Below, piece by piece: positions 1 to 64,000 of a stretch of 64,000 nucleotides of DNA. How positions within the stretch are numbered: the first letter of the stretch is position 1; each line of letters begins with the position of its first letter. Below the pieces are notes generated by a model. That model was not told where the DNA came from and did no database searches. It saw nothing but the letters and a program-made list of their open reading frames with translations. A program made the position numbers and the translations under genes. Source of the stretch: Cognatundibacterium aquatile (lineage in GTDB: Bacteria; Pseudomonadota; Gammaproteobacteria; Burkholderiales; Burkholderiaceae_D); contig NZ_JACOFT010000001.1 of NCBI RefSeq assembly GCF_014699135.1, positions 806,001 to 870,000 on the forward strand. Direction: 5' to 3'.

Positions 1-642
1 CACACCGGCACACAGCATCGCCATAAAACGGGTACGTTCGACATTGATGCCGGCCGCATCGGCCGCGTGCGGGTTTTCACCAACGGCGCGGAGACGCAGG
101 CCGAAACGGCTGTGATACAAGACCCAGTGCACGAGCGGTATCAGGGCAAACGCCAGATACACCAGCGCGCTGTGACCACCGATCAGCTTGGTATAAAACC
201 AGCCCAGAAATGGGATACCTGCCACCGCATCTGAACCCGGTAAAACGATATCAAACAGGCGGGCAGAACCGAGATCTGGCGTGCGTCCGCCCTGCATAAA
301 GAAAAACTGGGCAAGCACAAAGGTCAGACCGCTGAGGGCAATATTCAACGCAATACCGGCTACCAGTTGATTACCTTTTTGCGTGATGCTGACAAAACCT
401 TGCAACAAAGCGATGACAGCGGAAATGCCGATACCGGCGAGTATGCCGAACCACGGGTTTTGCGTCGCAAAGGCGACTGCTGCTGACACAAATGCCGCTG
501 CCAGCATTTTGCCTTCGAGTGCCAGATCCACCACGCCGCTGCGTTCGGCAAACAGACCCGCCATCGCTGCAAACATTAATACCGGTGCATTACGGATGGT
601 AGAGACCAGAATGCTGGAAAATTGAAAATCATCAAACATCAT
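1..642 (-). CDS. BMP-type nucleoside ABC transporter permease, partial (runs off window)
   Basis: This is the second membrane subunit of a nucleoside-type ABC importer in the inner membrane. The visible 214 codons are open to the window edge and are strongly hydrophobic. They contain a conserved-looking AERSGVVDLALEGKM stretch near residue 30 and GENPHAADAAGINV near residue 190, both typical of this permease family. The start ATG overlaps the TGA of the upstream permease gene (ATGA), so the two are translationally coupled. The C-terminal part lies outside the window. It belongs to the minus-strand operon that starts with the binding protein at 4403. The substrate is inferred as a nucleoside from the family only. 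Confidence 0.85.
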   Translation of the reverse strand, partial: MMFDDFQFSSILVSTIRNAPVLMFAAMAGLFAERSGVVDLALEGKMLAAAFVSAAVAFATQNPWFGILAGIGISAVIALLQGFVSITQKGNQLVAGIALNIALSGLTFVLAQFFFMQGGRTPDLGSARLFDIVLPGSDAVAGIPFLGWFYTKLIGGHSALVYLAFALIPLVHWVLYHSRFGLRLRAVGENPHAADAAGINVERTRFMAMLCAGV

Positions 643-1721
643 TTTTCCTTACGTTTGAGCAGGGCGGATAACGCCGGGGCATACAGATTTTCCATCGCAC
701 CGCAAAACAGAATGATCAGGCCCTGAATGAAAATAAAAGTTTCGGTCGGAATATTTGGTTTTTCCAGCGACAGATCAAAACCACCTTGGATCAGCGCACC
801 GAACAGTATCGACGACAGCAAAATACCTATCGGATGCTGACGCCCCATCAATGCCACGGCGATACCGATAAAGCCTGCGCCTGCGGGGAAATTCAAGCCC
901 AGATAATGGGTTGATCCCATGACGGAATTGACCGATGCCAGACCGGCGAGTGCACCGGAAATCATCATCGCAATCATGATGGTTTTGCTGATGGAAATGC
1001 CCGCATAGTGCGCTGCGTGCTGGTTCAGACCGGTAGCGCGCAGTTGGTAACCCCAGGTTGTGCGCCACACAGCAATGCCGTAAATGACCAATGCCAGCAA
1101 GGCCATGATGAAGCTGATATTCAGCGGTGTTTCACCCAGCACAGGCAGGATGCCATTCAGCTTAGGCAGCCATGCGCTATCGGCAAAGACGCGGCTGGCG
1201 GTGTTTTGTTCACCGGCAGGAATCAGAAAGCTGACGATGATGTAGTTCATCAGGCTGGCCGCAATGAAATTGAACATGATGGTCGTTACCACCACATGGC
1301 TGCCGCGTTTTGCCTGCAGATAACCGGGTAAAAAAGCCCATGCCGCGCCGAAGATTGCGCTGCCGGCAATCGCCAGCGGAATCAACAGCCATGCCGGTAA
1401 GCTGGCATCAAAAGCGAGCAGCACCAGTGTCAGCCCGAGACCGCCCAGATACATCTGACCTTCGCTGCCGATATTGAATAAACCTGCCTGCATCGCAATT
1501 GACACCGACAGACCGGTGAAGATAAATGTGGCGGCGTAGAACAGGGTGTAGCCCAGTCCTTCAGGATTGAAAACGGCAGCATTCAGCAGTATGCCCAGCG
1601 ACTCCAGCGGGCTTTCACCCAGCAGATAAATCACACCGGCTGCCACCAGCAGGGCGGATAGCAAGTTCAGTAAAGGCAGGGCAAAGGCGGTGGCCCAGCG
1701 GGGAAGATCGGCTTGATTCAT
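639..1721 (-). CDS. BMP-type nucleoside ABC transporter permease
   Basis: A 360-residue inner-membrane permease of the family that pairs with BMP-type binding proteins. It has about nine hydrophobic segments, starting near residue 10. The stretch LFNIGSEGQMYLGGL near residue 82 is the family's typical cytoplasmic-loop region, and a Gly-rich SVMGSTHYLGLNFPAGAGF region lies near residue 265. It sits 65 bp after the ATPase gene and overlaps the next permease gene by 4 bp, which supports a heterodimeric membrane unit. The substrate cannot be read from the sequence. Nucleoside import is inferred from the family and from the neighbouring ribokinase and pseudouridine genes. Confidence 0.88.
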   Translation of the reverse strand: MNQADLPRWATAFALPLLNLLSALLVAAGVIYLLGESPLESLGILLNAAVFNPEGLGYTLFYAATFIFTGLSVSIAMQAGLFNIGSEGQMYLGGLGLTLVLLAFDASLPAWLLIPLAIAGSAIFGAAWAFLPGYLQAKRGSHVVVTTIMFNFIAASLMNYIIVSFLIPAGEQNTASRVFADSAWLPKLNGILPVLGETPLNISFIMALLALVIYGIAVWRTTWGYQLRATGLNQHAAHYAGISISKTIMIAMMISGALAGLASVNSVMGSTHYLGLNFPAGAGFIGIAVALMGRQHPIGILLSSILFGALIQGGFDLSLEKPNIPTETFIFIQGLIILFCGAMENLYAPALSALLKRKEK

Positions 1722-1786
1722 ACGTGGTTCGTCGCTTGTTTGTTCGCTTATTTCGCTTATGTTTGCTTTGTATTCCGGCTGCTTGC

Positions 1787-3316
1787 TTAGTGCTTGTGTA
1801 ATCCACCCATCAGTAGGCCGATGCGGGTCGCATCAAATTCTTCTACTTTCAGCTCGCCAGTGATACAGCCACCCGACATCACCAGTATGCGGTCAGCCAG
1901 GGCGCGGACTTCTTCCAACTCCACAGACACTAACAGTATGGCGACACCGGCATCGCGCATCGCCAGCAGGCGCGCGTGCAGACTTTCTATGGTGCCGATA
2001 TCGACACCGCGTGTTGGCTGGCCAACCAGCATCAGTTTGGGTTCTGATGCCATCTCACGCGCCATCACCACTTTTTGCTGATTACCGCCAGACAGCAGGG
2101 CGATGCGCAAATGCGGATCAGCCGGGCGCACGTCAAACTTACTCAGCAACTCGTTGCAGGTTTTCAGTATGGCTTTGTAGTCGAGCAGGCCAAAGGCTTT
2201 GCCCAGTTTTTTCTGATAGCCGAGAAAGCTGTTCATCATGACCGAGAAATTCTTCACGACCGCATCGCGCAAGCGGTCTTCCGGTACATGTGCGATGCCG
2301 AGTTCGCGGAACGTCGCAGGCAAACCATCAGCATCTTTGCGCCCTACAAATGGCAGCGGCTTTCCTTGCATCGTCACTGCACCGCTGCTCGGTAAGCGCA
2401 TACCGCTCAGCACTTCCAGCAGCTCGCTTTGTCCATTCCCGGAGACGCCAGCGATGGCGACGATTTCTCCGGCGCGGATATTGAAATTCAGATCTTTGAG
2501 CAAGCTGACTTGCTGGGTGTTGATCAGATTCAGACCCTTCACATCCAGCACTGTTTCACCCGGCGCATAAGGCGCGCGCGGCAGATGTGTTTCGATAGGG
2601 CGACCAACCATCAGTTCTGCCAGTTGTTCTTTATTGGTGTTCGCCGTCTGCACGGAACCGACGACGGTACCCGCGCGCATCACGGTCACTTCGTCGGTGA
2701 TGTCGAGAATTTCCTGCAGCTTGTGGGTGATCAGAATAATCGTTTTGCCTTGCTCTTTGAACAGGCGCAAAACAGCAAACAGCGAGGCGGTTTCCTGTAC
2801 CGTCAGCACTGCCGTTGGTTCATCCAGAATCAGGATATTCGCACTGCGGTATATCTGTTTCAGAATCTCAACGCGCTGCTGTATGCCGACCGATAAATCC
2901 TGAATTTTGGCGAGTGGATCAACGTCGAGCGAGTAACGCTGACAAATTTCACGCAGGCTGGCTTCAACTTGTTTGCGATGAGCGGCAAGGCGGAAGCCGC
3001 CTTCAGAGCCGAGCATCACGTTATCCAGCACGGTCATGTTTTCGACCAGCATGAAATGCTGATGCACCATGCCGATGCCGAGATCGATTGCTTCCTGACT
3101 GTTACGGATTTGTTGTGGCGTGCCATTGATCAGCAACTGACCGCCATCCGCACGATAGTAACCGTACAGGATGCTCATCAATGTCGATTTACCTGCACCA
3201 TTTTCTCCGATGATGCCGTGGATGGAACCGGGTGCAATGGAAAAACTCACATCGCGATTCGCTTGCACTGCGCCAAAGCGTTTGGATATGTGTTGAAATT
3301 CGACGGCAGCTTGCAT
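1787..3316 (-). CDS. ABC transporter ATP-binding protein with two nucleotide-binding domains (nucleoside/sugar type)
   Basis: A 509-residue double ATPase that energises the importer at the cytoplasmic face. The first domain has Walker A GENGAGKST at residues 37-45, a diverged signature LSVGIQQR near 142 and Walker B LILDEPTAV near 161. The second domain has a degenerate Walker A (GVSGNGQSE, near 292), signature LSGGNQQK near 410 and Walker B with QPTRGVD, where Gln replaces the usual catalytic Glu. This asymmetry is normal in the RbsA/MglA-like and BMP-associated class. A terminator-like hairpin separates it from the upstream binding-protein gene, so it is probably expressed at a lower level than that gene. 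Confidence 0.9.
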   Translation of the reverse strand: MQAAVEFQHISKRFGAVQANRDVSFSIAPGSIHGIIGENGAGKSTLMSILYGYYRADGGQLLINGTPQQIRNSQEAIDLGIGMVHQHFMLVENMTVLDNVMLGSEGGFRLAAHRKQVEASLREICQRYSLDVDPLAKIQDLSVGIQQRVEILKQIYRSANILILDEPTAVLTVQETASLFAVLRLFKEQGKTIILITHKLQEILDITDEVTVMRAGTVVGSVQTANTNKEQLAELMVGRPIETHLPRAPYAPGETVLDVKGLNLINTQQVSLLKDLNFNIRAGEIVAIAGVSGNGQSELLEVLSGMRLPSSGAVTMQGKPLPFVGRKDADGLPATFRELGIAHVPEDRLRDAVVKNFSVMMNSFLGYQKKLGKAFGLLDYKAILKTCNELLSKFDVRPADPHLRIALLSGGNQQKVVMAREMASEPKLMLVGQPTRGVDIGTIESLHARLLAMRDAGVAILLVSVELEEVRALADRILVMSGGCITGELKVEEFDATRIGLLMGGLHKH

Positions 3317-3364
3317 ACGTTCGGGATTCTCGGTGTGATCGAGTCAGGAATAGGGGTAAAAATT

Positions 3365-3390
3365 TCGGGGCGCCGATGTTGGCGCCCCGA
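3365..3390 (-). terminator. Hairpin with T-tract between binding-protein and ATPase genes (attenuator)
   Basis: A perfect 10-bp stem (TCGGGGCGCC / GGCGCCCCGA) closes a 6-base loop. On the minus strand it is followed by AATTTTTA. It lies in the 91-bp gap between the binding-protein stop (3408) and the ATPase start (3316). Partial termination here would leave more binding-protein mRNA than mRNA for the membrane complex, a common arrangement in ABC import operons. Confidence 0.7.
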
Positions 3391-3407
3391 TCATGGTGAG
3401 TTTTATT

Positions 3408-4403
3408 TTAAATCGGGCACTTATTTGCATCACGGAAATCGACGACTTTGATTTTCCCGTTGATGATGTCTTGTTTCGCTGCATTGACGCGTTTTTCAAC
3501 CTCGGCACTGACAACGCTGCGGTTGTCTTTATCCAGCGCCCAGTCCACGCCGCCTTCTTTCAGGCCTTTGTAGACGGTACCGCCTTGCCATTTGCCATTT
3601 TTCAATTGCATGAAGCTGTCATAAATCGCCTGATCAACGCGCTTGACCATCGATGTCAGCATATTGCCCGGATGCATATAATTTTGATTCGAGTCAACGC
3701 CGATACCGAGTTTGCCTTTTTCTTTGACCGCCTGCAGTGTGCCCATGCCGCTGCCACCAGCTGCTGCAAAGATCACATCGACGCCACGTTCAAACTGCGC
3801 ACGCGCGAGTTCGCCGCCTTTGGCCGGATCGTTCCATGCTGCGGTCGTGGTGCCTACCATATTCTGTATCACTTCGACTTTGCCATCGGTGGCTTTCGCC
3901 CCTTGTGTATAACCGCAGGAGAAATTGCGGATCAGTGGAATATCCATGCCGCCGATGAAACCAATTTTTTTGGATTTGCTGCTGAGTGCTGCAGCAACAC
4001 CGACCAGATAGGAACCTTCCTGCTCTTTAAATAATACCGAGCTGACATTGTTGCCAGCGGCAACGCCGTCAATCAACACGAATTTTGTTTTCGGAAATTC
4101 TTTGGCGATGTTTTGCACTGCCTGCGCTTGTCCGAAGCCGATTGCGGCAATCAGATCAACATTTTTACGTGCCAGATTACGCAGCACTTGTTCTGTTTGC
4201 GTGTCGCTGGCGACCTGCACTTCCATGAAGCCGATTTTCGTTTCTTTCTTGAAACGCTCTGCACCTTCGGAAGCGGACTGATTGAAAGACTTATCAAACT
4301 TACCGCCCGCATCGTAGATGACGGCAAATTTCGGGTCTGCAGCATAAGCGCCGCCTGCAACGAGCAAGCCAGCCAGAGTCAGGCAGAGTTGTTTGAGTTT
4401 CAT
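3408..4403 (-). CDS. BMP family ABC transporter substrate-binding protein
   Basis: A periplasmic binding protein of 331 residues that should deliver the ligand to the adjacent permeases. The N-terminus MKLKQLCLTLAGLLVAGGAYA is a clear signal peptide with cleavage expected after AYA. The mature part starts with KFAVIYDAGGKFDKSFNQSA, the family's ligand-site region, and later has AAGGSGMG and GVDSNQNY motifs. The chosen ATG follows an AGGAAG ribosome-binding site. An in-frame upstream extension to 4487 lacks signal-peptide logic and is rejected. It is the first gene of the transporter operon. Family members with known ligands bind purine or other nucleosides; the ligand here is inferred. Confidence 0.9.
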   Translation of the reverse strand: MKLKQLCLTLAGLLVAGGAYAADPKFAVIYDAGGKFDKSFNQSASEGAERFKKETKIGFMEVQVASDTQTEQVLRNLARKNVDLIAAIGFGQAQAVQNIAKEFPKTKFVLIDGVAAGNNVSSVLFKEQEGSYLVGVAAALSSKSKKIGFIGGMDIPLIRNFSCGYTQGAKATDGKVEVIQNMVGTTTAAWNDPAKGGELARAQFERGVDVIFAAAGGSGMGTLQAVKEKGKLGIGVDSNQNYMHPGNMLTSMVKRVDQAIYDSFMQLKNGKWQGGTVYKGLKEGGVDWALDKDNRSVVSAEVEKRVNAAKQDIINGKIKVVDFRDANKCPI

Positions 4404-4596
4404 GAGAGCTTCCTTATTCGTATATCTTGTGTGATTGCGTTCGTGATCGCTATTCGCTGACGGCAAGTCGCAAGTGGCATCACTCATTATTTATCGGCAC
4501 TTACTGACATCAGACTACCACGCGTCACCAGCGAGTCTGGCTGTAAGGTCAAAATTCTATCAAATCCTGCCATCTTGTATTCGTATTCAATCGCAA

Positions 4597-5526
4597 TCAG
4601 GCGACTTTCCGCGCTTTCATGAAATCCAGAACTTCATGTCGATGGGGAATCGAAGTCTGTGCTCCCAATTTCGTCACGGTCAGTGCAGCAGTATATTGTG
4701 CTTCACGGCTGGCGTCTGAGACGCTGAGCCCATTCGCGATACCAACTGCAAACGCGCCGACAAAAGTATCGCCAGCAGCGGTGGTATCAACCACATCGAC
4801 CTTAATCGCCGGAATAAATTCGCTACTGCCTGTTTGTGTGATCAACGCGCCGTCGCCGCCCATGGTCAGCAACACAGTACCGACACCCAAGTCCAGTAAG
4901 CGTTCTGATGCTTGCTGTGCACTGGCCTGGCTGGTCACGCTGATGCCGCTGAGTTGCGACGCTTCTGTTTCGTTCACGATCAGGTAATCGACTTGCTTTA
5001 ATAATGCAGGGTCCAGCTGTTGTGCCGGAGCCGGATTTAACACCACTTTGACACCCTGAGCATGCGCGATTGTGATGGCGCTGGTCACCGTCGCGATCGG
5101 TGTCTCTAATTGGCACAGCAATAATTGTGCCGCACCTATTGCACTTGTCGCTGCCTCAATCTGATTGACGTTCAGCGTCGCATTTGCACCGGCAGCAAGC
5201 ACGATGCTATTGCTGCCATTGTCTTCCACCAATATGCCAGCCACACCGGTGGCAACACCGGCAACACGCGCGAGGTGGTTGATGTTGATGCCTTCTTTCG
5301 TCAGACATTGCTGCGAAAAATCACCAAAACCGTCATCGCCGACTGCACCGATAAAGCTCACATCGGCACCCTGACGTGCAGCGGCCACCGCCTGATTGGC
5401 ACCTTTGCCGCCGGGAATCTGACGGAATTCATGACCCAGCAAGGTTTCTCCCACTGCGGGCATGCGCGGCGTGCGGAAAACTAAATCCATATTGACGCTG
5501 CCGACTACGGTAATGCGTGGCTTCAT
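4597..5526 (-). CDS. rbsK: Ribokinase (PfkB family)
   Basis: A 309-residue sugar kinase expected to phosphorylate ribose with ATP in the cytoplasm. The substrate-binding signature GGKGANQAVAAARQ is at residues 39-52. The C-terminal DTTAAGDTFVGAF contains the catalytic Asp253, with AAGD in place of the common GAGD. NPAPAQ near 164 and NETEA near 185 are ribokinase-like. It lies 193 bp upstream of the binding-protein gene on the same strand, so it may share its transcript and use ribose released from imported nucleosides. A LacI-type operator overlaps its promoter. Another nucleoside or pentose substrate cannot be excluded. Confidence 0.87.
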   Translation of the reverse strand: MKPRITVVGSVNMDLVFRTPRMPAVGETLLGHEFRQIPGGKGANQAVAAARQGADVSFIGAVGDDGFGDFSQQCLTKEGININHLARVAGVATGVAGILVEDNGSNSIVLAAGANATLNVNQIEAATSAIGAAQLLLCQLETPIATVTSAITIAHAQGVKVVLNPAPAQQLDPALLKQVDYLIVNETEASQLSGISVTSQASAQQASERLLDLGVGTVLLTMGGDGALITQTGSSEFIPAIKVDVVDTTAAGDTFVGAFAVGIANGLSVSDASREAQYTAALTVTKLGAQTSIPHRHEVLDFMKARKVA

Positions 5527-5543
5527 GATGCTTTTTTCTCGAT

Positions 5544-5572
5544 AAAATAATGATGCGCAATCGTTTGCGCAA
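5544..5572 (-). promoter_or_regulatory. Candidate promoter of the ribokinase gene
   Basis: Read on the minus strand, TTGCGC (5567-5572) and TATTTT (5544-5549) are separated by 17 bp. That would put transcription start a few bases before the ATG at 5526, giving a very short leader. The LacI-type palindrome at 5554-5571 covers the spacer and most of the -35 element. Confidence 0.4.
5554..5571. promoter_or_regulatory. LacI-family operator
   Basis: TGCGCAATCGTTTGCGCA has perfect 7-bp arms around a TCGT centre and matches the LacI/PurR/RbsR-type core G-N-AA-N-CG-N-TT-N-C exactly. It begins 28 bp upstream of the ribokinase start and overlaps the predicted promoter, a repressing position. No LacI-family gene is visible in the window, so the regulator must be encoded elsewhere, possibly beyond the left edge. 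Confidence 0.7.
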
Positions 5573-6073
5573 TCGATTTCGTATTTAACTATGGCCTACT
5601 TCTGCTAGTCAAGCGCATTCTCAAATTTTGATGAAATTTTATGCAATTTCCGGACAGGCAAAACCTTGAGGCCGAGCAGTGATTTGTTTTATTTTTTTGA
5701 TATTGGTTAATGCCGAGCGAGATTGTGCTGTGGATAGTAACTGCTGTCAAATCGGAATTGCAGACGACACCAAGGTTTCAACGCGGTCTGATTCAATAAA
5801 TGGCGACAGTCGGATGTGTTAATATTTAAAATTAAAACAAATGTTTTTTTATTGGACATTTGTTTGTTTTGTTTGAGCTATGTATTTGATTTTTGAATTT
5901 GATCTTGGTATTTGATTTGTGCGTTGCTGCTGCATATCGTTGTTGTAGATTCCTGCGTGTTGCTGGGCTTTTTAACGCGGCGATATGTTGACTACAGTTG
6001 ACTATAGCTTGATCGCTATTTATCTGATGCCGGGCAGCTATTCTGGCCGGGAAGTGTTGGTGGGGAAGATGAC
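5573..6073. other. AT-rich divergent intergenic region between ribokinase and psu genes
   Basis: About 500 bp without a credible gene. It is A/T-rich with runs of T and contains a 10-bp inverted repeat at 5835-5865. A direct repeat GTTGACTA occurs twice around 5985-6005 and could supply a -35 element for the plus-strand operon at 6074, but no strong -10 follows. Confidence 0.5.
5835..5865. promoter_or_regulatory. Inverted repeat, candidate operator
   Basis: AAACAAATGT (5835-5844) and ACATTTGTTT (5856-5865) are perfect 10-bp inverted arms separated by 11 bases. The site lies about 210 bp upstream of the HTH-PfkB kinase gene. A symmetric site of this size suits a dimeric regulator, possibly the kinase's own HTH domain, but that is conjecture. 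Confidence 0.35.
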
Positions 6074-7192
6074 ATGAGTAAGCCTTTGTCAAAAAAAGAG
6101 CAATTATTTGCGCTGGTGAGTGCGAATCCTTATGTGTCGCAGCAAGAGCTGGCAGACGTATTGCAATTATCGCGATCTGCGATTGCAGGTCATATCGCCG
6201 CCCTGATCAGGGAAGGGCGTATCCTCGGGCGGGCATATACGTTTCCAGGGACGCGCGCGATACTCTGCATTGGCGGCGCAAATATCGACCGCAAATTAAG
6301 AACGCTGGCGGCCTTGCAAATGGGTACGTCAAATCCGGCCAGTCAGACCGAGTCTTACGGCGGCGTTGCCCGCAATATTGCCGAAAATCTGGCGCGGCAG
6401 GGCGTCCCCGCGGCATTAATCTGCGCGGTAGGTGATGACGTCAGCGGCAAAGGTTTGATGGCGCATGCAGACGGCACAAGAATTGACACCAGTGGTTCTT
6501 TACACGTTGCAGGCGCTTGCAGCGGAACCTACACGGCGATTCTGGATAATGCCGGTGAATTGGTGCTGGCGCTGGCTCATATGGAATTGTGTGAGTTGCT
6601 TGATCGTGATTATCTGGCTGGGTGCCGACCGCAACTGAATGCTGCTGCGATGATCGTCGCGGACATGAATCTGCCCTCCGACAGTATTCAGTTACTGATG
6701 AATGAGGCAGCCTTGAATAACAAACCGCTGGTGATCGTCGCCGTTTCCCAGCCGAAAATGGCGCGTCTTCCTGCAAGCTTAAAAGGAGTGCGTTTATTGA
6801 TTCTGAATCAGACCGAACTCGAACAGCGGCTAGCGACTAAACTCACTGATACCAGCGCGATTATTGAAGCGTGTGCGCAACTGCAGGCACAAGGTGTGAC
6901 TGACGTTATCGTTACCCTCGGCGCGGACGGTATCGTTTTTACAGATTCTAAATACAACGCACCAGCACAATATTTACCAGCGCCAAAGGTAGAGGTCGTT
7001 GACGTAACGGGCGCAGGCGACGCTTTTTCCGCTGCCGTATGCGGGTCTTTACATCACGCTCCGGAGGATATGTTGCTTGCCTGTCAGCGCGGTTTGCAAT
7101 TGGCGGCGCTGACCATACAAACCGATACCAGTGTATTGCAAACACCGCATACAACAATTTTTAATGAGGAACCATCATGCAATCCTATTTAG
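6074..7192 (+). CDS. PfkB-family pseudouridine kinase-like protein with N-terminal HTH domain
   Basis: A 372-residue fusion. Residues 5-55 form a winged-helix-type HTH ([20 protein letters not shown]), and the rest is a PfkB carbohydrate/nucleoside kinase with GGVARN at 96-101 and VTGAGDAF at 311-318, catalytic Asp316. The product would phosphorylate pseudouridine to pseudouridine 5'-phosphate, the substrate of the next gene's enzyme. The gene overlaps psuG by 16 bp, so they form one operon. The HTH suggests it may also bind DNA and regulate its own cluster. Kinase function is well supported by family and neighbour. Exact substrate and any regulatory role are inferred. Confidence 0.8.
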
Positions 7193-8097
7193 TCTTTTCT
7201 GAAGAAGTACGCGCTGCGAGAGTCGCAGGCAAACCTGTAGTCGCGCTGGAATCCACCATTATTTCGCATGGCATGCCTTATCCGCAAAATGTGCAGACCG
7301 CGCGTGAGGTTGAGGCCATTATTCGCGAACACGGTGCGGTTCCTGCCACCATTGCGATTATGCATGGCAAGATACACATAGGCCTGTCAGACGCAGAACT
7401 GGAATTGTTGGGGCAATCGGCAGATGCGCTGAAAGTTAGTCGTCGCGATTTGCCGTATGTGATTTCTACTAAAAAATTGGGTGCAACAACGGTTGCCGCG
7501 ACGATGATTTGTGCTGAGCTGGCTGGTATTCCGGTGTTTGTGACGGGCGGAATCGGTGGCGTACATCGTGGCGCAGAAACCAGTTTCGATATTTCTGCCG
7601 ATTTGCAGGAACTGGCGCGCACCTCCGTCGCTGTCGTTTGTGCTGGCGCGAAATCGATATTGGATCTTGGTCTGACGCTGGAATATTTAGAAACCCACGG
7701 CGTTCCTGTTGTCAGCGTTGGTCAGGCTGAATTCCCCGCATTCTTTACCCGCAACAGCGGTTTCCGCGCGGATTTTCAACTCGATAGCGCTGCTGAGCAG
7801 GCTGATTTTATCGCTACAAAGTGGACGCTGGGTTTGCGTGGCGGGGTCGTGATTGCGAACCCGGTTCCTGTCGCGGATGCGATGCCGCGCGCAGAGATCG
7901 AGGGCATCACTCAGCAAGCATTGCAGGAAGCTGCGCAACAAGGTGTCAGCGGCAAAGCTGTGACGCCGTTTCTATTGGCAAGAATTAAGGAGCTGACTGG
8001 AGGTCGCAGTCTGGTCAGCAATATCGCTTTGGTGAAAAATAATGCGAAAGTCGGAGCGCAACTGGCGCACGCACTGGCCGCACATAAAAAATCCTGA
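7177..8097 (+). CDS. psuG: Pseudouridine-5'-phosphate glycosidase
   Basis: A 306-residue enzyme of the PsuG/IndA family that splits pseudouridine 5'-phosphate into uracil and ribose 5-phosphate (reversible C-C bond cleavage, metal dependent). Family hallmarks are [16 protein letters not shown] near residue 22, a KIHIGL segment near 68, a [12 protein letters not shown] region near 97 and [13 protein letters not shown] near 122, with IANPVP near 227. The length matches the family. The ATG follows a GAGGAACC ribosome-binding site inside the end of the kinase gene. It completes a two-step pseudouridine catabolic operon. The nearby ABC importer would supply substrate, which is an inference from position. 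Confidence 0.93.
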
Positions 8098-8127
8098 TAC
8101 AGATAAATTGCATCCAGCTGCATTGGT

Positions 8128-8156
8128 ACTGGTAGTCATCCGCGATGACTACCAGT
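8128..8156. repeat. Perfect 13-bp hairpin between psuG and the DUF3426 gene
   Basis: ACTGGTAGTCATC (8128-8140) and GATGACTACCAGT (8144-8156) form a perfect 13-bp stem with a CGC loop, lying between two convergent genes. Neither strand has a following T-run, so it is not a standard intrinsic terminator. It may be a 3'-end stabiliser or a Rho-dependent end. Confidence 0.6.
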
Positions 8157-8161
8157 GTATG

Positions 8162-9595
8162 TCATGGATAAAAGGCTCTGACGTGATAACCGGACGCTTT
8201 CAGCTTGGGCAATTCAAAATACAGTGTGATGTTTTTTTCTGAGACTGGTGAGAAACCTTTTGCTATCTCAGCTGGCTCGCTCAGATAGTCTTTCGGAGCG
8301 AAGGCTTTCTGTAACACTGGTTTGTCTTTCGCGTCATTCAGTACTAACTCAATCGTTGGCCATGATTGCACGGTATTACTGTGGTTCTGCAACTGCATGA
8401 CCAGCGAAAACGTATTCTTTTCCGGTGACAGTGTCTGTAATTCATTTGACTCTATCGTGATGTAGTCAATTTGTGCTGGAAGTGAAATCTGGCAATGCAG
8501 AATGCGGCAGGCTTGTTCCAGTACGGCACGAGTTTCCGGGTAAGCTGCTGCGATCTGATTTCTGAAGACATAGCCAGATTGTACTATCAGTGCCGGCAGC
8601 AAAATCAGGCTCAGCAAGATCATGACTATGCTATACAGTCGCCCGCGTTTCTCTGCTTTTTCTGCCTGCAAGACAAATTCAGGCTTATCGTCTTCGCTGA
8701 CACCTGTACCGGTATCGCTGACGGAGTCTTCTGCTGCCGTTGCCAGTTGTTCTAATGCAGCTTCTGTTTCGGCAATCGCAACATCATCCGTAGTATCTGG
8801 CAGATAAGGTTCCTGAATCGTATCCACCACAATCGTGGTCGGTAAAGACTCTTCTGGTTCATCTGCGTCCGGTTCTGAGATTTGTCCGGCACCGGTGGTG
8901 CTGACTTCATCCGCCACTGACCAGTCTATGCTGGGTTCTTCCAGCATTGCTGCTTTTGCTTCCAATTGGATTTGAGCCGAGACTGTTTCCGGGGGAGTGG
9001 CTGCTATTTCAGCAAAAGGATCATCTTCACCAAAGAAAAAATCCAGTGACGCGGATGATTCCGGCGCTGGTGTTGGCGCTGGTACCGGTGTTGGCGCAGG
9101 CGAAGGAGCAACCGGCTCTTCCGGTTTGCGCGTCGTTGTGGCTGCCAGAACCGATTCCAGGTCTTCCGGCAATTCATTCGTTTTTTCGCGAATCTCAATA
9201 TCGTCAACGACTGCCTGCGCTACCGGTGTTTTTGCGACCGAAGGAAATGCCGCTTTCTCTAACGCCGCTTCATCGATGATGATCTCAACCGGGCCTGGGG
9301 TAACGATAGATTCAGGCTGAATAGGCATTTTTTCAGCAGGTATTTCTGCCGATATTTCAGCTTGCTGTGCTTGGGACTGAACTTGAGGCTGCGCTTGCGC
9401 CGTCGCGCTGTTTGTGGCGACGTCGGGTTTAGGTTGAACTGGTTTTGTTAATTCGTGCGGCGGAACCAGATGTTCAACGCCATTAAACGTCTGTTGGCAA
9501 GAGCCGCAACGTACCAGCCCCGCATGCAGCTTCAGCTGGTCATTCGCCACGCGGAAGATGGTCAGGCAGTGAGGGCAGCGTGTGGCGAGAGCCAT
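8162..9595 (-). CDS. Zinc-ribbon and DUF3426 domain membrane protein
   Basis: A 477-residue protein of unknown function. Residues 5-40 carry a CxxC...CxxC zinc ribbon of the MJ0042 type (CPHC at 8-11, CGSC near 31). A long low-complexity Pro/Ala/Glu/Thr-rich linker follows (about 50-300). A single transmembrane helix near 315-335 precedes a C-terminal DUF3426 domain that should be periplasmic. The cytoplasmic ribbon and periplasmic domain imply inner-membrane anchoring. It starts 6 bp after prmA ends and is probably the last gene of the aroQ-acc-prmA group. Nothing in the sequence tells its partner or ligand. Confidence 0.82.
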   Translation of the reverse strand: MALATRCPHCLTIFRVANDQLKLHAGLVRCGSCQQTFNGVEHLVPPHELTKPVQPKPDVATNSATAQAQPQVQSQAQQAEISAEIPAEKMPIQPESIVTPGPVEIIIDEAALEKAAFPSVAKTPVAQAVVDDIEIREKTNELPEDLESVLAATTTRKPEEPVAPSPAPTPVPAPTPAPESSASLDFFFGEDDPFAEIAATPPETVSAQIQLEAKAAMLEEPSIDWSVADEVSTTGAGQISEPDADEPEESLPTTIVVDTIQEPYLPDTTDDVAIAETEAALEQLATAAEDSVSDTGTGVSEDDKPEFVLQAEKAEKRGRLYSIVMILLSLILLPALIVQSGYVFRNQIAAAYPETRAVLEQACRILHCQISLPAQIDYITIESNELQTLSPEKNTFSLVMQLQNHSNTVQSWPTIELVLNDAKDKPVLQKAFAPKDYLSEPAEIAKGFSPVSEKNITLYFELPKLKASGYHVRAFYP

Positions 9596-9601
9596 GACAG
9601 A

Positions 9602-10513
9602 TTAACCTGGCAATTGTCCTGAGAGCGCGACCCAGCCTTCGTGCTCTGCCCAGACGCTGAGTTGGATAAATGGAGCATAAGCTGCCGCCACTTCTTCCGC
9701 CTGACGTGCGAGCACGCCGGACAACACCAGTGAGCCGCCTGCTGCAACGCGTCCCGCCAGCATCGGTGCCATCAGTTTCAACGGGCTGGAGAGAATATTC
9801 GCCACGACGACATTGAATTTTTCAGTTGATGGATGTTCGGTGCCAAATTTTTCGGGCAACGCAAATTCGATGTTGCAATGATTACGTTCGGCATTGAAAT
9901 TCGCCGATTCTATCGCTTGCGGATCGATGTCAACGCCGATGACTTTGCCAGCGCCGAGTTTGCTTGCAACCATCGCCAGAATGCCCGAGCCGCAGCCGTA
10001 ATCAAGCACTGTCAGGTTTGCCGGTGCATGTGCTTCCAACCATTCCATGCACAGTCGTGTTGTCGGATGGCTGCCAGTACCGAATGCCAGCCCAGGATCG
10101 AGTTCCAGTATCAGTGCATTGGCATCCGGCGCATCATGCCAGCTAGGGACGACCCAGATATTTTTGCCGATATGAATCGGCGCAAACTGGGATTGCGTCA
10201 AGCGCACCCAGTCTTGTTCTTCCACTGAGCGCGTGGTGTAGGACGGGGTTGCAGGCAGTCCGATGGATTGCGCTGCGGCGGCAACTATCGCCGCATGATC
10301 ACTGTCGGTATCGGTGAGTGCGACCACACGACTGCGATCCCATGCGGCTTCTTCAGGCTCCATGCCCGGTTCGCCAAACAATGGTTTTTCGTTCGCAGTG
10401 CCTTCGTCCGCATCTTCGACAGAAACCGACAATGCGCCAGTATCCATCAACGCGTCTGATAATGCTTCCGCATGTTCACGTGCCACTTCGATAACAACTT
10501 CTATCCAACCCAT
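9602..10513 (-). CDS. prmA: Ribosomal protein L11 methyltransferase
   Basis: A 303-residue S-adenosylmethionine-dependent methyltransferase that trimethylates ribosomal protein L11. The SAM-binding motif [11 protein letters not shown] is near residue 170, followed by [12 protein letters not shown] and the post-motif NILSSPL region. The N-terminal substrate-recognition domain begins [21 protein letters not shown] chose the ATG at 10513 because it matches the family N-terminus and has a GAAAGAG ribosome-binding site; a 14-codon upstream extension has no support. Its place after accBC is common in beta- and gammaproteobacteria. Confidence 0.93.
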
Positions 10514-10570
10514 ATTGCTCTTTCTAAAAGATCTTGCGCCATTTTCATAACGCAAGATCCGTGGTGATGA

Positions 10571-11938
10571 TTATTGATTTTTCTTTGCCAGATCCGGCAT
10601 ATCTGCCAGTTTATGTTCGAGGTAATGAATATTGGTGCCACCCTCGATAAAGCGCGCATCAATCATCAGTTCACGATGCAGGGCAATATTGGTCTGTATG
10701 CCTTCCACCACCATTTCCGACAGCGCAATTTGCATACGGCGGATCGCTTGTTCGCGTGTTTCACCGTAAGAAATGACTTTGCCTATCATCGAATCATAAT
10801 AAGGCGGCACGAAGTAGCCTGCATATGCATGTGAATCAACACGGATACCAGGGCCACCCGGCGCGTGCCACGACGTGATGCGGCCTGGTGATGGTGTGAA
10901 TTTAAATGGGTCTTCTGCATTGATACGGCACTCGATCGCATGGCCTTTGAGCGTGATATCGCTTTGTTTGAAGCGCAACTTCTCATTGAATGCAATGCGG
11001 ATTTGTTCCTGTACGATATCCACGCCAGTAATCATTTCGGTTACCGGATGTTCAACCTGCACACGGGTATTCATTTCGATGAAATAAAACTCGCCGTTTT
11101 CGTACAAAAATTCAAATGTACCAGCGCCACGGTAACCGATCTTGCGGCAGGCAGCAGCGCAACGGTCGCCGATTTTTTCGATAATCTTGCGTGGAATGCC
11201 AGGTGCAGGCGCTTCTTCTATCACTTTCTGATGGCGACGTTGCATGGAGCAATCGCGCTCACCCAGCCAGACCGCATTACCATGTTGATCGGCCAGAATC
11301 TGGATTTCCACGTGGCGTGGATTTTCCAGGAATTTTTCCATATACACTTCAGGATTACCGAACGCAGCACCAGCTTCGGTTTTCGTCATTGCCACTGCAT
11401 TAATCAAGGCGGCTTCTGTGTGCACGACGCGCATACCGCGTCCACCACCACCGCCTGCTGCTTTGATGATGACTGGATAACCCACTTTGCGGGCCGTCTG
11501 CACAATCGCTTTCGGATCATCAGGCAAGGCGCCTTCTGAGCCCGGAACGCAGGGAACGCCCGCTTCTATCATCGCGTGCTTGGCCGATACTTTATCGCCC
11601 ATCAGACGGATGGATTCGGCACGTGGGCCGATGAAAACAAAACCGGATTGCTCGACGCGTTCAGCAAAATCGGCATTCTCTGACAAGAAGCCATAACCCG
11701 GATGGATTGCCTGCGCATCAGTCACTTCAGCGGCACTGATAATCGCTGGCATGCTGAGGTAACTTAAATTGGAAGCGGCAGGACCGATACAAACAGATTC
11801 ATCGGCGAGTTTGACGTATTTTGCTTCGCGGTCGGCTTCGGAATGCACGACCACGGTTTTAATGCCCATCTCGCGGCAGGCGCGCTGAATACGGAGCGCG
11901 ATTTCACCACGGTTGGCGATAAGAATTTTTTCAAACAT
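10571..11938 (-). CDS. accC: Acetyl-CoA carboxylase, biotin carboxylase subunit
   Basis: A 455-residue biotin carboxylase that carboxylates the biotin on AccB using ATP and bicarbonate, the first step of fatty-acid synthesis. The N-terminal [20 protein letters not shown] is diagnostic. The ATP-grasp lid [14 protein letters not shown] is near residue 160, [17 protein letters not shown] near 230 and the active-site [14 protein letters not shown] near 288. Length equals the family norm. It lies 65 bp downstream of accB on the same strand, forming the conserved accBC pair. The carboxyltransferase subunits are not in this window. Confidence 0.97.
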
Positions 11939-12003
11939 GATTTAACTTTGCTGTGGCAATGGTTGCTGCTATGAGTGCAGTGACATCTGGCACGTTGCCG
12001 GAA

Positions 12004-12462
12004 TTAGCCAATGACGAACAGAGGCTGGCCGAATTCAACTGGTTGGCCGTTTTCCACCAGTATTTGCTTGATCGTGCCTTCAAAGTCACTTTCGATTTCG
12101 TTCAGCAATTTCATTGCTTCGATGATGCACAGCGTATCGCCTTTGGAGACGCTTTTGCCGATATCTGCAAAAGGTGCGGCGCCAGGAGCGGATGAGCGGT
12201 AGAAAGTACCGACCATCGGGGATTTCACGATATTGCCTTCCGGTACAGCCGGTGCCGCTGCGACGACTGGCGCGGCAGCAACTGGCGCTGCACTTGGTGC
12301 CATCTGTTGCTGTTGTGGCTGCTGCATCATGACCACTTGATTCTGAGGTAATGCCGAAGATTTAACGATACGGACTTTGCCTTCACCTTCTGTGACTTCG
12401 AGTTCGGCAATATCCGATTCTGCAACGAGGTCAATCAGGGTTTTGAGTTTTCTTAAATCCAT
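12004..12462 (-). CDS. accB: Acetyl-CoA carboxylase, biotin carboxyl carrier protein
   Basis: A 152-residue carrier whose biotin shuttles carboxyl groups between AccC and the carboxyltransferase. The biotinyl domain contains EAMKLLNEI with the modified Lys118 near the C-terminus, and the N-terminal [16 protein letters not shown] is typical. A Gln/Pro/Ala-rich flexible linker spans about 46-75. The ATG at 12462 follows an AGGGGATTC ribosome-binding site. An apparent upstream extension has no family match. It is co-directional with accC and downstream of aroQ, a conserved order in Burkholderiales. Confidence 0.96.
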
Positions 12463-12607
12463 GTGGAATCCCCTAGAAAAAAGTAGTTCTGAATTAATGA
12501 GAGCGCGCAATATAGAACGTTTCTGACGTTCCTGCAATGCCGGAAAAAAAGTGATTGTACATTAAATTAAACGAAAATATTCGTTAAATGCACGAAGAAG
12601 AGCGAAA

Positions 12608-13045
12608 TTAGATATTTTTTAGAGAAAAATCAATAGCCAGTCGATAACCGTCGGTACCGAGGCCGCAAATCACTCCTTTGGCGATGGCGGACAGAAAAGA
12701 ATGGTGACGGAAGCTCTCGCGCTGATGAATATTCGAGATGTGAATTTCGACGAAAGGGATGGCAACGCCTGCCAGCGCATCCCTCAGGGCGACGCTGGTG
12801 TGGGTCAGTCCACCGGGATTAATGACAATCGCATCGACTTTTTCAGCGCGCGCGGCGTGTATTCTGTCGATCAGCGCACCTTCGTGATTGCTTTGAAAGC
12901 TGATCAGTTCAGCGCCAGCGGCGGCGGCTTGTGCCTGTGCCGCGGATTCAATGTCGGCAAGCGTGGTCGAGCCATAAACGGCAGGCTCGCGGGTGCCTAG
13001 TAAATTCAGATTGGGGCCATTCAGCAGCAATAGTTTGCGCGCCAT
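12608..13045 (-). CDS. aroQ: Type II 3-dehydroquinate dehydratase
   Basis: A 145-residue class II dehydroquinase that converts 3-dehydroquinate to 3-dehydroshikimate in the shikimate pathway. The signature [16 protein letters not shown] at the N-terminus includes the catalytic Tyr loop region ([13 protein letters not shown]). [16 protein letters not shown] near 76 and [19 protein letters not shown] near 98 are also family motifs. I prefer the ATG at 13045 (MARKLLLL); a TTG four codons upstream is possible. It precedes accB by 145 bp on the same strand. A second shikimate gene, aroE, lies at 20151. Confidence 0.94.
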
Positions 13046-13117
13046 AGTCACATTCAATTTGACGAAGATGGCCGCATTTTGCCGCTAATGACAGCAAATT
13101 GGCAAGGAAAAATCAAC

Positions 13118-13660
13118 TTACTTGGCCTTTTCCGCAGAAAATTTGGCGATATCGGCGCGCAGCTCATTCATCTTCAGGCGACCCAGATAGCTTTTCAGCA
13201 CCTTGCCATCAGCGGAAATAAGGACGGTAAATGGCAGGCCGCCCGCCTTATTTCCGAGTTGGCGCGACAATTCGCTTCCATCGAGTCCAGCCACATACAG
13301 CGGGTAGCTGACGTTCAGTTTTTTGGCGAATTCGCTGATATTGGTGGGGCTGTCTATGCCAAGGCCAAGGATTTGTACCGGCTTGCCTTTCAATTCCTGC
13401 TGCAACTCCGATAATTCCGGCATTTCCTGTACGCAAGGGGCGCACCAGGTTGCCCAGAAATTCACCACCAGCAGGCGTTGATTCCATTGTGCTAAGGCTT
13501 GTTGCTTACCATTGCTGTCTGGCAAAGTCTTTGCCATTAATTGTTTGACGGCATCGCTTTGCGGTGTTTCGGGCGCTGTCTTCAGATTTCCGGCGTAAAT
13601 ACCGAGCGCGCCGAATAATGTGCCGCAAAGCAGGGCGATGGAGATAAATCGTTTATTCAT
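13118..13660 (-). CDS. TlpA-like periplasmic thiol-disulfide oxidoreductase
   Basis: A 180-residue thioredoxin-fold protein. An N-terminal hydrophobic segment (residues 5-22) acts as signal or anchor. NFWATWCAPCVQEMPEL carries the CxxC active site (Cys73, Cys76), and a cis-Pro loop (GGLPFTVLIS) lies near 144. TlpA/ResA-like proteins reduce periplasmic cysteines, often for cytochrome c assembly, but the target here is unknown. Its ATG overlaps the stop of the upstream uncharacterised gene by 4 bp, so the two are co-translated. No lipobox is visible. Confidence 0.88.
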   Translation of the reverse strand: MNKRFISIALLCGTLFGALGIYAGNLKTAPETPQSDAVKQLMAKTLPDSNGKQQALAQWNQRLLVVNFWATWCAPCVQEMPELSELQQELKGKPVQILGLGIDSPTNISEFAKKLNVSYPLYVAGLDGSELSRQLGNKAGGLPFTVLISADGKVLKSYLGRLKMNELRADIAKFSAEKAK

Positions 13661-14301
13661 ATCAGGTCTTTCTTTCCGGCAGATTGATCCGCAGTTTCCT
13701 GCATCAGTGCTTTTAATGCCTGCAAATTGGCGCGTTCCAGGCTCTTGCCACCACCGTTACGGATCGCATCATGGTCATGCAAGACGAGGTGTACGCCCTC
13801 ATTTTCATGCAGGAAACTCAGGGTTTCTACGCTTTCATTGCGATTATTGAAATGCTCTGAGACTTCAAACTGAATATCCCTGTTCAGCAGATAAATAGCG
13901 ACGTCTTTGGTATTGTCTGTATATAAATGCAGATAGATGTCGGTATGGTTGCCCGCCGTTCCATTTAGTACCGCGCCCACCAGATAAGGATGAAAGCGCG
14001 TCAGCTCTTCCATTAATTCTGCCGCCAGTTGCCTTAAGTGGAGCAGCCTTTGCGGCTGCGTGTCGCCAAAGAAGAGTTCATTGTATTCACGGACTTCCTG
14101 CTCGATCTGCGCATTGTCTGGCAGGACATCGCCCTTGATTTTGCGGTTACCCAGCAACTGTTTGGCAGCCTTGCGCTTGGCGGTCGCATAGTCTGCGCCG
14201 TCTTCAGCGATCATGCGTGCCGCCAGCATGGCGATTTCAGCCCGCAGGGCTTCGGCTTCGTTGGGAGTGTGAATCATCATGGCGGCATCATAACCTAACA
14301 T
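13657..14301 (-). CDS. Conserved hypothetical cytoplasmic protein
   Basis: I do not recognise a named family. The 214-residue product is hydrophilic with no signal peptide or membrane segment. The N-terminal third is helical and Ala/Glu/Lys-rich. The middle has FHPYLVGAVLNGTAGNHTDIYLHLY, whose G-N-H-T-D-I arrangement loosely resembles a nucleotidyltransferase G-S-x8-D-x-D site, but the resemblance is too weak to assign function. I start at the ATG at 14301, which has AAGG six bases upstream; ATGs at 14280 and 14277 are alternatives. It overlaps the TlpA-like gene by 4 bp and diverges from mpl. Confidence 0.75.
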   Translation of the reverse strand: MLGYDAAMMIHTPNEAEALRAEIAMLAARMIAEDGADYATAKRKAAKQLLGNRKIKGDVLPDNAQIEQEVREYNELFFGDTQPQRLLHLRQLAAELMEELTRFHPYLVGAVLNGTAGNHTDIYLHLYTDNTKDVAIYLLNRDIQFEVSEHFNNRNESVETLSFLHENEGVHLVLHDHDAIRNGGGKSLERANLQALKALMQETADQSAGKKDLI

Positions 14302-14373
14302 CTGCGCCTTTGTGCATAGGGAAACACGGGCGCAGTCAGGTAGAATTGCGGGATTCTGAAATTTAGTTAAATT

Positions 14374-15768
14374 ATGCACATTCATATCTTAGGTATTTGC
14401 GGCACGTTCATGGGCGGGCTGGCTGTGCTGGCAAAGGAAGCCGGACACACCGTGACAGGCTGTGATGCCAACGTTTATCCACCGATGAGCACGCAGTTAG
14501 AAGCGCAGGGCATTACGCTCACGCAGGGCTTCGGTGCCGAACAAATCGCGCTGGAGCCGGATTTATACGTTGTTGGTAACGTGGTGTCGCGCGGCAATCC
14601 TCTGATGGAAGAAATTCTGAATCGCGGCTTGCCCTATGTTTCCGGCCCGCAATGGATGGGCGATCATATCCTGCGTCATAAGTGGGTACTCGCGGTAGCT
14701 GGGACCCACGGTAAAACCACGACCTCGGCAATGCTGACCTGGATACTCGAATATGCCGGTTACGCGCCGGGTTTCCTGATCGGTGGTGTGCCTTTGAATT
14801 TCGGCATTTCCGCGCGTTTGCAAGGCAATCACGCTTCAGATTTTTTCGTGATTGAGGCAGATGAATACGATACCGCGTTCTTTGATAAGCGCAGCAAATT
14901 CGTGCATTACCACGCCAAGACGGCGATTCTGAATAATCTTGAATATGACCACGCCGATATATTTCCCGATGTCGGCGCGATAGAGACGCAATTCCACCAT
15001 CTGGTGCGTACAGTGCCCGGTGTCGGGCGTCTGATCGTCAATGGCCAGAATGCATCGCTGCAACGCGTGTTGCAACGCGGTTGCTGGAGCGAGAAAGAGT
15101 TTTTCGGCAGCGAACAGGAATGGCGCATCGTCTTAAAAGACGGTGAAGATTTCGAGGTCTTTTTCAAGGATGAATGTCAGGGTACGGTGCAATGGCAACT
15201 GAATGGCGAACATAATCGCCAGAACGCCCTGGCCGCGATTGCTGCCGCCCGTCATGTCGGTGTGAAGCCGGAGATAGCGATTGAAGCGCTGGCGCAGTTT
15301 GTGAATGTCAAACGACGCATGGAAGTGCGTGGCGTCGAAAACGGCATTACCGTGATCGATGATTTCGCCCATCACCCGACCGCAGTGGCGACGACGGTGG
15401 CCGGATTACGCCGCAAAGTTGGTAACGCCCGCATTCTGGCTGTGCTCGAACCCCGTTCGAATACGATGAAACTCGGTACCATGAAGCAAGCGCTGCCCGG
15501 CAGTCTGGCAGAAGCCGATCTGGTATTTGGTTTTGGCGCGCATGAAGGCAAAGATGCGCTTGGCTGGGATCTGGCAGAAACACTGGCACCGCTGGGTGAC
15601 AAGCTGGCGACTTTTTCCGTGATCCCCGAGTTGGTTGAAGCGATCGTCCGTCAGGCGCGGCCCGGTGATTATGTGCTGATCATGAGTAATGGTGGCTTCG
15701 GCGGTGTGCATCAGAAATTACTCGATGCGTTGAAAATCCGCGCGCAGGCTGAGGTTGCGGCAGCATGA
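14374..15768 (+). CDS. mpl: UDP-N-acetylmuramate:L-alanyl-gamma-D-glutamyl-meso-diaminopimelate ligase
   Basis: A 464-residue Mur-ligase that recycles the peptidoglycan tripeptide by joining it to UDP-MurNAc with ATP. The N-terminal MHIHILGICGTFMGGLAVLAKE is typical of Mpl rather than MurC. The P-loop GTHGKTTTSAM is at residues 110-120, EADEYDTAFFDKRSKFVHY near 161 and the C-terminal domain starts near DDFAHHPTAV at 329. Length is the family norm. The stop codon overlaps the next gene's ATG (ATGA). Confidence 0.95.
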   Translation: MHIHILGICGTFMGGLAVLAKEAGHTVTGCDANVYPPMSTQLEAQGITLTQGFGAEQIALEPDLYVVGNVVSRGNPLMEEILNRGLPYVSGPQWMGDHILRHKWVLAVAGTHGKTTTSAMLTWILEYAGYAPGFLIGGVPLNFGISARLQGNHASDFFVIEADEYDTAFFDKRSKFVHYHAKTAILNNLEYDHADIFPDVGAIETQFHHLVRTVPGVGRLIVNGQNASLQRVLQRGCWSEKEFFGSEQEWRIVLKDGEDFEVFFKDECQGTVQWQLNGEHNRQNALAAIAAARHVGVKPEIAIEALAQFVNVKRRMEVRGVENGITVIDDFAHHPTAVATTVAGLRRKVGNARILAVLEPRSNTMKLGTMKQALPGSLAEADLVFGFGAHEGKDALGWDLAETLAPLGDKLATFSVIPELVEAIVRQARPGDYVLIMSNGGFGGVHQKLLDALKIRAQAEVAAA

Positions 15769-16346
15769 TTGTTTACCTGCATGGTTTTCGTTCCTCCCCG
15801 CAGTCTTATAAGGCGCGGGTGATGCAGCAACATATGCAGGAGCTGGGACGCACGGATGAATTTTTTTGTCCGGCGCTGTCGCCATCACCTGCCGAGGCAA
15901 TTGCGCAGGCGGAAGCCATCATTGCCAAAGCTGATCCGGCGCAACGCGCAAAATTGACGGTGATAGGTTCTTCGTTAGGCGGTTTCTATGCGACCTGGCT
16001 GGCGGAAAAGTATGCTTGCAAAGCCCTGCTGCTGAATCCTGCCGTCAAACCGCCACGCGATCTGGAAAGTTATGTCGGTGTGACGACGTATTATCACAGC
16101 GACCAAGTATTTGAGTTCAAAGCGGAATACGTCGCGCAATTGCGGGCATTGGCAGTCGAAAAAATTACCCGGCCTGAACGTTATTTTTTGCTGGCAGCAA
16201 CCGGCGATGAAGTACTCGACTGGCGCGAAATGGTTGCGCATTATCCGGGAGCAAAACAGAAAATCATCGAAGGCAGCGACCACGGCATTGCGGAGTTCGC
16301 AGATTACCTCGGTCTGGTCATGGCTTTTTGTGATGATGAGGTCTGA
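15765..16346 (+). CDS. YqiA/YcfP-family alpha/beta-fold esterase
   Basis: A 193-residue small hydrolase of the YqiA type. The N-terminal MIVYLHGFRSSPQSYKA is the family hallmark (oxyanion HGF). GSSLGGFYA contains the nucleophile Ser70, a candidate Asp lies in ATGDEVLDW near 147 and the His in EGSDHGIAEF near 174. E. coli YqiA hydrolyses short acyl esters in vitro, but its natural substrate is unknown. It overlaps mpl by 4 bp and is followed 2 bp later by ubiC, so all three are likely co-transcribed. Confidence 0.88.
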   Translation: MIVYLHGFRSSPQSYKARVMQQHMQELGRTDEFFCPALSPSPAEAIAQAEAIIAKADPAQRAKLTVIGSSLGGFYATWLAEKYACKALLLNPAVKPPRDLESYVGVTTYYHSDQVFEFKAEYVAQLRALAVEKITRPERYFLLAATGDEVLDWREMVAHYPGAKQKIIEGSDHGIAEFADYLGLVMAFCDDEV

Positions 16347-16348
16347 CC

Positions 16349-16969
16349 GTGCGTGATGCTGGAGGAAGCGCTCTGATTCCCGCATTCCGCCATGCGGCAA
16401 TGGCGCACTGGGTTGAGCATATCAACACCATCGACCGGCGGCCGGCGATGCAGGACTGGCTGACCAACCGCGATTCGCTGACGGCCAGACTGACTGCACG
16501 TTGTACGCAATTCCGGGTGCAGCGTTTGTCGCAGCACAAGGCGCTGTGTCTGCCGGATGAGTACGCTGTGATCGGATTAGCGCAACGGCGTCAGGTGCAT
16601 GAGCGCGAAGTGATATTGCGCTGCGATGGCGAAGCAATGATTTACGGTCACACCGTGGTGCCGCTGAGTGCAACGGCGACGCAATGGCCTTTGTTTCAGG
16701 GGTTGGGAGAGCGTTCTTTAGGCAGCACCTTGTTTAATGATCCGCAGGTGGTGCGCGGCACATTATCGTATGCCCGCTTGCATCAGACGCACCCGCTGAT
16801 GCGTCGCATCGTGCGGGCATTGCCGCGGCTGTCGGCAGAACGCAGTCTGACGGCGCGACGCTCCTTATTCTGGCGCAAAGGTGCCTGCCTGCTGGTGACT
16901 GAGGTGTTTTTGCCCGCTGTGCTGACATTGCCGCACAAGCTGCCGGAAACAGTGCGCAAGCGACGCTGA
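16349..16969 (+). CDS. ubiC: Chorismate lyase (chorismate--pyruvate lyase)
   Basis: A 206-residue protein that converts chorismate to 4-hydroxybenzoate and pyruvate, the entry step of ubiquinone synthesis. WLTNRDSLTARLTARCTQFRV near residue 31 and REVILRCDGEAMIYGHTVVP near 82, with its active-site Arg, match the family, as does ERSLGSTLF near 117. I use a GTG start two bases after the yqiA stop with GAGG seven bases upstream. The ATG 17 codons later (MAHWVEH) is an alternative. Conserved Burkholderiales order after mpl and yqiA supports the call. Confidence 0.87.
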   Translation: MRDAGGSALIPAFRHAAMAHWVEHINTIDRRPAMQDWLTNRDSLTARLTARCTQFRVQRLSQHKALCLPDEYAVIGLAQRRQVHEREVILRCDGEAMIYGHTVVPLSATATQWPLFQGLGERSLGSTLFNDPQVVRGTLSYARLHQTHPLMRRIVRALPRLSAERSLTARRSLFWRKGACLLVTEVFLPAVLTLPHKLPETVRKRR

Positions 16970-16993
16970 CGCTGAAAACGGGGAAAAACCGGA

Positions 16994-17078
16994 AAAATAT
17001 ACTGGGGGGAGTATTTTTAAAAGCCTTTTAAATACAAAGACATTAGGCTGAAAATACAAGATACTCCCCCCGATTGAT
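16994..17078 (+). repeat. Dispersed G/C-tract repeat, copy 1
   Basis: The palindromic 16-mer ATACTGGGGGGAGTAT (16999-17014) is followed, with tract starts exactly 62 bp apart, by ATACTCCCCCC (17061-17071). A GACATTA core starts 35 bp after the first tract. The same spacing and core recur at 37256-37340 and 50845-50920. It occupies the gap between ubiC and the ribonuclease gene. I do not recognise it as a named element. Confidence 0.7.
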
Positions 17079-17116
17079 AAAAATACAGACGTAAAAATGA
17101 AGAAAAGAAGTCTTGC

Positions 17117-19225
17117 ATGAATTTATTTTTTGAAGAATCGGGCGATTTTAAAGCGGGCAGCATGATGTCGCAGGCAGGCGAGGCCTATCAGGTCGAACTG
17201 GCGAGCGGTAAACGCAGCAAAATCAAAGCCAAGGATGTGCTGTTGCAATTCGCGGCGCCTGATCCGGTCACGCTGATAGAGCAGGCACGCGCAGCCGCGG
17301 CAGATATTGACCTCGAATTTTTATGGGAAGTCGCTGGTCAGGAAGAGTTCGGCTTTGCTGAACTCGGCGCTGAATATTTTGGCCATGCACCGCAGCCAGT
17401 GGAAGCAGCCAGCCTGATTTTTGCATTGCATTCGGCACCGGTGTATTTCTACAAAAAAGGCCGTGGCCGTTACAAGGCTGCGCCGGAAGCATCACTGAAA
17501 GCCGCACTCGCCGGTATCGAAAAGAAAAAACAGCAATTGCTGATACAAGCTGGCTACGTGGAAGAGCTGAAGCAGCATCGTTTGCCGGAAACGATGAAAC
17601 CACTCGCTTTGCAGCTCCTGTTCAAGCCCGATAAAAACACGATCGAATACAAAGCGCTGGCAGAGGCTTGCGATGCACTGCAAATGTCGGCCTCACGCCT
17701 GATGCTGGCGACCGGTGGCATCCGCAGCCCGAAAGAGCTGCATCTGGCGAAATTTTATTTCGAGCATTTCCCCAAAGGTCTGGGCTTTCCGGCGATTACG
17801 ATACCGGCCTTACCGACCGATTTACCGGTCGCCGATGTACAGGCATTTTCTATCGATGACGTGACGACGACTGAAATTGACGATGCGTTTTCCGTCGTTG
17901 ATCTGGGTGACGGCAAGTTGCGCGTCGGTATCCACATTGCCGCACCGGCCTTAGGCGTGGCACGCGGCGACGCGATTGATCAGCTGGCGCGCGCGCGCAT
18001 GTCGACGGTGTATATGCCGGGCGACAAAATCACCATGTTGCCAGATGAGCTGGTTGATACCTACACGCTTGGTGCCGGGCAAACACGGCCAGCATTGTCG
18101 CTGTACGCGACGCTGGATACTGCCGACTGGGCCGTCATCAGTACGGAAACTAAAGTTGAAGCGGTACCGATGGCGTCGAATTTGCGGCATAACGATCTCG
18201 ATGCGCTGGTGACCGAAGAAAATCTGGCGAACGATGCGGGTGACTATCCGCATAAAGCCGAGATTGCGCAGATCTGGAAATGGGCGCTGGTGCTGGAACA
18301 GGGACGTATGGCGAAGCGTGAAAGTTTCGGCATGAAGCCGGAACAAACCAATCGCGTCGATTTCAATTTTTATGTCGAAGACGATGTCGTCAGTATTGTC
18401 CGTCGCAAACGCGGCGCACCGCTCGATAAGATGGTGGCGGAGCTGATGATTTTCGCTAACAGCACCTGGGGTAAATTGATGGCGGATCACGGCATCCCCG
18501 GCATTTATCGCGCGCAGGGCGTGGCGGGTGGCCGTGGTCAGGGCGGCTGGGCTGGCCGCATGCAAGTCCGTATGCTGACGCACGCGGCACCGCATCAGGG
18601 CTTGGGCGTGGATCAGTATGCATGGAGTACATCACCATTGCGCCGTTACACGGATCTGGTGAACCAGTGGCAGATCATCGCTTGCGTACAACACGGTGTG
18701 ACTGCGCCGCTGGTGGCACCGTTCAAACCGAAAGATGCCGATTTATTTGCGATCGTTTCCGGCTTTGATGCAGCGTATTCTGCGTACAACGATTTCCAGA
18801 CCAATATGGAACGTTACTGGTGCCTGCGTTGGCTGGAGCAGGAACAGGCGCGTCAGGTCGATGCGGTGGTGTTGAAAGACGAGATTCTGCGTCTGGTTGA
18901 GATTCCGCTGGTGATCCGCTTGCCAGGTATGCCGCAGACTGCGCGTGGCGCGCAAGTCCGACTCGATATTTTGCGTTGGGATGAAGTCGATCTCAGCGTT
19001 GAGGCGCGCATACTTGAAGTGCTGGGAACCGTGACAGAGATCGGTGAAGATGAAGTGCTCGAAGCTGAAATGGATGCCGAACTTGAAAATGCACTGGAAC
19101 ATGCGGTTGATGCATTGCCGGATGACGGTAGCGCTGCAAACGGCAATCAGGAAGCCGTGTCAGATGCAGACAGTAGTAGCAACAACAGCAGTGATAGTGA
19201 CAACATTCAGCCACAAGCCGAGTAA
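17117..19225 (+). CDS. RNase II-family (RNB domain) 3'-5' exoribonuclease
   Basis: A 702-residue processive RNA exonuclease. The RNB domain begins near residue 240 with FSIDDVTTTEIDDAFSV, the metal-binding Asp cluster. The central YMPGDKITMLPDEL and the catalytic-Arg motif STSPLRRYTDLVNQ near 510 are present. Aligned with E. coli RNase II, Asp201, 209 and 210 are kept but Asp207 is replaced by Glu253. The N-terminus is unlike the standard cold-shock domains and the C-terminus has an acidic Asp/Glu stretch and a Ser/Asn-rich tail. It is the first gene of a tightly packed operon; its stop overlaps the next ATG by 1 bp. Confidence 0.9.
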   Translation: MNLFFEESGDFKAGSMMSQAGEAYQVELASGKRSKIKAKDVLLQFAAPDPVTLIEQARAAAADIDLEFLWEVAGQEEFGFAELGAEYFGHAPQPVEAASLIFALHSAPVYFYKKGRGRYKAAPEASLKAALAGIEKKKQQLLIQAGYVEELKQHRLPETMKPLALQLLFKPDKNTIEYKALAEACDALQMSASRLMLATGGIRSPKELHLAKFYFEHFPKGLGFPAITIPALPTDLPVADVQAFSIDDVTTTEIDDAFSVVDLGDGKLRVGIHIAAPALGVARGDAIDQLARARMSTVYMPGDKITMLPDELVDTYTLGAGQTRPALSLYATLDTADWAVISTETKVEAVPMASNLRHNDLDALVTEENLANDAGDYPHKAEIAQIWKWALVLEQGRMAKRESFGMKPEQTNRVDFNFYVEDDVVSIVRRKRGAPLDKMVAELMIFANSTWGKLMADHGIPGIYRAQGVAGGRGQGGWAGRMQVRMLTHAAPHQGLGVDQYAWSTSPLRRYTDLVNQWQIIACVQHGVTAPLVAPFKPKDADLFAIVSGFDAAYSAYNDFQTNMERYWCLRWLEQEQARQVDAVVLKDEILRLVEIPLVIRLPGMPQTARGAQVRLDILRWDEVDLSVEARILEVLGTVTEIGEDEVLEAEMDAELENALEHAVDALPDDGSAANGNQEAVSDADSSSNNSSDSDNIQPQAE

Positions 19226-20154
19226 TGAATAGCGCGACAGAAAAGACAGATAGCATGCCCATGAAATCCGTGTTTGATAATTTGATACTCACGATTGCGG
19301 TTACCATTTCCGTGGTCGTTCATGCGGCATTGCTGCTGGTTCATTTCGTCGCACCTAAGCCTGCAGAAACGCAGGCCGCAGACCCCGGGCTGGAAGTGAT
19401 ACTGGTGAATTCCAAACACGACCGCAAGCCGTTGAAAGCAGATGCGCTGGCACAAGCCGATCTTGACGGCGGCGGTGCCCATGACAGCGGCCGCAGTAAA
19501 TCGCCGTTGCCGGATATGAACAGAAGCGAAGATGGCGACAATATCCGTACCGCCACCAAACGCATAGAAGAGCTGGAACAGCAGCAACAGCAATTGCTTG
19601 ATCAGGCTAAACGTAAAGAAAATTTCCGCTTGCCGCAGCAAGAAAAACGTCGCCTCGATGACAGCCGTACGCCGAATAAAGGCAGCGACGATCTCGATAC
19701 CAGCAAAGCGTTAGCCCGGATGGCAGCAGAGATTTCACAGACCATCGAAGATCAGAATAAACGTCCGCGTAAAACCTTCATCACACCCAGTACGCAAAAG
19801 GTTGGCTATGCGATGTATTACAAGGAATTGCAAAAGCGCATAGAAGATTTCGGCACCCTGAATTTCCCGCAAAAAGAAGGGAAGAAACTCTACGGTGAAT
19901 TGATTGTGTATATCCCGATTTTTCAGGATGGCACCATTTATGAAAAAGAAGGCGGCCCGCGCATAGAAAAATCGTCTGGCAATAAGGCGCTCGATAAAGC
20001 CGCATTGCGTATCGTGCGCAGTGCGGCACCGTTTGGCAAGTTCCCGCAAAACATGCGCTCGGACGATAAAGACGATTTATGGGTGGTCATCACCCGCTTC
20101 AAATTCACGCGTGATCAGCAGTTAGAAACAGAATTGCGCGGAGGTAAAAAATGA
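19225..20154 (+). CDS. TonB-family energy-transducer-like protein
   Basis: A 309-residue envelope protein. One transmembrane helix at about residues 22-45 follows a short cytoplasmic N-terminus. A charged Gln/Lys/Arg-rich coiled-coil-like linker (about 110-150, with a run of Gln) spans the periplasm. The C-terminal domain (210-309) has the TonB-like YGELIVYIPIFQDGTIYEKE and KAALRIVRSAAPF pattern. TonB proteins couple the proton-motive force to outer-membrane transport with ExbBD, but no exbBD or receptor lies here, so this may be a structural paralogue. Start and stop overlap both neighbours (TAATG and ATGA). Confidence 0.8.
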   Translation: MNSATEKTDSMPMKSVFDNLILTIAVTISVVVHAALLLVHFVAPKPAETQAADPGLEVILVNSKHDRKPLKADALAQADLDGGGAHDSGRSKSPLPDMNRSEDGDNIRTATKRIEELEQQQQQLLDQAKRKENFRLPQQEKRRLDDSRTPNKGSDDLDTSKALARMAAEISQTIEDQNKRPRKTFITPSTQKVGYAMYYKELQKRIEDFGTLNFPQKEGKKLYGELIVYIPIFQDGTIYEKEGGPRIEKSSGNKALDKAALRIVRSAAPFGKFPQNMRSDDKDDLWVVITRFKFTRDQQLETELRGGKK

Positions 20155-21005
20155 GTCACACCGCAACGCCAGATCGCTATGTCGTGATCGGCAATCCTGT
20201 TGCGCACAGCAAGTCGCCGTATATCCACGCAGCATTTGCAACGCAGACTGCCCAGGCGCTGGACTATCAGCGTTTGCTGGCACCGCTGGATGGCTTTGCT
20301 GCCAGTGTGCAGACGTTCCGGCAACAGGGTGGCAAAGGTGCGAACGTAACCGTGCCATTCAAGCTGGACGCCTGCGCATTGGCAACTGAATTAACGACCC
20401 GTGCCGCTGCCGCAGGTGCCGTCAATACTTTGCGCTTTGATGGCGAAAAAATTTTGGGTGACAACACGGACGGCATCGGACTGGTGACCGACATCGTGCG
20501 TAATGCAGGCGTATCTCTGCAGGGCAAGCGCGTTCTCTTGCTCGGTGCAGGTGGCGCGGCTCGCGGTAGCTTATTACCTTTGCTGGAGCAATTGCCGGCA
20601 GAACTGGTGATCGCCAACCGCACCTTATCGAAGGCGCATGAGCTGCAGCAACTGGCACAACAATATCTGCCTCAGATTCCGGTTTTTGCCCGGACTTTTA
20701 CCGATGTTGAAGGCCATTTCGATGTGATCATCAATGCGACTTCTGCCAGTTTGCATGACGATGTGCCGCCACTGGCGGGCAGCTTGTTTGATACCGGAAC
20801 GCTGGCTTACGATCTGATGTATGCCGCGCAGCCAACGGCATTTTTGCGTTTCGCAGCAGCGCACGGCGCGCAATGTCGCGATGGCCTTGGCATGTTGGTA
20901 GAGCAGGCGGCGGAAGCTTTTTTTATCTGGCGCGGAGTGCGGCCGGACACATTAACGGTGCTGGCTGATTTGCGACAAGCATTGAATGTCACTGCGGAGG
21001 CGTAA
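20151..21005 (+). CDS. aroE: Shikimate dehydrogenase
   Basis: A 284-residue NADP-dependent enzyme reducing 3-dehydroshikimate to shikimate. The N-terminal VIGNPVAHSKSPYIH shikimate site (residues 12-26), GANVTVPFK with catalytic Lys71, NTDGIG with Asp107 and the nucleotide-binding VLLLGAGGAARGSLLPLL near 126 are all present, with the NRT motif following (NADP preference). The ATG overlaps the TonB-like gene stop by 4 bp and the TAA overlaps mtgA's ATG. It acts one step after AroQ at 12608. Confidence 0.96.
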   Translation: MSHTATPDRYVVIGNPVAHSKSPYIHAAFATQTAQALDYQRLLAPLDGFAASVQTFRQQGGKGANVTVPFKLDACALATELTTRAAAAGAVNTLRFDGEKILGDNTDGIGLVTDIVRNAGVSLQGKRVLLLGAGGAARGSLLPLLEQLPAELVIANRTLSKAHELQQLAQQYLPQIPVFARTFTDVEGHFDVIINATSASLHDDVPPLAGSLFDTGTLAYDLMYAAQPTAFLRFAAAHGAQCRDGLGMLVEQAAEAFFIWRGVRPDTLTVLADLRQALNVTAEA

Positions 21006-21700
21006 TGAAATTATTCCGCCGATTGTTGTTCTGGCTGGTTGCGGTGCCGCTGTTGCTGGTGATTTTGCTGCAAGCGTATTTTCTGTTGCAGATTTGCTGG
21101 TGGATTAATTTCAATCCTTCTTCCACCAGTTTCATGCGCCAGCAACTCAGCGTGTTGCAGGAGAAAAATCCGGATGCGCAGTTACAGCATAAATGGGTGC
21201 CGTATAACCGCATTTCCACGCATCTGAAACGCGCGGTGATTGCCTCGGAAGATGATACTTTTGTGGATCATGAAGGTGTCGATTGGGAAGCCATGCAAAA
21301 GGCCTACGAAAAGAATCAGAAAAAGGGCAAGGTGGTTTCCGGCGGTTCCACGATCACGCAGCAACTCGCAAAAAATTTGTTCTTATCTGGTCAGCGTAGT
21401 TATCTGCGCAAAGGACAGGAGCTGGTCATTACTTACATGCTCGAAGCCTGCATGAGTAAGCGCCGGATATTAGAGATTTATCTGAATTCGGTCGAGTGGG
21501 GCGTTGGTGTATTTGGTGCCGAAGCAGCAGCCCAGCATTATTACCGCACCAGTGCGGCAAATCTGGGGGCAGCACAAGCGGCGCGTTTAGCGGTGATGCT
21601 GCCGAAGCCCCGTTACTTTGATAAAAATCAGGGGTCCGGCTATTTGCAGAGAAGGACTGAGTTAATTTTAAAACGTATGAATTACGCGGAGGTACCATGA
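21005..21700 (+). CDS. mtgA: Monofunctional peptidoglycan glycosyltransferase
   Basis: A 231-residue class of glycosyltransferase-51 enzyme that polymerises lipid II without a transpeptidase domain. One N-terminal membrane anchor at residues 8-34 is followed by the catalytic ASEDDTFVDHEGVDW (Glu82) and SGGSTITQQLAKNLFLS near 114, then KRRILEIYLNSVEWG near 155. The length is normal for MtgA and excludes a bifunctional penicillin-binding protein. The aroE-mtgA pair is conserved in Burkholderiales. Overlaps at both ends indicate coupled translation. Confidence 0.95.
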   Translation: MKLFRRLLFWLVAVPLLLVILLQAYFLLQICWWINFNPSSTSFMRQQLSVLQEKNPDAQLQHKWVPYNRISTHLKRAVIASEDDTFVDHEGVDWEAMQKAYEKNQKKGKVVSGGSTITQQLAKNLFLSGQRSYLRKGQELVITYMLEACMSKRRILEIYLNSVEWGVGVFGAEAAAQHYYRTSAANLGAAQAARLAVMLPKPRYFDKNQGSGYLQRRTELILKRMNYAEVP

Positions 21701-22158
21701 ATTTACAACGACAACGCGGTCTGAGTCTGATCTGGATTTCTGTTTTGTTTATGTTACTGGGCTTAGTATCGATGGGCTTTTTATACACGATACGTTACGG
21801 ACATTTACCGATGCAGGATGTCTGGTCGAAATGGGGGAAGTCGGCGAACGTGATTGGTAATGAATTGAAAAATGTTACGGGCATACAGGAACTTAGTTTA
21901 CCGGGTCAAAATAGCAGCGGTGTCCGCCAGGCCGCCACGGTTGAATCCGGTGTGCGTCGTTGTACCATCGATGGCAAAACCGTTTATTCAGATACCGCCT
22001 GTCTTGACAGTAATCCGACCAGTAAAAATATCAAGCTCAATGATGCTAAGGGATTCGTCAAACCTCCACCGCCGGTTGAGGAAGCGTCTGCCAGCAATGC
22101 GGAGCAAGACTTGCGATTGAAAGCATTGGAAAAAGCCTTGCAAAAGGCACAGCGCTGA
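21697..22158 (+). CDS. DUF4124-containing single-pass membrane protein
   Basis: A 153-residue protein of unknown function. A transmembrane helix spans about residues 8-31. Then comes a DUF4124-like segment around VRRCTIDGKTVYSDTACLDSN (about 86-108), which has the W/Y-x-D-x-x-C pattern and two Cys that may form a periplasmic disulfide. The C-terminal PPPPVEEAS and Lys/Ala/Leu helix look like a linker plus short coiled coil. It is the last gene of the ribonuclease-tonB-aroE-mtgA operon, overlapping mtgA by 4 bp. Confidence 0.78.
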   Translation: MNLQRQRGLSLIWISVLFMLLGLVSMGFLYTIRYGHLPMQDVWSKWGKSANVIGNELKNVTGIQELSLPGQNSSGVRQAATVESGVRRCTIDGKTVYSDTACLDSNPTSKNIKLNDAKGFVKPPPPVEEASASNAEQDLRLKALEKALQKAQR

Positions 22159-22205
22159 CCGTCGCCGCGCAAATGTAGAGCGCATATTTTTTATTGTTTG
22201 CGCGC

Positions 22206-22303
22206 TGTTCGCAGGATGTACGCGAACATAGAAATTTTAAGTCAGGCCGGGTCTTGCAGCAATTTACCGCAACTATAGCGATCAGTGCACTGCCCGCCCG
22301 GCC
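22206..22303 (+). promoter_or_regulatory. Two hairpins between DUF4124 gene and corA
   Basis: TGTTCGC (22206-22212) / GCGAACA (22222-22228) forms a 7-bp stem followed by an AT-rich stretch and may end the upstream operon. GGCCGGG (22245-22251) / CCCGGCC (22297-22303) encloses a 45-base loop directly before corA and could structure its leader. A magnesium-sensing role is conceivable but not shown. Confidence 0.3.
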
Positions 22304-22334
22304 CCACCCTTAGCAGGTTTTACCGGAATTGCCC

Positions 22335-23309
22335 ATGATTAATGTTTTCGTTTTACACAATGGACGGCTGAGTCAGATTAATATCGAAAATCGTGCCGAT
22401 CTCGAAAATACCTTGCCGGTGTGGGTCGATCTGACAGACCCGAATGAAGAAGAACGCGAGTGGGTCAAAAGTATCTACGGCGTGACTTTGCCGGGCGAAG
22501 ACGAAGTCAAAGATATTGAAGCGTCTGCACGTTATTACGAAGCTGATAGTGGTGATCTGCATTTACGCACCGATTTTCTGATCGATGAAAACGAAGACGA
22601 TGAGCCAGCACGCACGGTGACAGTCGCGTTTATTCTGGCGCGCGATATTCTCTTTTCTGTACACAATACCGATTTGCCGGTGTTCCGTCTGGTCCGCATG
22701 CGTGCCCGTTCACGCCCTGGTTCTATTAACGATTACAAAGATGTACTGCTGGATTTGTATGCGACCGATGCCGAGTATTCGGCGGATGCGCTGGAAGGTA
22801 TTTATCAAAATCTGGAAGATGTCAGCCGCGCTGTGCTGCAAAAAGATTTCAGCGATCAGGACGCCGCTGCGGCACTGAATTCGATCGCACAAGAGGAAGA
22901 TCTGAATGGTCGTATCCGCCGTAATATGATGGATACGCGCCGTGCAGTCAGTTTTCTGATGCGTGGCCGGTTGCTGAATGCAGATCAGTTTGAGGAAGCG
23001 CGCCAGATTTTGCGCGATATCGAATCCCTCGATGGTCACACCTCATTTCTGTTCGATAAAATCAACTTCCTGATGGATGCCACCGTTGGTTTTATCAATA
23101 TCAATCAGAATAAGATCATCAAGATATTCTCGGTCGCCAGTGTGGCTTTCCTGCCGCCGACGCTGATTGCCAGTATTTACGGCATGAACTTCAAAGGCTG
23201 GTTTCCGGAACTGGACTGGGAGCTTGGCTATCCATTCGCTCTGCTGCTGATGCTGGCATCAGCGATCACACCGTTCTGGTATTTCCGTCGTCGCGGCTGG
23301 TTAAAATAA
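22335..23309 (+). CDS. corA: CorA-family magnesium/cobalt transporter
   Basis: A 324-residue homopentameric divalent-cation channel of the inner membrane. The long N-terminal cytoplasmic domain is acidic. Two C-terminal helices flank the signature YGMNF (Gly283-Met284-Asn285), preceded by SVASVAFLPPTLIASI, and the protein ends with a basic RRRGWLK tail. I start at the ATG at 22335 (MINVFVLHNG), not the in-frame TTG two codons earlier. It stands alone after a 176-bp gap with possible leader hairpins and converges on the next gene. Confidence 0.94.
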   Translation: MINVFVLHNGRLSQINIENRADLENTLPVWVDLTDPNEEEREWVKSIYGVTLPGEDEVKDIEASARYYEADSGDLHLRTDFLIDENEDDEPARTVTVAFILARDILFSVHNTDLPVFRLVRMRARSRPGSINDYKDVLLDLYATDAEYSADALEGIYQNLEDVSRAVLQKDFSDQDAAAALNSIAQEEDLNGRIRRNMMDTRRAVSFLMRGRLLNADQFEEARQILRDIESLDGHTSFLFDKINFLMDATVGFININQNKIIKIFSVASVAFLPPTLIASIYGMNFKGWFPELDWELGYPFALLLMLASAITPFWYFRRRGWLK

Positions 23310-23397
23310 AAGCTGTGGTATAGCAGCGCAGCTCTGTCCTCTGAACGCGCATAGGCGGGATCAAAATATCACATCAATATCCGCTTCAGCATCGGGG

Positions 23398-24183
23398 TCA
23401 GGGCGGTGGCGTTTGCCACCGTTGTTCTATCTTTGCGTACGTTCCGTTTGCCCTGATCGTAACCAAGCCACTGTCGAGTAACTGTGCGTAGCGGGCGGCA
23501 CCCGGCCAGGACTTTGAAAAGCTGACAAACAGCTTGTCTTCCAGCGCAACACCGACCTGCTTAATTTTCCCCTGAAATTCTTGCGGATGAGTGACGCGGA
23601 GGTGATCGGCAACTCTGGTATAGACCAGTGAATAATCCGACCTTCCGCGTAATAATTTACGTAAATTTGACAGGTCAGACGGTGCGGTTTCCCGGATTAT
23701 TCCAGCATCATTCTCGATGTCGCTGCCGTAGGTATAACCGTGGGTGACGCCAACCTGATGTCCGCGTAGATCCAGTCTGGTTATGGCTGGCAGCTTATCG
23801 TTTTCTCTGGCATAAATTCCGATGACAGCTTTGAATATGGGCTCTTTGTGAAAGATAAACAGCGACGCAAGTTTGGCATCTTGCAAGCTGTCGAAGCAGC
23901 CGAGTGCTTGACCAGTTTGTGCCAGCATCAGGCAACGTGAATAGGGCGCCGATGTAAATTTGACCTGAATACCAGCAGCGGCATACGCGGCTTCAATGAT
24001 GTCGGCGGCAAAGCCGCGAATCCTGCCATCTTTTAGCCCGGAGTATGGGTACCAGTCATCCTCACCAATCAATGTGATCGTTTCAGCCCTCGCAGTCGCC
24101 AGGCTGTTGCCAGTGATAAAAACGAACAACAGCAGCAAACGCAAAAAACGCACAGTGATGTTGCTTGTACTACGGATCGTCAT
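23398..24183 (-). CDS. Periplasmic solute-binding protein, SBP family 3 (orphan)
   Basis: A 261-residue secreted protein. The N-terminal hydrophobic stretch (residues 11-33) ending ATARA is a signal peptide. The mature part has the family-3 start ITLIGEDDWYPYSGLKDGRIRGFAADI and a central LRGHQVGVTHGYTYGSD, then a C-terminal FSKSWPGAARYAQLLDSGL. Such proteins bind amino acids for ABC importers or act as sensors. No permease or ATPase is nearby, so it is an orphan and the ligand is unknown. It converges with corA. Confidence 0.82.
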   Translation of the reverse strand: MTIRSTSNITVRFLRLLLLFVFITGNSLATARAETITLIGEDDWYPYSGLKDGRIRGFAADIIEAAYAAAGIQVKFTSAPYSRCLMLAQTGQALGCFDSLQDAKLASLFIFHKEPIFKAVIGIYARENDKLPAITRLDLRGHQVGVTHGYTYGSDIENDAGIIRETAPSDLSNLRKLLRGRSDYSLVYTRVADHLRVTHPQEFQGKIKQVGVALEDKLFVSFSKSWPGAARYAQLLDSGLVTIRANGTYAKIEQRWQTPPP

Positions 24184-24400
24184 GCAGATATGGTTGGAGA
24201 TAAATATTGATCGCTATTGATCATCATATTGACGTATTTTGACGGAATTACATAGACCTGATTTTCACTTTTCCTGCTCTCTGCATTTTTTCACAATTCA
24301 AAGCGTCGATGGTCGATGTCGTTTGCGTCTTAAGTAGTGACGATCATGGCGTCCGTAAGTTATTTTGAGAGATGACGCATGCTGTTACACCAGAAAAAAA

Positions 24401-24439
24401 GAAAACCCACGGCAGATTAGTCCTGATACGCGGGTTTTC
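24401..24439 (-). terminator. Intrinsic terminator after the chemoreceptor gene
   Basis: On the minus strand GAAAACCC (24439-24432) pairs with GGGTTTTC (24408-24401) and is followed by a T7 run. It lies just downstream of the chemoreceptor stop at 24455. Confidence 0.6.
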
Positions 24440-24454
24440 CAGGGGAGGCGGTGC

Positions 24455-26146
24455 TCAGCTTAGCTGTTCTATCTGCGCAACAGGTTGACGATTTTTCACA
24501 GATGTGGAACGCGGTACTGCTTTTGTGCGTGATTGCTGAGCATATGACACGTGTTTTGCTGATGTCTGCGACGAACGATGAGTCAGCTTGAAAACTGATA
24601 ATGCGCTCACCAGCGTTGTGGTCTGGGTTTCCAGGCTCGCTGCTGCGGCTGCCGCTTCTTCTACCAATGCGGCGTTTTGCTGTGTCACCTCATCCATCAG
24701 CGTAACCGCATCATTGACTTGCAATATGCCTGCACGTTGCTCTTGTGAGGCTGAGGCAATTTCTCCCATGACGCTCGTTACTTTTTCCGTTGTGGTGATA
24801 ATTTCCCGCATGGCACCGCCGACATTACTGGTGAGCGATGAACCTGTCTGAATTTTTTGCATGGATTCATCAATCAGTTCTTTGATTTCTTTTGATGCAG
24901 ATGCGCTGCGTTGCGCCAGATTACGCACTTCTGACGCCACGACGGCGAAGCCGCGTCCCTGTTCGCCTGCGCGGGCAGCCTCGACCGCAGCATTTAACGC
25001 CAGAATATTCGTTTGAAACGCGATACCTTCGATGATGCCTGTAATTTCTATCATGCGTTTGGAGGAATGGCTGATGTCATCCATCGTCGCGACCATCTGA
25101 TCAGAAATTTTTCCACCACTGCCAGCGATATGTAAGGCCTCGTTCGCCATGGTGCTGGCTTGTGTTGCATTGTCAGAGTTTTGCGATACAGTGGATGCAA
25201 ACTGCTCCATACTGGCGGCGGTTTCTTCAAGCGAGGATGCCTGCGATTCAGTTCTGCTGGATAAGTCCAGGTTGCCCGCCGCAATCTCTTTGGTTGCCAG
25301 CCCTATTTTTTCTGCATTCTTGAGGACATCACCGACGATAGAGTGCAGGTTAATTCGTAACTGTCTCAGCATTCGTAACACCTGTCCCAGATCATCGGTA
25401 CGGCTGGTATTGATTTCGCCGGTCAGGTCGCCGCCCGCCATAATTTTGCAGGCTTCCAGCGCCCGTCGGCTGGGAATCGTGACGGCCCGGTGAAAGTTGT
25501 ACCACGATGACAGCGCGCTGAAAGTGGACAGAAACAGCAGCCCTGTCAGCCATTGACTTTCAGTCGCCGGGTTTATCGCCACAAAATTGCAGATCAGCGT
25601 AAAAACAAAAGAAGTGACCATCAGAGCCGCGGTCAGAGCGAGGTGATGATTGATGGAGAACCTGAAACGAGAACGTAACCGGGCAATAAAATTATTACTG
25701 CGAGCGCCACCCTGATGCAGGCGGATATTATTCGGGTTGCCGTTTTTCAGTTCTGCATACAATTTTTTTGCGTCACTGATTTGTCGGGGCGATGGCTTGG
25801 TACGTACCGACATATAGCCGACTGGCTTACCATCCTCAATCACCGGTGTGACATTCGCACAGACCCAGTAATAGTCGCCATTTTTGCAGCGATTCTTTAC
25901 GATACCGGTCCATGGTAAGCCGGATTTGACTGTGCTCCATAAGTCAGCAAAGGCTTCAACTGGCATGTCAGGGTGACGAACAATATTTTGTGGTGCACCT
26001 ATCAGCTCATCTGTTGTAAAACCACTGACTTCAATGAAATAAGGATTGGCGTAAGTAATGTTTCCTTGTAAGTCGGTGGTCGAGACAATTGATTCTGTAT
26101 CACTGATCGGATGTTCATTCTGACTGACAGGCATATTTAAACGCAT
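24455..26146 (-). CDS. Aer-like PAS-containing methyl-accepting chemotaxis protein
   Basis: A 563-residue energy/redox-taxis receptor. A PAS domain occupies about residues 10-120 ([42 protein letters not shown]), as in Aer, which binds FAD. Two adjacent hydrophobic segments (about 170-215) anchor it without a large periplasmic domain. A HAMP-like region follows, then the signalling hairpin with [27 protein letters not shown] near 395. No C-terminal NWETF methyltransferase-binding pentapeptide is present; the tail is Ser/Arg-rich. The ATG has a good AGAGGAA site. No other chemotaxis genes are in the window. Confidence 0.92.
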
Positions 26147-26341
26147 GGTATTCCTCTTTCATGATCTGAGCGGCTGGAATCTCCGCATCCTGTTTGGTTC
26201 AACATAAATTCTCAGTACTGCGTTGTACAGCTTGAGACGCATTGAAACATTCAATATCACTCTGCGTATTTGATAAAAAAGAACGATGTGACTTACAGGT
26301 TAATGTCAAAAATCAGAGTACCTAAGCAGGTGATATGCATT

Positions 26342-26368
26342 AAAAAAAACACTCAGAATGTCAGAGTG
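26342..26368 (-). terminator. Short terminator-like hairpin with T8 tract
   Basis: On the minus strand CACTC (26368-26364) pairs with GAGTG (26354-26350) around a 9-base loop and is followed directly by eight T. The stem is short, but the U-tract is strong. No gene ends just upstream; polA ends about 490 bp earlier. Confidence 0.4.
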
Positions 26369-26777
26369 CGGAACATTTTCAGCGATCAAAAATTGCTCCT
26401 TTTCGACTCTACGCCAAGAAAATATAGCTGACAATAAGTAAATTTTTTGCCGGTAAAAGGGAAGTTGCTCAGTGGATACGTCGCAAATTTATTGCGTCGC
26501 TATTGACGTGCAAAATTAAATGCAGTTGCAAGAGGATGGGTGTGATCAGCGCCAATCTGGCTGTTTTACAGGCAGGAACGGATCTTATTTGCTGCAAAAA
26601 GGACTGACTGACTTAACTTTAATTAACGTTTCACGGTAAACGAAGGGCTTAACGTATGACGCTAATCAGACAAAAATGGGCGTGCTGTCGGTGACTTGAG
26701 GTAAACAATGCGTTCGCACCAGACGCAGTATCAATGGTCGGCAATTATGGGCAACTATTATCGTTGGCTATGTTGAA

Positions 26778-26825
26778 TATATATGCGGCTGCTGGCACGA
26801 AACGCTGCCAGCAGCCGCATATATA
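26778..26825. repeat. 20-bp perfect inverted repeat downstream of polA
   Basis: TATATATGCGGCTGCTGGCA (26778-26797) is exactly complementary to 26806-26825, with an 8-base loop CGAAACGC. It begins 28 bp after the polA stop on the minus strand. There is no T-run after it in either direction. It may protect the polA mRNA 3' end or be a REP-like unit. Confidence 0.65.
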
Positions 26826-26853
26826 ACGGAGGTGTCGCGGAAATTAATGCACT

Positions 26854-29634
26854 TTAATGTGCTTCTTCCCAGTTTTTTCCTATACCGACTTCTGCCAGCA
26901 AAGGAACGTGCAGCTGCGCCACATTCGCCATCAGTTCTGGCAATTTTTTGCGTACCAGTTCGAGTTCAGATTCCGGTACTTCGAGCACCAGTTCATCGTG
27001 GACTTGCATGATCATCTTTGATTGCAAGTGATCGTTTTCCAGCCAGTTTTGCACTGCAATCATGGCGAGTTTAATCAGGTCGGCAGCAGTGCCTTGCATA
27101 GGCGCATTGATCGCTGCACGTTCGGCGCCCTGACGACGCGGGCCATTCGGGCTGTTGATTTCTGCCAGCCACAGTCGCCGTCCGAACACGGTTTCGACAT
27201 AGCCGTGTGCCTTGGCTTTGGTGCGGGTATCGGCCATGTATTGCGCAACGCCGGGATAGCGCTGAAAATATTTGTCGATATAGCTTTGTGCCGCCGCACG
27301 TTCTATGCCGAGATTGCTGGCGAGGCCAAACGCGCTCATGCCGTAGATCAGACCGAAATTAATCACTTTCGCGTAGCGTCGTTGCTCACTCGTGACATCA
27401 TCAAGCGCAACACCAAAAATTTCAGCGGCGGTGGCTTTATGCACGTCTTCGCCATCGGCAAAGGCTTTCAGTAAGCTGGCATCACCGGAAATATGCGCCA
27501 TGATGCGTAATTCGATTTGCGAATAATCAGCGGAAATAATCACATGCTCAGGTGCGGCGACAAAGGCTTCGCGGATACGCCGGCCTTCTGCCGTGCGCAC
27601 CGGAATGTTCTGCAGATTAGGATCATTCGATGCCAGCCGACCAGTCACGGCAACGGCCTGCGCATAGTTGGTATGCACGCGACCCGTCTGCGCATTGACC
27701 ATTTTCGGCAGTTTGTCGGTGTAAGTCGATTTGAGTTTTGCGAGGCCGCGATATTCCAGCAATACTTTGGGCAGCGGGTAATCTTCCGCAAGTTTTTGTA
27801 AAACTTCTTCATCCGTCGACGGCGCACCGGAGGGTGTTTTTTTTACGACGGGCAAGCCCAGTTTGCCAAAGAAAATCTCACCGAGTTGTTTGGGGGAATT
27901 CAGATTGAACGGTTGTTCAGCGAGTTCGTAGGCGTTTTGTTCCAGCTCCAGCAAGCGTTTGCCGATTTCATTTGACTGAGCATTGAGCAAGTCTTTATTG
28001 ATCAGGACGCCGTTGCGTTCTATCTTTTGCAATACAACCGAAGTCGGCAATTCTATGTCGTGATAAACGCGTTGCAAGCTGGCGTCAGTTTCGATTTCTG
28101 GCCACATCGCCAGATGCAATTGCAGTGTGATATCAGCATCTTCCGCGGCATAGTCTGTCGCCCGTTGCAGCTCGACCTGATCGAAACAGATTTGCGCCGC
28201 ACCTTTGCCGCAGACGTCTTCAAAGCTGATAGTTTTTTTACCGAGATGGCGCAGCGCGAGGCTGTCCATGTTATGCGATTTATGCGACTCAAAGACGTAA
28301 GATTCGAGCAGGGTGTCATGGACGATACCGCGCAGCGCGACGCCATGATTCGCAAAAATATGCGTATCGTATTTCAGGTTTTGCCCGACCTTGGCTTTGC
28401 TGTCATCTTCCAGCCACGGCCTGAGTTTTTCCAATACCGATGCGCGCGACAGTTGTGCCGGTGCATCTGCATATTGATGCGCCACCGGGATATAGCAGGC
28501 ATGACCTGCTTCGCAGCACAGAGAAATCCCGACCAGCTGTGCTGTCATCGGTTCGAGCGAGGTTGTTTCGGTATCGACCGCGGTCAGGCTGGCAGCATTG
28601 ATCCGTGCGATCCAGGCATCAAGCTGGGCTTCGGTTAGCACAGTTTCGTAATTGCTGATAACGGTTGCAGGTATTGCGCCGTCGTCATTGAATAAGCCTG
28701 CCTGTGCCGGCGTATTACCTGAACCAGCAGTGGCTTTTGCTATTGAACTTAACGGCGTCGCGCCCGCCGTTGCATCGCCGGATAATTCGCGTAGCCAGGT
28801 TTTAAAACCATAGCGTTTGTAGAACGCGAGCATCGCTTCTTTGCTTTCTTCTTTTGCGACCAGCGATTCATCGATAGAAATATGATGTGCTGATAAATCG
28901 CAATCCGTTTTGACGGTGATCAGCACGCGACCCTGCGGCAACCAGTCTAATGCCGCACGCAGGTTATCGCCGACCACACCTTTGATCTTGTCAGCATTAG
29001 CGATCACGCCATCCAGACTGTCATATTCGGCCAGCCATTTGACCGCTGTTTTGGGGCCGCATTTGGTCACGCCGGGAACGTTATCGACGGTATCGCCGAT
29101 CAGCGTCAGATAATCGATGATACGCTCAGGCGGTACGCCGAATTTTGTCAGCACACCTGCTTCGTCAAGCTTTTCGTTGCTCATGGTGTTGATCAGGGTG
29201 ACGTGGGGATTCACCAACTGAGCAAGATCTTTGTCACCGGTAGAAACGATGGTATTGAGGCCGCGTGCCGTTGCCTCGACAGCGAGTGTGCCGATCACGT
29301 CATCGGCTTCGACGCCTTCGACCATCAGGATAGGCCAGCCCATGGCTTTGACGGCTTCGTGTATCGGTTCTATCTGCAGGCGCAAATCATCAGGCATGGC
29401 GGCACGCTGTGCTTTGTATTCGGGATACAAATCGTCACGGAAAGTTTTGCCTTTTGCATCAAATACACATGCCATGTATGCTGCCGGATAATCACTGCGC
29501 AAACGGCGTAGCATGTTGATCATGCCGTAGATGGCGCCGGTTGGCTCTCCTTGCGGATTGCGCAGATCGGGCATGGCGTGAAAGGCTCGGTACAGATAAC
29601 TTGAGCCATCGACTAATAACAGGGTATTTTGCAT
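26854..29634 (-). CDS. polA: DNA polymerase I
   Basis: A 926-residue repair and Okazaki-fragment polymerase with all three activities. The N-terminal 5'-3' exonuclease starts LLLVDGSSYLYRAFHAMPDL and includes VEGVEADDVIGTLA. The 3'-5' exonuclease keeps its metal ligands in VDTETTSLEP near residue 352, so proofreading is probably intact. The polymerase domain has SADYSQIELRIMAHISGD near 703, the O-helix RRYAKVINFGLIYGMS near 755 and MQVHDELVLEV near 878. The ATG is back-to-back with the start codon of the divergent LOG gene. Confidence 0.97.
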   Translation of the reverse strand: MQNTLLLVDGSSYLYRAFHAMPDLRNPQGEPTGAIYGMINMLRRLRSDYPAAYMACVFDAKGKTFRDDLYPEYKAQRAAMPDDLRLQIEPIHEAVKAMGWPILMVEGVEADDVIGTLAVEATARGLNTIVSTGDKDLAQLVNPHVTLINTMSNEKLDEAGVLTKFGVPPERIIDYLTLIGDTVDNVPGVTKCGPKTAVKWLAEYDSLDGVIANADKIKGVVGDNLRAALDWLPQGRVLITVKTDCDLSAHHISIDESLVAKEESKEAMLAFYKRYGFKTWLRELSGDATAGATPLSSIAKATAGSGNTPAQAGLFNDDGAIPATVISNYETVLTEAQLDAWIARINAASLTAVDTETTSLEPMTAQLVGISLCCEAGHACYIPVAHQYADAPAQLSRASVLEKLRPWLEDDSKAKVGQNLKYDTHIFANHGVALRGIVHDTLLESYVFESHKSHNMDSLALRHLGKKTISFEDVCGKGAAQICFDQVELQRATDYAAEDADITLQLHLAMWPEIETDASLQRVYHDIELPTSVVLQKIERNGVLINKDLLNAQSNEIGKRLLELEQNAYELAEQPFNLNSPKQLGEIFFGKLGLPVVKKTPSGAPSTDEEVLQKLAEDYPLPKVLLEYRGLAKLKSTYTDKLPKMVNAQTGRVHTNYAQAVAVTGRLASNDPNLQNIPVRTAEGRRIREAFVAAPEHVIISADYSQIELRIMAHISGDASLLKAFADGEDVHKATAAEIFGVALDDVTSEQRRYAKVINFGLIYGMSAFGLASNLGIERAAAQSYIDKYFQRYPGVAQYMADTRTKAKAHGYVETVFGRRLWLAEINSPNGPRRQGAERAAINAPMQGTAADLIKLAMIAVQNWLENDHLQSKMIMQVHDELVLEVPESELELVRKKLPELMANVAQLHVPLLAEVGIGKNWEEAH

Positions 29635-30378
29635 ATGAACGGAAACGGAAACAGAAAAGATGTAACGAGGTTGCGCCAGATTATCGACAGAGATAAGGCA
29701 ACCGCCTTAAAAGCGCGTGAATCGTGGCATATGTTCACGATTATGGCAGAGTTTATCGAGTCCACCGAGCGCCTTTCGACGATACGCCCGGCGGTGACTA
29801 TTTTTGGTTCAGCCAGAACCAAACCGGATGACAAATACTATCAGCTCTGTGTTGACCTTTCCCGCCGTTTGTCAGATCAGGGCTTTGCAGTTATTTCCGG
29901 CGGCGGCCCCGGTATTATGGAAGCCGCGAACAAAGGCGCCTATGAAGGTGCCTCGCCCTCGGTGGGACTGAATATCGAATTGCCACATGAGCAGCGTACG
30001 AATCCGTGGCAAAACATCAGCCTGAGTTTCCGCCATTTTTTTGCACGTAAAGTCGCGTTTGTTAAATATGCCGATGCGTATGTCGTGTTTCCCGGCGGCT
30101 TTGGCACGATGGATGAAGTCAGCGAAGTCCTGACACTGATACAAACTGGAAAGACGCGGCATATACCCGTGATTCTGGTGGGCACCAGTTTCTGGAGCGG
30201 CTTACTGGAATGGATCAGGGTACAGATGGCGGGCAATGGCATGATTGCGCCGTCGGATCTGAATCTGGTGCATCTGATTGATGAGCCCGCAAATATTGTC
30301 GATGCAATTTTTGCCTTCTACGAAGCACGCGATATCGAGCCTTCTGAAGACGAACGGCAACGCATGTTGTACTTGTAA
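29635..30378 (+). CDS. LOG-family protein (cytokinin riboside 5'-monophosphate phosphoribohydrolase-like)
   Basis: A 247-residue Rossmann-like protein of the LOG/TIGR00730 family, which hydrolyses nucleoside 5'-monophosphates to base and ribose 5-phosphate. The signature is complete: AVISGGGPGIMEAANKGAYEG near residue 84 and VVFPGGFGTMDEVSE near 148 (PGGxGTxxE). An extra N-terminal helical part (KARESWHMFTIMAEFIE) is typical of the long bacterial subgroup. The ATG immediately abuts the polA start codon, so its ribosome-binding site must lie within polA's 5' end. The physiological role in bacteria is mostly nucleotide salvage; no plant-hormone role is implied. Confidence 0.87.
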   Translation: MNGNGNRKDVTRLRQIIDRDKATALKARESWHMFTIMAEFIESTERLSTIRPAVTIFGSARTKPDDKYYQLCVDLSRRLSDQGFAVISGGGPGIMEAANKGAYEGASPSVGLNIELPHEQRTNPWQNISLSFRHFFARKVAFVKYADAYVVFPGGFGTMDEVSEVLTLIQTGKTRHIPVILVGTSFWSGLLEWIRVQMAGNGMIAPSDLNLVHLIDEPANIVDAIFAFYEARDIEPSEDERQRMLYL

Positions 30379-30430
30379 TCACAGTGTAGGAAATATCCGT
30401 CAGCGATGATGCCAGACAAGAAAAAATGCA

Positions 30431-31540
30431 ATGAAACAGAATAAATCGAATAAATTAAATAAATCGCGTCAGAAGATATGGCCGATGAGCGCGCTGTTGC
30501 TGATGGCACCATGTCTGAATGCTGCCGCACAGAGTAATTGCGTTGAGTTGGCAAACGATGCAGAACGACTCGCCTGTTACGATCAATTGCATAACAGGAA
30601 TAAGAGTGTGGCGGGTGCAAATGCCGTTAATCTTGCACCTGCAATGACAGCGGAAACCGTCGTTTCACCTATTGCACCGGTTGCCGTTGTTGCAGAAGGT
30701 GAGGCGCCGCGCTCGTTTCTGAGCGAGCGGGTCGATGGATTGACCGAGCGCTGGGATCTTGATCCGTCGAATAAAAATCCACGGTTTTTACCGCGTTTGT
30801 ATAAACCTGTGTACATCTTGCCAGCGACCTACAGTAGCCGGATCAACAAAGCGCCATTCTCGCCAACTCCGGGGCATCAGTCCGATGCGATGGGACTGAG
30901 CCCTGCCGAAGCAAAATTCCAGTTGAGTTTTAAGTCCAAGATTATTGACGGTTTATTTGGCGACCGCGCGACGATCTGGGGCGGCTATACGCAATCCTCA
31001 CGCTGGCAGGTGTACAACGACGATTTGTCGCGACCATTCCGCGAAACGAATTATGAGCCTGAACTGATGGCGGTTTTTTCCACACCGTTTGAAGTCATGG
31101 GCTGGCATGGACGCATGGCATCGGTCAGTTTAAATCACCAGTCAAATGGCCGCTCCCTGCCTTTATCCCGCAGCTGGAATCGTGTGATTGGTGAAGTCGC
31201 CGCTGAGCGTGGCGATTGGAGCCTCAGTCTGCGTCCCTGGTGGCGCATCAAGGAGACGGCTGGTGCAGATGATAATCCCGGCATTGAAAATTATATTGGA
31301 CGGGGTGAGTTGTTATTGACCCGCAAAACCGGCGAGCATATTTTTACTTTTCAGGGGCGGCATAGTTTGCGTTCTGGGAAAGAATCCCGTGGTTCCGTTC
31401 AGCTGGAATGGGCATTTCCGCTGGTTGCTGGTTTGCATGGATATGCTCAGATATTCAGTGGTTATGGCGAAAGTCTGATTGATTACAATTTCCGCCAGAA
31501 CAGGTTTGGCCTCGGTATTTCCCTGGTCGAGTGGCGTTGA
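30431..31540 (+). CDS. pldA: Outer-membrane phospholipase A
   Basis: A 369-residue outer-membrane beta-barrel esterase (OMPLA) that removes misplaced phospholipids. The catalytic motif NHQSNGRSLPLSRSWNR contains His236, Ser238 and Asn250, with the same spacing as His142, Ser144 and Asn156 of the mature E. coli enzyme. SGYGESLIDYN near 345 and the terminal aromatic-rich strands are typical. A signal region lies around residues 10-35. An N-terminal insert with CVELANDAERLACYDQLHN, a Cys pair motif, precedes the barrel. A bidirectional terminator follows 10 bp after the stop. Confidence 0.93.
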   Translation: MKQNKSNKLNKSRQKIWPMSALLLMAPCLNAAAQSNCVELANDAERLACYDQLHNRNKSVAGANAVNLAPAMTAETVVSPIAPVAVVAEGEAPRSFLSERVDGLTERWDLDPSNKNPRFLPRLYKPVYILPATYSSRINKAPFSPTPGHQSDAMGLSPAEAKFQLSFKSKIIDGLFGDRATIWGGYTQSSRWQVYNDDLSRPFRETNYEPELMAVFSTPFEVMGWHGRMASVSLNHQSNGRSLPLSRSWNRVIGEVAAERGDWSLSLRPWWRIKETAGADDNPGIENYIGRGELLLTRKTGEHIFTFQGRHSLRSGKESRGSVQLEWAFPLVAGLHGYAQIFSGYGESLIDYNFRQNRFGLGISLVEWR

Positions 31541-31549
31541 TAAAAAAAG

Positions 31550-31580
31550 AGCCCGTCGTTGATAACTGACGGGCTTTTTT
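31550..31580. terminator. Bidirectional intrinsic terminator
   Basis: AGCCCGTC (31550-31557) and GACGGGCT (31568-31575) form an 8-bp stem, with T6 after it on the plus strand and, reading the other way, T7 from the A-run at 31542-31548. It serves pldA and the convergent DUF1304 gene. Confidence 0.85.
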
Positions 31581-31605
31581 GGAGATGAATAACGAAACTG
31601 CAGGT

Positions 31606-31962
31606 TCAGGCTACATTCAGCAGTATCAGACCGAGCAAGGCGGGCAATGCCTGGATGTAGAGAATTTTCTTGCTGGCGGTTGCCGCACCGTACAAACCGG
31701 CAAGCAGAACGCAAGCAAGAAAAAACACCTTCACATCATGTCCGGCGCTGCCGAGGCTGAGTCCCCAGAATAAGCCAGCGGCGAGAAATCCATTATACAA
31801 ACCCTGATTTGCTGCCAGCACTTTGGTGGCAGCGGCGGATTCTTTGGTTTGCCTGAAGGCTTTCAGTCCCGCTGGTTTTTCCCATAAAAACATTTCCAGT
31901 ATCAGAATGTAGACATGTAATAACGCAACCAGCCCAACGATGATGTTTCCGATTAAAGACAT
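31606..31962 (-). CDS. DUF1304-family small membrane protein
   Basis: A 118-residue inner-membrane protein with four predicted helices (about 4-24, 51-70, 78-93 and 99-117). The first helix plus HVYILILEMFLWEKPAG and the second with ANQGLYNGFLAAGLFWG are typical of DUF1304. The function of the family is unknown. It stands alone, convergent with pldA across the shared terminator, and is followed upstream by a co-directional thioesterase gene 61 bp away. Confidence 0.8.
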   Translation of the reverse strand: MSLIGNIIVGLVALLHVYILILEMFLWEKPAGLKAFRQTKESAAATKVLAANQGLYNGFLAAGLFWGLSLGSAGHDVKVFFLACVLLAGLYGAATASKKILYIQALPALLGLILLNVA

Positions 31963-32023
31963 GCAGATGCTCCTTTTATATTATTAATTGTGATGATCAT
32001 AACGGATCTTGCATTTTTGAGCA

Positions 32024-32488
32024 TCAGTCCAGCCAGTTAACGCGATTAAATTTGTTTTTAAACTCTTCCGGCATAGGAACGACTTTTCCCAACTGGTAAT
32101 TAAAAAATACAAAACCTGATTTTGCCATTGCGACCTGCGCCTGATCTGCCGGGCGGCTGATGCGGAAAGTAATGTCGCCGCCGTATTTATTAAAATCCAT
32201 CACGCCGACTTCAAACAGCAACTGGTCTCGCGCATGTCCCTCGGCTTTATAGGTTGTCGCCAAGTCTGTGACGATAATGCCGATACCATCCTGAGCCGTT
32301 TCCCGGATGCCGAACTCAAACAAGAAACGGGCACGCGCTTCAGAAATCATCGAGATCATGGAATCGTTACCGAGATGATTGGCACCATTGATATCAGTAA
32401 CGCGAACGGTGAGCTGAGTGGAGTAGTAATACTGGTCTTCAGGGAAATGCAATTGCAGGCGAGCCATGGGAATTCTGGAAAAAGACAT
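32024..32488 (-). CDS. Thioesterase-like hotdog-fold protein
   Basis: A 154-residue protein with the 4HBT hotdog pattern: VRVTDINGANHLGNDSMISMISEARARFLFEFG (about 28-60), where an Asp/Asn near the start is the usual catalytic position, then GIIVTDLATTYKAEGHARDQLLFEVGV. It probably hydrolyses an acyl-CoA, but the substrate cannot be predicted. A second in-frame ATG lies seven codons in (MARLQLHF). Upstream lies a highly structured stretch before the tRNA gene. Confidence 0.75.
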   Translation of the reverse strand: MSFSRIPMARLQLHFPEDQYYYSTQLTVRVTDINGANHLGNDSMISMISEARARFLFEFGIRETAQDGIGIIVTDLATTYKAEGHARDQLLFEVGVMDFNKYGGDITFRISRPADQAQVAMAKSGFVFFNYQLGKVVPMPEEFKNKFNRVNWLD

Positions 32489-32544
32489 AAAGTCTGATTG
32501 TAGCCGTTTAGCCGTTCTGAGGCGATCTTGGACGGCTTCCTAAG

Positions 32545-32683
32545 TTGACTATCCAAGCCGCCAGCAGGTTTTAACGCACGAAATCGGAACCTGCTGCGGT
32601 GACGACAAGACATCGCTTGCATTCATCATTCCGGATTCCGTGACCGTCAGCCAGGCGGCTGGCGGTTTGCCAAGGATAGTCAA
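32545..32683. repeat. Nested inverted repeats upstream of tRNA-Gly
   Basis: Outer arms TTGACTATCC (32545-32554) / GGATAGTCAA (32674-32683) and, just inside, CCGCCAGC (32558-32565) / GCTGGCGG (32658-32665) are perfect. A further AGCAGGTT (32563-32570) / AACCTGCT (32588-32595) hairpin overlaps the inner left arm by three bases. The 139-bp element could fold as one large hairpin. It is not coding and lies between a minus-strand thioesterase gene and the tRNA promoter. Confidence 0.6.
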
Positions 32684-32696
32684 ACCCGCGTAAAAT
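32667..32696 (+). promoter_or_regulatory. Candidate promoter of tRNA-Gly
   Basis: TTGCCA (32667-32672) and TAAAAT (32691-32696) are 18 bp apart, and the predicted start falls a few bases before the mature tRNA at 32706. The right arm of the upstream inverted repeat lies inside this promoter. Confidence 0.55.
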
Positions 32697-32705
32697 GGCG
32701 ATTTC

Positions 32706-32779
32706 GCGGGTGTAGTTCAATGGTAGAACGGCAGCTTCCCAAGCTTCATACGAGGGTTCGATTCCCTTCACCCGCTCCA
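32706..32779 (+). tRNA. tRNA-Gly (anticodon CCC)
   Basis: A 74-base cloverleaf with encoded CCA. The acceptor stem GCGGGTG pairs with CACCCGC, followed by discriminator T and CCA. The D arm has GTTC...GAAC, the anticodon stem GCAGC/GCTTC-side encloses the loop TTCCCAA (anticodon CCC) and the T arm has GAGGGTTCGATTCCCTT. CCC reads the GGG glycine codon. Confidence 0.95.
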
Positions 32780-32804
32780 GTAAATTCTTCCTTTGATTTC
32801 CCGT

Positions 32805-33521
32805 ATGCCTGATTCCAAGCCTGCTGACAGCAGCAAACCGCTGTTTTATGACCCTACTGAGCGCCGCATCCGCAGCTTTGTGACCCGCGCAGGACGTTTG
32901 TCTGATGCGCAGGCGCGTGCGATTGAAACTCTGGGGCCGCGTTTTTGTATTCCGTATAAAAAAGAGCTACTTGATATTGACGCGGCTTTTGGCCGTCATG
33001 CGCCGACGGTATTTGAAATTGGTTTTGGCATGGGTGAAACCAGTGCCAAGATTTCTGCCAGCATGCCTGAGAAAAATTTCATCGGCGTTGAAGTACACAC
33101 GCCGGGCGTCGGCAGTCTGCTGAAACTGACCGATGAGATGGGCTTGCAAAACCAGCGCATTATTCAGCATGATGCATTCGAAGTGTTAACCAATATGATT
33201 GCGCCAGAGTCTTTGCATGGTGTGCATGTGTTCTTTCCCGATCCGTGGCACAAGGCGCGTCACAATAAGCGCCGCCTGATACAGGGACCATTGGTGCAAT
33301 TATTGGCGTCACGATTGGCGTCTGGTGGTTATCTGCATTGTGCGACTGACTGGGAAGAATACGCCGTGCAGATGCTTGAGGTGTTGAGTGCTGAGCCTGC
33401 GCTGGAAAATACGGCAGATGGCTATGCGCCGCGTCCTGACTATCGTCCGGTGACCAAATTTGAAAACCGTGGTCTGCGTTTAGGGCATGGCGTATGGGAT
33501 CTGGTGTTCCTAAAAAAATAA
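32805..33521 (+). CDS. trmB: tRNA (guanine-N7-)-methyltransferase
   Basis: A 238-residue methyltransferase that makes m7G46 in tRNA. The SAM-binding [15 protein letters not shown] is near residue 69, [13 protein letters not shown] near 92 and the signature [19 protein letters not shown] near 142, followed by [12 protein letters not shown] take the ATG at 32805 (MPDSKPAD); a TTG four codons earlier is also open. It begins 25 bp after the tRNA-Gly 3' end, so the two may be on one transcript. A terminator follows the stop. Confidence 0.95.
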
Positions 33522-33543
33522 TATCAGCAGTAGCTTAAATAAT

Positions 33544-33574
33544 GGCAGCCAGTTAATCTGAGCTGCCTTTTTTT
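33544..33574 (+). terminator. Intrinsic terminator after trmB
   Basis: GGCAGC (33544-33549) and GCTGCC (33562-33567) form the stem, extended by CAG/CTG with one bulged A, followed by T7. It sits just after the trmB stop and overlaps the last bases of the convergent hydratase gene. Confidence 0.75.
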
Positions 33575-34391
33575 ATGCTGGCGTTTTACTGATAAAACGC
33601 ACATGCAATTCACCGAGCTGCCCGAAACTGACGCTGATATCTTCATGCAACGGAACATCGGGGCTGCCGGCATAAGAGCCGGTAATAATGGCCTGACCTG
33701 CCTGCAAGCCCTGACCACGGTTGCGCAAAAACTCCACCAGCCAATACAGCGGCGCACGCGGGTTACCTGCCGGATGCACACCAGAAAATTGTTGTGGCGT
33801 ATGTCCGGCGCAACTGATCTTTATCGGCATCGTTTGTAAGTTTGCCGCATCGTCGGTATGAATGTCGGTGTGAATGTTTGTATGAATCACCGGGCCAAGA
33901 TATAAGCCCTGATTAAACAATCCATCGGCAAGATGTTCGGCAAAAGTAGCAGCGTCGGGATTGCTGTAACGCGTGCCTATCAATTCCAGCGCCAGTCGCG
34001 TTTCCCGGATAGCCGCATCGATTTCGGCAACCGTATAAGACTCTGTGCGAGCCGGTAAATCACGTCCGAGAATAAAGGCCAGTTCTGGCTCTATGCGTGC
34101 GCATGGCTGATCGCCCCAGACTTCGCAGGTATCCGTTTCTTGAAAAACGGTGTTGGCATAAATCGGTGCGAGTACGACCGTATTTGCACCCGGCATTCCG
34201 CATTTCCATGCTGCTATTTTGTCACCAGATTGCGCGCTTACTTCTGCTTGTATCGCCAGTGCCTGATCCAGATTTTGCGGGCGGCAGGACTCTGGTAATC
34301 GTTCGCCTTTGTTGCCATTACGCCTGCGTTGGAGCAGGATAGCTGCCGCTTCAGAAAAGCGCTGCTGTTGATTCGAGTGAAAAGAGGGCAT
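33573..34391 (-). CDS. 2-keto-4-pentenoate hydratase-like protein (MhpD/DmpE family)
   Basis: A 272-residue protein of the hydratase/decarboxylase family that handles 2-oxo-dienoates in aromatic meta-cleavage pathways. AWKCGMPGANTV, the long acidic EPELAFILGRDLPAR near residue 85 (metal-binding Glu pair) and GQAIITGSYAGSPDV near 232 are family-like. No other meta-cleavage genes are near, so the pathway is unknown. I start at the ATG at 34391 because GGAG lies nine bases upstream; ATGs at 34406 and 34412 are alternatives. It begins 22 bp after recQ ends. Confidence 0.78.
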   Translation of the reverse strand: MPSFHSNQQQRFSEAAAILLQRRRNGNKGERLPESCRPQNLDQALAIQAEVSAQSGDKIAAWKCGMPGANTVVLAPIYANTVFQETDTCEVWGDQPCARIEPELAFILGRDLPARTESYTVAEIDAAIRETRLALELIGTRYSNPDAATFAEHLADGLFNQGLYLGPVIHTNIHTDIHTDDAANLQTMPIKISCAGHTPQQFSGVHPAGNPRAPLYWLVEFLRNRGQGLQAGQAIITGSYAGSPDVPLHEDISVSFGQLGELHVRFISKTPA

Positions 34392-34413
34392 GTCCAGATG
34401 CTCCATTGTCATG

Positions 34414-36258
34414 TCAGGTCGCGTGCAGTTCTGCAATCAGTTGCAAAATTTCTGCACCATAACTGTCGAGCTTTTTATCACCGACACCTGAAATCGCACG
34501 TAGCGCGGTCAGTGTTTGCGGTGCGTTGCGGGCGATTTCGCGCAATGTGGCATCGGGGAAAATCACATACGCCGGGACGTTGTGTGTGCGCGCTGTTTCG
34601 ACACGCCACCAGCGCAGCTTGTCGAACAAGGCCTGTTCTTCTGCACCGAGCTCGGCTTCCGCATAATCTTTCGCAGACTGGCGTTTATGTTTCACCGCTT
34701 TTTCTGCTTTTTTGTATTGCCGCAACTGAACTTTGGTTTCACCGCGTAAGACAGCGCGTGATGCTTCGGTCAGTTTCAGTGAGCTGTAATTTTCATAGTC
34801 GACTGCAATCAGGCCGAGTGCAATCAACTGGCGCAGAATCGCGCGCCATTCGGCTTCGCTTTTGTCTGATCCTATGCCATACGTTGACAACTGTTCGTGA
34901 CGCCACTGTTGTACGCGTTCGGTATCGATGCCGCGCAAGATATCGACAATATGACCGGCAGCAAAACGCTGATCGACGCGGTAAATGGTGGACAGAATTT
35001 TTTGTGCCGCGATCGTGCCATCAAACGAGGTCGGCGGGCTGAGGCAGGTGTCGCAGTTGCCGCAGGGGTCGGATGCTTGTCCGAAATAATCAAGAATATG
35101 AACGCGACGGCAATTCAGAGTTTCGCACAGCGATAACATGGCATCGAGCTTGACGCCTTGCACGCGTTTATACGTGTCGTTGGCTTCCGATTCATCGATC
35201 ATACGTCGCTGCTGCACCACATCTTGCAAACCATACGCCATCCAGGCATTCGCGCTGGCGCCATCGCGCCCGGCGCGTCCGGTTTCCTGATAATAACCTT
35301 CGACGCTTTTTGGCAGATCCAGATGGGCGACGAAACGCACATCCGGCTTATCTATCCCCATGCCAAACGCAATCGTGGCGCACATGATGATGCCATCTTC
35401 GCGCAGGAAGCGCGCCTGATTGCGGCTGCGCTCCGTCATGTCCATACCTGCGTGATAGGGCAGGGAGGTGATGCCGTTTTCATTCAGAAATTCGGCAGTT
35501 TCTTCGACTTTTTTGCGCGACAGGCAATACACGATACCGGCGTCACCCGCATGCTGCGCCTGAATGAAATCCAGCAACTGCTTACGCCCGTTGCCTTTCT
35601 CGACGATCTGATAACGGATATTCGGGCGATCAAACGAAGACACAAATTGCAACGCATTTTCCAGGCGCAGACGATGGATGATTTCATCGCGGGTTTGCTG
35701 ATCGGCGGTGGCCGTCAGTGCAATGCGCGGCACCTGCGGAAAGCGTTCGTGCAGTATCGACAGGCGGATATATTCAGGCCGGAAATCATGTCCCCATTGC
35801 GATACGCAATGCGCTTCGTCAATCGCGAACAAGGCGATATCAACGACTTCCAGCAATTCCAGGCAGCGCTGCGTCAGCAAACGTTCGGGCGCGATGTAGA
35901 CCAGATCAAGCTCGCCTTCGCGCATCTTTTTTTCAACCCCAAGTATCTCGTCAAAACTCTGAGTGGAATTCAGAAATGCTGCGCGTACGCCAACTTCGGC
36001 CAGCGCATCGACCTGATCCTGCATCAACGCGATTAGCGGTGACACCACGATGCCAACGCCGTGACGGATCAGTGCCGGAATCTGATAGCACAGCGATTTA
36101 CCGCCGCCGGTCGGCATGAGTACCAGTGCATCACCGCCGTGCACGACATGTTCTACGATCTGTCCTTGTTGCGAACGGAAAGCGGGATAGCCAAAAACGG
36201 TTTGCAGCAGGTGCAGCGCCTGATCAACCGTATTGGCGGGATAACTTGCTGATGACAC
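34414..36258 (-). CDS. recQ: ATP-dependent DNA helicase RecQ
   Basis: A 614-residue 3'-5' helicase in recombination and repair. Walker [15 protein letters not shown] is near residue 54, the Walker [21 protein letters not shown] near 147 and the aromatic-rich loop in the same segment. The helicase C domain has [18 protein letters not shown] near 300. The RQC zinc site [10 protein letters not shown] near 380 is preceded by a Cys near 367, and the HRDC domain covers about 530-605. The start is GTG with no ATG nearby upstream. It starts three bases downstream of the uppP stop codon. Confidence 0.95.
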
Positions 36259-36261
36259 TGC

Positions 36262-37107
36262 TTAATCAACCCATTGAATCATGCCGGTATATGCGGTGAT
36301 CAGAATCATGATGCCGAACGCGATGCGGTACCACGCGAACACATTGAAATTGTGTGAGCTGATGTAGCGCAACAGCCAGCGTACGCAAAAGAAAGCAGAA
36401 ATAAACGCCGCCACAGTGCCAAGGCTGAACATCGGCAAATCTGCCATCGACAATTCGTTTCTGGCTTTGTAGAGCGAATAAACCGTGGCGCCCAGCAGGG
36501 TTGGTATCGCCAGGAAAAAGGAGAATTCGGTTGCCGCTTTGCGTGACAGGCCGAACAGCATACCGCCGATGATCGTGGCACCGGAACGGCTGGTGCCCGG
36601 GATCAGCGCAAACGCCTGCGCGACGCCGATTTTGAGCGCATCGAGCGGTGTCATGTCATCGACCGTCTGTATCCGCGCATGGCTGTCATCGTGCGTGTCG
36701 GCACCTTTCTGATTGCGTTCTACCCACAAAATAATCAGGCCTCCGACGATGAAGGCGAGCGCTACTGGCACCGGCGCAAATAACACGGCTTTGATGTGTT
36801 TGGAAAACAGCAGACCCAGAATGGCTGCCGGAAAAAAGGCGATCAGCAAATTGAGTGTGAATTTGCGTGCTTTGGGATCGCGGCCGAGGCCAGATAGTAC
36901 TGAAGCAATTTTGGCGCGGTATTCCCAGCAGACGGCGAAAATGGCACCGGCCTGAATCACGATTTCAAATACTTTTTGCGTCTCACCGGTGAAATTCAAC
37001 AGGCTGCCGGTCAGGATCAGATGACCGGTGGAAGAGATAGGCAAAAACTCCGTCAGACCTTCGACGATGCCCATGATGATAATTTTAACGGCGAGCAGTA
37101 AATCCAT
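36262..37107 (-). CDS. uppP: Undecaprenyl-diphosphate phosphatase
   Basis: A 281-residue polytopic membrane enzyme that dephosphorylates undecaprenyl diphosphate for reuse as cell-wall lipid carrier and gives low bacitracin resistance. [19 protein letters not shown] near residue 17 and [19 protein letters not shown] near 165 are the two catalytic signatures of the BacA type. A hydrophilic loop near 135-155 separates the halves. I use the ATG at 37107; an upstream in-frame GTG at 37119 is possible. It is followed closely by recQ on the same strand. Confidence 0.94.
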
Positions 37108-37255
37108 AGCGTTTGTCACTTGTGTAATCGATGTTGAATCGGGCGATATTGAACCGGGCGGAAGCCGCAGTTTTAGCAGGCATGAAGCTTAACATGCCGG
37201 ACGCGACTCAATTCCGGTTTTTGCCGCCCGCGACCCGGGAAATACGGCCAGAAAT

Positions 37256-37340
37256 GCATACTCCCCCCATATTTTTCAATAATGCAGCTAATGTCAGCGT
37301 ATTTGCTGAGCTGTTTTAGATACTGGGGGGAGTATATTTT
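37256..37340 (-). repeat. Dispersed G/C-tract repeat, copy 2
   Basis: On the plus strand ATACTCCCCCC (37258-37268) is followed by ATACTGGGGGGAGTAT (37320-37335), identical to the 16-mer at 16999. Read on the minus strand, tract starts are 62 bp apart and GACATTA starts 35 bp in, exactly as in copy 1. It lies between the divergent uppP and orphan gene at 37551. Confidence 0.7.
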
Positions 37341-37550
37341 TACCTGTGTAGCCCGATTTGGGCAGGGTAAGCAATGCCGTGCAGATATTGCTACGCATAG
37401 TATCGGAATTTAATACTTAATTAAAAATTATTGTTGTTCTTGTGAGGTTTAAAGATACTTTACTCCTCCATCGTGATCGCCTTGTTGAGTGATGAGATGG
37501 AAAACGAATGCAGATGTCTGCACATCATTGCCAGCAGAGGAGATATCACC

Positions 37551-38018
37551 ATGCAAAAATCCGGCATACAAACCAGCGCTTCCCTGAAGCAGCAAGCAAA
37601 TTCGGGGACGTATTTTCAGGATTTTCCGGAAACCGCAGAAATTGCGGCGAAGGTGCCAACAAATATGGGGTCGTATCAATTTGTAGTGAAACCATCCCGG
37701 CCGACCAAAGGTGCGGTGATGGAAGTTGATCATCAGGGGGCACGGATTATCTCGGCGCATTTGCCAACGCCATTTGCGCGCGGGCAGATACTGAGTGCCA
37801 GCATGAACGTGCGTGGTAGTGAGTATTTATTTCTGGCGGCACGTTCAGTCTCTAAGCTGATTTCCAATAGCAAATGCTGGTTCGGAATTTTCCGTGCAGA
37901 TGGCAAGAAAATCTATGCAACGGTACTTGAACAACAGGTCGATCTGGTGAAAGCGCACGACGATGGCGTGTCGCTTTTCTTTCTGAATGGCGACACCATG
38001 CGTATGCGCCTGATGTAA
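37551..38018 (+). CDS. Uncharacterised cytoplasmic protein next to a diguanylate cyclase
   Basis: I recognise no family. The 155-residue product has no signal peptide or membrane helix and alternates short hydrophobic strands with Gly/Asp turns, suggesting a beta-rich fold. SKCWFGIFRADGKKIYATVLEQ near residue 105 and GVSLFFLNGDTMRMRLM at the C-terminus are its most distinctive parts. PilZ hallmarks (RxxxR and DxSxxG) are absent. The ATG at 37551 has AGAGGAG upstream. The gene sits 287 bp before the large multi-PAS diguanylate cyclase, so a c-di-GMP link is possible but unproven. Confidence 0.7.
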   Translation: MQKSGIQTSASLKQQANSGTYFQDFPETAEIAAKVPTNMGSYQFVVKPSRPTKGAVMEVDHQGARIISAHLPTPFARGQILSASMNVRGSEYLFLAARSVSKLISNSKCWFGIFRADGKKIYATVLEQQVDLVKAHDDGVSLFFLNGDTMRMRLM

Positions 38019-38304
38019 TCAGAAATAAGCTGGTCCTGCGGCCACTTAATTTCTCGATATTCCATTTTTGGAATGACGCTATTCTTCGCTTTATTCTTCA
38101 AATGCATCGTCAACTGCTGGCGGTGCATTTTCTTTTTCCGATGCTAAATCGGAAGCACATTTCCGTCTATTTTTGACGACTAAATGTCAATCATTGTGTC
38201 TATGATTTGATATAGCCTGAGTTTCCGCAAAGATAGAGTTTTTGCTCTGTTCTGTTTCGTCAGTAAATCGCTTATTCTGAACTTAGTTGCACGTGTTGAG
38301 GTCA

Positions 38305-41300
38305 ATGCGTGCGAAACAGAAAGCTACCGGATGTGAATACCCGGTAGTTGAAAGCATGATTAAAATGATATCCAGCAGAATTTTCCCCCGTCACCGTGCA
38401 TTTTTACGTCCCTTCATTGCGATTACGCTGGCATTACTGCTGTGCGCATTGTATTGGGCGCAGTTGCTGCGTTATCAGGCCTCTGAATTAGAGGACAATA
38501 AATATCAGACGCGTTTGCGGGCAGTGCAAATGTCGGCGGCGATGGTGACGCAGGTCAGCTCGTCGATCGCCAGCCTCGAATATCTGGCGCACACGCTCGC
38601 AACGAAGTTCGTGACTGACCGTGCACCGGATTTTCCGCGTTCAGTTGAGACTGCACTCAAGACTTTTCCGCGTGACAGTATCTTGCAAATTGCCGTCGCC
38701 GATGTCAGCGGAAATCTCGTTTATTCGAGTTTGTCCGGCCCGCAGGGCGCAGCACCTAAAGTGTCGATTGCAGACCGTGAGCATTTCCTGGCGCATACAC
38801 ATGGTGGCCCTGCAAAATTATTTATCAGCCGTCCGATCATGGGACGCGTTTCAGGCAAATGGTCGCTGCAGTTTTCTTACCCGGTGGAGCGTGCCGGTCA
38901 ATTTGCCGGCGTGTTGGTGCTCTCCATCTCACCCGATTACATTTCCAATTATTTCCGTGAGGTGTTTTCCGGCGGCAGCGACGTCGCATTTGTCGTGCGC
39001 AACGATGGCAGCTATCTGGCGCGCTCGGTGATGCAGGATAAGGCGATGACGCAATGGGTCGCGCCGGAACGTGAATTTGTGCGGATGCCACAAAAAAATC
39101 AGGGGGAATATCATGTCAAGGCGAAGGTTGATGGTGTTGAGCGTTACTACGCCTGGAACCGCTTGAAAAACTATCCGCTCGTGGTCAGCGTCGGCTTGGA
39201 TAGTGAGCGTGCACTGGAGAATTTACATGAGGCGATTTCTGACAGCCGCTGGAGAAATGCGCTGGGTACGCTTCTTATTCTGGCTGCCGTGTTGTGGATT
39301 GTTTCCTTATTCGAGCGCGTGCGTCGCAAACAGATGTTGCTGCAGGAGCATATGCGGCGTTTCGAGATGGCGCTGGAAGGCGGCGTATTCGGTGTCTGGG
39401 ATTGGGATCTGAGTAACGACCATATGAACATCGATAGTCGCATTCATTTCATATTGGGTATTACTCCGGACGATCTTGAACAGAGTATTGAGGGTATCCG
39501 GCGTTTGATTCATCCGGATGACTGGCCAGCGGTGTATGCCGAATTGGAACAGGTACGCCACGGTAAAACCGATAACTTTGAGAACGAACATCGAATGCTG
39601 CGTAGCGATGGCGGATGGTGTTGGATCAGTGCGCGCGGCAGGGTGATTCTGCATGACGAAGATGGCCGGGCACGTAAGGTGTTTGGTATTTTTACCGATA
39701 TTTCCGCGCGTCGTGAAGTCGAGGCTGCGCGCAGAGAATTAGAGCAACGCCTGACCAAACTGGTGGCGCAAGTACCGGGTGTTGTTTATCAATATCGCCA
39801 ACGCCCTGACGGTAGCGGCTATTTCCCGTATGCCAGCCCGCATATTGTGGATATTTACGATACGACGCCGGAAGAAGCGGCAAAGGATATTGCTTTTCTG
39901 CTTGAGCACGTTCATCCTCAGGATCAGCCGCAACTGCGCGCCAGTATTGACGAATCCGCCCGCGCGCTGACACCCTGGTTCAACGAATATCGCTTTGTCC
40001 GTGATAACGGTGAGATACGCTGGTTAGCCGGATGCTCTAATCCTGAGCGTGAAGCGGACGGCAATACCTTGTGGCACGGTTATATACAAGACGTGACCAA
40101 ACAGCATGCAGAGCATGAAGCCTTGCAACAAAGGGAAGAACGTTTACGCCTGACCGTATTGGCGGTGCAGGATGGTCTGTGGAACTGGGATCTCGGCAGT
40201 GGTCAGATCCAACTGGATGCGCGTTGTTACGAAATGCTGGGCTATCCGGCACACGATGACACTATTCAATTTGATGACTGGAGCCAGTGGCTGCATCCAC
40301 ACGACAGAATGAGCGTGCTACAGCAATTACAGGCACAAATAGAGCGCAGTGAGCCGTTTCATGTTGAAACCCGTCTGCTGACATCGCAAGGTGATTGGTG
40401 TTGGGTAGAAATACGCGGCCAGATTACGCAGGAACTCAATGGCAAAGGACAACAGGTCATAGGAACGCAGACGGACATCAGTCAGCGCATGGCCGATACA
40501 ACCTTGCGCCGTGCCTTGCTCGATAATGCGGCGGCAGCTTTGTTTGTGACTACCCCGCAGCGCATTATCCGTCTGGCAAATCAGCGTGCGATTGATACGT
40601 TTTCTGAAGATGGATTGGCATTAACCGGCAGGAGTATTCGCATCATCCATCCTGATGACGATTCTTTTGATACCTTTGGCGGCTATTACAGAACGGTGCG
40701 GCAGGATGGCGGCATTAATATTGATTATCAACAGTTTATCGTTGGTGGTGAGTTGCGCTGGTTTGCGGTTCGTGGCAGTTTGCTGGATCCCGATAATCCT
40801 GAGGGTGATCTGATATGGACCATGGTCGATACCACCGAGCGCCGGCGGATAGAGGATGCATTACGCAGCACCCGCGCGCACTTATTTGAAGTCATACAAC
40901 ATTTTCCGGGTGGTGTTCTGGCGCAAAATCAGAATGGCGACGTTGTTGTGGCGAACCGCGTGATCTGTGATCTTCTGGGGGTGCAGACGCCTCCTGTGGC
41001 GCTGACCGGGATCAACCGGGAAGCCTTTCGCAAAATGATTTCGCAAGACATTCTGGATACATTCCAAGAATCTGTCGAAGATGGCGAATACAGTTTGCCG
41101 GATGGCCGCACCATCAGAATTAATCTGATTCCGCTGAAAAATGGCGACGACAATATTGGTCGCCTGATGATCGTCAGTGACGTCACCGAGCGGCGACGCC
41201 ATGAGCAGAATCTGGAGTATTTAGCGACCACAGATGCGCTCACGGGGTTAGCGAATCGCCGCGCCTTCATGGCGCGTCTGCAGGCAGAGCTGACATTGAT

Positions 41301-41715
41301 CGCTCAAGGCGGAAAAGGCGGCATGCTGATTATGCTCGACCTTGATCACTTCAAACATGTGAATGACAGCTTTGGTCACGCTGCTGGCGACGCAGTGCTG
41401 GTTTATCTTGCCGGTCTTCTGCACGGCAATACCATGCGTAAAGACGATCTGGCTGGCCGTCTGGGGGGCGAGGAATTTGCTGTGCTGTTACCAAACACCA
41501 GCGCTGAAGACGGCATGATGGTCGCTGAACGTTTACGTCTTGCTCTGGAAGACAGCATGATCGATTCCGGTGAAGGCCATTGCATCAGAATCACTTTGAG
41601 CGGAGGTATCGCGCCACTGAATGGCAGCCCCGAGAGCATTTTAGCGGAGGCCGATGCAGCGCTGTATCGGGCTAAAAACGGTGGCCGCAACCGCATCGTA
41701 AAGGCACAGAAATAA
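38305..41715 (+). CDS. Membrane-bound multi-PAS diguanylate cyclase
   Basis: A 1136-residue sensor that should make cyclic di-GMP from two GTP. TM1 at about 37-56 and TM2 at about 313-331 enclose a periplasmic dCACHE-like sensor (SRPIMGRVSGKWSLQFSYPV). Five PAS-like domains then follow in tandem (about 340-960), several with conserved W-D-W-D and GxWxW-type motifs. The C-terminal GGDEF domain starts ATTDALTGLANRRAF and has an active GGEEF at 1054-1058 with an RxxD inhibitory site (RKDD) five residues before it. No EAL domain is present. The start is uncertain: ATG 38305 (GAGG close by) or ATG 38356. Confidence 0.9.
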   Translation: MRAKQKATGCEYPVVESMIKMISSRIFPRHRAFLRPFIAITLALLLCALYWAQLLRYQASELEDNKYQTRLRAVQMSAAMVTQVSSSIASLEYLAHTLATKFVTDRAPDFPRSVETALKTFPRDSILQIAVADVSGNLVYSSLSGPQGAAPKVSIADREHFLAHTHGGPAKLFISRPIMGRVSGKWSLQFSYPVERAGQFAGVLVLSISPDYISNYFREVFSGGSDVAFVVRNDGSYLARSVMQDKAMTQWVAPEREFVRMPQKNQGEYHVKAKVDGVERYYAWNRLKNYPLVVSVGLDSERALENLHEAISDSRWRNALGTLLILAAVLWIVSLFERVRRKQMLLQEHMRRFEMALEGGVFGVWDWDLSNDHMNIDSRIHFILGITPDDLEQSIEGIRRLIHPDDWPAVYAELEQVRHGKTDNFENEHRMLRSDGGWCWISARGRVILHDEDGRARKVFGIFTDISARREVEAARRELEQRLTKLVAQVPGVVYQYRQRPDGSGYFPYASPHIVDIYDTTPEEAAKDIAFLLEHVHPQDQPQLRASIDESARALTPWFNEYRFVRDNGEIRWLAGCSNPEREADGNTLWHGYIQDVTKQHAEHEALQQREERLRLTVLAVQDGLWNWDLGSGQIQLDARCYEMLGYPAHDDTIQFDDWSQWLHPHDRMSVLQQLQAQIERSEPFHVETRLLTSQGDWCWVEIRGQITQELNGKGQQVIGTQTDISQRMADTTLRRALLDNAAAALFVTTPQRIIRLANQRAIDTFSEDGLALTGRSIRIIHPDDDSFDTFGGYYRTVRQDGGINIDYQQFIVGGELRWFAVRGSLLDPDNPEGDLIWTMVDTTERRRIEDALRSTRAHLFEVIQHFPGGVLAQNQNGDVVVANRVICDLLGVQTPPVALTGINREAFRKMISQDILDTFQESVEDGEYSLPDGRTIRINLIPLKNGDDNIGRLMIVSDVTERRRHEQNLEYLATTDALTGLANRRAFMARLQAELTLIAQGGKGGMLIMLDLDHFKHVNDSFGHAAGDAVLVYLAGLLHGNTMRKDDLAGRLGGEEFAVLLPNTSAEDGMMVAERLRLALEDSMIDSGEGHCIRITLSGGIAPLNGSPESILAEADAALYRAKNGGRNRIVKAQK

Positions 41716-41747
41716 GAACAGTGCGGGATTCAGCGTTTGCATGATGT

Positions 41748-42005
41748 TCATCGCGGTGCGGTCGCTTTTTCCAGTTCATGCAACCATAACATTGCGTGTT
41801 CGCGATTTGTTCCGCACATGTCATGCGACGCCTGCAAGCCAGAGCAGCAGGCTGGTCGCTCAGGCTTCCCAAAAATCAGACATCGCAGATCATCTGCCAG
41901 TTGTATACATTTAACGCCCGCAGGCTTCCCTTCAGGCATGCCAGGTATGGGGCTGGAAATCGACGGTGCGATACAGCACGCACCGCAAGCATCACGACAC
42001 TGCAT
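41748..42005 (-). CDS. YkgJ-type cysteine-cluster protein
   Basis: An 85-residue protein of the YkgJ family (CxxCxxCC cluster, probably a metal or Fe-S site). It starts [17 protein letters not shown] with four Cys in the first eleven residues. [27 protein letters not shown] and PACCSG carry further Cys, and [19 protein letters not shown] ends the domain. Function is unknown. The ATG at 42005 has a perfect AAGGAGG site eight bases upstream, which proves this start over a longer frame. It is encoded opposite and close to the end of the diguanylate cyclase gene. Confidence 0.85.
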
Positions 42006-42302
42006 GGATCGCCTCCTTTTTTGGGGATAAGACGGACTGGGCGGATATTGTTCTGCGGAACGCGTTAACAGCATTCTCTGAATTTGCGCGTGTTGGCTTG
42101 CGACCGTGAATTCTTTTCATACTTGCTTAGACATCCAATGATTAATGAGCCAGAGTGCGATGGCGTTGCGCTTGGTAGAACGGCTAATACCCGCATGCAG
42201 GTGATGCCGTCAATTCATCATTTTAAGTGCAGATTTTGGCATTTTGTCGCATTTGCCTGGTTTTGCCGCTGTCTTTCTTGCATGATGCGCAGGAATCGCT
42301 GC

Positions 42303-42331
42303 TTGACGCTACCTGGACGGCGGATTACATT
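42303..42331 (+). promoter_or_regulatory. Candidate promoter of the TetR gene at 42452
   Basis: TTGACG (42303-42308) and TACATT (42326-42331) are separated by 17 bp, predicting a start near 42338 and a leader of about 110 bases. A palindrome starts a few bases downstream. Confidence 0.45.
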
Positions 42332-42343
42332 ACTGACTCATGG

Positions 42344-42362
42344 GTAAGTTATTTATACTTAC
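42344..42362. promoter_or_regulatory. Palindrome, candidate TetR autoregulatory operator
   Basis: GTAAGT (42344-42349) and ACTTAC (42357-42362) are perfect arms around TATTTAT. The site would lie at about +6 to +24 of the predicted transcript, a typical repressor position. Confidence 0.4.
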
Positions 42363-42451
42363 AAAGGCAGTGTGCATCAATCAATGGTTGTTATGTTTGT
42401 ATATGACCTGACGGTGCGTACTGTGTTGAGATTCAGTGAAAAGTTATCGTT

Positions 42452-43090
42452 ATGATGTCATGTCCGTTTAAACCGAAATGGGAGCGCCGCAAAGAAGCTC
42501 GTCCTCAGGAATTGCTTGCTGCTGCGTTAAATCTGTTTGTTGAGCGCGGTTTCGCTGCGACCCGTCTGGATGATGTTGCGAAAGCCGCAGGCGTCTCCAA
42601 AGGAACCTTGTATTTGTATTTTTCAAGCAAGGAAGATTTGTTCAAAGCAGTCGTGCGCGAAAACATCGTGCCGCTGCTGGGTGAAGCTGAGGGGATGATC
42701 ACGGCTTTTGAAGGTAATACAGAAAGTCTGTTCCGGGAGTTGACACTGAGTTGGTGGCGCAATGCGGGAGAAACTAAGTTATCCGGTTTGCCAAAACTGA
42801 TGATGGGGGAAGCCGGAAATTTCCCCGAGCTTGCACGGTTTTATCAGGATGAAGTGATTGCCCGCGGTGAGGCATTGTTGGCAACGGTGCTGGCGCGGGG
42901 AATGCAGCGTGGTGAGATCCGGAATATCGATCTGGAAATCGATACCAGATTGTTGATCGCGCCGGTGATCATGATGATGATGTGGAAGCACTCATCATGC
43001 GTGTGCCAGATCGAGCCAGAAAAACTCAACGTCTATCTGGAGCATTACATCCAGATGGCCTGGAATAGTTTATTGATACGGCAGGGATAA
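42452..43090 (+). CDS. TetR/AcrR-family transcriptional regulator
   Basis: A 212-residue repressor-type protein. The N-terminal HTH spans about residues 15-60 (LLAAALNLFVERGFAATRLDDVAKAAGVSKGTLYLYFSSKEDLFKAVV), a textbook TetR DNA-binding domain. The ligand-binding domain is divergent and contains an unusual IMMMMW run near 175 and two Cys close by (SSCVCQIE). Upstream lies a candidate promoter with a palindrome. Downstream co-directional genes are pcm, rhodanese, tolC and an ABC exporter, so it may control export, but only position supports this. Confidence 0.88.
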   Translation: MMSCPFKPKWERRKEARPQELLAAALNLFVERGFAATRLDDVAKAAGVSKGTLYLYFSSKEDLFKAVVRENIVPLLGEAEGMITAFEGNTESLFRELTLSWWRNAGETKLSGLPKLMMGEAGNFPELARFYQDEVIARGEALLATVLARGMQRGEIRNIDLEIDTRLLIAPVIMMMMWKHSSCVCQIEPEKLNVYLEHYIQMAWNSLLIRQG

Positions 43091-43264
43091 ATGTGGCTTG
43101 GCTGACGCGCCAATGGTGACTCTGGTGATTTATACCTGTTGAATGATTCCGGCGTCTGCTTAAACAGAAAATGGCGTACTGAAAAGACATTAAATATCGT
43201 TGAATACCGGAATCAAACCGGCATACAGAGCAGTGCTTTGATAAAATGCGGGTTCCTTTAATTT

Positions 43265-43933
43265 ATGCAATCGAGTGAACAAATGAATATCGAAAAAGCC
43301 CGTTTCAACATGATTGAACAACAAATACGTCCTTGGAACGTGTTGGATAAGGATATTTTGGATATGTTGATTGTGGTGAAGCGGGAAAACTATTTTCCGC
43401 AAGACCAGAAAACACTGGCTTTCTTTGACACAGAGTTGCCATTGCCGGACGGCTCTAAAGCAATGAGTCCTAAACTGGAGGCGCGCATTGTTCAGGAACT
43501 GGGCCTTAAAAAACAGGAGTCTGTGCTGCTGATCGGCGCTGCATCCGGGTATCTGGCGGCTTTGCTGTCTTCTATGTCCAGCCACGTGACTGTGTTGGAA
43601 ACATCGTTGGTGCTGAAAGAACTTGCTGAAAAAAATCTGGCGGCAGATGGCGTACGGAATGTCAGCGTTTTACTGGCAGACGGATTGTCCGGTCAGCATA
43701 CAGGTTCGTATGATGTGATCGTGGTTGCCGGCGCCGTGGAATCGGTTCCTGAAACATTGAAAAAACAATTGAATATCGGCGGTCGTTTGCTGGCAATTGT
43801 TGGCCGCTTGCCGGTCATGCACGCAGAACTGATCACCCGCTCTGCTGATGCCGCATACGACACTCGCATTGTGTTTGATACGGTGGTTGCGGCAGCACCG
43901 GGCGCCGTACCTTCCTCACAATTCAAATTCTGA
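43265..43933 (+). CDS. Protein-L-isoaspartate O-methyltransferase-like protein
   Basis: A 222-residue SAM-dependent methyltransferase of the Pcm family that repairs isoaspartyl residues. NMIEQQIRPWNVLDKDILDML near residue 14 and the SAM-site VLLIGAASGYLAALLSSMS near 80 match, with GAVESVPETLKKQL near 157. The usual Pcm motif E-I-G-T-G-S-G-Y is altered to L-I-G-A-A-S-G-Y, as in many betaproteobacterial copies next to tolC. Activity is therefore likely but less certain. Start ATG 43265 or 43283. A rhodanese gene follows 24 bp later. Confidence 0.8.
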   Translation: MQSSEQMNIEKARFNMIEQQIRPWNVLDKDILDMLIVVKRENYFPQDQKTLAFFDTELPLPDGSKAMSPKLEARIVQELGLKKQESVLLIGAASGYLAALLSSMSSHVTVLETSLVLKELAEKNLAADGVRNVSVLLADGLSGQHTGSYDVIVVAGAVESVPETLKKQLNIGGRLLAIVGRLPVMHAELITRSADAAYDTRIVFDTVVAAAPGAVPSSQFKF

Positions 43934-43957
43934 TCTGTTAGTCAAAATAGAAAACGT

Positions 43958-44281
43958 ATGCAACACATCACCGCACAAGAACTAGCGCAATGGCTGACTG
44001 ATAGCAGTAAAAAATCTCCGCTTTTACTCGATGTCCGGGAACCCGGCGAGTATGAAACTTGTCATATTGAGGGCGCACAGCTGATGCCTATGCAGACAGT
44101 TCCTGCGCGCTTGAATGAGCTGGATGAGGATGCGACGATTGTTTGTATTTGTCATCACGGTGGTCGCAGTATGCAAGTCGCTCATTTCCTCGAACACCGG
44201 GGATACAGCAAAGTGATTAACCTGACTGGTGGTGTGCATGCGTGGGCACAGCAAGTCGATCCGGCTATGCCGACCTATTAA
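43958..44281 (+). CDS. Rhodanese-domain protein
   Basis: A single-domain sulfurtransferase-like protein of 107 residues. LLLDVREPGEYETCHIEGA near residue 22 and the active-site loop CHHGGRS (catalytic Cys65, six-residue loop as in thiosulfate-type rhodaneses) are present, ending with LTGGVHAWAQQVDP. It probably handles persulfide sulfur in the cytoplasm; no donor or acceptor is evident. It sits between pcm and tolC, an order common in Burkholderiales, and has no signal peptide. Confidence 0.9.
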   Translation: MQHITAQELAQWLTDSSKKSPLLLDVREPGEYETCHIEGAQLMPMQTVPARLNELDEDATIVCICHHGGRSMQVAHFLEHRGYSKVINLTGGVHAWAQQVDPAMPTY

Positions 44282-44304
44282 CTAACTTTTATTCGGAGTG
44301 TTTC

Positions 44305-45627
44305 ATGCGTAATCCAGTTGTTGCTGCACTGCTTGCAAGTGCTTTCCTGTCGCTGAGTGCGAATGCTACTGATTTGCTGCAAATTTATCAGGATGCTCTG
44401 GCGAATGACCCTCAATATGCGAGCGCCCGTTCCTCGCTGACGGCTGGTCAGGAAAAGTCAGTTCAGGGACGCGCTGGTTTGCTGCCAACGATAGGTCTGA
44501 ACGGAAGTGATACCCGTTCACGTGTCGAATCACAACCAGATATTGCGAATGCGGATCGCAATTTTACGACCTTCTCGAATACCTGGTCGCTTGCCTTGTC
44601 GCAGCCTTTGTTCCGCTGGGCGAACTGGCAACAATACGAACAAGGTAAATTGTCTGTCGTGATCAGCGAAGCGCAGTTTGCTCAGGCAAAACAGGATTTG
44701 ATCGTACGTGTCGGTCAGGCCTATTTCGATGTGCTCGCCGCGCAAGATACGCTGGCAACATTGCAGGCGCAAAAAGTGGCGATCTCAGAACAACTGGCAT
44801 CAGCGAAACGCAACTTTGAAGTCGGTACTTCAACCATTACCGATACGCATGAAGCACAGGCGCGTTACGACCTGGCAACGGCACAGGAATTCGCTGCGCA
44901 AAGTGATCTGCAGGTCAAGCGTTCCGCCTTACAGCAAATCATTGGTAAGGAAGCGGGTGAACTGGCGACACTGAAAGCCGGTGTAAAACTGAATTCACCT
45001 CAGCCAGCAGCGGTGAATGAGTGGGTCAGCTCCGCTGAAAAACAAAACTTCAATGTTGTCGCCTCCGAAGTTGCAGTTGAAGTCGCGAAACGTGAAATTG
45101 AAAGAAACCGCGCCGGACATTATCCTACGCTGGATCTGGTGGCGAGTACCGGCCGTACCGCAACAGGTGGTGCTTCTTCGACTGGCACCGGCGTTGTGAA
45201 ACCGACGACGATCGGTGTGCAATGGAGCATTCCATTATTTGCCGGTTTTGCGGTTGACAGCAAAGTCAAAGAAGCCGTTGCCTTGCAAGAAAAAGCCCGC
45301 AACGATCTGGAGACAAATCGTCGCAGCGCAGCGCAAGGCGCGCGTCAGGCTTACACCGGCGTGACCAGCGGTCTGGCACAGGTTAAAGCATATGAGGCAG
45401 CAGAAATTTCCAGTCAGTCTGCGTTGGATTCAAATAAACTCGGTTATCAGGTTGGTGTCCGCATCAATATCGATGTGCTGAATGCGCAACAACAGTTGTA
45501 TACCACTCGTCAGAATCTGGCGAAAGCACGTTACGACACCATCATGAATGGTCTGCGTCTGAAGTCGGCAGCGGGTACATTGAAAGAAGAAGATTTATCT
45601 GAAGTGAATACTTTGTTGCAGCGCTAA
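44305..45627 (+). CDS. tolC: TolC-family outer-membrane efflux protein
   Basis: A 440-residue outer-membrane channel tunnel. The N-terminal MRNPVVAALLASAFLSLSANA is a signal peptide. The mature part begins TDLLQIYQDALANDPQYASAR, typical of TolC, and has two repeated long coiled-coil halves (about 150-215 and 345-415) with VGQAYFDVLAAQDTLATLQAQ and TRQNLAKARYDTIMNGLRLKSAAGTL. I start at ATG 44305, which has GGAG eight bases before it; an upstream extension into the rhodanese gene is rejected. It is followed by a terminator and then an ABC exporter operon that probably uses this channel. Confidence 0.94.
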   Translation: MRNPVVAALLASAFLSLSANATDLLQIYQDALANDPQYASARSSLTAGQEKSVQGRAGLLPTIGLNGSDTRSRVESQPDIANADRNFTTFSNTWSLALSQPLFRWANWQQYEQGKLSVVISEAQFAQAKQDLIVRVGQAYFDVLAAQDTLATLQAQKVAISEQLASAKRNFEVGTSTITDTHEAQARYDLATAQEFAAQSDLQVKRSALQQIIGKEAGELATLKAGVKLNSPQPAAVNEWVSSAEKQNFNVVASEVAVEVAKREIERNRAGHYPTLDLVASTGRTATGGASSTGTGVVKPTTIGVQWSIPLFAGFAVDSKVKEAVALQEKARNDLETNRRSAAQGARQAYTGVTSGLAQVKAYEAAEISSQSALDSNKLGYQVGVRINIDVLNAQQQLYTTRQNLAKARYDTIMNGLRLKSAAGTLKEEDLSEVNTLLQR

Positions 45628-45670
45628 AAACAAAAAGCAAGTCGATTCCAGGACAACAGTCCGACAACAA

Positions 45671-45697
45671 AAAAGCCCGCTGAATGCGGGCTTTTTT
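45671..45697 (+). terminator. Intrinsic terminator after tolC
   Basis: AAAAGCCCGC (45671-45680) and GCGGGCTTTT (45686-45695) form a 10-bp stem around TGAAT, followed by more T. It separates tolC from the downstream exporter operon. Confidence 0.9.
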
Positions 45698-45835
45698 GAT
45701 TTTGATCATGCCAGTTTGTTGCATATCAATTTGTACTTTAGCGCAGAGTGAACACTGACGTATCATAGGTGCTGATCGCTGGTACACAGATGTTGTCGTC
45801 CAGCCTGGCTACCGATTTACTTATGAAAGTCATTT

Positions 45836-47074
45836 ATGGCGTTGTCCGGGTTTTTGAATAAGCGTTGGCTGCTACCAGTCTTTGTTCTGGCCGGATTGAT
45901 CTTGCTGTCAGGCTTGATTTTTTCGTCCTCGCTGTTTGGTCCCCGGTTGGAGGTCTTTACTTTGCAACGCGGTGAATTAGTACAAACCGTGGTTGCCAGC
46001 GGCAGGGTGGCGACACCTGCAAGAGTGGATGTCGGTACACAAATTACCGGGCGCGTTGCTGCTGTTCCCGTCAAAGAAGGGCAGACTGTGCGAGCAGGAG
46101 AGCTGTTGATAGAGCTGGCTGCTGCCGACGAAAAAGCAGCGCTGGAGCTGGCGCAGGCGAATGTCCGGCAAGCCGAGGCCAGACTCAGGCAGTTGCAACA
46201 ACTGACGCAGCCGACCGCGGAGCAAGTGCTGGTACAGGCACAGGCCAATCTGATTAACGTCGATAAGCAATATCAGCGCACCCGCGAGCTGGTTGCGCAG
46301 GGTTTTGTCGGTAAGGCGCAGCTCGATGAGGCGCAGCGCGCGCTCGATGTTGCGCGAAGTCAGTTAAAGAGTGCGCAATTCCAGCTGCAATCGAGTAAGC
46401 CCGACGGCAGCGATTATCAACTCGCTGTTGCCGGATTACAGCAGGCGAAAGCGAATCTGGCGGCAGCGCAGGCCAAACTTGAGCACACCAGAATCACGGC
46501 GGTAGTGGATGGCGTCCTGATTGCCAGAGACGTAGAGCGTGGCGATATCGTGCAGCCGGGCAAAATCCTGATGGTGTTATCGCCCGCAGGAATCAGCCAG
46601 TTAGTGGTGCAGATAGATGAAAAGAATCTGCGTTACATCCGTATGGGGCAGTCTGCCTTCGGCGTGACTGATGCCTATCCCGGGCAGAAATTTCCGGTAC
46701 AAGTCGCGTATATTAACCCCGGCGTTGACGCGCAGAGGGGATCAGTGAACGTCAAATTGAACGTATTAAAACCACCGCTGTTTCTGACGCAGGATATGAC
46801 GGTATCGGTGGAGATAGAAGTCGCCAGAAGTCAGAATGCTTTATCGCTGAATGTAGAAGCGATCCGTGATGCGAGTACGCTGCATCCGTGGGTGATGGCT
46901 GTGGTGGATGGCCGCGCAGCCCGGCGTCCGGTGACGATAGGCATACGCGGCGATAAAAGCGTGGAAATTGCTTCCGGGCTGAATCAGCATGACGTCGTAT
47001 TGCCAGCGACAAATATGACGGTCGAGGCGGGGCAGCGGGTACGTCCTGTCGTCACGAAAAATCCGCAGCCATGA
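45836..47074 (+). CDS. MacA/HlyD-type periplasmic adaptor protein
   Basis: A 412-residue membrane-fusion protein. One N-terminal helix (about 10-32) anchors it in the inner membrane. A lipoyl-like hairpin half begins VASGRVATPARVDVGTQITGRV near 55, a long alpha-hairpin with Ala/Gln/Leu heptads covers about 95-210, and the second lipoyl half and beta-barrel follow (GVLIARDVERGDIVQPG near 222). It should bridge the ABC permease to an outer-membrane channel such as the nearby TolC. The stop overlaps the next gene by 4 bp. The exported substrate is unknown. Confidence 0.9.
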   Translation: MALSGFLNKRWLLPVFVLAGLILLSGLIFSSSLFGPRLEVFTLQRGELVQTVVASGRVATPARVDVGTQITGRVAAVPVKEGQTVRAGELLIELAAADEKAALELAQANVRQAEARLRQLQQLTQPTAEQVLVQAQANLINVDKQYQRTRELVAQGFVGKAQLDEAQRALDVARSQLKSAQFQLQSSKPDGSDYQLAVAGLQQAKANLAAAQAKLEHTRITAVVDGVLIARDVERGDIVQPGKILMVLSPAGISQLVVQIDEKNLRYIRMGQSAFGVTDAYPGQKFPVQVAYINPGVDAQRGSVNVKLNVLKPPLFLTQDMTVSVEIEVARSQNALSLNVEAIRDASTLHPWVMAVVDGRAARRPVTIGIRGDKSVEIASGLNQHDVVLPATNMTVEAGQRVRPVVTKNPQP

Positions 47075-48300
47075 ATAGCTGGCTTCCTTTTGAGTGGATA
47101 GTCGCCACCCGTTTTTTGCGGGAGGGGCGCATGCAATCTCTGTTTATTATTCTCGGGGTTGCTATCGGTGTCGGCGTGATCGTGTTTATGTCGGCCTTAC
47201 TGGCAGGCTTGCAGGCCAATTTATTTCGCCGCGTGCTGAGTTCGCAGCCGCATATCACGCTCGAAAGACCGAAGCAGCAGGCGACCCCGGTATTGCTTGC
47301 CGCACCGGGACAGCAGATCGTGACGACGATACAAAAACCGTCGCAGCGCGTGAATACCATCGACCAGTGGCAAAAAATCCGCGATCAGGTCGAGGCTCGC
47401 AACGACGTTGTGACCGTCTCGCCTACCACAACCGGACCGGCACTGGTGGTGCGCGGCAGCGCCACGCAATCGGTGTCAGTGATCGGCATTTTGCCCGAGC
47501 AATACAACAAGATCGTGCCGCTCTCAGAAAAAATAACCGCTGGTGTTTTTCGCCTGACGAATACCGACGTCATGATAGGCACGCAACTGGCGGAAGACAT
47601 GGGCGTTGGGCTCGGTGATAAATTACGCCTCAATTCAGCAGCAGGCACCAGTCTGATCTTGAATATCGTCGGCATTTTTGATCTGGGTAGCCGCGCTGCC
47701 AATCAGCGTAACGTGTATGTGCTGTTGTCGACCGCACAGAATTTATTGAATATGGTCGGTGGCGTGTCGAGCATAGAATTAACGGTGCATGATCCCTACA
47801 GCGCAGAGGATATTGCGCAATCTATTGCCAACAGTACGGGGCTTAACGCGCTGAGCTGGATTACCACCAACAGCCAGTTTTTCCTGGCGATGCGGGCGCA
47901 GACTTATTCCAGTTTATTGATCCGTCTTTTCGTTGCGCTGTCGGTGGCAGCGGGGATCGCCAGTGTGCTGGTGGTGTCGGTTGTGCAGCGGCAAAAAGAC
48001 ATAGGCATCCTGCGGGCGATGGGCGGCAGCCGCGGGCAGGTGCGTCGGATATTCCTGATACAAGGTGCGCTGGTTGGTTTAGCGGGATCTGTGATCGGCT
48101 CTATGATGGCGGTTGGCTTACTGGCGATGTGGAAAATCGTTGCCAGAAATCCGGATGGAACGCCCATGTTTGTGATTAATGTCGATTGGCAGTTCTTTGT
48201 CTGGAGCGCATTGCTGGCGATGCTGGCCGGTGTGCTTGCTGCGGCGACCCCGGCGGTGCGTGCCGCGCGACTTGATCCTGTGGTGGCGATCCGTGGCTGA
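47071..48300 (+). CDS. MacB/FtsX-type ABC exporter permease
   Basis: A 409-residue permease with the MacB topology: TM1 near 25-47, a large periplasmic domain (about 50-280) and three C-terminal helices (about 290-310, 335-360, 375-400). [33 protein letters not shown] near 308 is the FtsX-family coupling motif. Unlike E. coli MacB, the ATPase is a separate gene, giving a DevBCA-like three-gene order. Its stop overlaps the GTG of the ATPase gene. Confidence 0.9.
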
Positions 48301-48994
48301 TACTGTCCTCCTTCTTAAACAAGTCTGTAAATCGTATGCTGTCGGTACGCCGGCAGAAACGCAGGTGTTGTTTGATATCGATTTACACCTGCAGCAGGGC
48401 GAGTTTGCCGCGTTGATCGGACCTTCAGGTTCCGGTAAAAGCACCTTGCTCAATATCATAGGCTTACTGGATCGTCCCAGTGGCGGGCAACTGATTATGA
48501 CCGGGCAGGATACCGGCAATCTTGATGAGGCGCGGCTGACGCAGTTACGCGGGCAGGCGATCGGCTTTGTTTTTCAGTCGCATTATTTGCTCACTGCGTT
48601 CAGCGCGACAGAAAACGTGATGATGCCTATGCTGATGCAGAATGGTCGTCCGGATGATCGTATGCGCGAACGGGCACAGCATTTGTTAGCTGAAGTGGGC
48701 TTGAGGCAATGGCAGGATAGTCTGGTGGGAAATATGTCTGGTGGTCAGCAACAAAGGGTGGCGATCGCGCGGGCGCTGGCACTGAATCCGCCGTTGATAC
48801 TCGCAGATGAGCCTACCGGTAATCTCGACACCAAATCCACTGACGCTATTTTTGAGTTGATGCGTAAAGTGAATGCCGATCAACACACCACGTTTCTGAT
48901 GGTGACGCACAATATGGAGTTGGCAGAACGTTGTGATCGTACGATAGAGTTGGTCGACGGAAGAATCGCTCCGCCGATTTCTTCCGTGACTTAA
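48293..48994 (+). CDS. ABC exporter ATP-binding protein (MacB/LolD-type)
   Basis: A 233-residue ATPase that powers the exporter. Walker [10 protein letters not shown] is near residue 42, signature [15 protein letters not shown] near 146 and Walker [16 protein letters not shown] near 168, followed by the His switch TFLMVTHN. The DEPTGNLD form is typical of the LolD/MacB class. The start is a GTG that overlaps the permease stop by 8 bp; a longer upstream frame is not homologous. It ends the adaptor-permease-ATPase operon. Confidence 0.92.
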
Positions 48995-49045
48995 ACGTAA
49001 GACCGGCTCTGTTGATTTTGCTGATTCAGTTGGTTCAGATAGGAC

Positions 49046-49357
49046 TCAGCTGAACCAGTTTCTGACATTGAGACCGATAAAATGTCCGAAGACGACGATG
49101 AGCATGAATGGCACCAGAGCAACGCAGGCCTGCGCAATGACTTTCCAGAGTAACCACAACTGACGGGAAATCAATGGTGTGACCGCCCATACGCACGTCA
49201 GGTAGACCAGCACCAGCGAGCACATGAACAGTATCAATAAAAAACCTTCGGGGCGGTACGGTGCAGCAATCGCAATAATGGCGCTCCAGGCAATCCACGC
49301 AGAGAGTGCCGACACCATGATTCTGTGAGCAAATTCCATGACAGGTAATGACCTCAT
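49046..49357 (-). CDS. Small uncharacterised four-helix membrane protein
   Basis: I do not recognise a family. The 103-residue product has about four hydrophobic helices (10-32, 38-58, 60-66 to about 80 and 82-100), with almost no loops. AAPYRPEGFLLILFMCSLVLVYL is its central part. The ATG at 49357 has AAGGAA upstream. It is alone on the minus strand between the exporter ATPase gene (convergent) and a nucleosidase gene 76 bp away on the same strand. Confidence 0.65.
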   Translation of the reverse strand: MRSLPVMEFAHRIMVSALSAWIAWSAIIAIAAPYRPEGFLLILFMCSLVLVYLTCVWAVTPLISRQLWLLWKVIAQACVALVPFMLIVVFGHFIGLNVRNWFS

Positions 49358-49433
49358 CGGATGATTTCCTTCTGCGTAAGTGTGCCGGAGAATTAGCTCT
49401 CCCCGGCCTGAACTGTCTTGCCAGGGAAGTGCT

Positions 49434-50033
49434 TTATTCGTTTGTCTGCAAATGATTGATCAATTGATGCAAACCCGCAGTCATTGCTTGCACTGAACCG
49501 AGCATATCCCATTGATCGTCGCCGATTTTAACGTAATTTGAGACTGACCGGAGTTCCAGAAATTTCTGCTTTTCCAGTTGGCAGATATGGAAAAAAGCGG
49601 CACCTTCCATATTCTCGATATCACATTTGCTGTTGTCGATAAACGGCGCCATGGCTGCATTGACGGAAATACCATGTGCCAGCGGAAAGGGTTGTCCGAC
49701 GGGGATGTGTTCGCAGTGCAAGGTGTGACGGCGTTCAAATTCCATCTCTATCGGCAGATGCGCCATGTGGACAAAACCTGTCGGTGTGAAAAATCCGAGG
49801 TCGGCTTCTACTTCACTTTCTACCAGCACAACATCGCCGATCTTGAAACGTGAATGAGGGAATACGCCAGCAATGCCGGACAAAATCAGCATGTCCGGGC
49901 GGTGCTCATGTATCGCTTTGACGGTCGCATACGTGGTTGCCGTCAGGCCGACGCCGGAAACAATACTGATCACGTCATTACGTTGAAACAGGCTGGCTTC
50001 GGTTTGAGTAGGAAACAGAACAATGATCTTCAT
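49434..50033 (-). CDS. Nucleoside phosphorylase/nucleosidase-family protein (futalosine hydrolase-like)
   Basis: A 199-residue PNP/UDP-fold protein. GVGLTATTYATVKAIHEHRPDMLILSGIAGVFP near residue 27 gives the family N-terminal pattern, KIGDVVLVESEVEADLGFF the metal-free base site and IENMEGAAFFHICQLE the conserved Met-Glu ribose contact, with an ELRSVSNYV close. It resembles futalosine or methylthioadenosine nucleosidases, but no menaquinone genes are near, so the substrate is open. I begin at MKIIVLFP (50033). That start has no Shine-Dalgarno; the preceding bases are pyrimidine-rich. A longer start at 50096 is possible. Confidence 0.75.
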   Translation of the reverse strand: MKIIVLFPTQTEASLFQRNDVISIVSGVGLTATTYATVKAIHEHRPDMLILSGIAGVFPHSRFKIGDVVLVESEVEADLGFFTPTGFVHMAHLPIEMEFERRHTLHCEHIPVGQPFPLAHGISVNAAMAPFIDNSKCDIENMEGAAFFHICQLEKQKFLELRSVSNYVKIGDDQWDMLGSVQAMTAGLHQLINHLQTNE

Positions 50034-50251
50034 AGGAGGAGAGTCGGATTCAAGGGGAAAGGGTGTAAGGTATTGCGTATCCTTATCGGCTGCCATGTCG
50101 CAAATCAACAAAATGCTGTAAACCTTTTTCTTTGCAGCGCGTTATAAGGAGTACAGGCATTTTCAACTAAACCGCATCGAAATAGCATGACGATGCTCGT
50201 CTGGTTGCCATTCATTTCGCTGACAGCAGCAGAGACAATTTAAGAGCTTAT

Positions 50252-50758
50252 ATGAAAAAAATCATTTTATTCGCGGCGCTTGCGTCCTCATTGCTGAGTG
50301 TTGAGTCGGCGTCAGCGCAGAATGTTAATTTATCGGTGCAATTTGGTCAGCCGGGTTTTTACGGGCAACTGGATGTCGGTAATTTTCCGCAGCCGCAATT
50401 AATTTATCGCGAACCCCGCATCGTTTATCGCAGCCCCGCGCCATTGCCGCCGCTGTATCTGGTTGTGCCTCCCGGTCATCGCAAACATTGGGATAAGCAT
50501 TGTTCACGTTATGACGCTTGTGGCCGGCCGGTTTATTTTGTGACCGAGAATTGGTATAACACTCAGGTGGTGCCTCGCTATCGTGACGGTCAATATCGTG
50601 AACCACACCGCGACTATAACAACGGACCAAACCGAGGTTACGATGGCCGCGATGACAGAGATAATCGCGAACACGGTCGCGGTAAAGATAATGACCGTGG
50701 TCAGGGAAATGGGCGTGGCCACGATAATGGGCACGGCAGAGGGCAGCATAACGATTAA
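50252..50758 (+). CDS. Secreted protein with His/Asp/Arg/Gly-rich tail
   Basis: A 168-residue exported protein of unknown function. The signal peptide MKKIILFAALASSLLSVESASA should be cut before QNVNLS. The core (about 25-105) has a Pro-rich YREPRIVYRSPAPLPPLYLVVPPGH and two Cys (CSRYDACGRPVYF) that may pair. The last 60 residues are almost wholly Asp, Arg, Gly, Asn and His and look disordered, with possible metal binding. Similar short secreted proteins are common in Burkholderiales. No neighbouring gene suggests a partner. Confidence 0.78.
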   Translation: MKKIILFAALASSLLSVESASAQNVNLSVQFGQPGFYGQLDVGNFPQPQLIYREPRIVYRSPAPLPPLYLVVPPGHRKHWDKHCSRYDACGRPVYFVTENWYNTQVVPRYRDGQYREPHRDYNNGPNRGYDGRDDRDNREHGRGKDNDRGQGNGRGHDNGHGRGQHND

Positions 50759-50834
50759 TCTGCCAGTGGCTGGCGAACGATGTCTGTCGCGGTTTTAGCG
50801 CAGGCATTGTGCCCGGGCATTCCGGAATGGCTAC

Positions 50835-50876
50835 AGGCGGTCTGAATATACTCCCGGGGGTATATTCAGACCGCCT
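50835..50876. terminator. Long palindrome, possible terminator fused to the G/C-tract repeat
   Basis: AGGCGGTCTGAATATAC (50835-50851) and its complement at 50860-50876 flank TCCCGGGG, and pairing can continue through CCC/GGG. The plus strand continues TTTGTTTA, weakly T-rich, so it may terminate the gene ending at 50758. Confidence 0.45.
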
Positions 50877-50920
50877 TTGTTTATAAGGACATCTGGCATG
50901 TTTTGGCTGATACTCCCCTG
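50845..50920 (+). repeat. Dispersed G/C-tract repeat, copy 3
   Basis: AATATACTCCCGGGGG starts at 50845; its tract starts at 50853 and the second tract (ATACTCCCC) starts at 50915, again 62 bp later. GACAT lies at 50888-50892, 35 bp in. The first tract is here a CCC/GGGGG palindrome inside a longer inverted repeat. Confidence 0.6.
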
Positions 50921-51062
50921 TTTTATGAAAAAAAGGGGTATTGTGCAGCGGTACAGACGGGTCTTGCTGCACAATTGCATCGTTGCGGATAACCGGGTTT
51001 GCCGCAACCATACTGGGTGATTGCATTATGTTGCAGAAGCAGCGGCGCTCGCTGAGATTGAC

Positions 51063-51443
51063 TTACTGAAAGCTGCGCAAGTAGGCCAGAAGATCGGCGA
51101 TTTTTTTGTCATCGCTCATGCCATAAAAGCGCATTTTCGTGCCGGGTACGACATCTTCCGGCGCTTGCAGAAAAGAGCGCAGATTTTTTTCTGTCCAGAT
51201 CAGCTTCGCATTTTTCATCGCGGGAGAATATTTAAAATCAATGGTCGCCCCTGCTGTTCTGCCGATCACGCCGTTCAGTTGTGGCGCAAAGCCGCCGTGT
51301 GCGGAAGCACCGATCTGATGGCAGGACGCGCAGCGCGATGTAAACACCAATTTGCCCGCCTCGACATTTCCTGCGGCGACCGCAAATGGCGAAACCATTG
51401 CCATGACTAGCAGAAGCAGGTGGCGTTGCCTCATCAGGCTCAT
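51063..51443 (-). CDS. Class I cytochrome c
   Basis: A 126-residue periplasmic monohaem electron carrier. The signal peptide covers about residues 1-23 (ending AVA). The haem motif CASCH (Cys38, Cys41, His42) follows GKLVFTSR, and the Met ligand is in PGTKMRFYG near 103. GFAPQLNGVIGRTAG and the C-terminal ADLLAYLRSF are typical of cytochrome c2/c550. Its start overlaps the TetR gene stop by 4 bp, so it is co-transcribed with an efflux repressor, an odd pairing. Its redox partner is unknown. Confidence 0.88.
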   Translation of the reverse strand: MSLMRQRHLLLLVMAMVSPFAVAAGNVEAGKLVFTSRCASCHQIGASAHGGFAPQLNGVIGRTAGATIDFKYSPAMKNAKLIWTEKNLRSFLQAPEDVVPGTKMRFYGMSDDKKIADLLAYLRSFQ

Positions 51444-52057
51444 GTCGTCTGCGCCGGTTTTTGCGGTGCATAGGCCGCCATAAAGACATCGATTGCTCTG
51501 GCCGTCATTGCTTTGATTTCTGCTTCACTGACATGCTCCAGCAGCTTGAACAGAAATGGATTAATTAATTCCGCTTCCAGCAAACCATGTAATTGCAGAG
51601 TGGCGACTGCCGCATTTCCCTGGCGTAGCTTTCCTTGCGTCATGGCGTCTTGCAGAAAGTTCGTGATAATGCTCTGGCTACTCAGAATGCCGCGTTCATA
51701 GAGCAGTTTGCCAAGTTGCCCTGGCGCTGTAATTGCCATGTGTCGTTGCGCCATGATTTCTGGAGAATACAGAAATGACAGCAGATGTTCGCCAAAGTAA
51801 CGCAAGGCATCGGTGATATCCGTGTTGGTCTGGTCGAATGCATCGAACATTGCCTGGCGCTTGGTCTCGGCAGACTTGTACATGATTTCAAAAAATAACT
51901 CTTCCTTTGACGCGAAGTAGTTATACAGCGTTGCTTTCGAGCCCCCCAGCCGGGCGCAGATTTCCGACATCGACGTCCGTTCAAATCCCAATTCCTGAAA
52001 AGCCTGTGCCGCCACGCTCAGTATGGCCTGCCGTTTTGCTTCGGTTTTCATTTTCAT
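51440..52057 (-). CDS. TetR/AcrR-family repressor of the adjacent efflux operon
   Basis: A 205-residue regulator divergent from an EmrAB-type pump. The HTH (about residues 8-55) has ILSVAAQAFQELGFERTSMSEICARLGGSKATLYNYFASKEELFFEIM. The C-terminal part resembles the AefR-like domain with LHGLLEAELINPFLFK. I start at ATG 52057 (MKMKTEAK); a TTG six codons earlier lies in the operator side. The palindrome in the 118-bp divergent gap is its likely operator, so it should repress both itself and the pump genes. Confidence 0.9.
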   Translation of the reverse strand: MKMKTEAKRQAILSVAAQAFQELGFERTSMSEICARLGGSKATLYNYFASKEELFFEIMYKSAETKRQAMFDAFDQTNTDITDALRYFGEHLLSFLYSPEIMAQRHMAITAPGQLGKLLYERGILSSQSIITNFLQDAMTQGKLRQGNAAVATLQLHGLLEAELINPFLFKLLEHVSEAEIKAMTARAIDVFMAAYAPQKPAQTT

Positions 52058-52119
52058 GTCAATAGCATCTCTCAAAAATAAATAACTGTACCGACCTGTT
52101 CATTTTAGCATGTGGTTGC

Positions 52120-52152
52120 TATAATTCGTAAAACGTACTGTACGGTACAGTA
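52120..52152. promoter_or_regulatory. Divergent promoter region with perfect TetR-type operator
   Basis: TACTGTACGGTACAGTA (52136-52152) is a perfect 8-1-8 palindrome. A TATAAT -10 for the pump operon lies at 52120-52125, with a poor -35, so the operator covers the start region. A related half-site AACTGTACCG is at 52084-52093 on the TetR side. The sequence is a typical AcrR/TetR-type operator. Confidence 0.75.
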
Positions 52153-52175
52153 ATGAATGAAAGAGAGAACTTCTT

Positions 52176-53639
52176 ATGTCTTCTATATCTTCACCCGGGT
52201 TTTTACCTCAGATTAAGCTCCGCAGATTGCTGCTGGCGCTGACTTTGGCGCTAGGCGGCTGCGCCCAGTTGCCGCAATCAGAACCAACTTTATCAATGAA
52301 GACTGGCGCTGATTTTCCAGCGGCAAACGCGTTCGCAGCGACTACCTCCGCTACCAGCATCTGGCCCGATGAACGTTGGTGGCAGGCATATCAGGATGCG
52401 CAACTGAATACTTTGATTGACGAAGCCTTGCGTGATGCGCCGGACATGAGCGCCGCTGCCGCACGACTGGCAAGAGCAGAAGCCTTCAGTCAGGTAAAAA
52501 ATGCGGCAACAAAGCCGCAGGTCAATGCCAATGCATCGATTACAGAGCAAAAGATGAGTTACAACTATCTGACGCCAAAGTCGATGACGCCGAATGGCTG
52601 GAATGATTACGGACGCGCGACTTTAGATGTCAGCTGGGAGCTGGATTTCTGGGGTAGAAATCGCGCTGCACTGGCGGCGGCGACTTCACAGGAGCAAGCC
52701 AGCCGCGCCGAATACGCACAGGCGCGTCTGACTCTTGCCGCGGCCATCGCCAGTCAGTACGCCGATCTGGCGCAATTATTTGTATTACGCGACACGCTGC
52801 AACGTTCGGTAGAGATACGTCAGAAAACCGTCCAGATGTTTGCCGACCGGTTTGCCTATGGCATGGAAACCAAAGGCGGGCTGAGTGAAGCGAAAGTCCG
52901 ACTGATCAGTGCCGAAGCGGAGTTGTTGGCAAACGAAGAGCAAATCGGTCTGCAGCGTTATCGGATTGCTGCGTTGCTGGGTGCCGGGCCTGACCGTGCG
53001 CTGGCGATTTCCCGTCCTACCGTGAATTTGCAGATGCCCACCGGTCTTCCTGCGGAACTGGCGACAAATCTGTTGGGACGCCGCCCGGACATCGTTGCGG
53101 CCCGCCTGCAAGCCGAAGCCAGTGCGCACAGCATAGATCAGAAAAAAGCAGAGTTTTATCCGAATATCAATCTGTCGGCATTCATAGGCGTGCAATCGCT
53201 GGATCTGAATATGCTGAGTAAAAGTGGTTCCTCCACCGGCAGTATCGGCCCGGCGATTTCTTTACCGATCTTCACCGCAGGTCGCTTGCAGGGTGAGTTA
53301 CGCAGCAGCACCGCCAGCTATAACGAAGCTGTGGCGAACTACCACCGCGCGATTAGTCAGGCCTTGCAGGAAGTGGCCAGTGCCGGTCTGAGCCAGCAGG
53401 CATTAAGTGCGCAACTGATGAAAAGCAAACAAGGTGTTGCGGCGGCGACCGATGCCTACGGCGTTGCAAAAAATCGCTATCAGGGTGGTCTGGCAACGTA
53501 TCTCGAAGTTTTATCCGCGGAAGATAGTCTGCTGATCAACCTGCGTGCACTGACCACGCTGGAGGCGCGTGCCTTTACTCTCGATGTCGCGATGAAGCGC
53601 GCGCTCGGCGGCGGTTATCAGTCAACTGCAAATACTTAA
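52176..53639 (+). CDS. NodT-family outer-membrane efflux lipoprotein
   Basis: A 487-residue outer-membrane channel of the OprM/NodT type. The lipoprotein signal has the lipobox LGGCAQ, with acylated Cys near residue 29. The mature part has DERWWQAYQDAQLNTLIDEALRDAPDMSAAAARLARAEA, the classic family start, then the two coiled-coil halves, ending YLEVLSAEDSLLINLRALTTLEAR. It is the first gene of the pump operon, 29 bp before the adaptor gene, and gives the pump its own exit duct distinct from TolC at 44305. Confidence 0.93.
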   Translation: MSSISSPGFLPQIKLRRLLLALTLALGGCAQLPQSEPTLSMKTGADFPAANAFAATTSATSIWPDERWWQAYQDAQLNTLIDEALRDAPDMSAAAARLARAEAFSQVKNAATKPQVNANASITEQKMSYNYLTPKSMTPNGWNDYGRATLDVSWELDFWGRNRAALAAATSQEQASRAEYAQARLTLAAAIASQYADLAQLFVLRDTLQRSVEIRQKTVQMFADRFAYGMETKGGLSEAKVRLISAEAELLANEEQIGLQRYRIAALLGAGPDRALAISRPTVNLQMPTGLPAELATNLLGRRPDIVAARLQAEASAHSIDQKKAEFYPNINLSAFIGVQSLDLNMLSKSGSSTGSIGPAISLPIFTAGRLQGELRSSTASYNEAVANYHRAISQALQEVASAGLSQQALSAQLMKSKQGVAAATDAYGVAKNRYQGGLATYLEVLSAEDSLLINLRALTTLEARAFTLDVAMKRALGGGYQSTANT

Positions 53640-53667
53640 TTTAAAAATTATCTGAAGGATTTTTACC

Positions 53668-54792
53668 ATGTCTGAAACGAATCTGAACGCAAATAACGTA
53701 CAAAGACGCAATAAATTACTGGGCGGTGTTGCAGGTGTCGTGGCTTTATCTGCGATCGCCGCAGGTGTTTACTGGTTCACGTATGGCTCGCATTTTGTCT
53801 CTACCGATAACGCCTACGCTGCAGTCGAAGTGGCGCAGGTGACATCGGCCGTCGGCGGCACGATTAACGAAGTATTAGTCACGGATACCCAAGCGGTAAA
53901 AAAAGGCCAGATCCTGGTCAGGATCGACCCTGCGGATGCGCGTCTGGCACTGGCGCAGGCCGAGGCTGATCTGAATCGTGCTGTACGCCGGGTCAGAGGA
54001 TTTGTCGCCAATGATGCCAGTCTGAAAGCACAGATCACTGCCCGCGAAGCCGATGAGAAAAAAGCAGCGGCGCAGTTGCGTGCGGCGGAAGCCGATTTCG
54101 AGCGGGCAAAAATTGATCTGCAACGCCGCGAAGCATTGGCCGCCTCAGGCTCGGTTTCCGGTGATGAACTGACCCGTGTACAGAATGCTTTTACAACTGC
54201 GAAAGCGAATCTGGAAGCGAGCCGCGCCGCCGCTGCGCAGGCGCAGGCAAATCAAACTATGGCGCTTGGCTCACGTGAGGCCAATGCCGTATTGATCGCT
54301 AATGTCAGTGAAGAAAACAATCCGGAAGTTGCTCTTGCCCGCGCCCGCCGCGATCAGGCTGCGCTTGATCTGGAACGCACTGTCGTGCGCGCACCGGTTG
54401 ACGGCATTATTGCTAAACGCCAGGCTCAGCTTGGTCAGCGCGTGTCGTCAGGCGTGCCATTGTTATCGGTCGTGCCTGTGCAGGAGATGCACGTTGATGC
54501 GAACTTCAAAGAAGTACAACTGGAAAATGTTCGTGCCGGTCAGCCGGTTGCATTGCAGGCGGATATCCACGGTAGCAGCGTGACTTATCACGGCATAGTA
54601 GAAGGCTTTTCGGGTGGATCGGGCGCTGCGTTTGCCGCGATTCCGGCACAGAACGCAACCGGTAACTGGATCAAAGTTGTCCAACGTTTACCGGTACGTA
54701 TCAAGCTCGACTCCAAAGAGCTGCAAGCCCATCCGCTGAAAGTCGGCCTTTCCATGAGCGCCCGCATTGATACCCGCGATCAGCAACGCTAA
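53668..54792 (+). CDS. EmrA-like membrane-fusion protein
   Basis: A 374-residue adaptor of the EmrA/HlyD family. One membrane helix at about 20-36 (GGVAGVVALSAIAAGVYWFTYG) precedes STDNAYAAVEVAQVTSAVGGTI, the lipoyl start typical of EmrA. A long alpha-hairpin covers about 95-215, then ERTVVRAPVDGIIAKRQAQLGQRV and a C-terminal barrel. It links the EmrB-like transporter to the outer-membrane lipoprotein. It has an AAGGAT ribosome-binding site and is nine bases before emrB. Confidence 0.92.
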   Translation: MSETNLNANNVQRRNKLLGGVAGVVALSAIAAGVYWFTYGSHFVSTDNAYAAVEVAQVTSAVGGTINEVLVTDTQAVKKGQILVRIDPADARLALAQAEADLNRAVRRVRGFVANDASLKAQITAREADEKKAAAQLRAAEADFERAKIDLQRREALAASGSVSGDELTRVQNAFTTAKANLEASRAAAAQAQANQTMALGSREANAVLIANVSEENNPEVALARARRDQAALDLERTVVRAPVDGIIAKRQAQLGQRVSSGVPLLSVVPVQEMHVDANFKEVQLENVRAGQPVALQADIHGSSVTYHGIVEGFSGGSGAAFAAIPAQNATGNWIKVVQRLPVRIKLDSKELQAHPLKVGLSMSARIDTRDQQR

Positions 54793-54801
54793 GGAGGCAA
54801 T

Positions 54802-56376
54802 ATGAAAAACCATGCTTTGCAGAGCGGAGCACCCGGTACGCCAGCGGGGAGCGCGTCAGAAGATGCACCGCTGACAGGCGGCATGCTCTGGTTCGCCGCC
54901 ATCATTCTGGCGGCTGCCAATTTTATTGCCGTGCTGGATATGACGATTGCGAATGTATCTGTACCGACCATCGCTGGTGCAATGGGTGCGACCAGCAGTC
55001 AGGGCACCTGGGTGATTACCTCGTATGCAGTGGCAGAGGCGATTACAGTACCGCTGACTGGCTGGCTCGCAGCGCGTTTTGGCGCTGTGCGTGTATTCAC
55101 GATAGCGATGGCGATGTTCGGCATTTTCTCTGGTCTTTGCGGCCTCGCCAATTCTCTCGGCATGCTGGTATTTGCGCGTATCTGTCAGGGTTTTGCGGGT
55201 GGCCCGTTGATGCCATTGTCACAAACTTTATTGCTGCGGATTTTTCCGAAAGAGAAAGCACCGGCAGCGATAGGTTTATGGTCGATGACCACTCTGATCG
55301 CTCCGGTGCTGGGCCCCATTCTTGGCGGTTATCTGTGTGATGATTTTTCCTGGCCGTGGATTTTTTATATCAATCTGCCGATTGCCGTTTTATGCGCGGC
55401 GATGGCGTGGCAATTACTCAAACGCTATGAAAAAGCGCCGGTGCTCAATCCGATAGACAAAGTCGGGCTGGCATTGCTGGTGATCTGGGTCGGTGCTTTG
55501 CAACTGGTGCTGGATGAAGGAAAAGAACTCGATTGGTTTGCCTCAACTGAAATCGTTTTGCTCAGTCTGGTGGCGGCGGTGGGTTTCGTCGTTTTTCTAA
55601 TCTGGGAGTTTCATGAAAAGCATCCGATTGTCGATTTACGGGTGTTCCGGCATCGCGGGTTTTCCGTCAGCGTACTCACGATCAGTGTCGCGTTTGCTGC
55701 CTTTTTTGCTGCGAATGTGTTGACGCCACAATGGTTGCAGGCATTCATGGGATACACCTCAACCAAGGCTGGCATGGTAACGGCATGGACAGGTATTTTT
55801 GCTGTCTTTGTTGCGCCTCTTGCCGCTGGCTTGTCGTCGAAAACAGATCCGCGCCGGTTGGTGTTTGGCGGCGTTGCATGGCTGGGGCTGATGACTTTGT
55901 GGCGCACCTTTGCCACGACAGATATGGGCTACTGGGACATTGCCATGCCGCTGATGTTCATGGGATTAGGTTTGCCCTTCTTCTTCATTCCTACAACCGG
56001 GCTCGCTATGGCCAGTGTCGAGGAACGTGAAATGGATTCTGCCGCGGGTCTGATGAATTTTTTACGGACTTTATCCGGTGCGTTTGCAACCTCAATGGTG
56101 ACAACCATCTGGGATGATCAGATTTCCCGCAATCATGCCGAACTGGTCGGGCTCACCGATACCGATCTGAGTGTACAGAAAATGCTGGAAAGCTCAGGAA
56201 TGGCAATTGATGCGGTTCGGGGAACCATCGATTCTCTGGTTACCAGTCAAAGCGTGATGCTGGCGACCAACCAGTTAATGATGGGTATCGCTGTCGCATT
56301 TCTGGTTGCTGCGTCGGTGATCTGGCTGGCACCGAAACCGACCAGAGTGGTCGAGCCGGGAGCGGGCGGACACTAG
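54802..56376 (+). CDS. EmrB/QacA-type MFS drug transporter (DHA2, 14 TM)
   Basis: A 524-residue proton-driven exporter of the inner membrane. About 14 helices are visible. The DHA2 motif C-like AVLDMTIANVSVPTIAGAMG is near residue 46 and WVITSYAVAEAITVPLTGWLAARFG near 71 carries motif A-like features. A RICQGFAGGPLMPLSQTLLL segment follows near 130. Together with the EmrA-like and NodT-type proteins it forms a tripartite pump for hydrophobic drugs or toxins. The substrate and inducer cannot be read from the sequence. Confidence 0.93.
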   Translation: MKNHALQSGAPGTPAGSASEDAPLTGGMLWFAAIILAAANFIAVLDMTIANVSVPTIAGAMGATSSQGTWVITSYAVAEAITVPLTGWLAARFGAVRVFTIAMAMFGIFSGLCGLANSLGMLVFARICQGFAGGPLMPLSQTLLLRIFPKEKAPAAIGLWSMTTLIAPVLGPILGGYLCDDFSWPWIFYINLPIAVLCAAMAWQLLKRYEKAPVLNPIDKVGLALLVIWVGALQLVLDEGKELDWFASTEIVLLSLVAAVGFVVFLIWEFHEKHPIVDLRVFRHRGFSVSVLTISVAFAAFFAANVLTPQWLQAFMGYTSTKAGMVTAWTGIFAVFVAPLAAGLSSKTDPRRLVFGGVAWLGLMTLWRTFATTDMGYWDIAMPLMFMGLGLPFFFIPTTGLAMASVEEREMDSAAGLMNFLRTLSGAFATSMVTTIWDDQISRNHAELVGLTDTDLSVQKMLESSGMAIDAVRGTIDSLVTSQSVMLATNQLMMGIAVAFLVAASVIWLAPKPTRVVEPGAGGH

Positions 56377-56465
56377 ACGACACCCGTTCGTCAGGCGACT
56401 GACCGGTGCAGCGGATGCCGGTCAGCCCTTTCATTTAATTTCTCACGGATGACAGGAGAATTCTC

Positions 56466-56906
56466 ATGTTCAAACATATTCTTGTTCCCACTGATGGCTC
56501 TGCACTATCGCAGGCAGCCATAGAAAAAGCGGTGTTGTTTGCGAAAGAGTCTGGTGCGCGCATCAGTTTTTTCTGTGCCGCGCAAGCCGCTACCATGTAC
56601 GATGGGCTGGGCGGCATTTTTTCTGCGCAGACACCTGCAACTCTGCGCGACATCGCGAATAACATCAGTCAGGAAATTCTTGCTGCGGCAGAAAAGCAGG
56701 CGCAGATACAGGGTGTTCCTTGTACAACGTTGTCGCAGATTGCAGAGCAGCCTTATGCTGCAATTATCGAGGCAGCGACGCTGCAGGGCTGTGATTTAAT
56801 TTTCATGGCTTCTCACGGCAGGCGCGGGCTGGATGCCTTGTTACTCGGCAGCGAAACGCAGAAGGTACTCACACATTCGACTATACCGGTATTGGTTTAT
56901 CGTTGA
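56466..56906 (+). CDS. Universal stress protein (UspA family)
   Basis: A 146-residue single-domain USP. The N-terminal MFKHILVPTDGSALSQAAIEKAV gives the nucleotide-binding Asp, and the C-terminal ASHGRRGLDALLLGSETQKVLTHSTIPVLVY matches the G-2x-G-9x-G-(S/T) ATP-binding motif, so this copy probably binds ATP. The ATG has ACAGGAG upstream. It stands between the efflux operon and the molybdate genes with no clear functional link to either. Confidence 0.92.
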   Translation: MFKHILVPTDGSALSQAAIEKAVLFAKESGARISFFCAAQAATMYDGLGGIFSAQTPATLRDIANNISQEILAAAEKQAQIQGVPCTTLSQIAEQPYAAIIEAATLQGCDLIFMASHGRRGLDALLLGSETQKVLTHSTIPVLVYR

Positions 56907-56921
56907 TTTAATCGTCGCCTG

Positions 56922-57734
56922 TCATGCCGGCACACCCAGTATCACGCTGGAGGCTTTGAATATACCGGTGGCAGCTGTGCCGGTCTGCAAGCCCAGCGCG
57001 ATGCAGCTGTCATTGGTGATGATGGCAGCCAGTGTACTGCCGCCTTCCATCGTGATAATAATTTCGGTATTCACGGCACCCGGTTGTATGCGTGTGACGA
57101 TGCCGCTTAACTGATTGCGTGCCGATAAGCGGGTATTCTGATTTTCTGTCATGACGATAATCGACGAAGATTTGATCAGCGCAAATGCTTCTGCACCCGG
57201 CTGTAACCCCAGCTCTTCCGTGCTTTCATGGGTAATGACGGCGACAATTTTTTGCCCGCCTGCAATCGTCAGTTCTATTTCATCATTCACCGCGCCCAGT
57301 TTGATGTGCGTGACTTTGCCCAGATAATGATTGCGGGCGCTGGTTTTCATATTCATTTTTTTGATGAGTAAAAAATCGTCGGCGATGCCATCCGCTTGCT
57401 GACTGAGTTGCCGGATAAAATCACGATGTTCCTGTTCGATAATGTGGAAGTTGTCGATCAGTTGCTGACCGCGTTGCGTGAGCCTTGTCCCGCCGCCGCC
57501 TTTGCCGCCGGTCAGTCGTTCAACCAGCGGTTCGCCCGCCAGATTGTTCATGCTGTCAATCGCATCCCAGGCGGCTTTATAGCTCATCTTCATGGCTTTG
57601 GCTGCTTGTGTGATCGAGCCGCAAGCGGCGATTTGCGCCAGCAGGGCAATCCTGCCTTTGCCGCCGAAATTTTCTCCATCAACGGTCATCCAGACCGAGC
57701 CATGTAAGGCTATCGTTTTCTCTTTGCTCGTCAT
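56922..57734 (-). CDS. modE: Molybdate-responsive regulator ModE
   Basis: A 270-residue regulator. The winged HTH (about residues 25-85) contains GKGRIALLAQIAACGSITQAAKAMKMSYKAAWDAIDSMNN, the ModE hallmark. The C-terminus has two Mop/TOBE domains in tandem (SARNHYLGKVTHIKLGAVNDEIEL near 131 and SARNQLSGIVTRIQPGAVNTEIII near 203) that bind molybdate. It should repress modABC when molybdate is plentiful. It is downstream of modC by 111 bp on the same strand, and a ModE box lies before modA. Confidence 0.95.
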   Translation of the reverse strand: MTSKEKTIALHGSVWMTVDGENFGGKGRIALLAQIAACGSITQAAKAMKMSYKAAWDAIDSMNNLAGEPLVERLTGGKGGGGTRLTQRGQQLIDNFHIIEQEHRDFIRQLSQQADGIADDFLLIKKMNMKTSARNHYLGKVTHIKLGAVNDEIELTIAGGQKIVAVITHESTEELGLQPGAEAFALIKSSSIIVMTENQNTRLSARNQLSGIVTRIQPGAVNTEIIITMEGGSTLAAIITNDSCIALGLQTGTAATGIFKASSVILGVPA

Positions 57735-57845
57735 ACAAACACCCGTCTTAAAAACATCTGCCAGAAGCTGGCAGTGTCGGAAGTATCAGCCGTAGCGCTG
57801 AAGTCACGCTGCCCTTTTCTTCGTCAGCTGTGAGAACGTCATTGT

Positions 57846-58544
57846 TCATACGCATTGGCTGAGTACGACCGGTGCATCATCATGACGAATTTTCCCATCA
57901 CGTAAATGCACAACGTGATCGCCAAAGACATGGGCGTCTTCCGGATCATGCGTGATCAATATCATCGGTACTTGCAATGTACGTTGCAAACTATCGAGTT
58001 CTTTGCGCATCAGAATACGCAAAGATGGATCAAGCGCAGCGAATGGCTCATCCAGCAATAATGCCCGGGGTTCCGCAACCAATGCCCGTGCCAACGCCGT
58101 ACGCTGTTTTTGTCCGCCCGAAAGTTCATGTGGAAGCTGATCGGCGACTGTTTGTAAATCCAGCGCAGCTAACCAATGATTGACCTTTTCATTGCTGCGT
58201 TGCCGGTCCGGATTACGCCAACCCTGCGTCAGTCCGAAACCGATATTCTGGCGCACGTTCAGGTGCGGGAATAAAGCGTATTCCTGAAACAGATAGGCAA
58301 TATTCCGCTTTTGCGGTGCCAGATGAATGCGCTGCTGATGATCAAATAAAGTCGTTTCGCCGAGACGGATATGGCCGCGATCTGGCGTCAGTAATCCGGC
58401 AATCGCTTTCAGCGTCAGGCTCTTGCCCGCGCCGGAATCGCCGAGGATGACGACGCGCTGCTGATCGCTGGCGAACTGAATATCGAGTTCAAACCGACGT
58501 GTGCCTGAGATCAGCGTTTTCTGAATGTGGAGATCAAACTGCAT
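57846..58544 (-). CDS. modC: Molybdate ABC transporter ATP-binding protein (short form)
   Basis: A 232-residue ATPase. Walker A GDSGAGKSLTLKAIAG is near residue 36, signature LSGGQKQRTALARALVAEP near 140 and Walker B LLLDEPFAALDPSLR near 160. It ends soon after the His-switch region (ITHDPEDAHVFGDHVV), so the C-terminal Mop domain found in E. coli ModC (about 350 residues) is absent. The gene starts 11 bp after modB. Molybdate feedback must then rest on ModE alone, or the short form is a lineage variant. Confidence 0.9.
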   Translation of the reverse strand: MQFDLHIQKTLISGTRRFELDIQFASDQQRVVILGDSGAGKSLTLKAIAGLLTPDRGHIRLGETTLFDHQQRIHLAPQKRNIAYLFQEYALFPHLNVRQNIGFGLTQGWRNPDRQRSNEKVNHWLAALDLQTVADQLPHELSGGQKQRTALARALVAEPRALLLDEPFAALDPSLRILMRKELDSLQRTLQVPMILITHDPEDAHVFGDHVVHLRDGKIRHDDAPVVLSQCV

Positions 58545-58555
58545 AGACCATTCCG

Positions 58556-59233
58556 TTATGAAGAGCGATGTGCGATGCGCCCCGGCGCCAGTTTTCCTGC
58601 CAGCAGTAACACGCTGATGCAGACGAATGAGGTCAGTAACACCAGCGTGTTGGCGACATCGTCCTGCCCGGCCTGCACGGCTTCATACACGGCGATAGAC
58701 AGGGTTTGTGTTTTACCAGGGATGCTGCCGGCGATCATCAAGGTTGCGCCGAACTCACCTAATGCCCGTGCGAATGCCAGCAACACACCGGCCAGAATCC
58801 CGCGCCATGCGAGTGGCAGGGTCACACGAAAGAAAATACCAATTTCTGAAATACCTAGTACGCGCGCGGCTTGTTCCAGTTGTCCGTCGATTGCTTCAAA
58901 GGCGGCTCGTGCCGGTTTAAAGACTAAAGGAAACGCGACGACAGCAGCGGCAATGACGGCGCCTTGCCAGGTAAAGATCAGGCTGATGCCAAGATGATCC
59001 TGCAGCCATGCGCCAAGCCAGCTGCGGCGTCCCAGCAAGACCAGCAGATAATATCCGAGCACCGTTGGAGGCATCACCATCGGTAAGGTCAGCAAGGTGT
59101 CGAGCAGATCGCGCCCGGGAAAGCGAACGCGCGCCAACAGATAGCCAACGGCGATACCCGCAACCAGATTCAGCGCGGTCGCCCAACCGGCAACTTTCAG
59201 CGACAACAGCAGCGCGTTCCATGCGACATCCAT
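58556..59233 (-). CDS. modB: Molybdate ABC transporter permease
   Basis: A 225-residue inner-membrane permease with about five helices. The coupling loop EAARVLGISEIGIFFRVTLPLAWRGILAG near residue 143, written here with EQ in place of EA, is the ModB/CysT EAA motif. LPMVMPPTVLGYYLLVLLGRRSWLG near 50 is typical of ModB. It lies 9 bp after modA and 11 bp before modC, forming a compact modABC operon. Confidence 0.95.
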   Translation of the reverse strand: MDVAWNALLLSLKVAGWATALNLVAGIAVGYLLARVRFPGRDLLDTLLTLPMVMPPTVLGYYLLVLLGRRSWLGAWLQDHLGISLIFTWQGAVIAAAVVAFPLVFKPARAAFEAIDGQLEQAARVLGISEIGIFFRVTLPLAWRGILAGVLLAFARALGEFGATLMIAGSIPGKTQTLSIAVYEAVQAGQDDVANTLVLLTSFVCISVLLLAGKLAPGRIAHRSS

Positions 59234-59242
59234 ACCAGACGA

Positions 59243-60001
59243 TCAGCCTTTCTTAAATCCGTATTTCGTCAACACCGTCTGTCCCGGTGCGGACAGCAGA
59301 TAGTTGATGAAGCGCTTCGCTTCTTCTGCATTAGCACTATTTTTGATGCGGGCAACCGGATAACTGATCGCTGTGGCAGTCGGTATTTCCAGCACGACTT
59401 TGACTTTGTCTTTCATGATCGCGGCATCCGTCGCATAAACGAAGCCAGCGTCAACCTCGCTGCGGGCAACGTAATCGAGCGATTGCCGTACGTTTTGCGT
59501 GCTGATGGTTTTGTTTTCGAGTGCTGGCCACAGTTTTGCCGTTTCCAACGCCTGCATGGTATAGCGACCCACGGGCACGCTGGCCGGATTGCCAATCGCG
59601 ATGCGTTTGATATTTGCCTGATTCAGATCGTCGAGTCGTTTGATGGCGATTTTACTGTCGGCTGGTTCGATCAGAACGAGGGCATTCCGCACAAAATCAT
59701 GACGGTCACTCGCCATTACCAAGCCCTGTTTTTCTGCGGCATCCATGGTTTCCTGATCCGCCGAGGCGAACACATCTACCGGTGCGCCTTTGGCGATTTG
59801 CTGCAACAAGGCACCTGATGCAGCAAAGTTCAGGGAGACTTTCGCATCCGGATATTGCGCCTGATAATTCTGTGCAATTTCTTTGAACGCGTTGGTCAGA
59901 CTGGCTGCTGCCGAAACCGTGATTTCTGCCGCACAGGCGAGATTTGAAACCCCGACCAGTAAAGTTGCCAACATCAGGCGTTTCAAGGTTTTCGTTTGCA
60001 C
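59243..60001 (-). CDS. modA: Molybdate ABC transporter substrate-binding protein
   Basis: A 252-residue periplasmic binding protein for molybdate or tungstate. A signal peptide covers about residues 1-25 (ending LACA). The mature start EITVSAAASLTNAFKEIAQNYQ, with the ligand Ser, NFAASGALLQQIAKGAPVDVFASAD near 60 and VPVGRYTMQALE near 135 are family hallmarks. I take the GTG at 60001 with GGAG seven bases upstream; a longer frame running into the ModE box has no signal-peptide sense. First gene of modABC. Confidence 0.94.
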   Translation of the reverse strand: MQTKTLKRLMLATLLVGVSNLACAAEITVSAAASLTNAFKEIAQNYQAQYPDAKVSLNFAASGALLQQIAKGAPVDVFASADQETMDAAEKQGLVMASDRHDFVRNALVLIEPADSKIAIKRLDDLNQANIKRIAIGNPASVPVGRYTMQALETAKLWPALENKTISTQNVRQSLDYVARSEVDAGFVYATDAAIMKDKVKVVLEIPTATAISYPVARIKNSANAEEAKRFINYLLSAPGQTVLTKYGFKKG

Positions 60002-60030
60002 GTGACAGCTCCGGTGAGTTGAACAGAAGT

Positions 60031-60054
60031 CGTAATATACACTTATATATAACG
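60031..60054. promoter_or_regulatory. ModE-binding site upstream of modA
   Basis: CGTAATATA (60031-60039) and TATATAACG (60046-60054) are inverted arms with one mismatch and a 6-bp spacer, matching the E. coli ModE pattern (CGTTATAT-type arms). It lies 30 bp upstream of the modA GTG, with modE encoded next door. Confidence 0.78.
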
Positions 60055-60187
60055 CTATCAAAGACCGAGTCCGGATAATCTTGACTCAGGTCAGTTTAGA
60101 AAGAAAAACCGGGAGCATAAGGGGCGGGGAGGCACCTGATCGTTGTCTCAATATCGGGGCAGGGCTGGTCGTGCTTTTTCGCAAAAA

Positions 60188-60217
60188 AAAACACCAGCTC
60201 GTAAGCTGGTGTTTTTT
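60188..60217 (-). terminator. Intrinsic terminator after the autotransporter gene
   Basis: ACACCAGCT (60191-60199) and AGCTGGTGT (60204-60212) form the stem around CGTA, with A-runs left and T-runs right. On the minus strand it is followed by T9, 16 bp after the autotransporter stop. Confidence 0.88.
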
Positions 60218-60232
60218 AGGATAAGAGACTGA

Positions 60233-63200
60233 TCAGAATCCAAGCCGGAAATCGACCCTGAAACTGTTAGCACGATAGGTATTCGCACCCATAGAACCTA
60301 GCCAGCTAAAGTTGGTTGTTAAACCACGACGCGATCTGACATTCAGACCCAGACCGACAGACTGGATATCTTCCGGTAAACCAACGACGACGACACTGTA
60401 ATTAGTGCTGCCTGCACCCAGATCTGTGTAATACATAGACTGATCCATATCACCGCTGGTGCGGTGACGCAATTGCAGCTTCAACGATGGTGAAACCTGA
60501 CCAAACTCGTAGTACAGGTCTTTTGCAATCGTCAGACCTCCGGTCAATGCAGTGGTAGTGCTGCGGGCATTATTCAGAGAAAGAGCTAAAACGCTGCCGC
60601 GCTCATTGTAGGCATCCAGTCTGGCATGCAATACATCGAGACGTCCGAATGGCTGAATATGTAAATCATTGCCCATCGTGATATCGCGTGTCAGCGCCGT
60701 CGATGCAAAGCTGACCTGACCGGAACGCTCGCCCGCCAGCAACTGATTATTGACATCATCCCAGCGACGATTATCAAAATTGAGCTTGCCCATACCTACG
60801 ACACCATCCACAAACCATTGTTTCTCTGGCTTGTACGTGCCGTACAACATGCCAGACCATTGTCTGGATTTGCTTTCGCTCCCCAGCGTATCCATGGTTG
60901 CTGTGTCACGTGCATAGCCAATCGATGCGCCAATGATCAGCTTGGGATTCCACATCATATCCAAACCGATAGTAAGGCCGCTGCTGGAGAATTTTGTCCG
61001 CTTACCATTCTGAGCATCAATACCACCAACGTCGATATTACCCGCCGTCCAGATGCCGATTGGCTTACCCGCAATCTGCAGCAATTCATTATTTTTTGCT
61101 GGTTCTTCTTCATTGTTACCATCATCTGCATGGAAGGCTTCACCTTTGGCAAATGGCGCTTTTGCCATTGTGTATTCCTGGGAATCCTTCGGACTCAGAT
61201 GGTACGAATCGTTACCGAAGGTGTCCTTGCTTGCAGTCAGATTGTCAGAAATTTTATTAACAGCCATTCTGAACATATCCAGTCCGGGGGCATTGAGTGC
61301 GACACCAAAGCGGTTTTTAATCGAAAAGTCGCTATGCAGAATCTGAACGTGGCTATACACGTTCGTGATCTGGGTCTCTGTGAAGCGCTGGCTGATATTA
61401 GCCGCAGCAACTGCCGTCGCTTTCACTACAGCATTGCTCACAGGATCAGGGCGTTTGCCGACGACGACATTCAACACCGTGCTATTCGCACCAGCAGTTA
61501 TCGCATCGCCAGAGTAGAGCGCAGTAATTAAATGAGTACCGACCGACAGATTTTTCGTCATTAACGCGGCGGAACCATTTGCCAATGGCACGCTTCCCAG
61601 ATTTACCTGTCCGTCCATAAAGATGACTGAACCCGTCGATGTTGCCGGGCTCACCGCCGCAGTCAACGTCACAGCAACGCCATCCAACACCTGTGATTGG
61701 GACGTGCCTATCGTTACAGCAGAAGCAGTGAGGTTCTGAATTTCAATGCTAATGCTGGTCGTTGCCGGATTGAAATTGCTTTCGCCGTCTTTGGTTGCGG
61801 TAACAACACATGTGCCAGCGGTGCTACCAGCTGACAGGATATTGCCAGACAAACTGCAAGCACCAGATGTGATGGCAAAACTGACCGCGCCGCTGCCGGA
61901 ACCGCCAGAGGCAGTGATGATTGCTTTGCCTGTCGATGTATAGATGGCGCGTTTATCTGCGTTCAGCACCAATGCGATCTGCGCATTCTTACTAACACTC
62001 AGACTATATGTCGCCAATGTCTGTGCATTGATACCTTTGACTGCTGCCTGTGTTGCCGTAATGGTCACGCTACCGGATACCAGCGCAGAGACTTTACCAA
62101 CGCCATCGATACTCGCGATGGTGGGGTTACTGCTGCTATAGCTGATCGCACCATAACTGCCACCGCTGAGTGTGGAGGTCGCGATATTCGTCAGGCTGTT
62201 ACCGATAGTGATTTGCAACGGCCCCGGTTGGCTGAAGCTGAGTACTGGCAATGGTAATGCCGTAACCGTTAAGGCGTAGGTTTGTATAGCCTGTTCGTTC
62301 ACTCCGTTCACTGCTGTTTGCGTCGCCGTAATTGTCACTGCCCCTGCATTCAATGTAGTGACTGTGCCGCTGGAATTGACCGTGGCGATGGCGGGATTAC
62401 TGCTGCTGTAGCTGATTGCACCATAATTGCCACCGCTGAGTGTGGAGGTCGCGATATTCGTCAGGCTGTTACCTAATGTGACTTGTAACGGACCCGCTTG
62501 GCTGAAACGCAGCACAGGTACATCAATAACACTCAGGCTGTATGTCTTTGTCGATAGTCCGTTCACTCTTGTGACAGCTGCCTGTGTTGCGGTAATTGTG
62601 ACCGTTCCCGTATTCAGCGTCGTGACGGCGCCGCTGGCGTTGACCGTGGCGATGGTGGGATCGCTACTGCTGTAGCTGATCGTGCCGTAACTGCCGCCAG
62701 TCAATGTCGACGTCACAGTATTTGTCAGGCTGTTGCCGACGGTTACTGCGAGTGGGCCAGTCTGATTGAAATTTAAAACGGGGACAGGCACGGGGTTGAC
62801 GGTGAGGCTGTAAGTCTTGATCACCTGCGCGTTTATTCCTGTGACAGCTGCCTGTGTTGCGGTAATGGTGACCGTTCCCGCATTCAGTGTCGTGACGGAG
62901 CCGCTGGCGTTCACTGTGGCAATGGTGGAGTCACTACTGCTGTAGCTGATCGCTCCATAACTGCCGCCAGTCAATGTCGACGTCACCGTATTTGTCAGGC
63001 TGTTGCCGACGGTTATTGCGAGCGGCCCCGGCTGATTGAAATTTAAAACGGGGACAGGCACGGGATTGACGGTGAGGCTGTAAGTATTGATCACCTGTGC
63101 GTTGATTCCTGTGACAGCTGCCTGCGTTGCGGTAATTGTGACCGTTCCCCCACTCAAGGTAGTGACGGTGCCGCTGGCGTTCACCGTGGCAACGGCGGTA

Positions 63201-63982
63201 TTGCTGCTGGTGTAGGTGATCGCACCATAACTGCCTCCGCTGAGCGTTGATGTTGCTGGATTTGTCAGACCATTGCCGGCAGTGATCGGGGGCGGGCTAG
63301 GTTGATTGAAACTCAGAATCTGCGGTGGAGTCACAACAAGGTTGTAGGTCACCGAATATCGACCGGAGCTGCGACTATCCAAAATCATTTCTATTTGGTA
63401 CGTTCCCGTATTTGAAGCAGTGAAATTAAAAGAAGCAGTTTGAGCGGCCGTATTATATTGCCCTTGGCGCGGTTGAACTGAAGCGGGAGTATTTGGACTA
63501 ATATCGTTAACCCTTGCTGTGGAATCGTATGCGAAGCTGATGTTGCAATCGGTGTTTACTGTACAAAAGTAGCTGCTACCTTGGGCTGGGTTAAAACTCA
63601 TGGGCGGCGTTGGAATCACAACAAGGTTGTAGGTCACCGGATATTGAACGGAGTTGGTATCAAATAAAATAATGTCTATTTGGTACGTTCCAGTATTTAA
63701 AGCAGTGAAATTAAAAGAAACAGTTTTAGTTATCCCATTCAACTGCCCTCCGTACCCATTTGCTAGTGAAGCTGGAAAATTCGCATTAAAATTACTAATT
63801 GTTCCAGCGAAGCCGTATGTGAGGCTGATGGTGCAATTGGTGTTTACTGTGCAAGTGTAGTTGCTACCCTGGGCTGGATTGAAACTAATTGGGTCTGCAT
63901 GCACCGGTAGCGCCGTGCTGAGGATGGTGATGAAGAGGCTGGCAAAAGCCAGCCATCTTATCGAAAAGATGCGTTGGAGCAT
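60233..63982 (-). CDS. Autotransporter with tandem bacterial Ig-like (BIG2) repeats
   Basis: A 1249-residue surface protein. A signal peptide ends near residue 29 (VHA). Two related SFNPAQGS...CTVNT...NC modules (about 32-128 and 129-220), each with a Cys pair, follow. Five tandem BIG2-type repeats span 222-666, then a different Ig-like stretch (about 667-845), a linker and a C-terminal autotransporter beta-barrel (about 985-1249) ending in Phe. The passenger looks like a stalk of Ig modules rather than the usual beta-helix, suggesting adhesion or surface display. The lack of a partner gene supports type V self-secretion. Receptor unknown. Confidence 0.88.
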   Translation of the reverse strand: MLQRIFSIRWLAFASLFITILSTALPVHADPISFNPAQGSNYTCTVNTNCTISLTYGFAGTISNFNANFPASLANGYGGQLNGITKTVSFNFTALNTGTYQIDIILFDTNSVQYPVTYNLVVIPTPPMSFNPAQGSSYFCTVNTDCNISFAYDSTARVNDISPNTPASVQPRQGQYNTAAQTASFNFTASNTGTYQIEMILDSRSSGRYSVTYNLVVTPPQILSFNQPSPPPITAGNGLTNPATSTLSGGSYGAITYTSSNTAVATVNASGTVTTLSGGTVTITATQAAVTGINAQVINTYSLTVNPVPVPVLNFNQPGPLAITVGNSLTNTVTSTLTGGSYGAISYSSSDSTIATVNASGSVTTLNAGTVTITATQAAVTGINAQVIKTYSLTVNPVPVPVLNFNQTGPLAVTVGNSLTNTVTSTLTGGSYGTISYSSSDPTIATVNASGAVTTLNTGTVTITATQAAVTRVNGLSTKTYSLSVIDVPVLRFSQAGPLQVTLGNSLTNIATSTLSGGNYGAISYSSSNPAIATVNSSGTVTTLNAGAVTITATQTAVNGVNEQAIQTYALTVTALPLPVLSFSQPGPLQITIGNSLTNIATSTLSGGSYGAISYSSSNPTIASIDGVGKVSALVSGSVTITATQAAVKGINAQTLATYSLSVSKNAQIALVLNADKRAIYTSTGKAIITASGGSGSGAVSFAITSGACSLSGNILSAGSTAGTCVVTATKDGESNFNPATTSISIEIQNLTASAVTIGTSQSQVLDGVAVTLTAAVSPATSTGSVIFMDGQVNLGSVPLANGSAALMTKNLSVGTHLITALYSGDAITAGANSTVLNVVVGKRPDPVSNAVVKATAVAAANISQRFTETQITNVYSHVQILHSDFSIKNRFGVALNAPGLDMFRMAVNKISDNLTASKDTFGNDSYHLSPKDSQEYTMAKAPFAKGEAFHADDGNNEEEPAKNNELLQIAGKPIGIWTAGNIDVGGIDAQNGKRTKFSSSGLTIGLDMMWNPKLIIGASIGYARDTATMDTLGSESKSRQWSGMLYGTYKPEKQWFVDGVVGMGKLNFDNRRWDDVNNQLLAGERSGQVSFASTALTRDITMGNDLHIQPFGRLDVLHARLDAYNERGSVLALSLNNARSTTTALTGGLTIAKDLYYEFGQVSPSLKLQLRHRTSGDMDQSMYYTDLGAGSTNYSVVVVGLPEDIQSVGLGLNVRSRRGLTTNFSWLGSMGANTYRANSFRVDFRLGF
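61985..63319 (-). repeat. Five tandem coding repeats (Ig-like) inside the autotransporter gene
   Basis: Five units of about 258-273 bp encode residues 222-312, 313-402, 403-490, 491-580 and 581-666. Each carries GNSLTN, a TLxGGxYGxIxYSSS core and VTITATQ. Units two and three (about 62500-63050) are near-identical at DNA level, pointing to recent duplication or ongoing recombination. Confidence 0.85.
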
Positions 63983-64000
63983 GGCGCGACTTTCAAATAA

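Follow-up and report, generated by a model that had tools for sequence, protein, structure and literature searches.

A dispersed dyad-and-arm repeat in Undibacterium as the probable tandem operator of a CsoR/RcnR-family protein

The operators of the CsoR/RcnR (DUF156) regulators are the nearest described counterparts of the repeat considered here. In the accessible text of PMC3902906, a type 1 operator has one G/C tract of 3-8 bases between AT-rich inverted repeats that lie 6-9 bp apart, and the operators counted for a sensor are few: three identified for CsoR-family sensors in S. lividans and two sites for E. coli RcnR. Other counterparts are found among dispersed repeats. According to the accessible parts of the respective sources, REP/BIME repeats bind IHF, gyrase and Pol I (PMC2817692), while Correia repeat enclosed elements are short, dispersed and able to bind the architectural protein IHF (PMC2649163).

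The window (the whole stretch of DNA that was analysed, 64,000 nucleotides) had been described in a first-pass annotation as holding three copies of a repeat with G/C tracts 62 bp apart. When the sequence was re-read, all three were present:

16995..17075, + strand: element copy 1 (type N), with an orthologue in U. rivi and U. griseum
16999..17014 (G000:C1:822999-823014), + strand: full dyad ATACT-GGGGGG-AGTAT of copy 1, ATACTGGGGGGAGTAT
17039: GACAT of copy 1
17061..17071, + strand: right half-site of copy 1 at +62, ATACTCCCCCC
37256..37340, - strand: element copy 2 (type I, with the right half-site in inverted orientation), lying in a divergent gap, with an orthologue in U. rivi and a probable one in U. 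griseum, located through a single flank
37258..37268, - strand: right half-site of copy 2, GGGGGGAGTAT, AGTAT at +73, the other arm in the same register
37320..37335 (G000:C1:843320-843335), - strand: full dyad ATACT-CCCCCC-AGTAT of copy 2, in element orientation
50844..50924, + strand: element copy 3 (type N), with an orthologue in U. rivi and a probable one in U. griseum, located through a single flank
50848..50863, + strand: dyad ATACT-CCCGGG-GGTAT of copy 3, with a single base change in an arm, ATACTCCCGGGGGTAT
50888: GACAT of copy 3
50910..50918, + strand: right half-site of copy 3 at +62, ATACTCCCC

The second tract does lie at +62 in copies 1 and 3, and family-wide the spacing is 62-63 bp; in copy 2, what had been taken for a second tract of the same kind is the opposite arm in the same register. 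The GACAT core likewise holds for copies 1 and 3 but not as an invariant, since other family copies carry GAGAT, GAGAAT and similar sequences. Copy 1 lies about 20 nt past the stop of the ORF at 16349-16969. Gene contexts, taken from ORFs and a simple purpose-made gene caller, are co-directional for copy 1 and divergent for copy 2, whereas copy 3 was called differently in two runs, so that its "convergent" setting is tentative.

A genome-wide count above chance had been set beforehand as the test of the repeat. In the 3.9-Mb Undibacterium genome to which the window belongs (G000), the pattern ATACTSSSSN{0,3}AGTAT gave 118 forward and 126 reverse matches, where a single dyad can score on both strands, and the reversed control gave 0 and 0. 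More than 100 copies of the dyad element are dispersed between genes in this genome, far above chance, and the paired pattern (dyad plus spaced partner) matched 54 times against 0 in the control. Each element consists of a full dyad, ATACT-N6-AGTAT, followed at 62-63 bp by a single arm belonging to a second site, with the register kept; the spacer between them contains a conserved central block and an A/T tract. The profile R1 was built from copies found by a pattern that fixed the spacing at about 54-72 bp, and a partner scan of 464 contiguous kb provided a check free of that limit. It found 13 exact dyads, each of which was matched on the two strands, with 7 of 7 direct partners within 220 bp at +62/63 and 5 of 5 inverted partners at +73/74. 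Among 141 classified copies, drawn from several species with orthologues included (7 further copies, mostly reverse-strand matches, are unclassified), direct partners stand at 62 (84), 63 (26), 61 (2) or 64 (3) and inverted ones at 73 (14) or 74 (12). The inverted right half-site is the other arm of the in-register site (AGTAT at +73 = 62+11). The centre is all G/C in 38 of 47 own-genome copies, a set enriched for G6 by the query. The annotation's G/C tracts thus describe the element's own clade but not the many copies of other Undibacterium with mixed centres.

"Mobile-like", another term of the annotation, does not suit the recent history of the element. Along a contiguous stretch compared with U. 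rivi, 19 of 19 copies are orthologous, being found in both species, as are 10 of the 14 placeable in U. griseum (77.6% identity); the weak G000 match at 680550 was left out of both comparisons, and in U. griseum the copy at 877559 could not be placed. This orthology argues against recent mobility. Across 28 orthologous pairs of detected copies, identity is 98-99% in the arms, 97.6% in the right arm and 94-96% in the central block, and falls to 75-78% in the upstream flanks. No MITE-like terminal inverted repeats were seen. Phage carriage was rejected as well, with 0 viral contigs matched by the strict pattern.

The first-pass annotation had raised and then set aside a likeness to CsoR/RcnR operators, which has gained substance. 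The same genome encodes a CsoR/RcnR-family protein of the "MADTPPLK" subfamily (match G000:C1:55195-55434), which passes PF02583 at 58.5 bits against a cut-off of 22.8 and matches PDB CsoR and InrS chains by sequence. Copper-sensing CsoR proteins have Cys-His-Cys metal ligands. Here the Cys alone is conserved (11 of 12 rows), and the His and second Cys positions differ from those of 4adz. In Undibacterium, an ATACT/AGTAT inverted repeat lies at most 125 bp upstream of each of the 24 MADTPPLK-type genes read: 15 exact with a 6-bp centre, 5 with exact arms and 7 bp, and 4 in which one or two bases of the arms differ. In 17 of these 24 leaders an exact ATACTCCC arm falls in the first codons, at 73 bp in 10, at 72-74 bp in 13 and at 59, 61 or 71 bp in 4; it is absent in the other 7. 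The arm stands at 72-74 bp in 13 of the 16 genomes with at least 15 element matches and in 0 of the 8 with fewer. The G000 leader has the dyad centre CGGTAG rather than G6 and the arm at 73 rather than 62. The codons of the leader arm are unusual, with ACT in 17 of 20 starts (18% in the genome) and CCC in 18 of 20 (11%), though in related, non-independent species. As a separate observation, 72-74 bp is one helical turn above the 62-63 bp of the element.

Across genomes, the elements track this gene. At least 15 R1 matches occur in 16 of the 26 genus genomes with a MADTPPLK gene (those of G063 and G066 counted from PF02583 matches alone) versus 0 of the 17 without (p=2e-5, uncorrected for phylogeny), and any match at all in 24 of 26 versus 1 of 17, the latter being G062 with a single match; R1 numbers are minima in the richest genomes (at least 150), and one dyad may match on opposite strands. 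The gene is not sufficient for the elements, since the matches number 0-4 in ten genus genomes that have it; eight of these ten genomes are 5.9-6.7 Mb in size. The product of the G003 gene shares only 51% identity with the G000 protein. Beyond the genus, CTSoil_111, a MAG of a second genus, carries a MADTPPLK gene with an upstream ATACC-N6-AGTAT and has 138 distinct places among the 149 matches listed, the spacing being 62-64 bp wherever it was read. Element matches also occur in four genomes of a third genus, and UBA6018 has a relative present with neither dyad nor elements. The strict pattern was found order-wide in 2 of 399 genomes, both Undibacterium, and R1 family-wide in 14 of 195 genomes and 3 of 44 genera, with at most 20 candidates scored per genome; single pattern matches in UBA6018 and a Massilia MAG look like chance (0 and 1 profile match). 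A binder of the FrmR type was rejected. High-scoring FrmR-type genes, assigned by score (at least 80 bits) where the sequence was not shown, track the elements less well (8/13 vs 8/30), those leaders read have the arms in the opposite order, and G021, with at least 150 matches, shows no FrmR-type match in a 94% complete genome.

The element stands close to a known class of operators without coinciding with it. Like the E. coli RcnR site, TACT-G6-N-AGTA, it places six G/C between TACT/AGTA arms; as in tandem operators a second, here putative, site accompanies the first, and the genome holds a family member whose own leader carries the dyad. Within the G000 clade, ATACT-S6/7-AGTAT falls under the type 1 definition, while outside that clade the 6-7 bp centre frequently departs from G/C. 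Unlike these operators, the elements number more than 100, are dispersed and lie mostly outside promoters, their second site is a single arm in register at a fixed 62-63 bp, and the protein scores far below the RcnR, FrmR and RicR cut-offs.

Judged from sequence comparison, the repeat is probably a dispersed tandem operator of the MADTPPLK protein, which would act as an insulator, road-block or nucleoid-architecture site. We infer binding, autoregulation, wrapping and function along the following lines. The protein would control its own leader. On the dispersed copies, a tetramer would dock on the full dyad and then capture the weaker arm, which at 62-63 bp would lie on the same helical face, and the DNA would be bent or wrapped in the process, as reported for E. 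coli RcnR. According to the accessible text of PMC3902906, CsoR did not bind an isolated half-site; cooperation would therefore be required at the right arm. Because the copies lie mostly near 3' ends, often between convergent genes, the complex may serve as an insulator, road-block or architectural site rather than as a classical repressor; the architectural role already suggested in the annotation is plausible.

It is unlikely that the element is instead a REP/BIME- or MITE-like selfish repeat, spread long ago by a transposase, whose match to the csoR-like leader would reflect an origin from a captured promoter fragment and not present binding. Such a history would suit the more than 100 dyads per genome and the right ends, which often read GGCAGATACTCCCC and resemble the csoR-like gene start ATGGCAGATACTCCCC. 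It would also suit copies that keep to gene ends, as REPs do in the accessible part of PMC2817692; among 40 classified copies, none extends more than 30 bp into a called gene. Like REP/BIME, the element is a high-copy extragenic palindrome (extragenic for the 40 copies classified) and a predicted protein-docking site, but it differs in having no linked RAYT and no demonstrated covarying hairpin, and in being tied to a CsoR-like gene. Y1_Tnp genes occur in 42 of 43 genus genomes, unmatched to element load, and no copy lies within the 3.3-kb locus of the one Y1_Tnp gene of G000 or at the Y1_Tnp loci of U. rivi and U. griseum; in G021 one weak copy (E 8e-4) is near such a gene. A RAYT/REP link is not supported. 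The arms are constrained and the flanks free, and the 0 viral contigs matched by the strict pattern again speak against a selfish repeat. Neither a target duplication nor an empty site was seen, the compared sites, among them the four missing in U. griseum, being too diverged to read or to exclude old insertions. With Correia elements, as presented in the accessible part of PMC2649163, the repeat shares short dispersed units and, putatively, the binding of an architectural protein; those elements are reported as mobilised and have inverted-repeat ends, whereas here sites are orthologous with no ends or duplications seen.

That the copies form an ordinary large regulon, in which a CsoR-like repressor or activator controls the promoter beside each of them, is hardly more than a slim prospect. 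The operator-class dyad and a regulator whose own leader carries it are what such a regulon would have, and of the 26 copies flanked on one side by a start codon, 6 precede it by 33-59 bp. The distribution of the copies argues otherwise: convergent gaps hold 14 of 40 classified copies versus 25 of 235 background gaps (p=2e-4) and divergent gaps only 2 of 40 (p=0.06), with 7 of 47 copies at locus edges unclassified and the background taken from an earlier version of the caller. Stop codons are favoured too, lying within 60 nt in 24 of the 38 copies that have one on one side. The annotation was thus right that not all copies can be promoter operators; a location in the promoter of a regulated gene is found upstream of the csoR-like gene (24 of 24) but not for most dispersed copies.

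A structured RNA (a 3' UTR stem-loop, terminator or small RNA), to which the same closeness to stop codons might point, is very improbable: an Rfam scan of the window returned one tRNA only, RNAalifold found 0 covarying pairs among 87 copies (of 94 reference copies) with the arms invariant, copies occur in both orientations to genes, and the half-site flips its orientation while staying in register. Central-dyad pairing does not exceed shuffles in G000 (z -0.6; 2.0 when slid by +1) or overall in CTSoil (z -1.1), and left-stem pairing is only mildly above them at offsets 3-4 (z 2.0 and 3.0). In favour of an RNA are compensatory differences from U. rivi in an extended dyad at copy 3, and a tendency of a left G6 to go with a right C4 (27/3 vs 3/7 in a biased sample; 6/2 vs 1/6, p=0.04, counted by hand over the contiguous stretch). 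The arms of the central dyad also change together between species (GTCCA/TGGAC, GCCA/TGGC; by eye, with 33 CTSoil rows, 2 of which duplicate places already listed), which may reflect, as an unproven alternative, a species-level change of a second putative binding site. With no clear support from Rfam, RNAalifold or the outer-stem and central-dyad shuffles, the RNA model, and with it the annotation's "RNA element", was rejected.

For the protein family, our tentative and somewhat doubtful suggestion is that a CsoR/RcnR-family sensor was turned into a protein of nucleoid architecture or insulation and that its tandem operator was multiplied to more than 100 elements near gene 3' ends, with element and protein kept or lost together in at least two, perhaps three, Burkholderiaceae genera. 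Genomes with the gene and almost no elements, and genomes with neither, offer natural controls. If true, this would show a new way in which the switch of a single gene can come to organise DNA across the genome, and a dispersed-repeat family would gain a named, testable protein partner.

The repeat that the first-pass annotation had placed three times in the window is found in the sequence at those positions:

16995..17075, forward strand, copy 1
37256..37340, reverse strand, copy 2
50844..50924, forward strand, copy 3

It is a real, old, constrained and clade-limited family of tandem operator-like elements. The 3.9-Mb Cognatundibacterium aquatile genome (G000), whose contig C1 contains the window at 806001-870000, gave 118/126 matches to the simple dyad pattern and 0/0 to a reversed control; among the matches listed, the relatives were Undibacterium rivi, griseum, oligocarboniphilum and hunanense and some MAGs. 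A sequence profile built from 87 copies (R1) matched at least 150 times each in C. aquatile and the related genomes G028 and G021, 131 times in G030 and 117 times in G013, counts which may take in opposite-strand matches to the same dyad. A contiguous 464 kb of C. aquatile holds 21 copies and one weak match.

The element begins with a full dyad, AAAT-ATACT-N6-AGTAT-WTTT, followed by a spacer and then a single arm of a second site. Within the spacer lie a conserved block, typically GCCCTTTATTTATAAGGA[C/G]AT in the C. aquatile clade, and a run of A or T. The right arm is either direct, ATACTCCCC at +62/63 (115 copies, 61 and 64 counted in), or the alternative GGGGAGTAT with AGTAT at +73/74 (26 copies), and these are the two arms of a single common register. 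With no spacing window imposed below 220 bp, all partner arms in the 464 kb fell at these offsets, seven direct (+62/63) and five inverted (+73/74). The G/C tract of the dyad can be G6, C6 or mixed, its orientation being free, as expected for a symmetric double-strand site, and G in the left tract tends to be accompanied by C in the right. The same layout, with mixed centres and 62-65 bp, recurs in other Undibacterium (34 copies read), and CTSoil_111, a MAG of a second genus, has spacings of 62-64 bp (33 rows, 31 distinct, two without a scored arm). In alignment A1, the A/T tract just before the right half-site switches between AAAA and TTTT among copies, as if strand were immaterial. Copy 3 lies within an extended near-perfect dyad of about 40 nt (window 50838-50878) whose U. 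rivi orthologue carries several changes on both arms with pairing preserved; by eye, the probable U. griseum orthologue (L087) lacks the extension.

All 19 copies in the stretch compared are orthologous in U. rivi (92.2% overall identity). Across 28 orthologous pairs, identity is 98-99% in the dyad arms, 96% in the centre, 94-96% in the central block and 97.6% in the right arm, against 75-78% in the upstream flanks, 87-90% in the remaining spacer and 84-87% downstream. Each of the 10 copies found in the more distant U. griseum (77.6% identity) has a C. aquatile counterpart at the matching place and on the same strand; for two, the placement relies on a single flank. Conversely, 10 of 14 placeable C. 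aquatile copies are common to both, including all three in the window; at the other four no empty site was readable, the gaps being too diverged to show one. A 1197-bp segment, 97% matching between C. aquatile and U. rivi, spans about 506748-507944 and 582317-583513 of C. aquatile contig C1 and is probably an insertion sequence at these two places. Of the 43 genus genomes, 42 have Y1_Tnp matches, with no relation to element load (R1 matches per genome). One such RAYT-like ORF of C. aquatile (L202, C13:258127-258405, 239 aa) adjoins a glutamate synthase-like ORF, as it also does in U. rivi and G021.

Undibacterium has two main types of PF02583 protein, one FrmR-like and one starting MADTPPLK. 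FrmR-like leaders, where read, carry a dyad with the arm order reversed. Each of the 24 MADTPPLK genes read is preceded by an ATACT/AGTAT dyad no more than 125 bp away: 15 dyads are exact with 6 bp between the arms (centres CAGTAG, CAGTAC, CCGTAG, CGGTAG, GGGTAG and similar), five have exact arms 7 bp apart and four have one or two arm bases changed. The usual first codons are ATGGCAGATACTCCCCC, so that an exact ATACTCCC arm follows the leader dyad in 17 of the 24, at 73 bp in ten, 72 in two, 74 in one, and 59, 59, 61 and 71 in the remaining four. The spacing of 73 is 62+11, one turn more than that of the element. A leader arm at 72-74 is found in 13 of 16 genomes with at least 15 R1 matches versus 0 of 8 with fewer. 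Its codons are uncommon genome-wide (ACT 18%, CCC 11%); ACT is used in 17 and CCC in 18 of 20 gene starts compared, which are not independent since the species are related. NCBIfam gave no equivalog above cut-off for the protein (query with one wrong residue), and its PDB relatives include CsoR and InrS. Among the Cu ligands, only Cys is conserved in this type, and no metal exporter was seen by eye among neighbouring ORFs. By eye, the adjoining ORFs (L262, L264) look like a membrane sensor of the MASE1 type and a solute-binding protein of family 3.

The MADTPPLK type is present in 26 of 43 genus genomes (24 genes read, two from profile matches). Kinship ignored, R1 matches are present in 24 of these 26 and number at least 15 in 16 of them, against 1 of 17 genomes without the gene, which has a single match. 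The gene is not sufficient, as 10 genomes carrying it have 0-4 matches. For high-scoring FrmR-type genes, 8 of 13 genomes with one and 8 of 30 without reach at least 15 R1 matches, kinship again ignored. CTSoil_111 has a MADSSLK gene with ATACC-N6-AGTAT upstream and R1 matches at no fewer than 138 separate loci within 2.4 Mb; in UBA6018 there is a relative, lacking both dyad and elements. In a family-wide sample with at most 20 candidates scored per genome, R1 matched in 3 of 44 genera, and a third genus (L375-L378; G456, G491, G512, G529) showed 12-15 matches per genome on that scoring.

With our own gene caller, 40 of 47 C. aquatile copies could be classified by gap: 24 co-directional, 14 convergent and two divergent, against a background of 169, 25 and 41 (convergent excess, p=2e-4). 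A stop codon lies within 60 nt of 24 of the 38 copies having one on one side. E. coli RcnR uses two TACT-G6-N-AGTA sites (PMC3902906; see also PMC7055735). Among the titles listed for Undibacterium or CsoR/RcnR, with subscription journals little covered, none pointed to a description of this family.

The elements are best explained as dispersed docking sites that the CsoR-like MADTPPLK protein would bind. DNA wrapping by RcnR is reportedly the topic of an earlier study; the CsoR-like protein may likewise wrap DNA at the elements and may regulate its own gene. The likeliest function of the elements would be to act close to gene ends in DNA architecture or as insulators.
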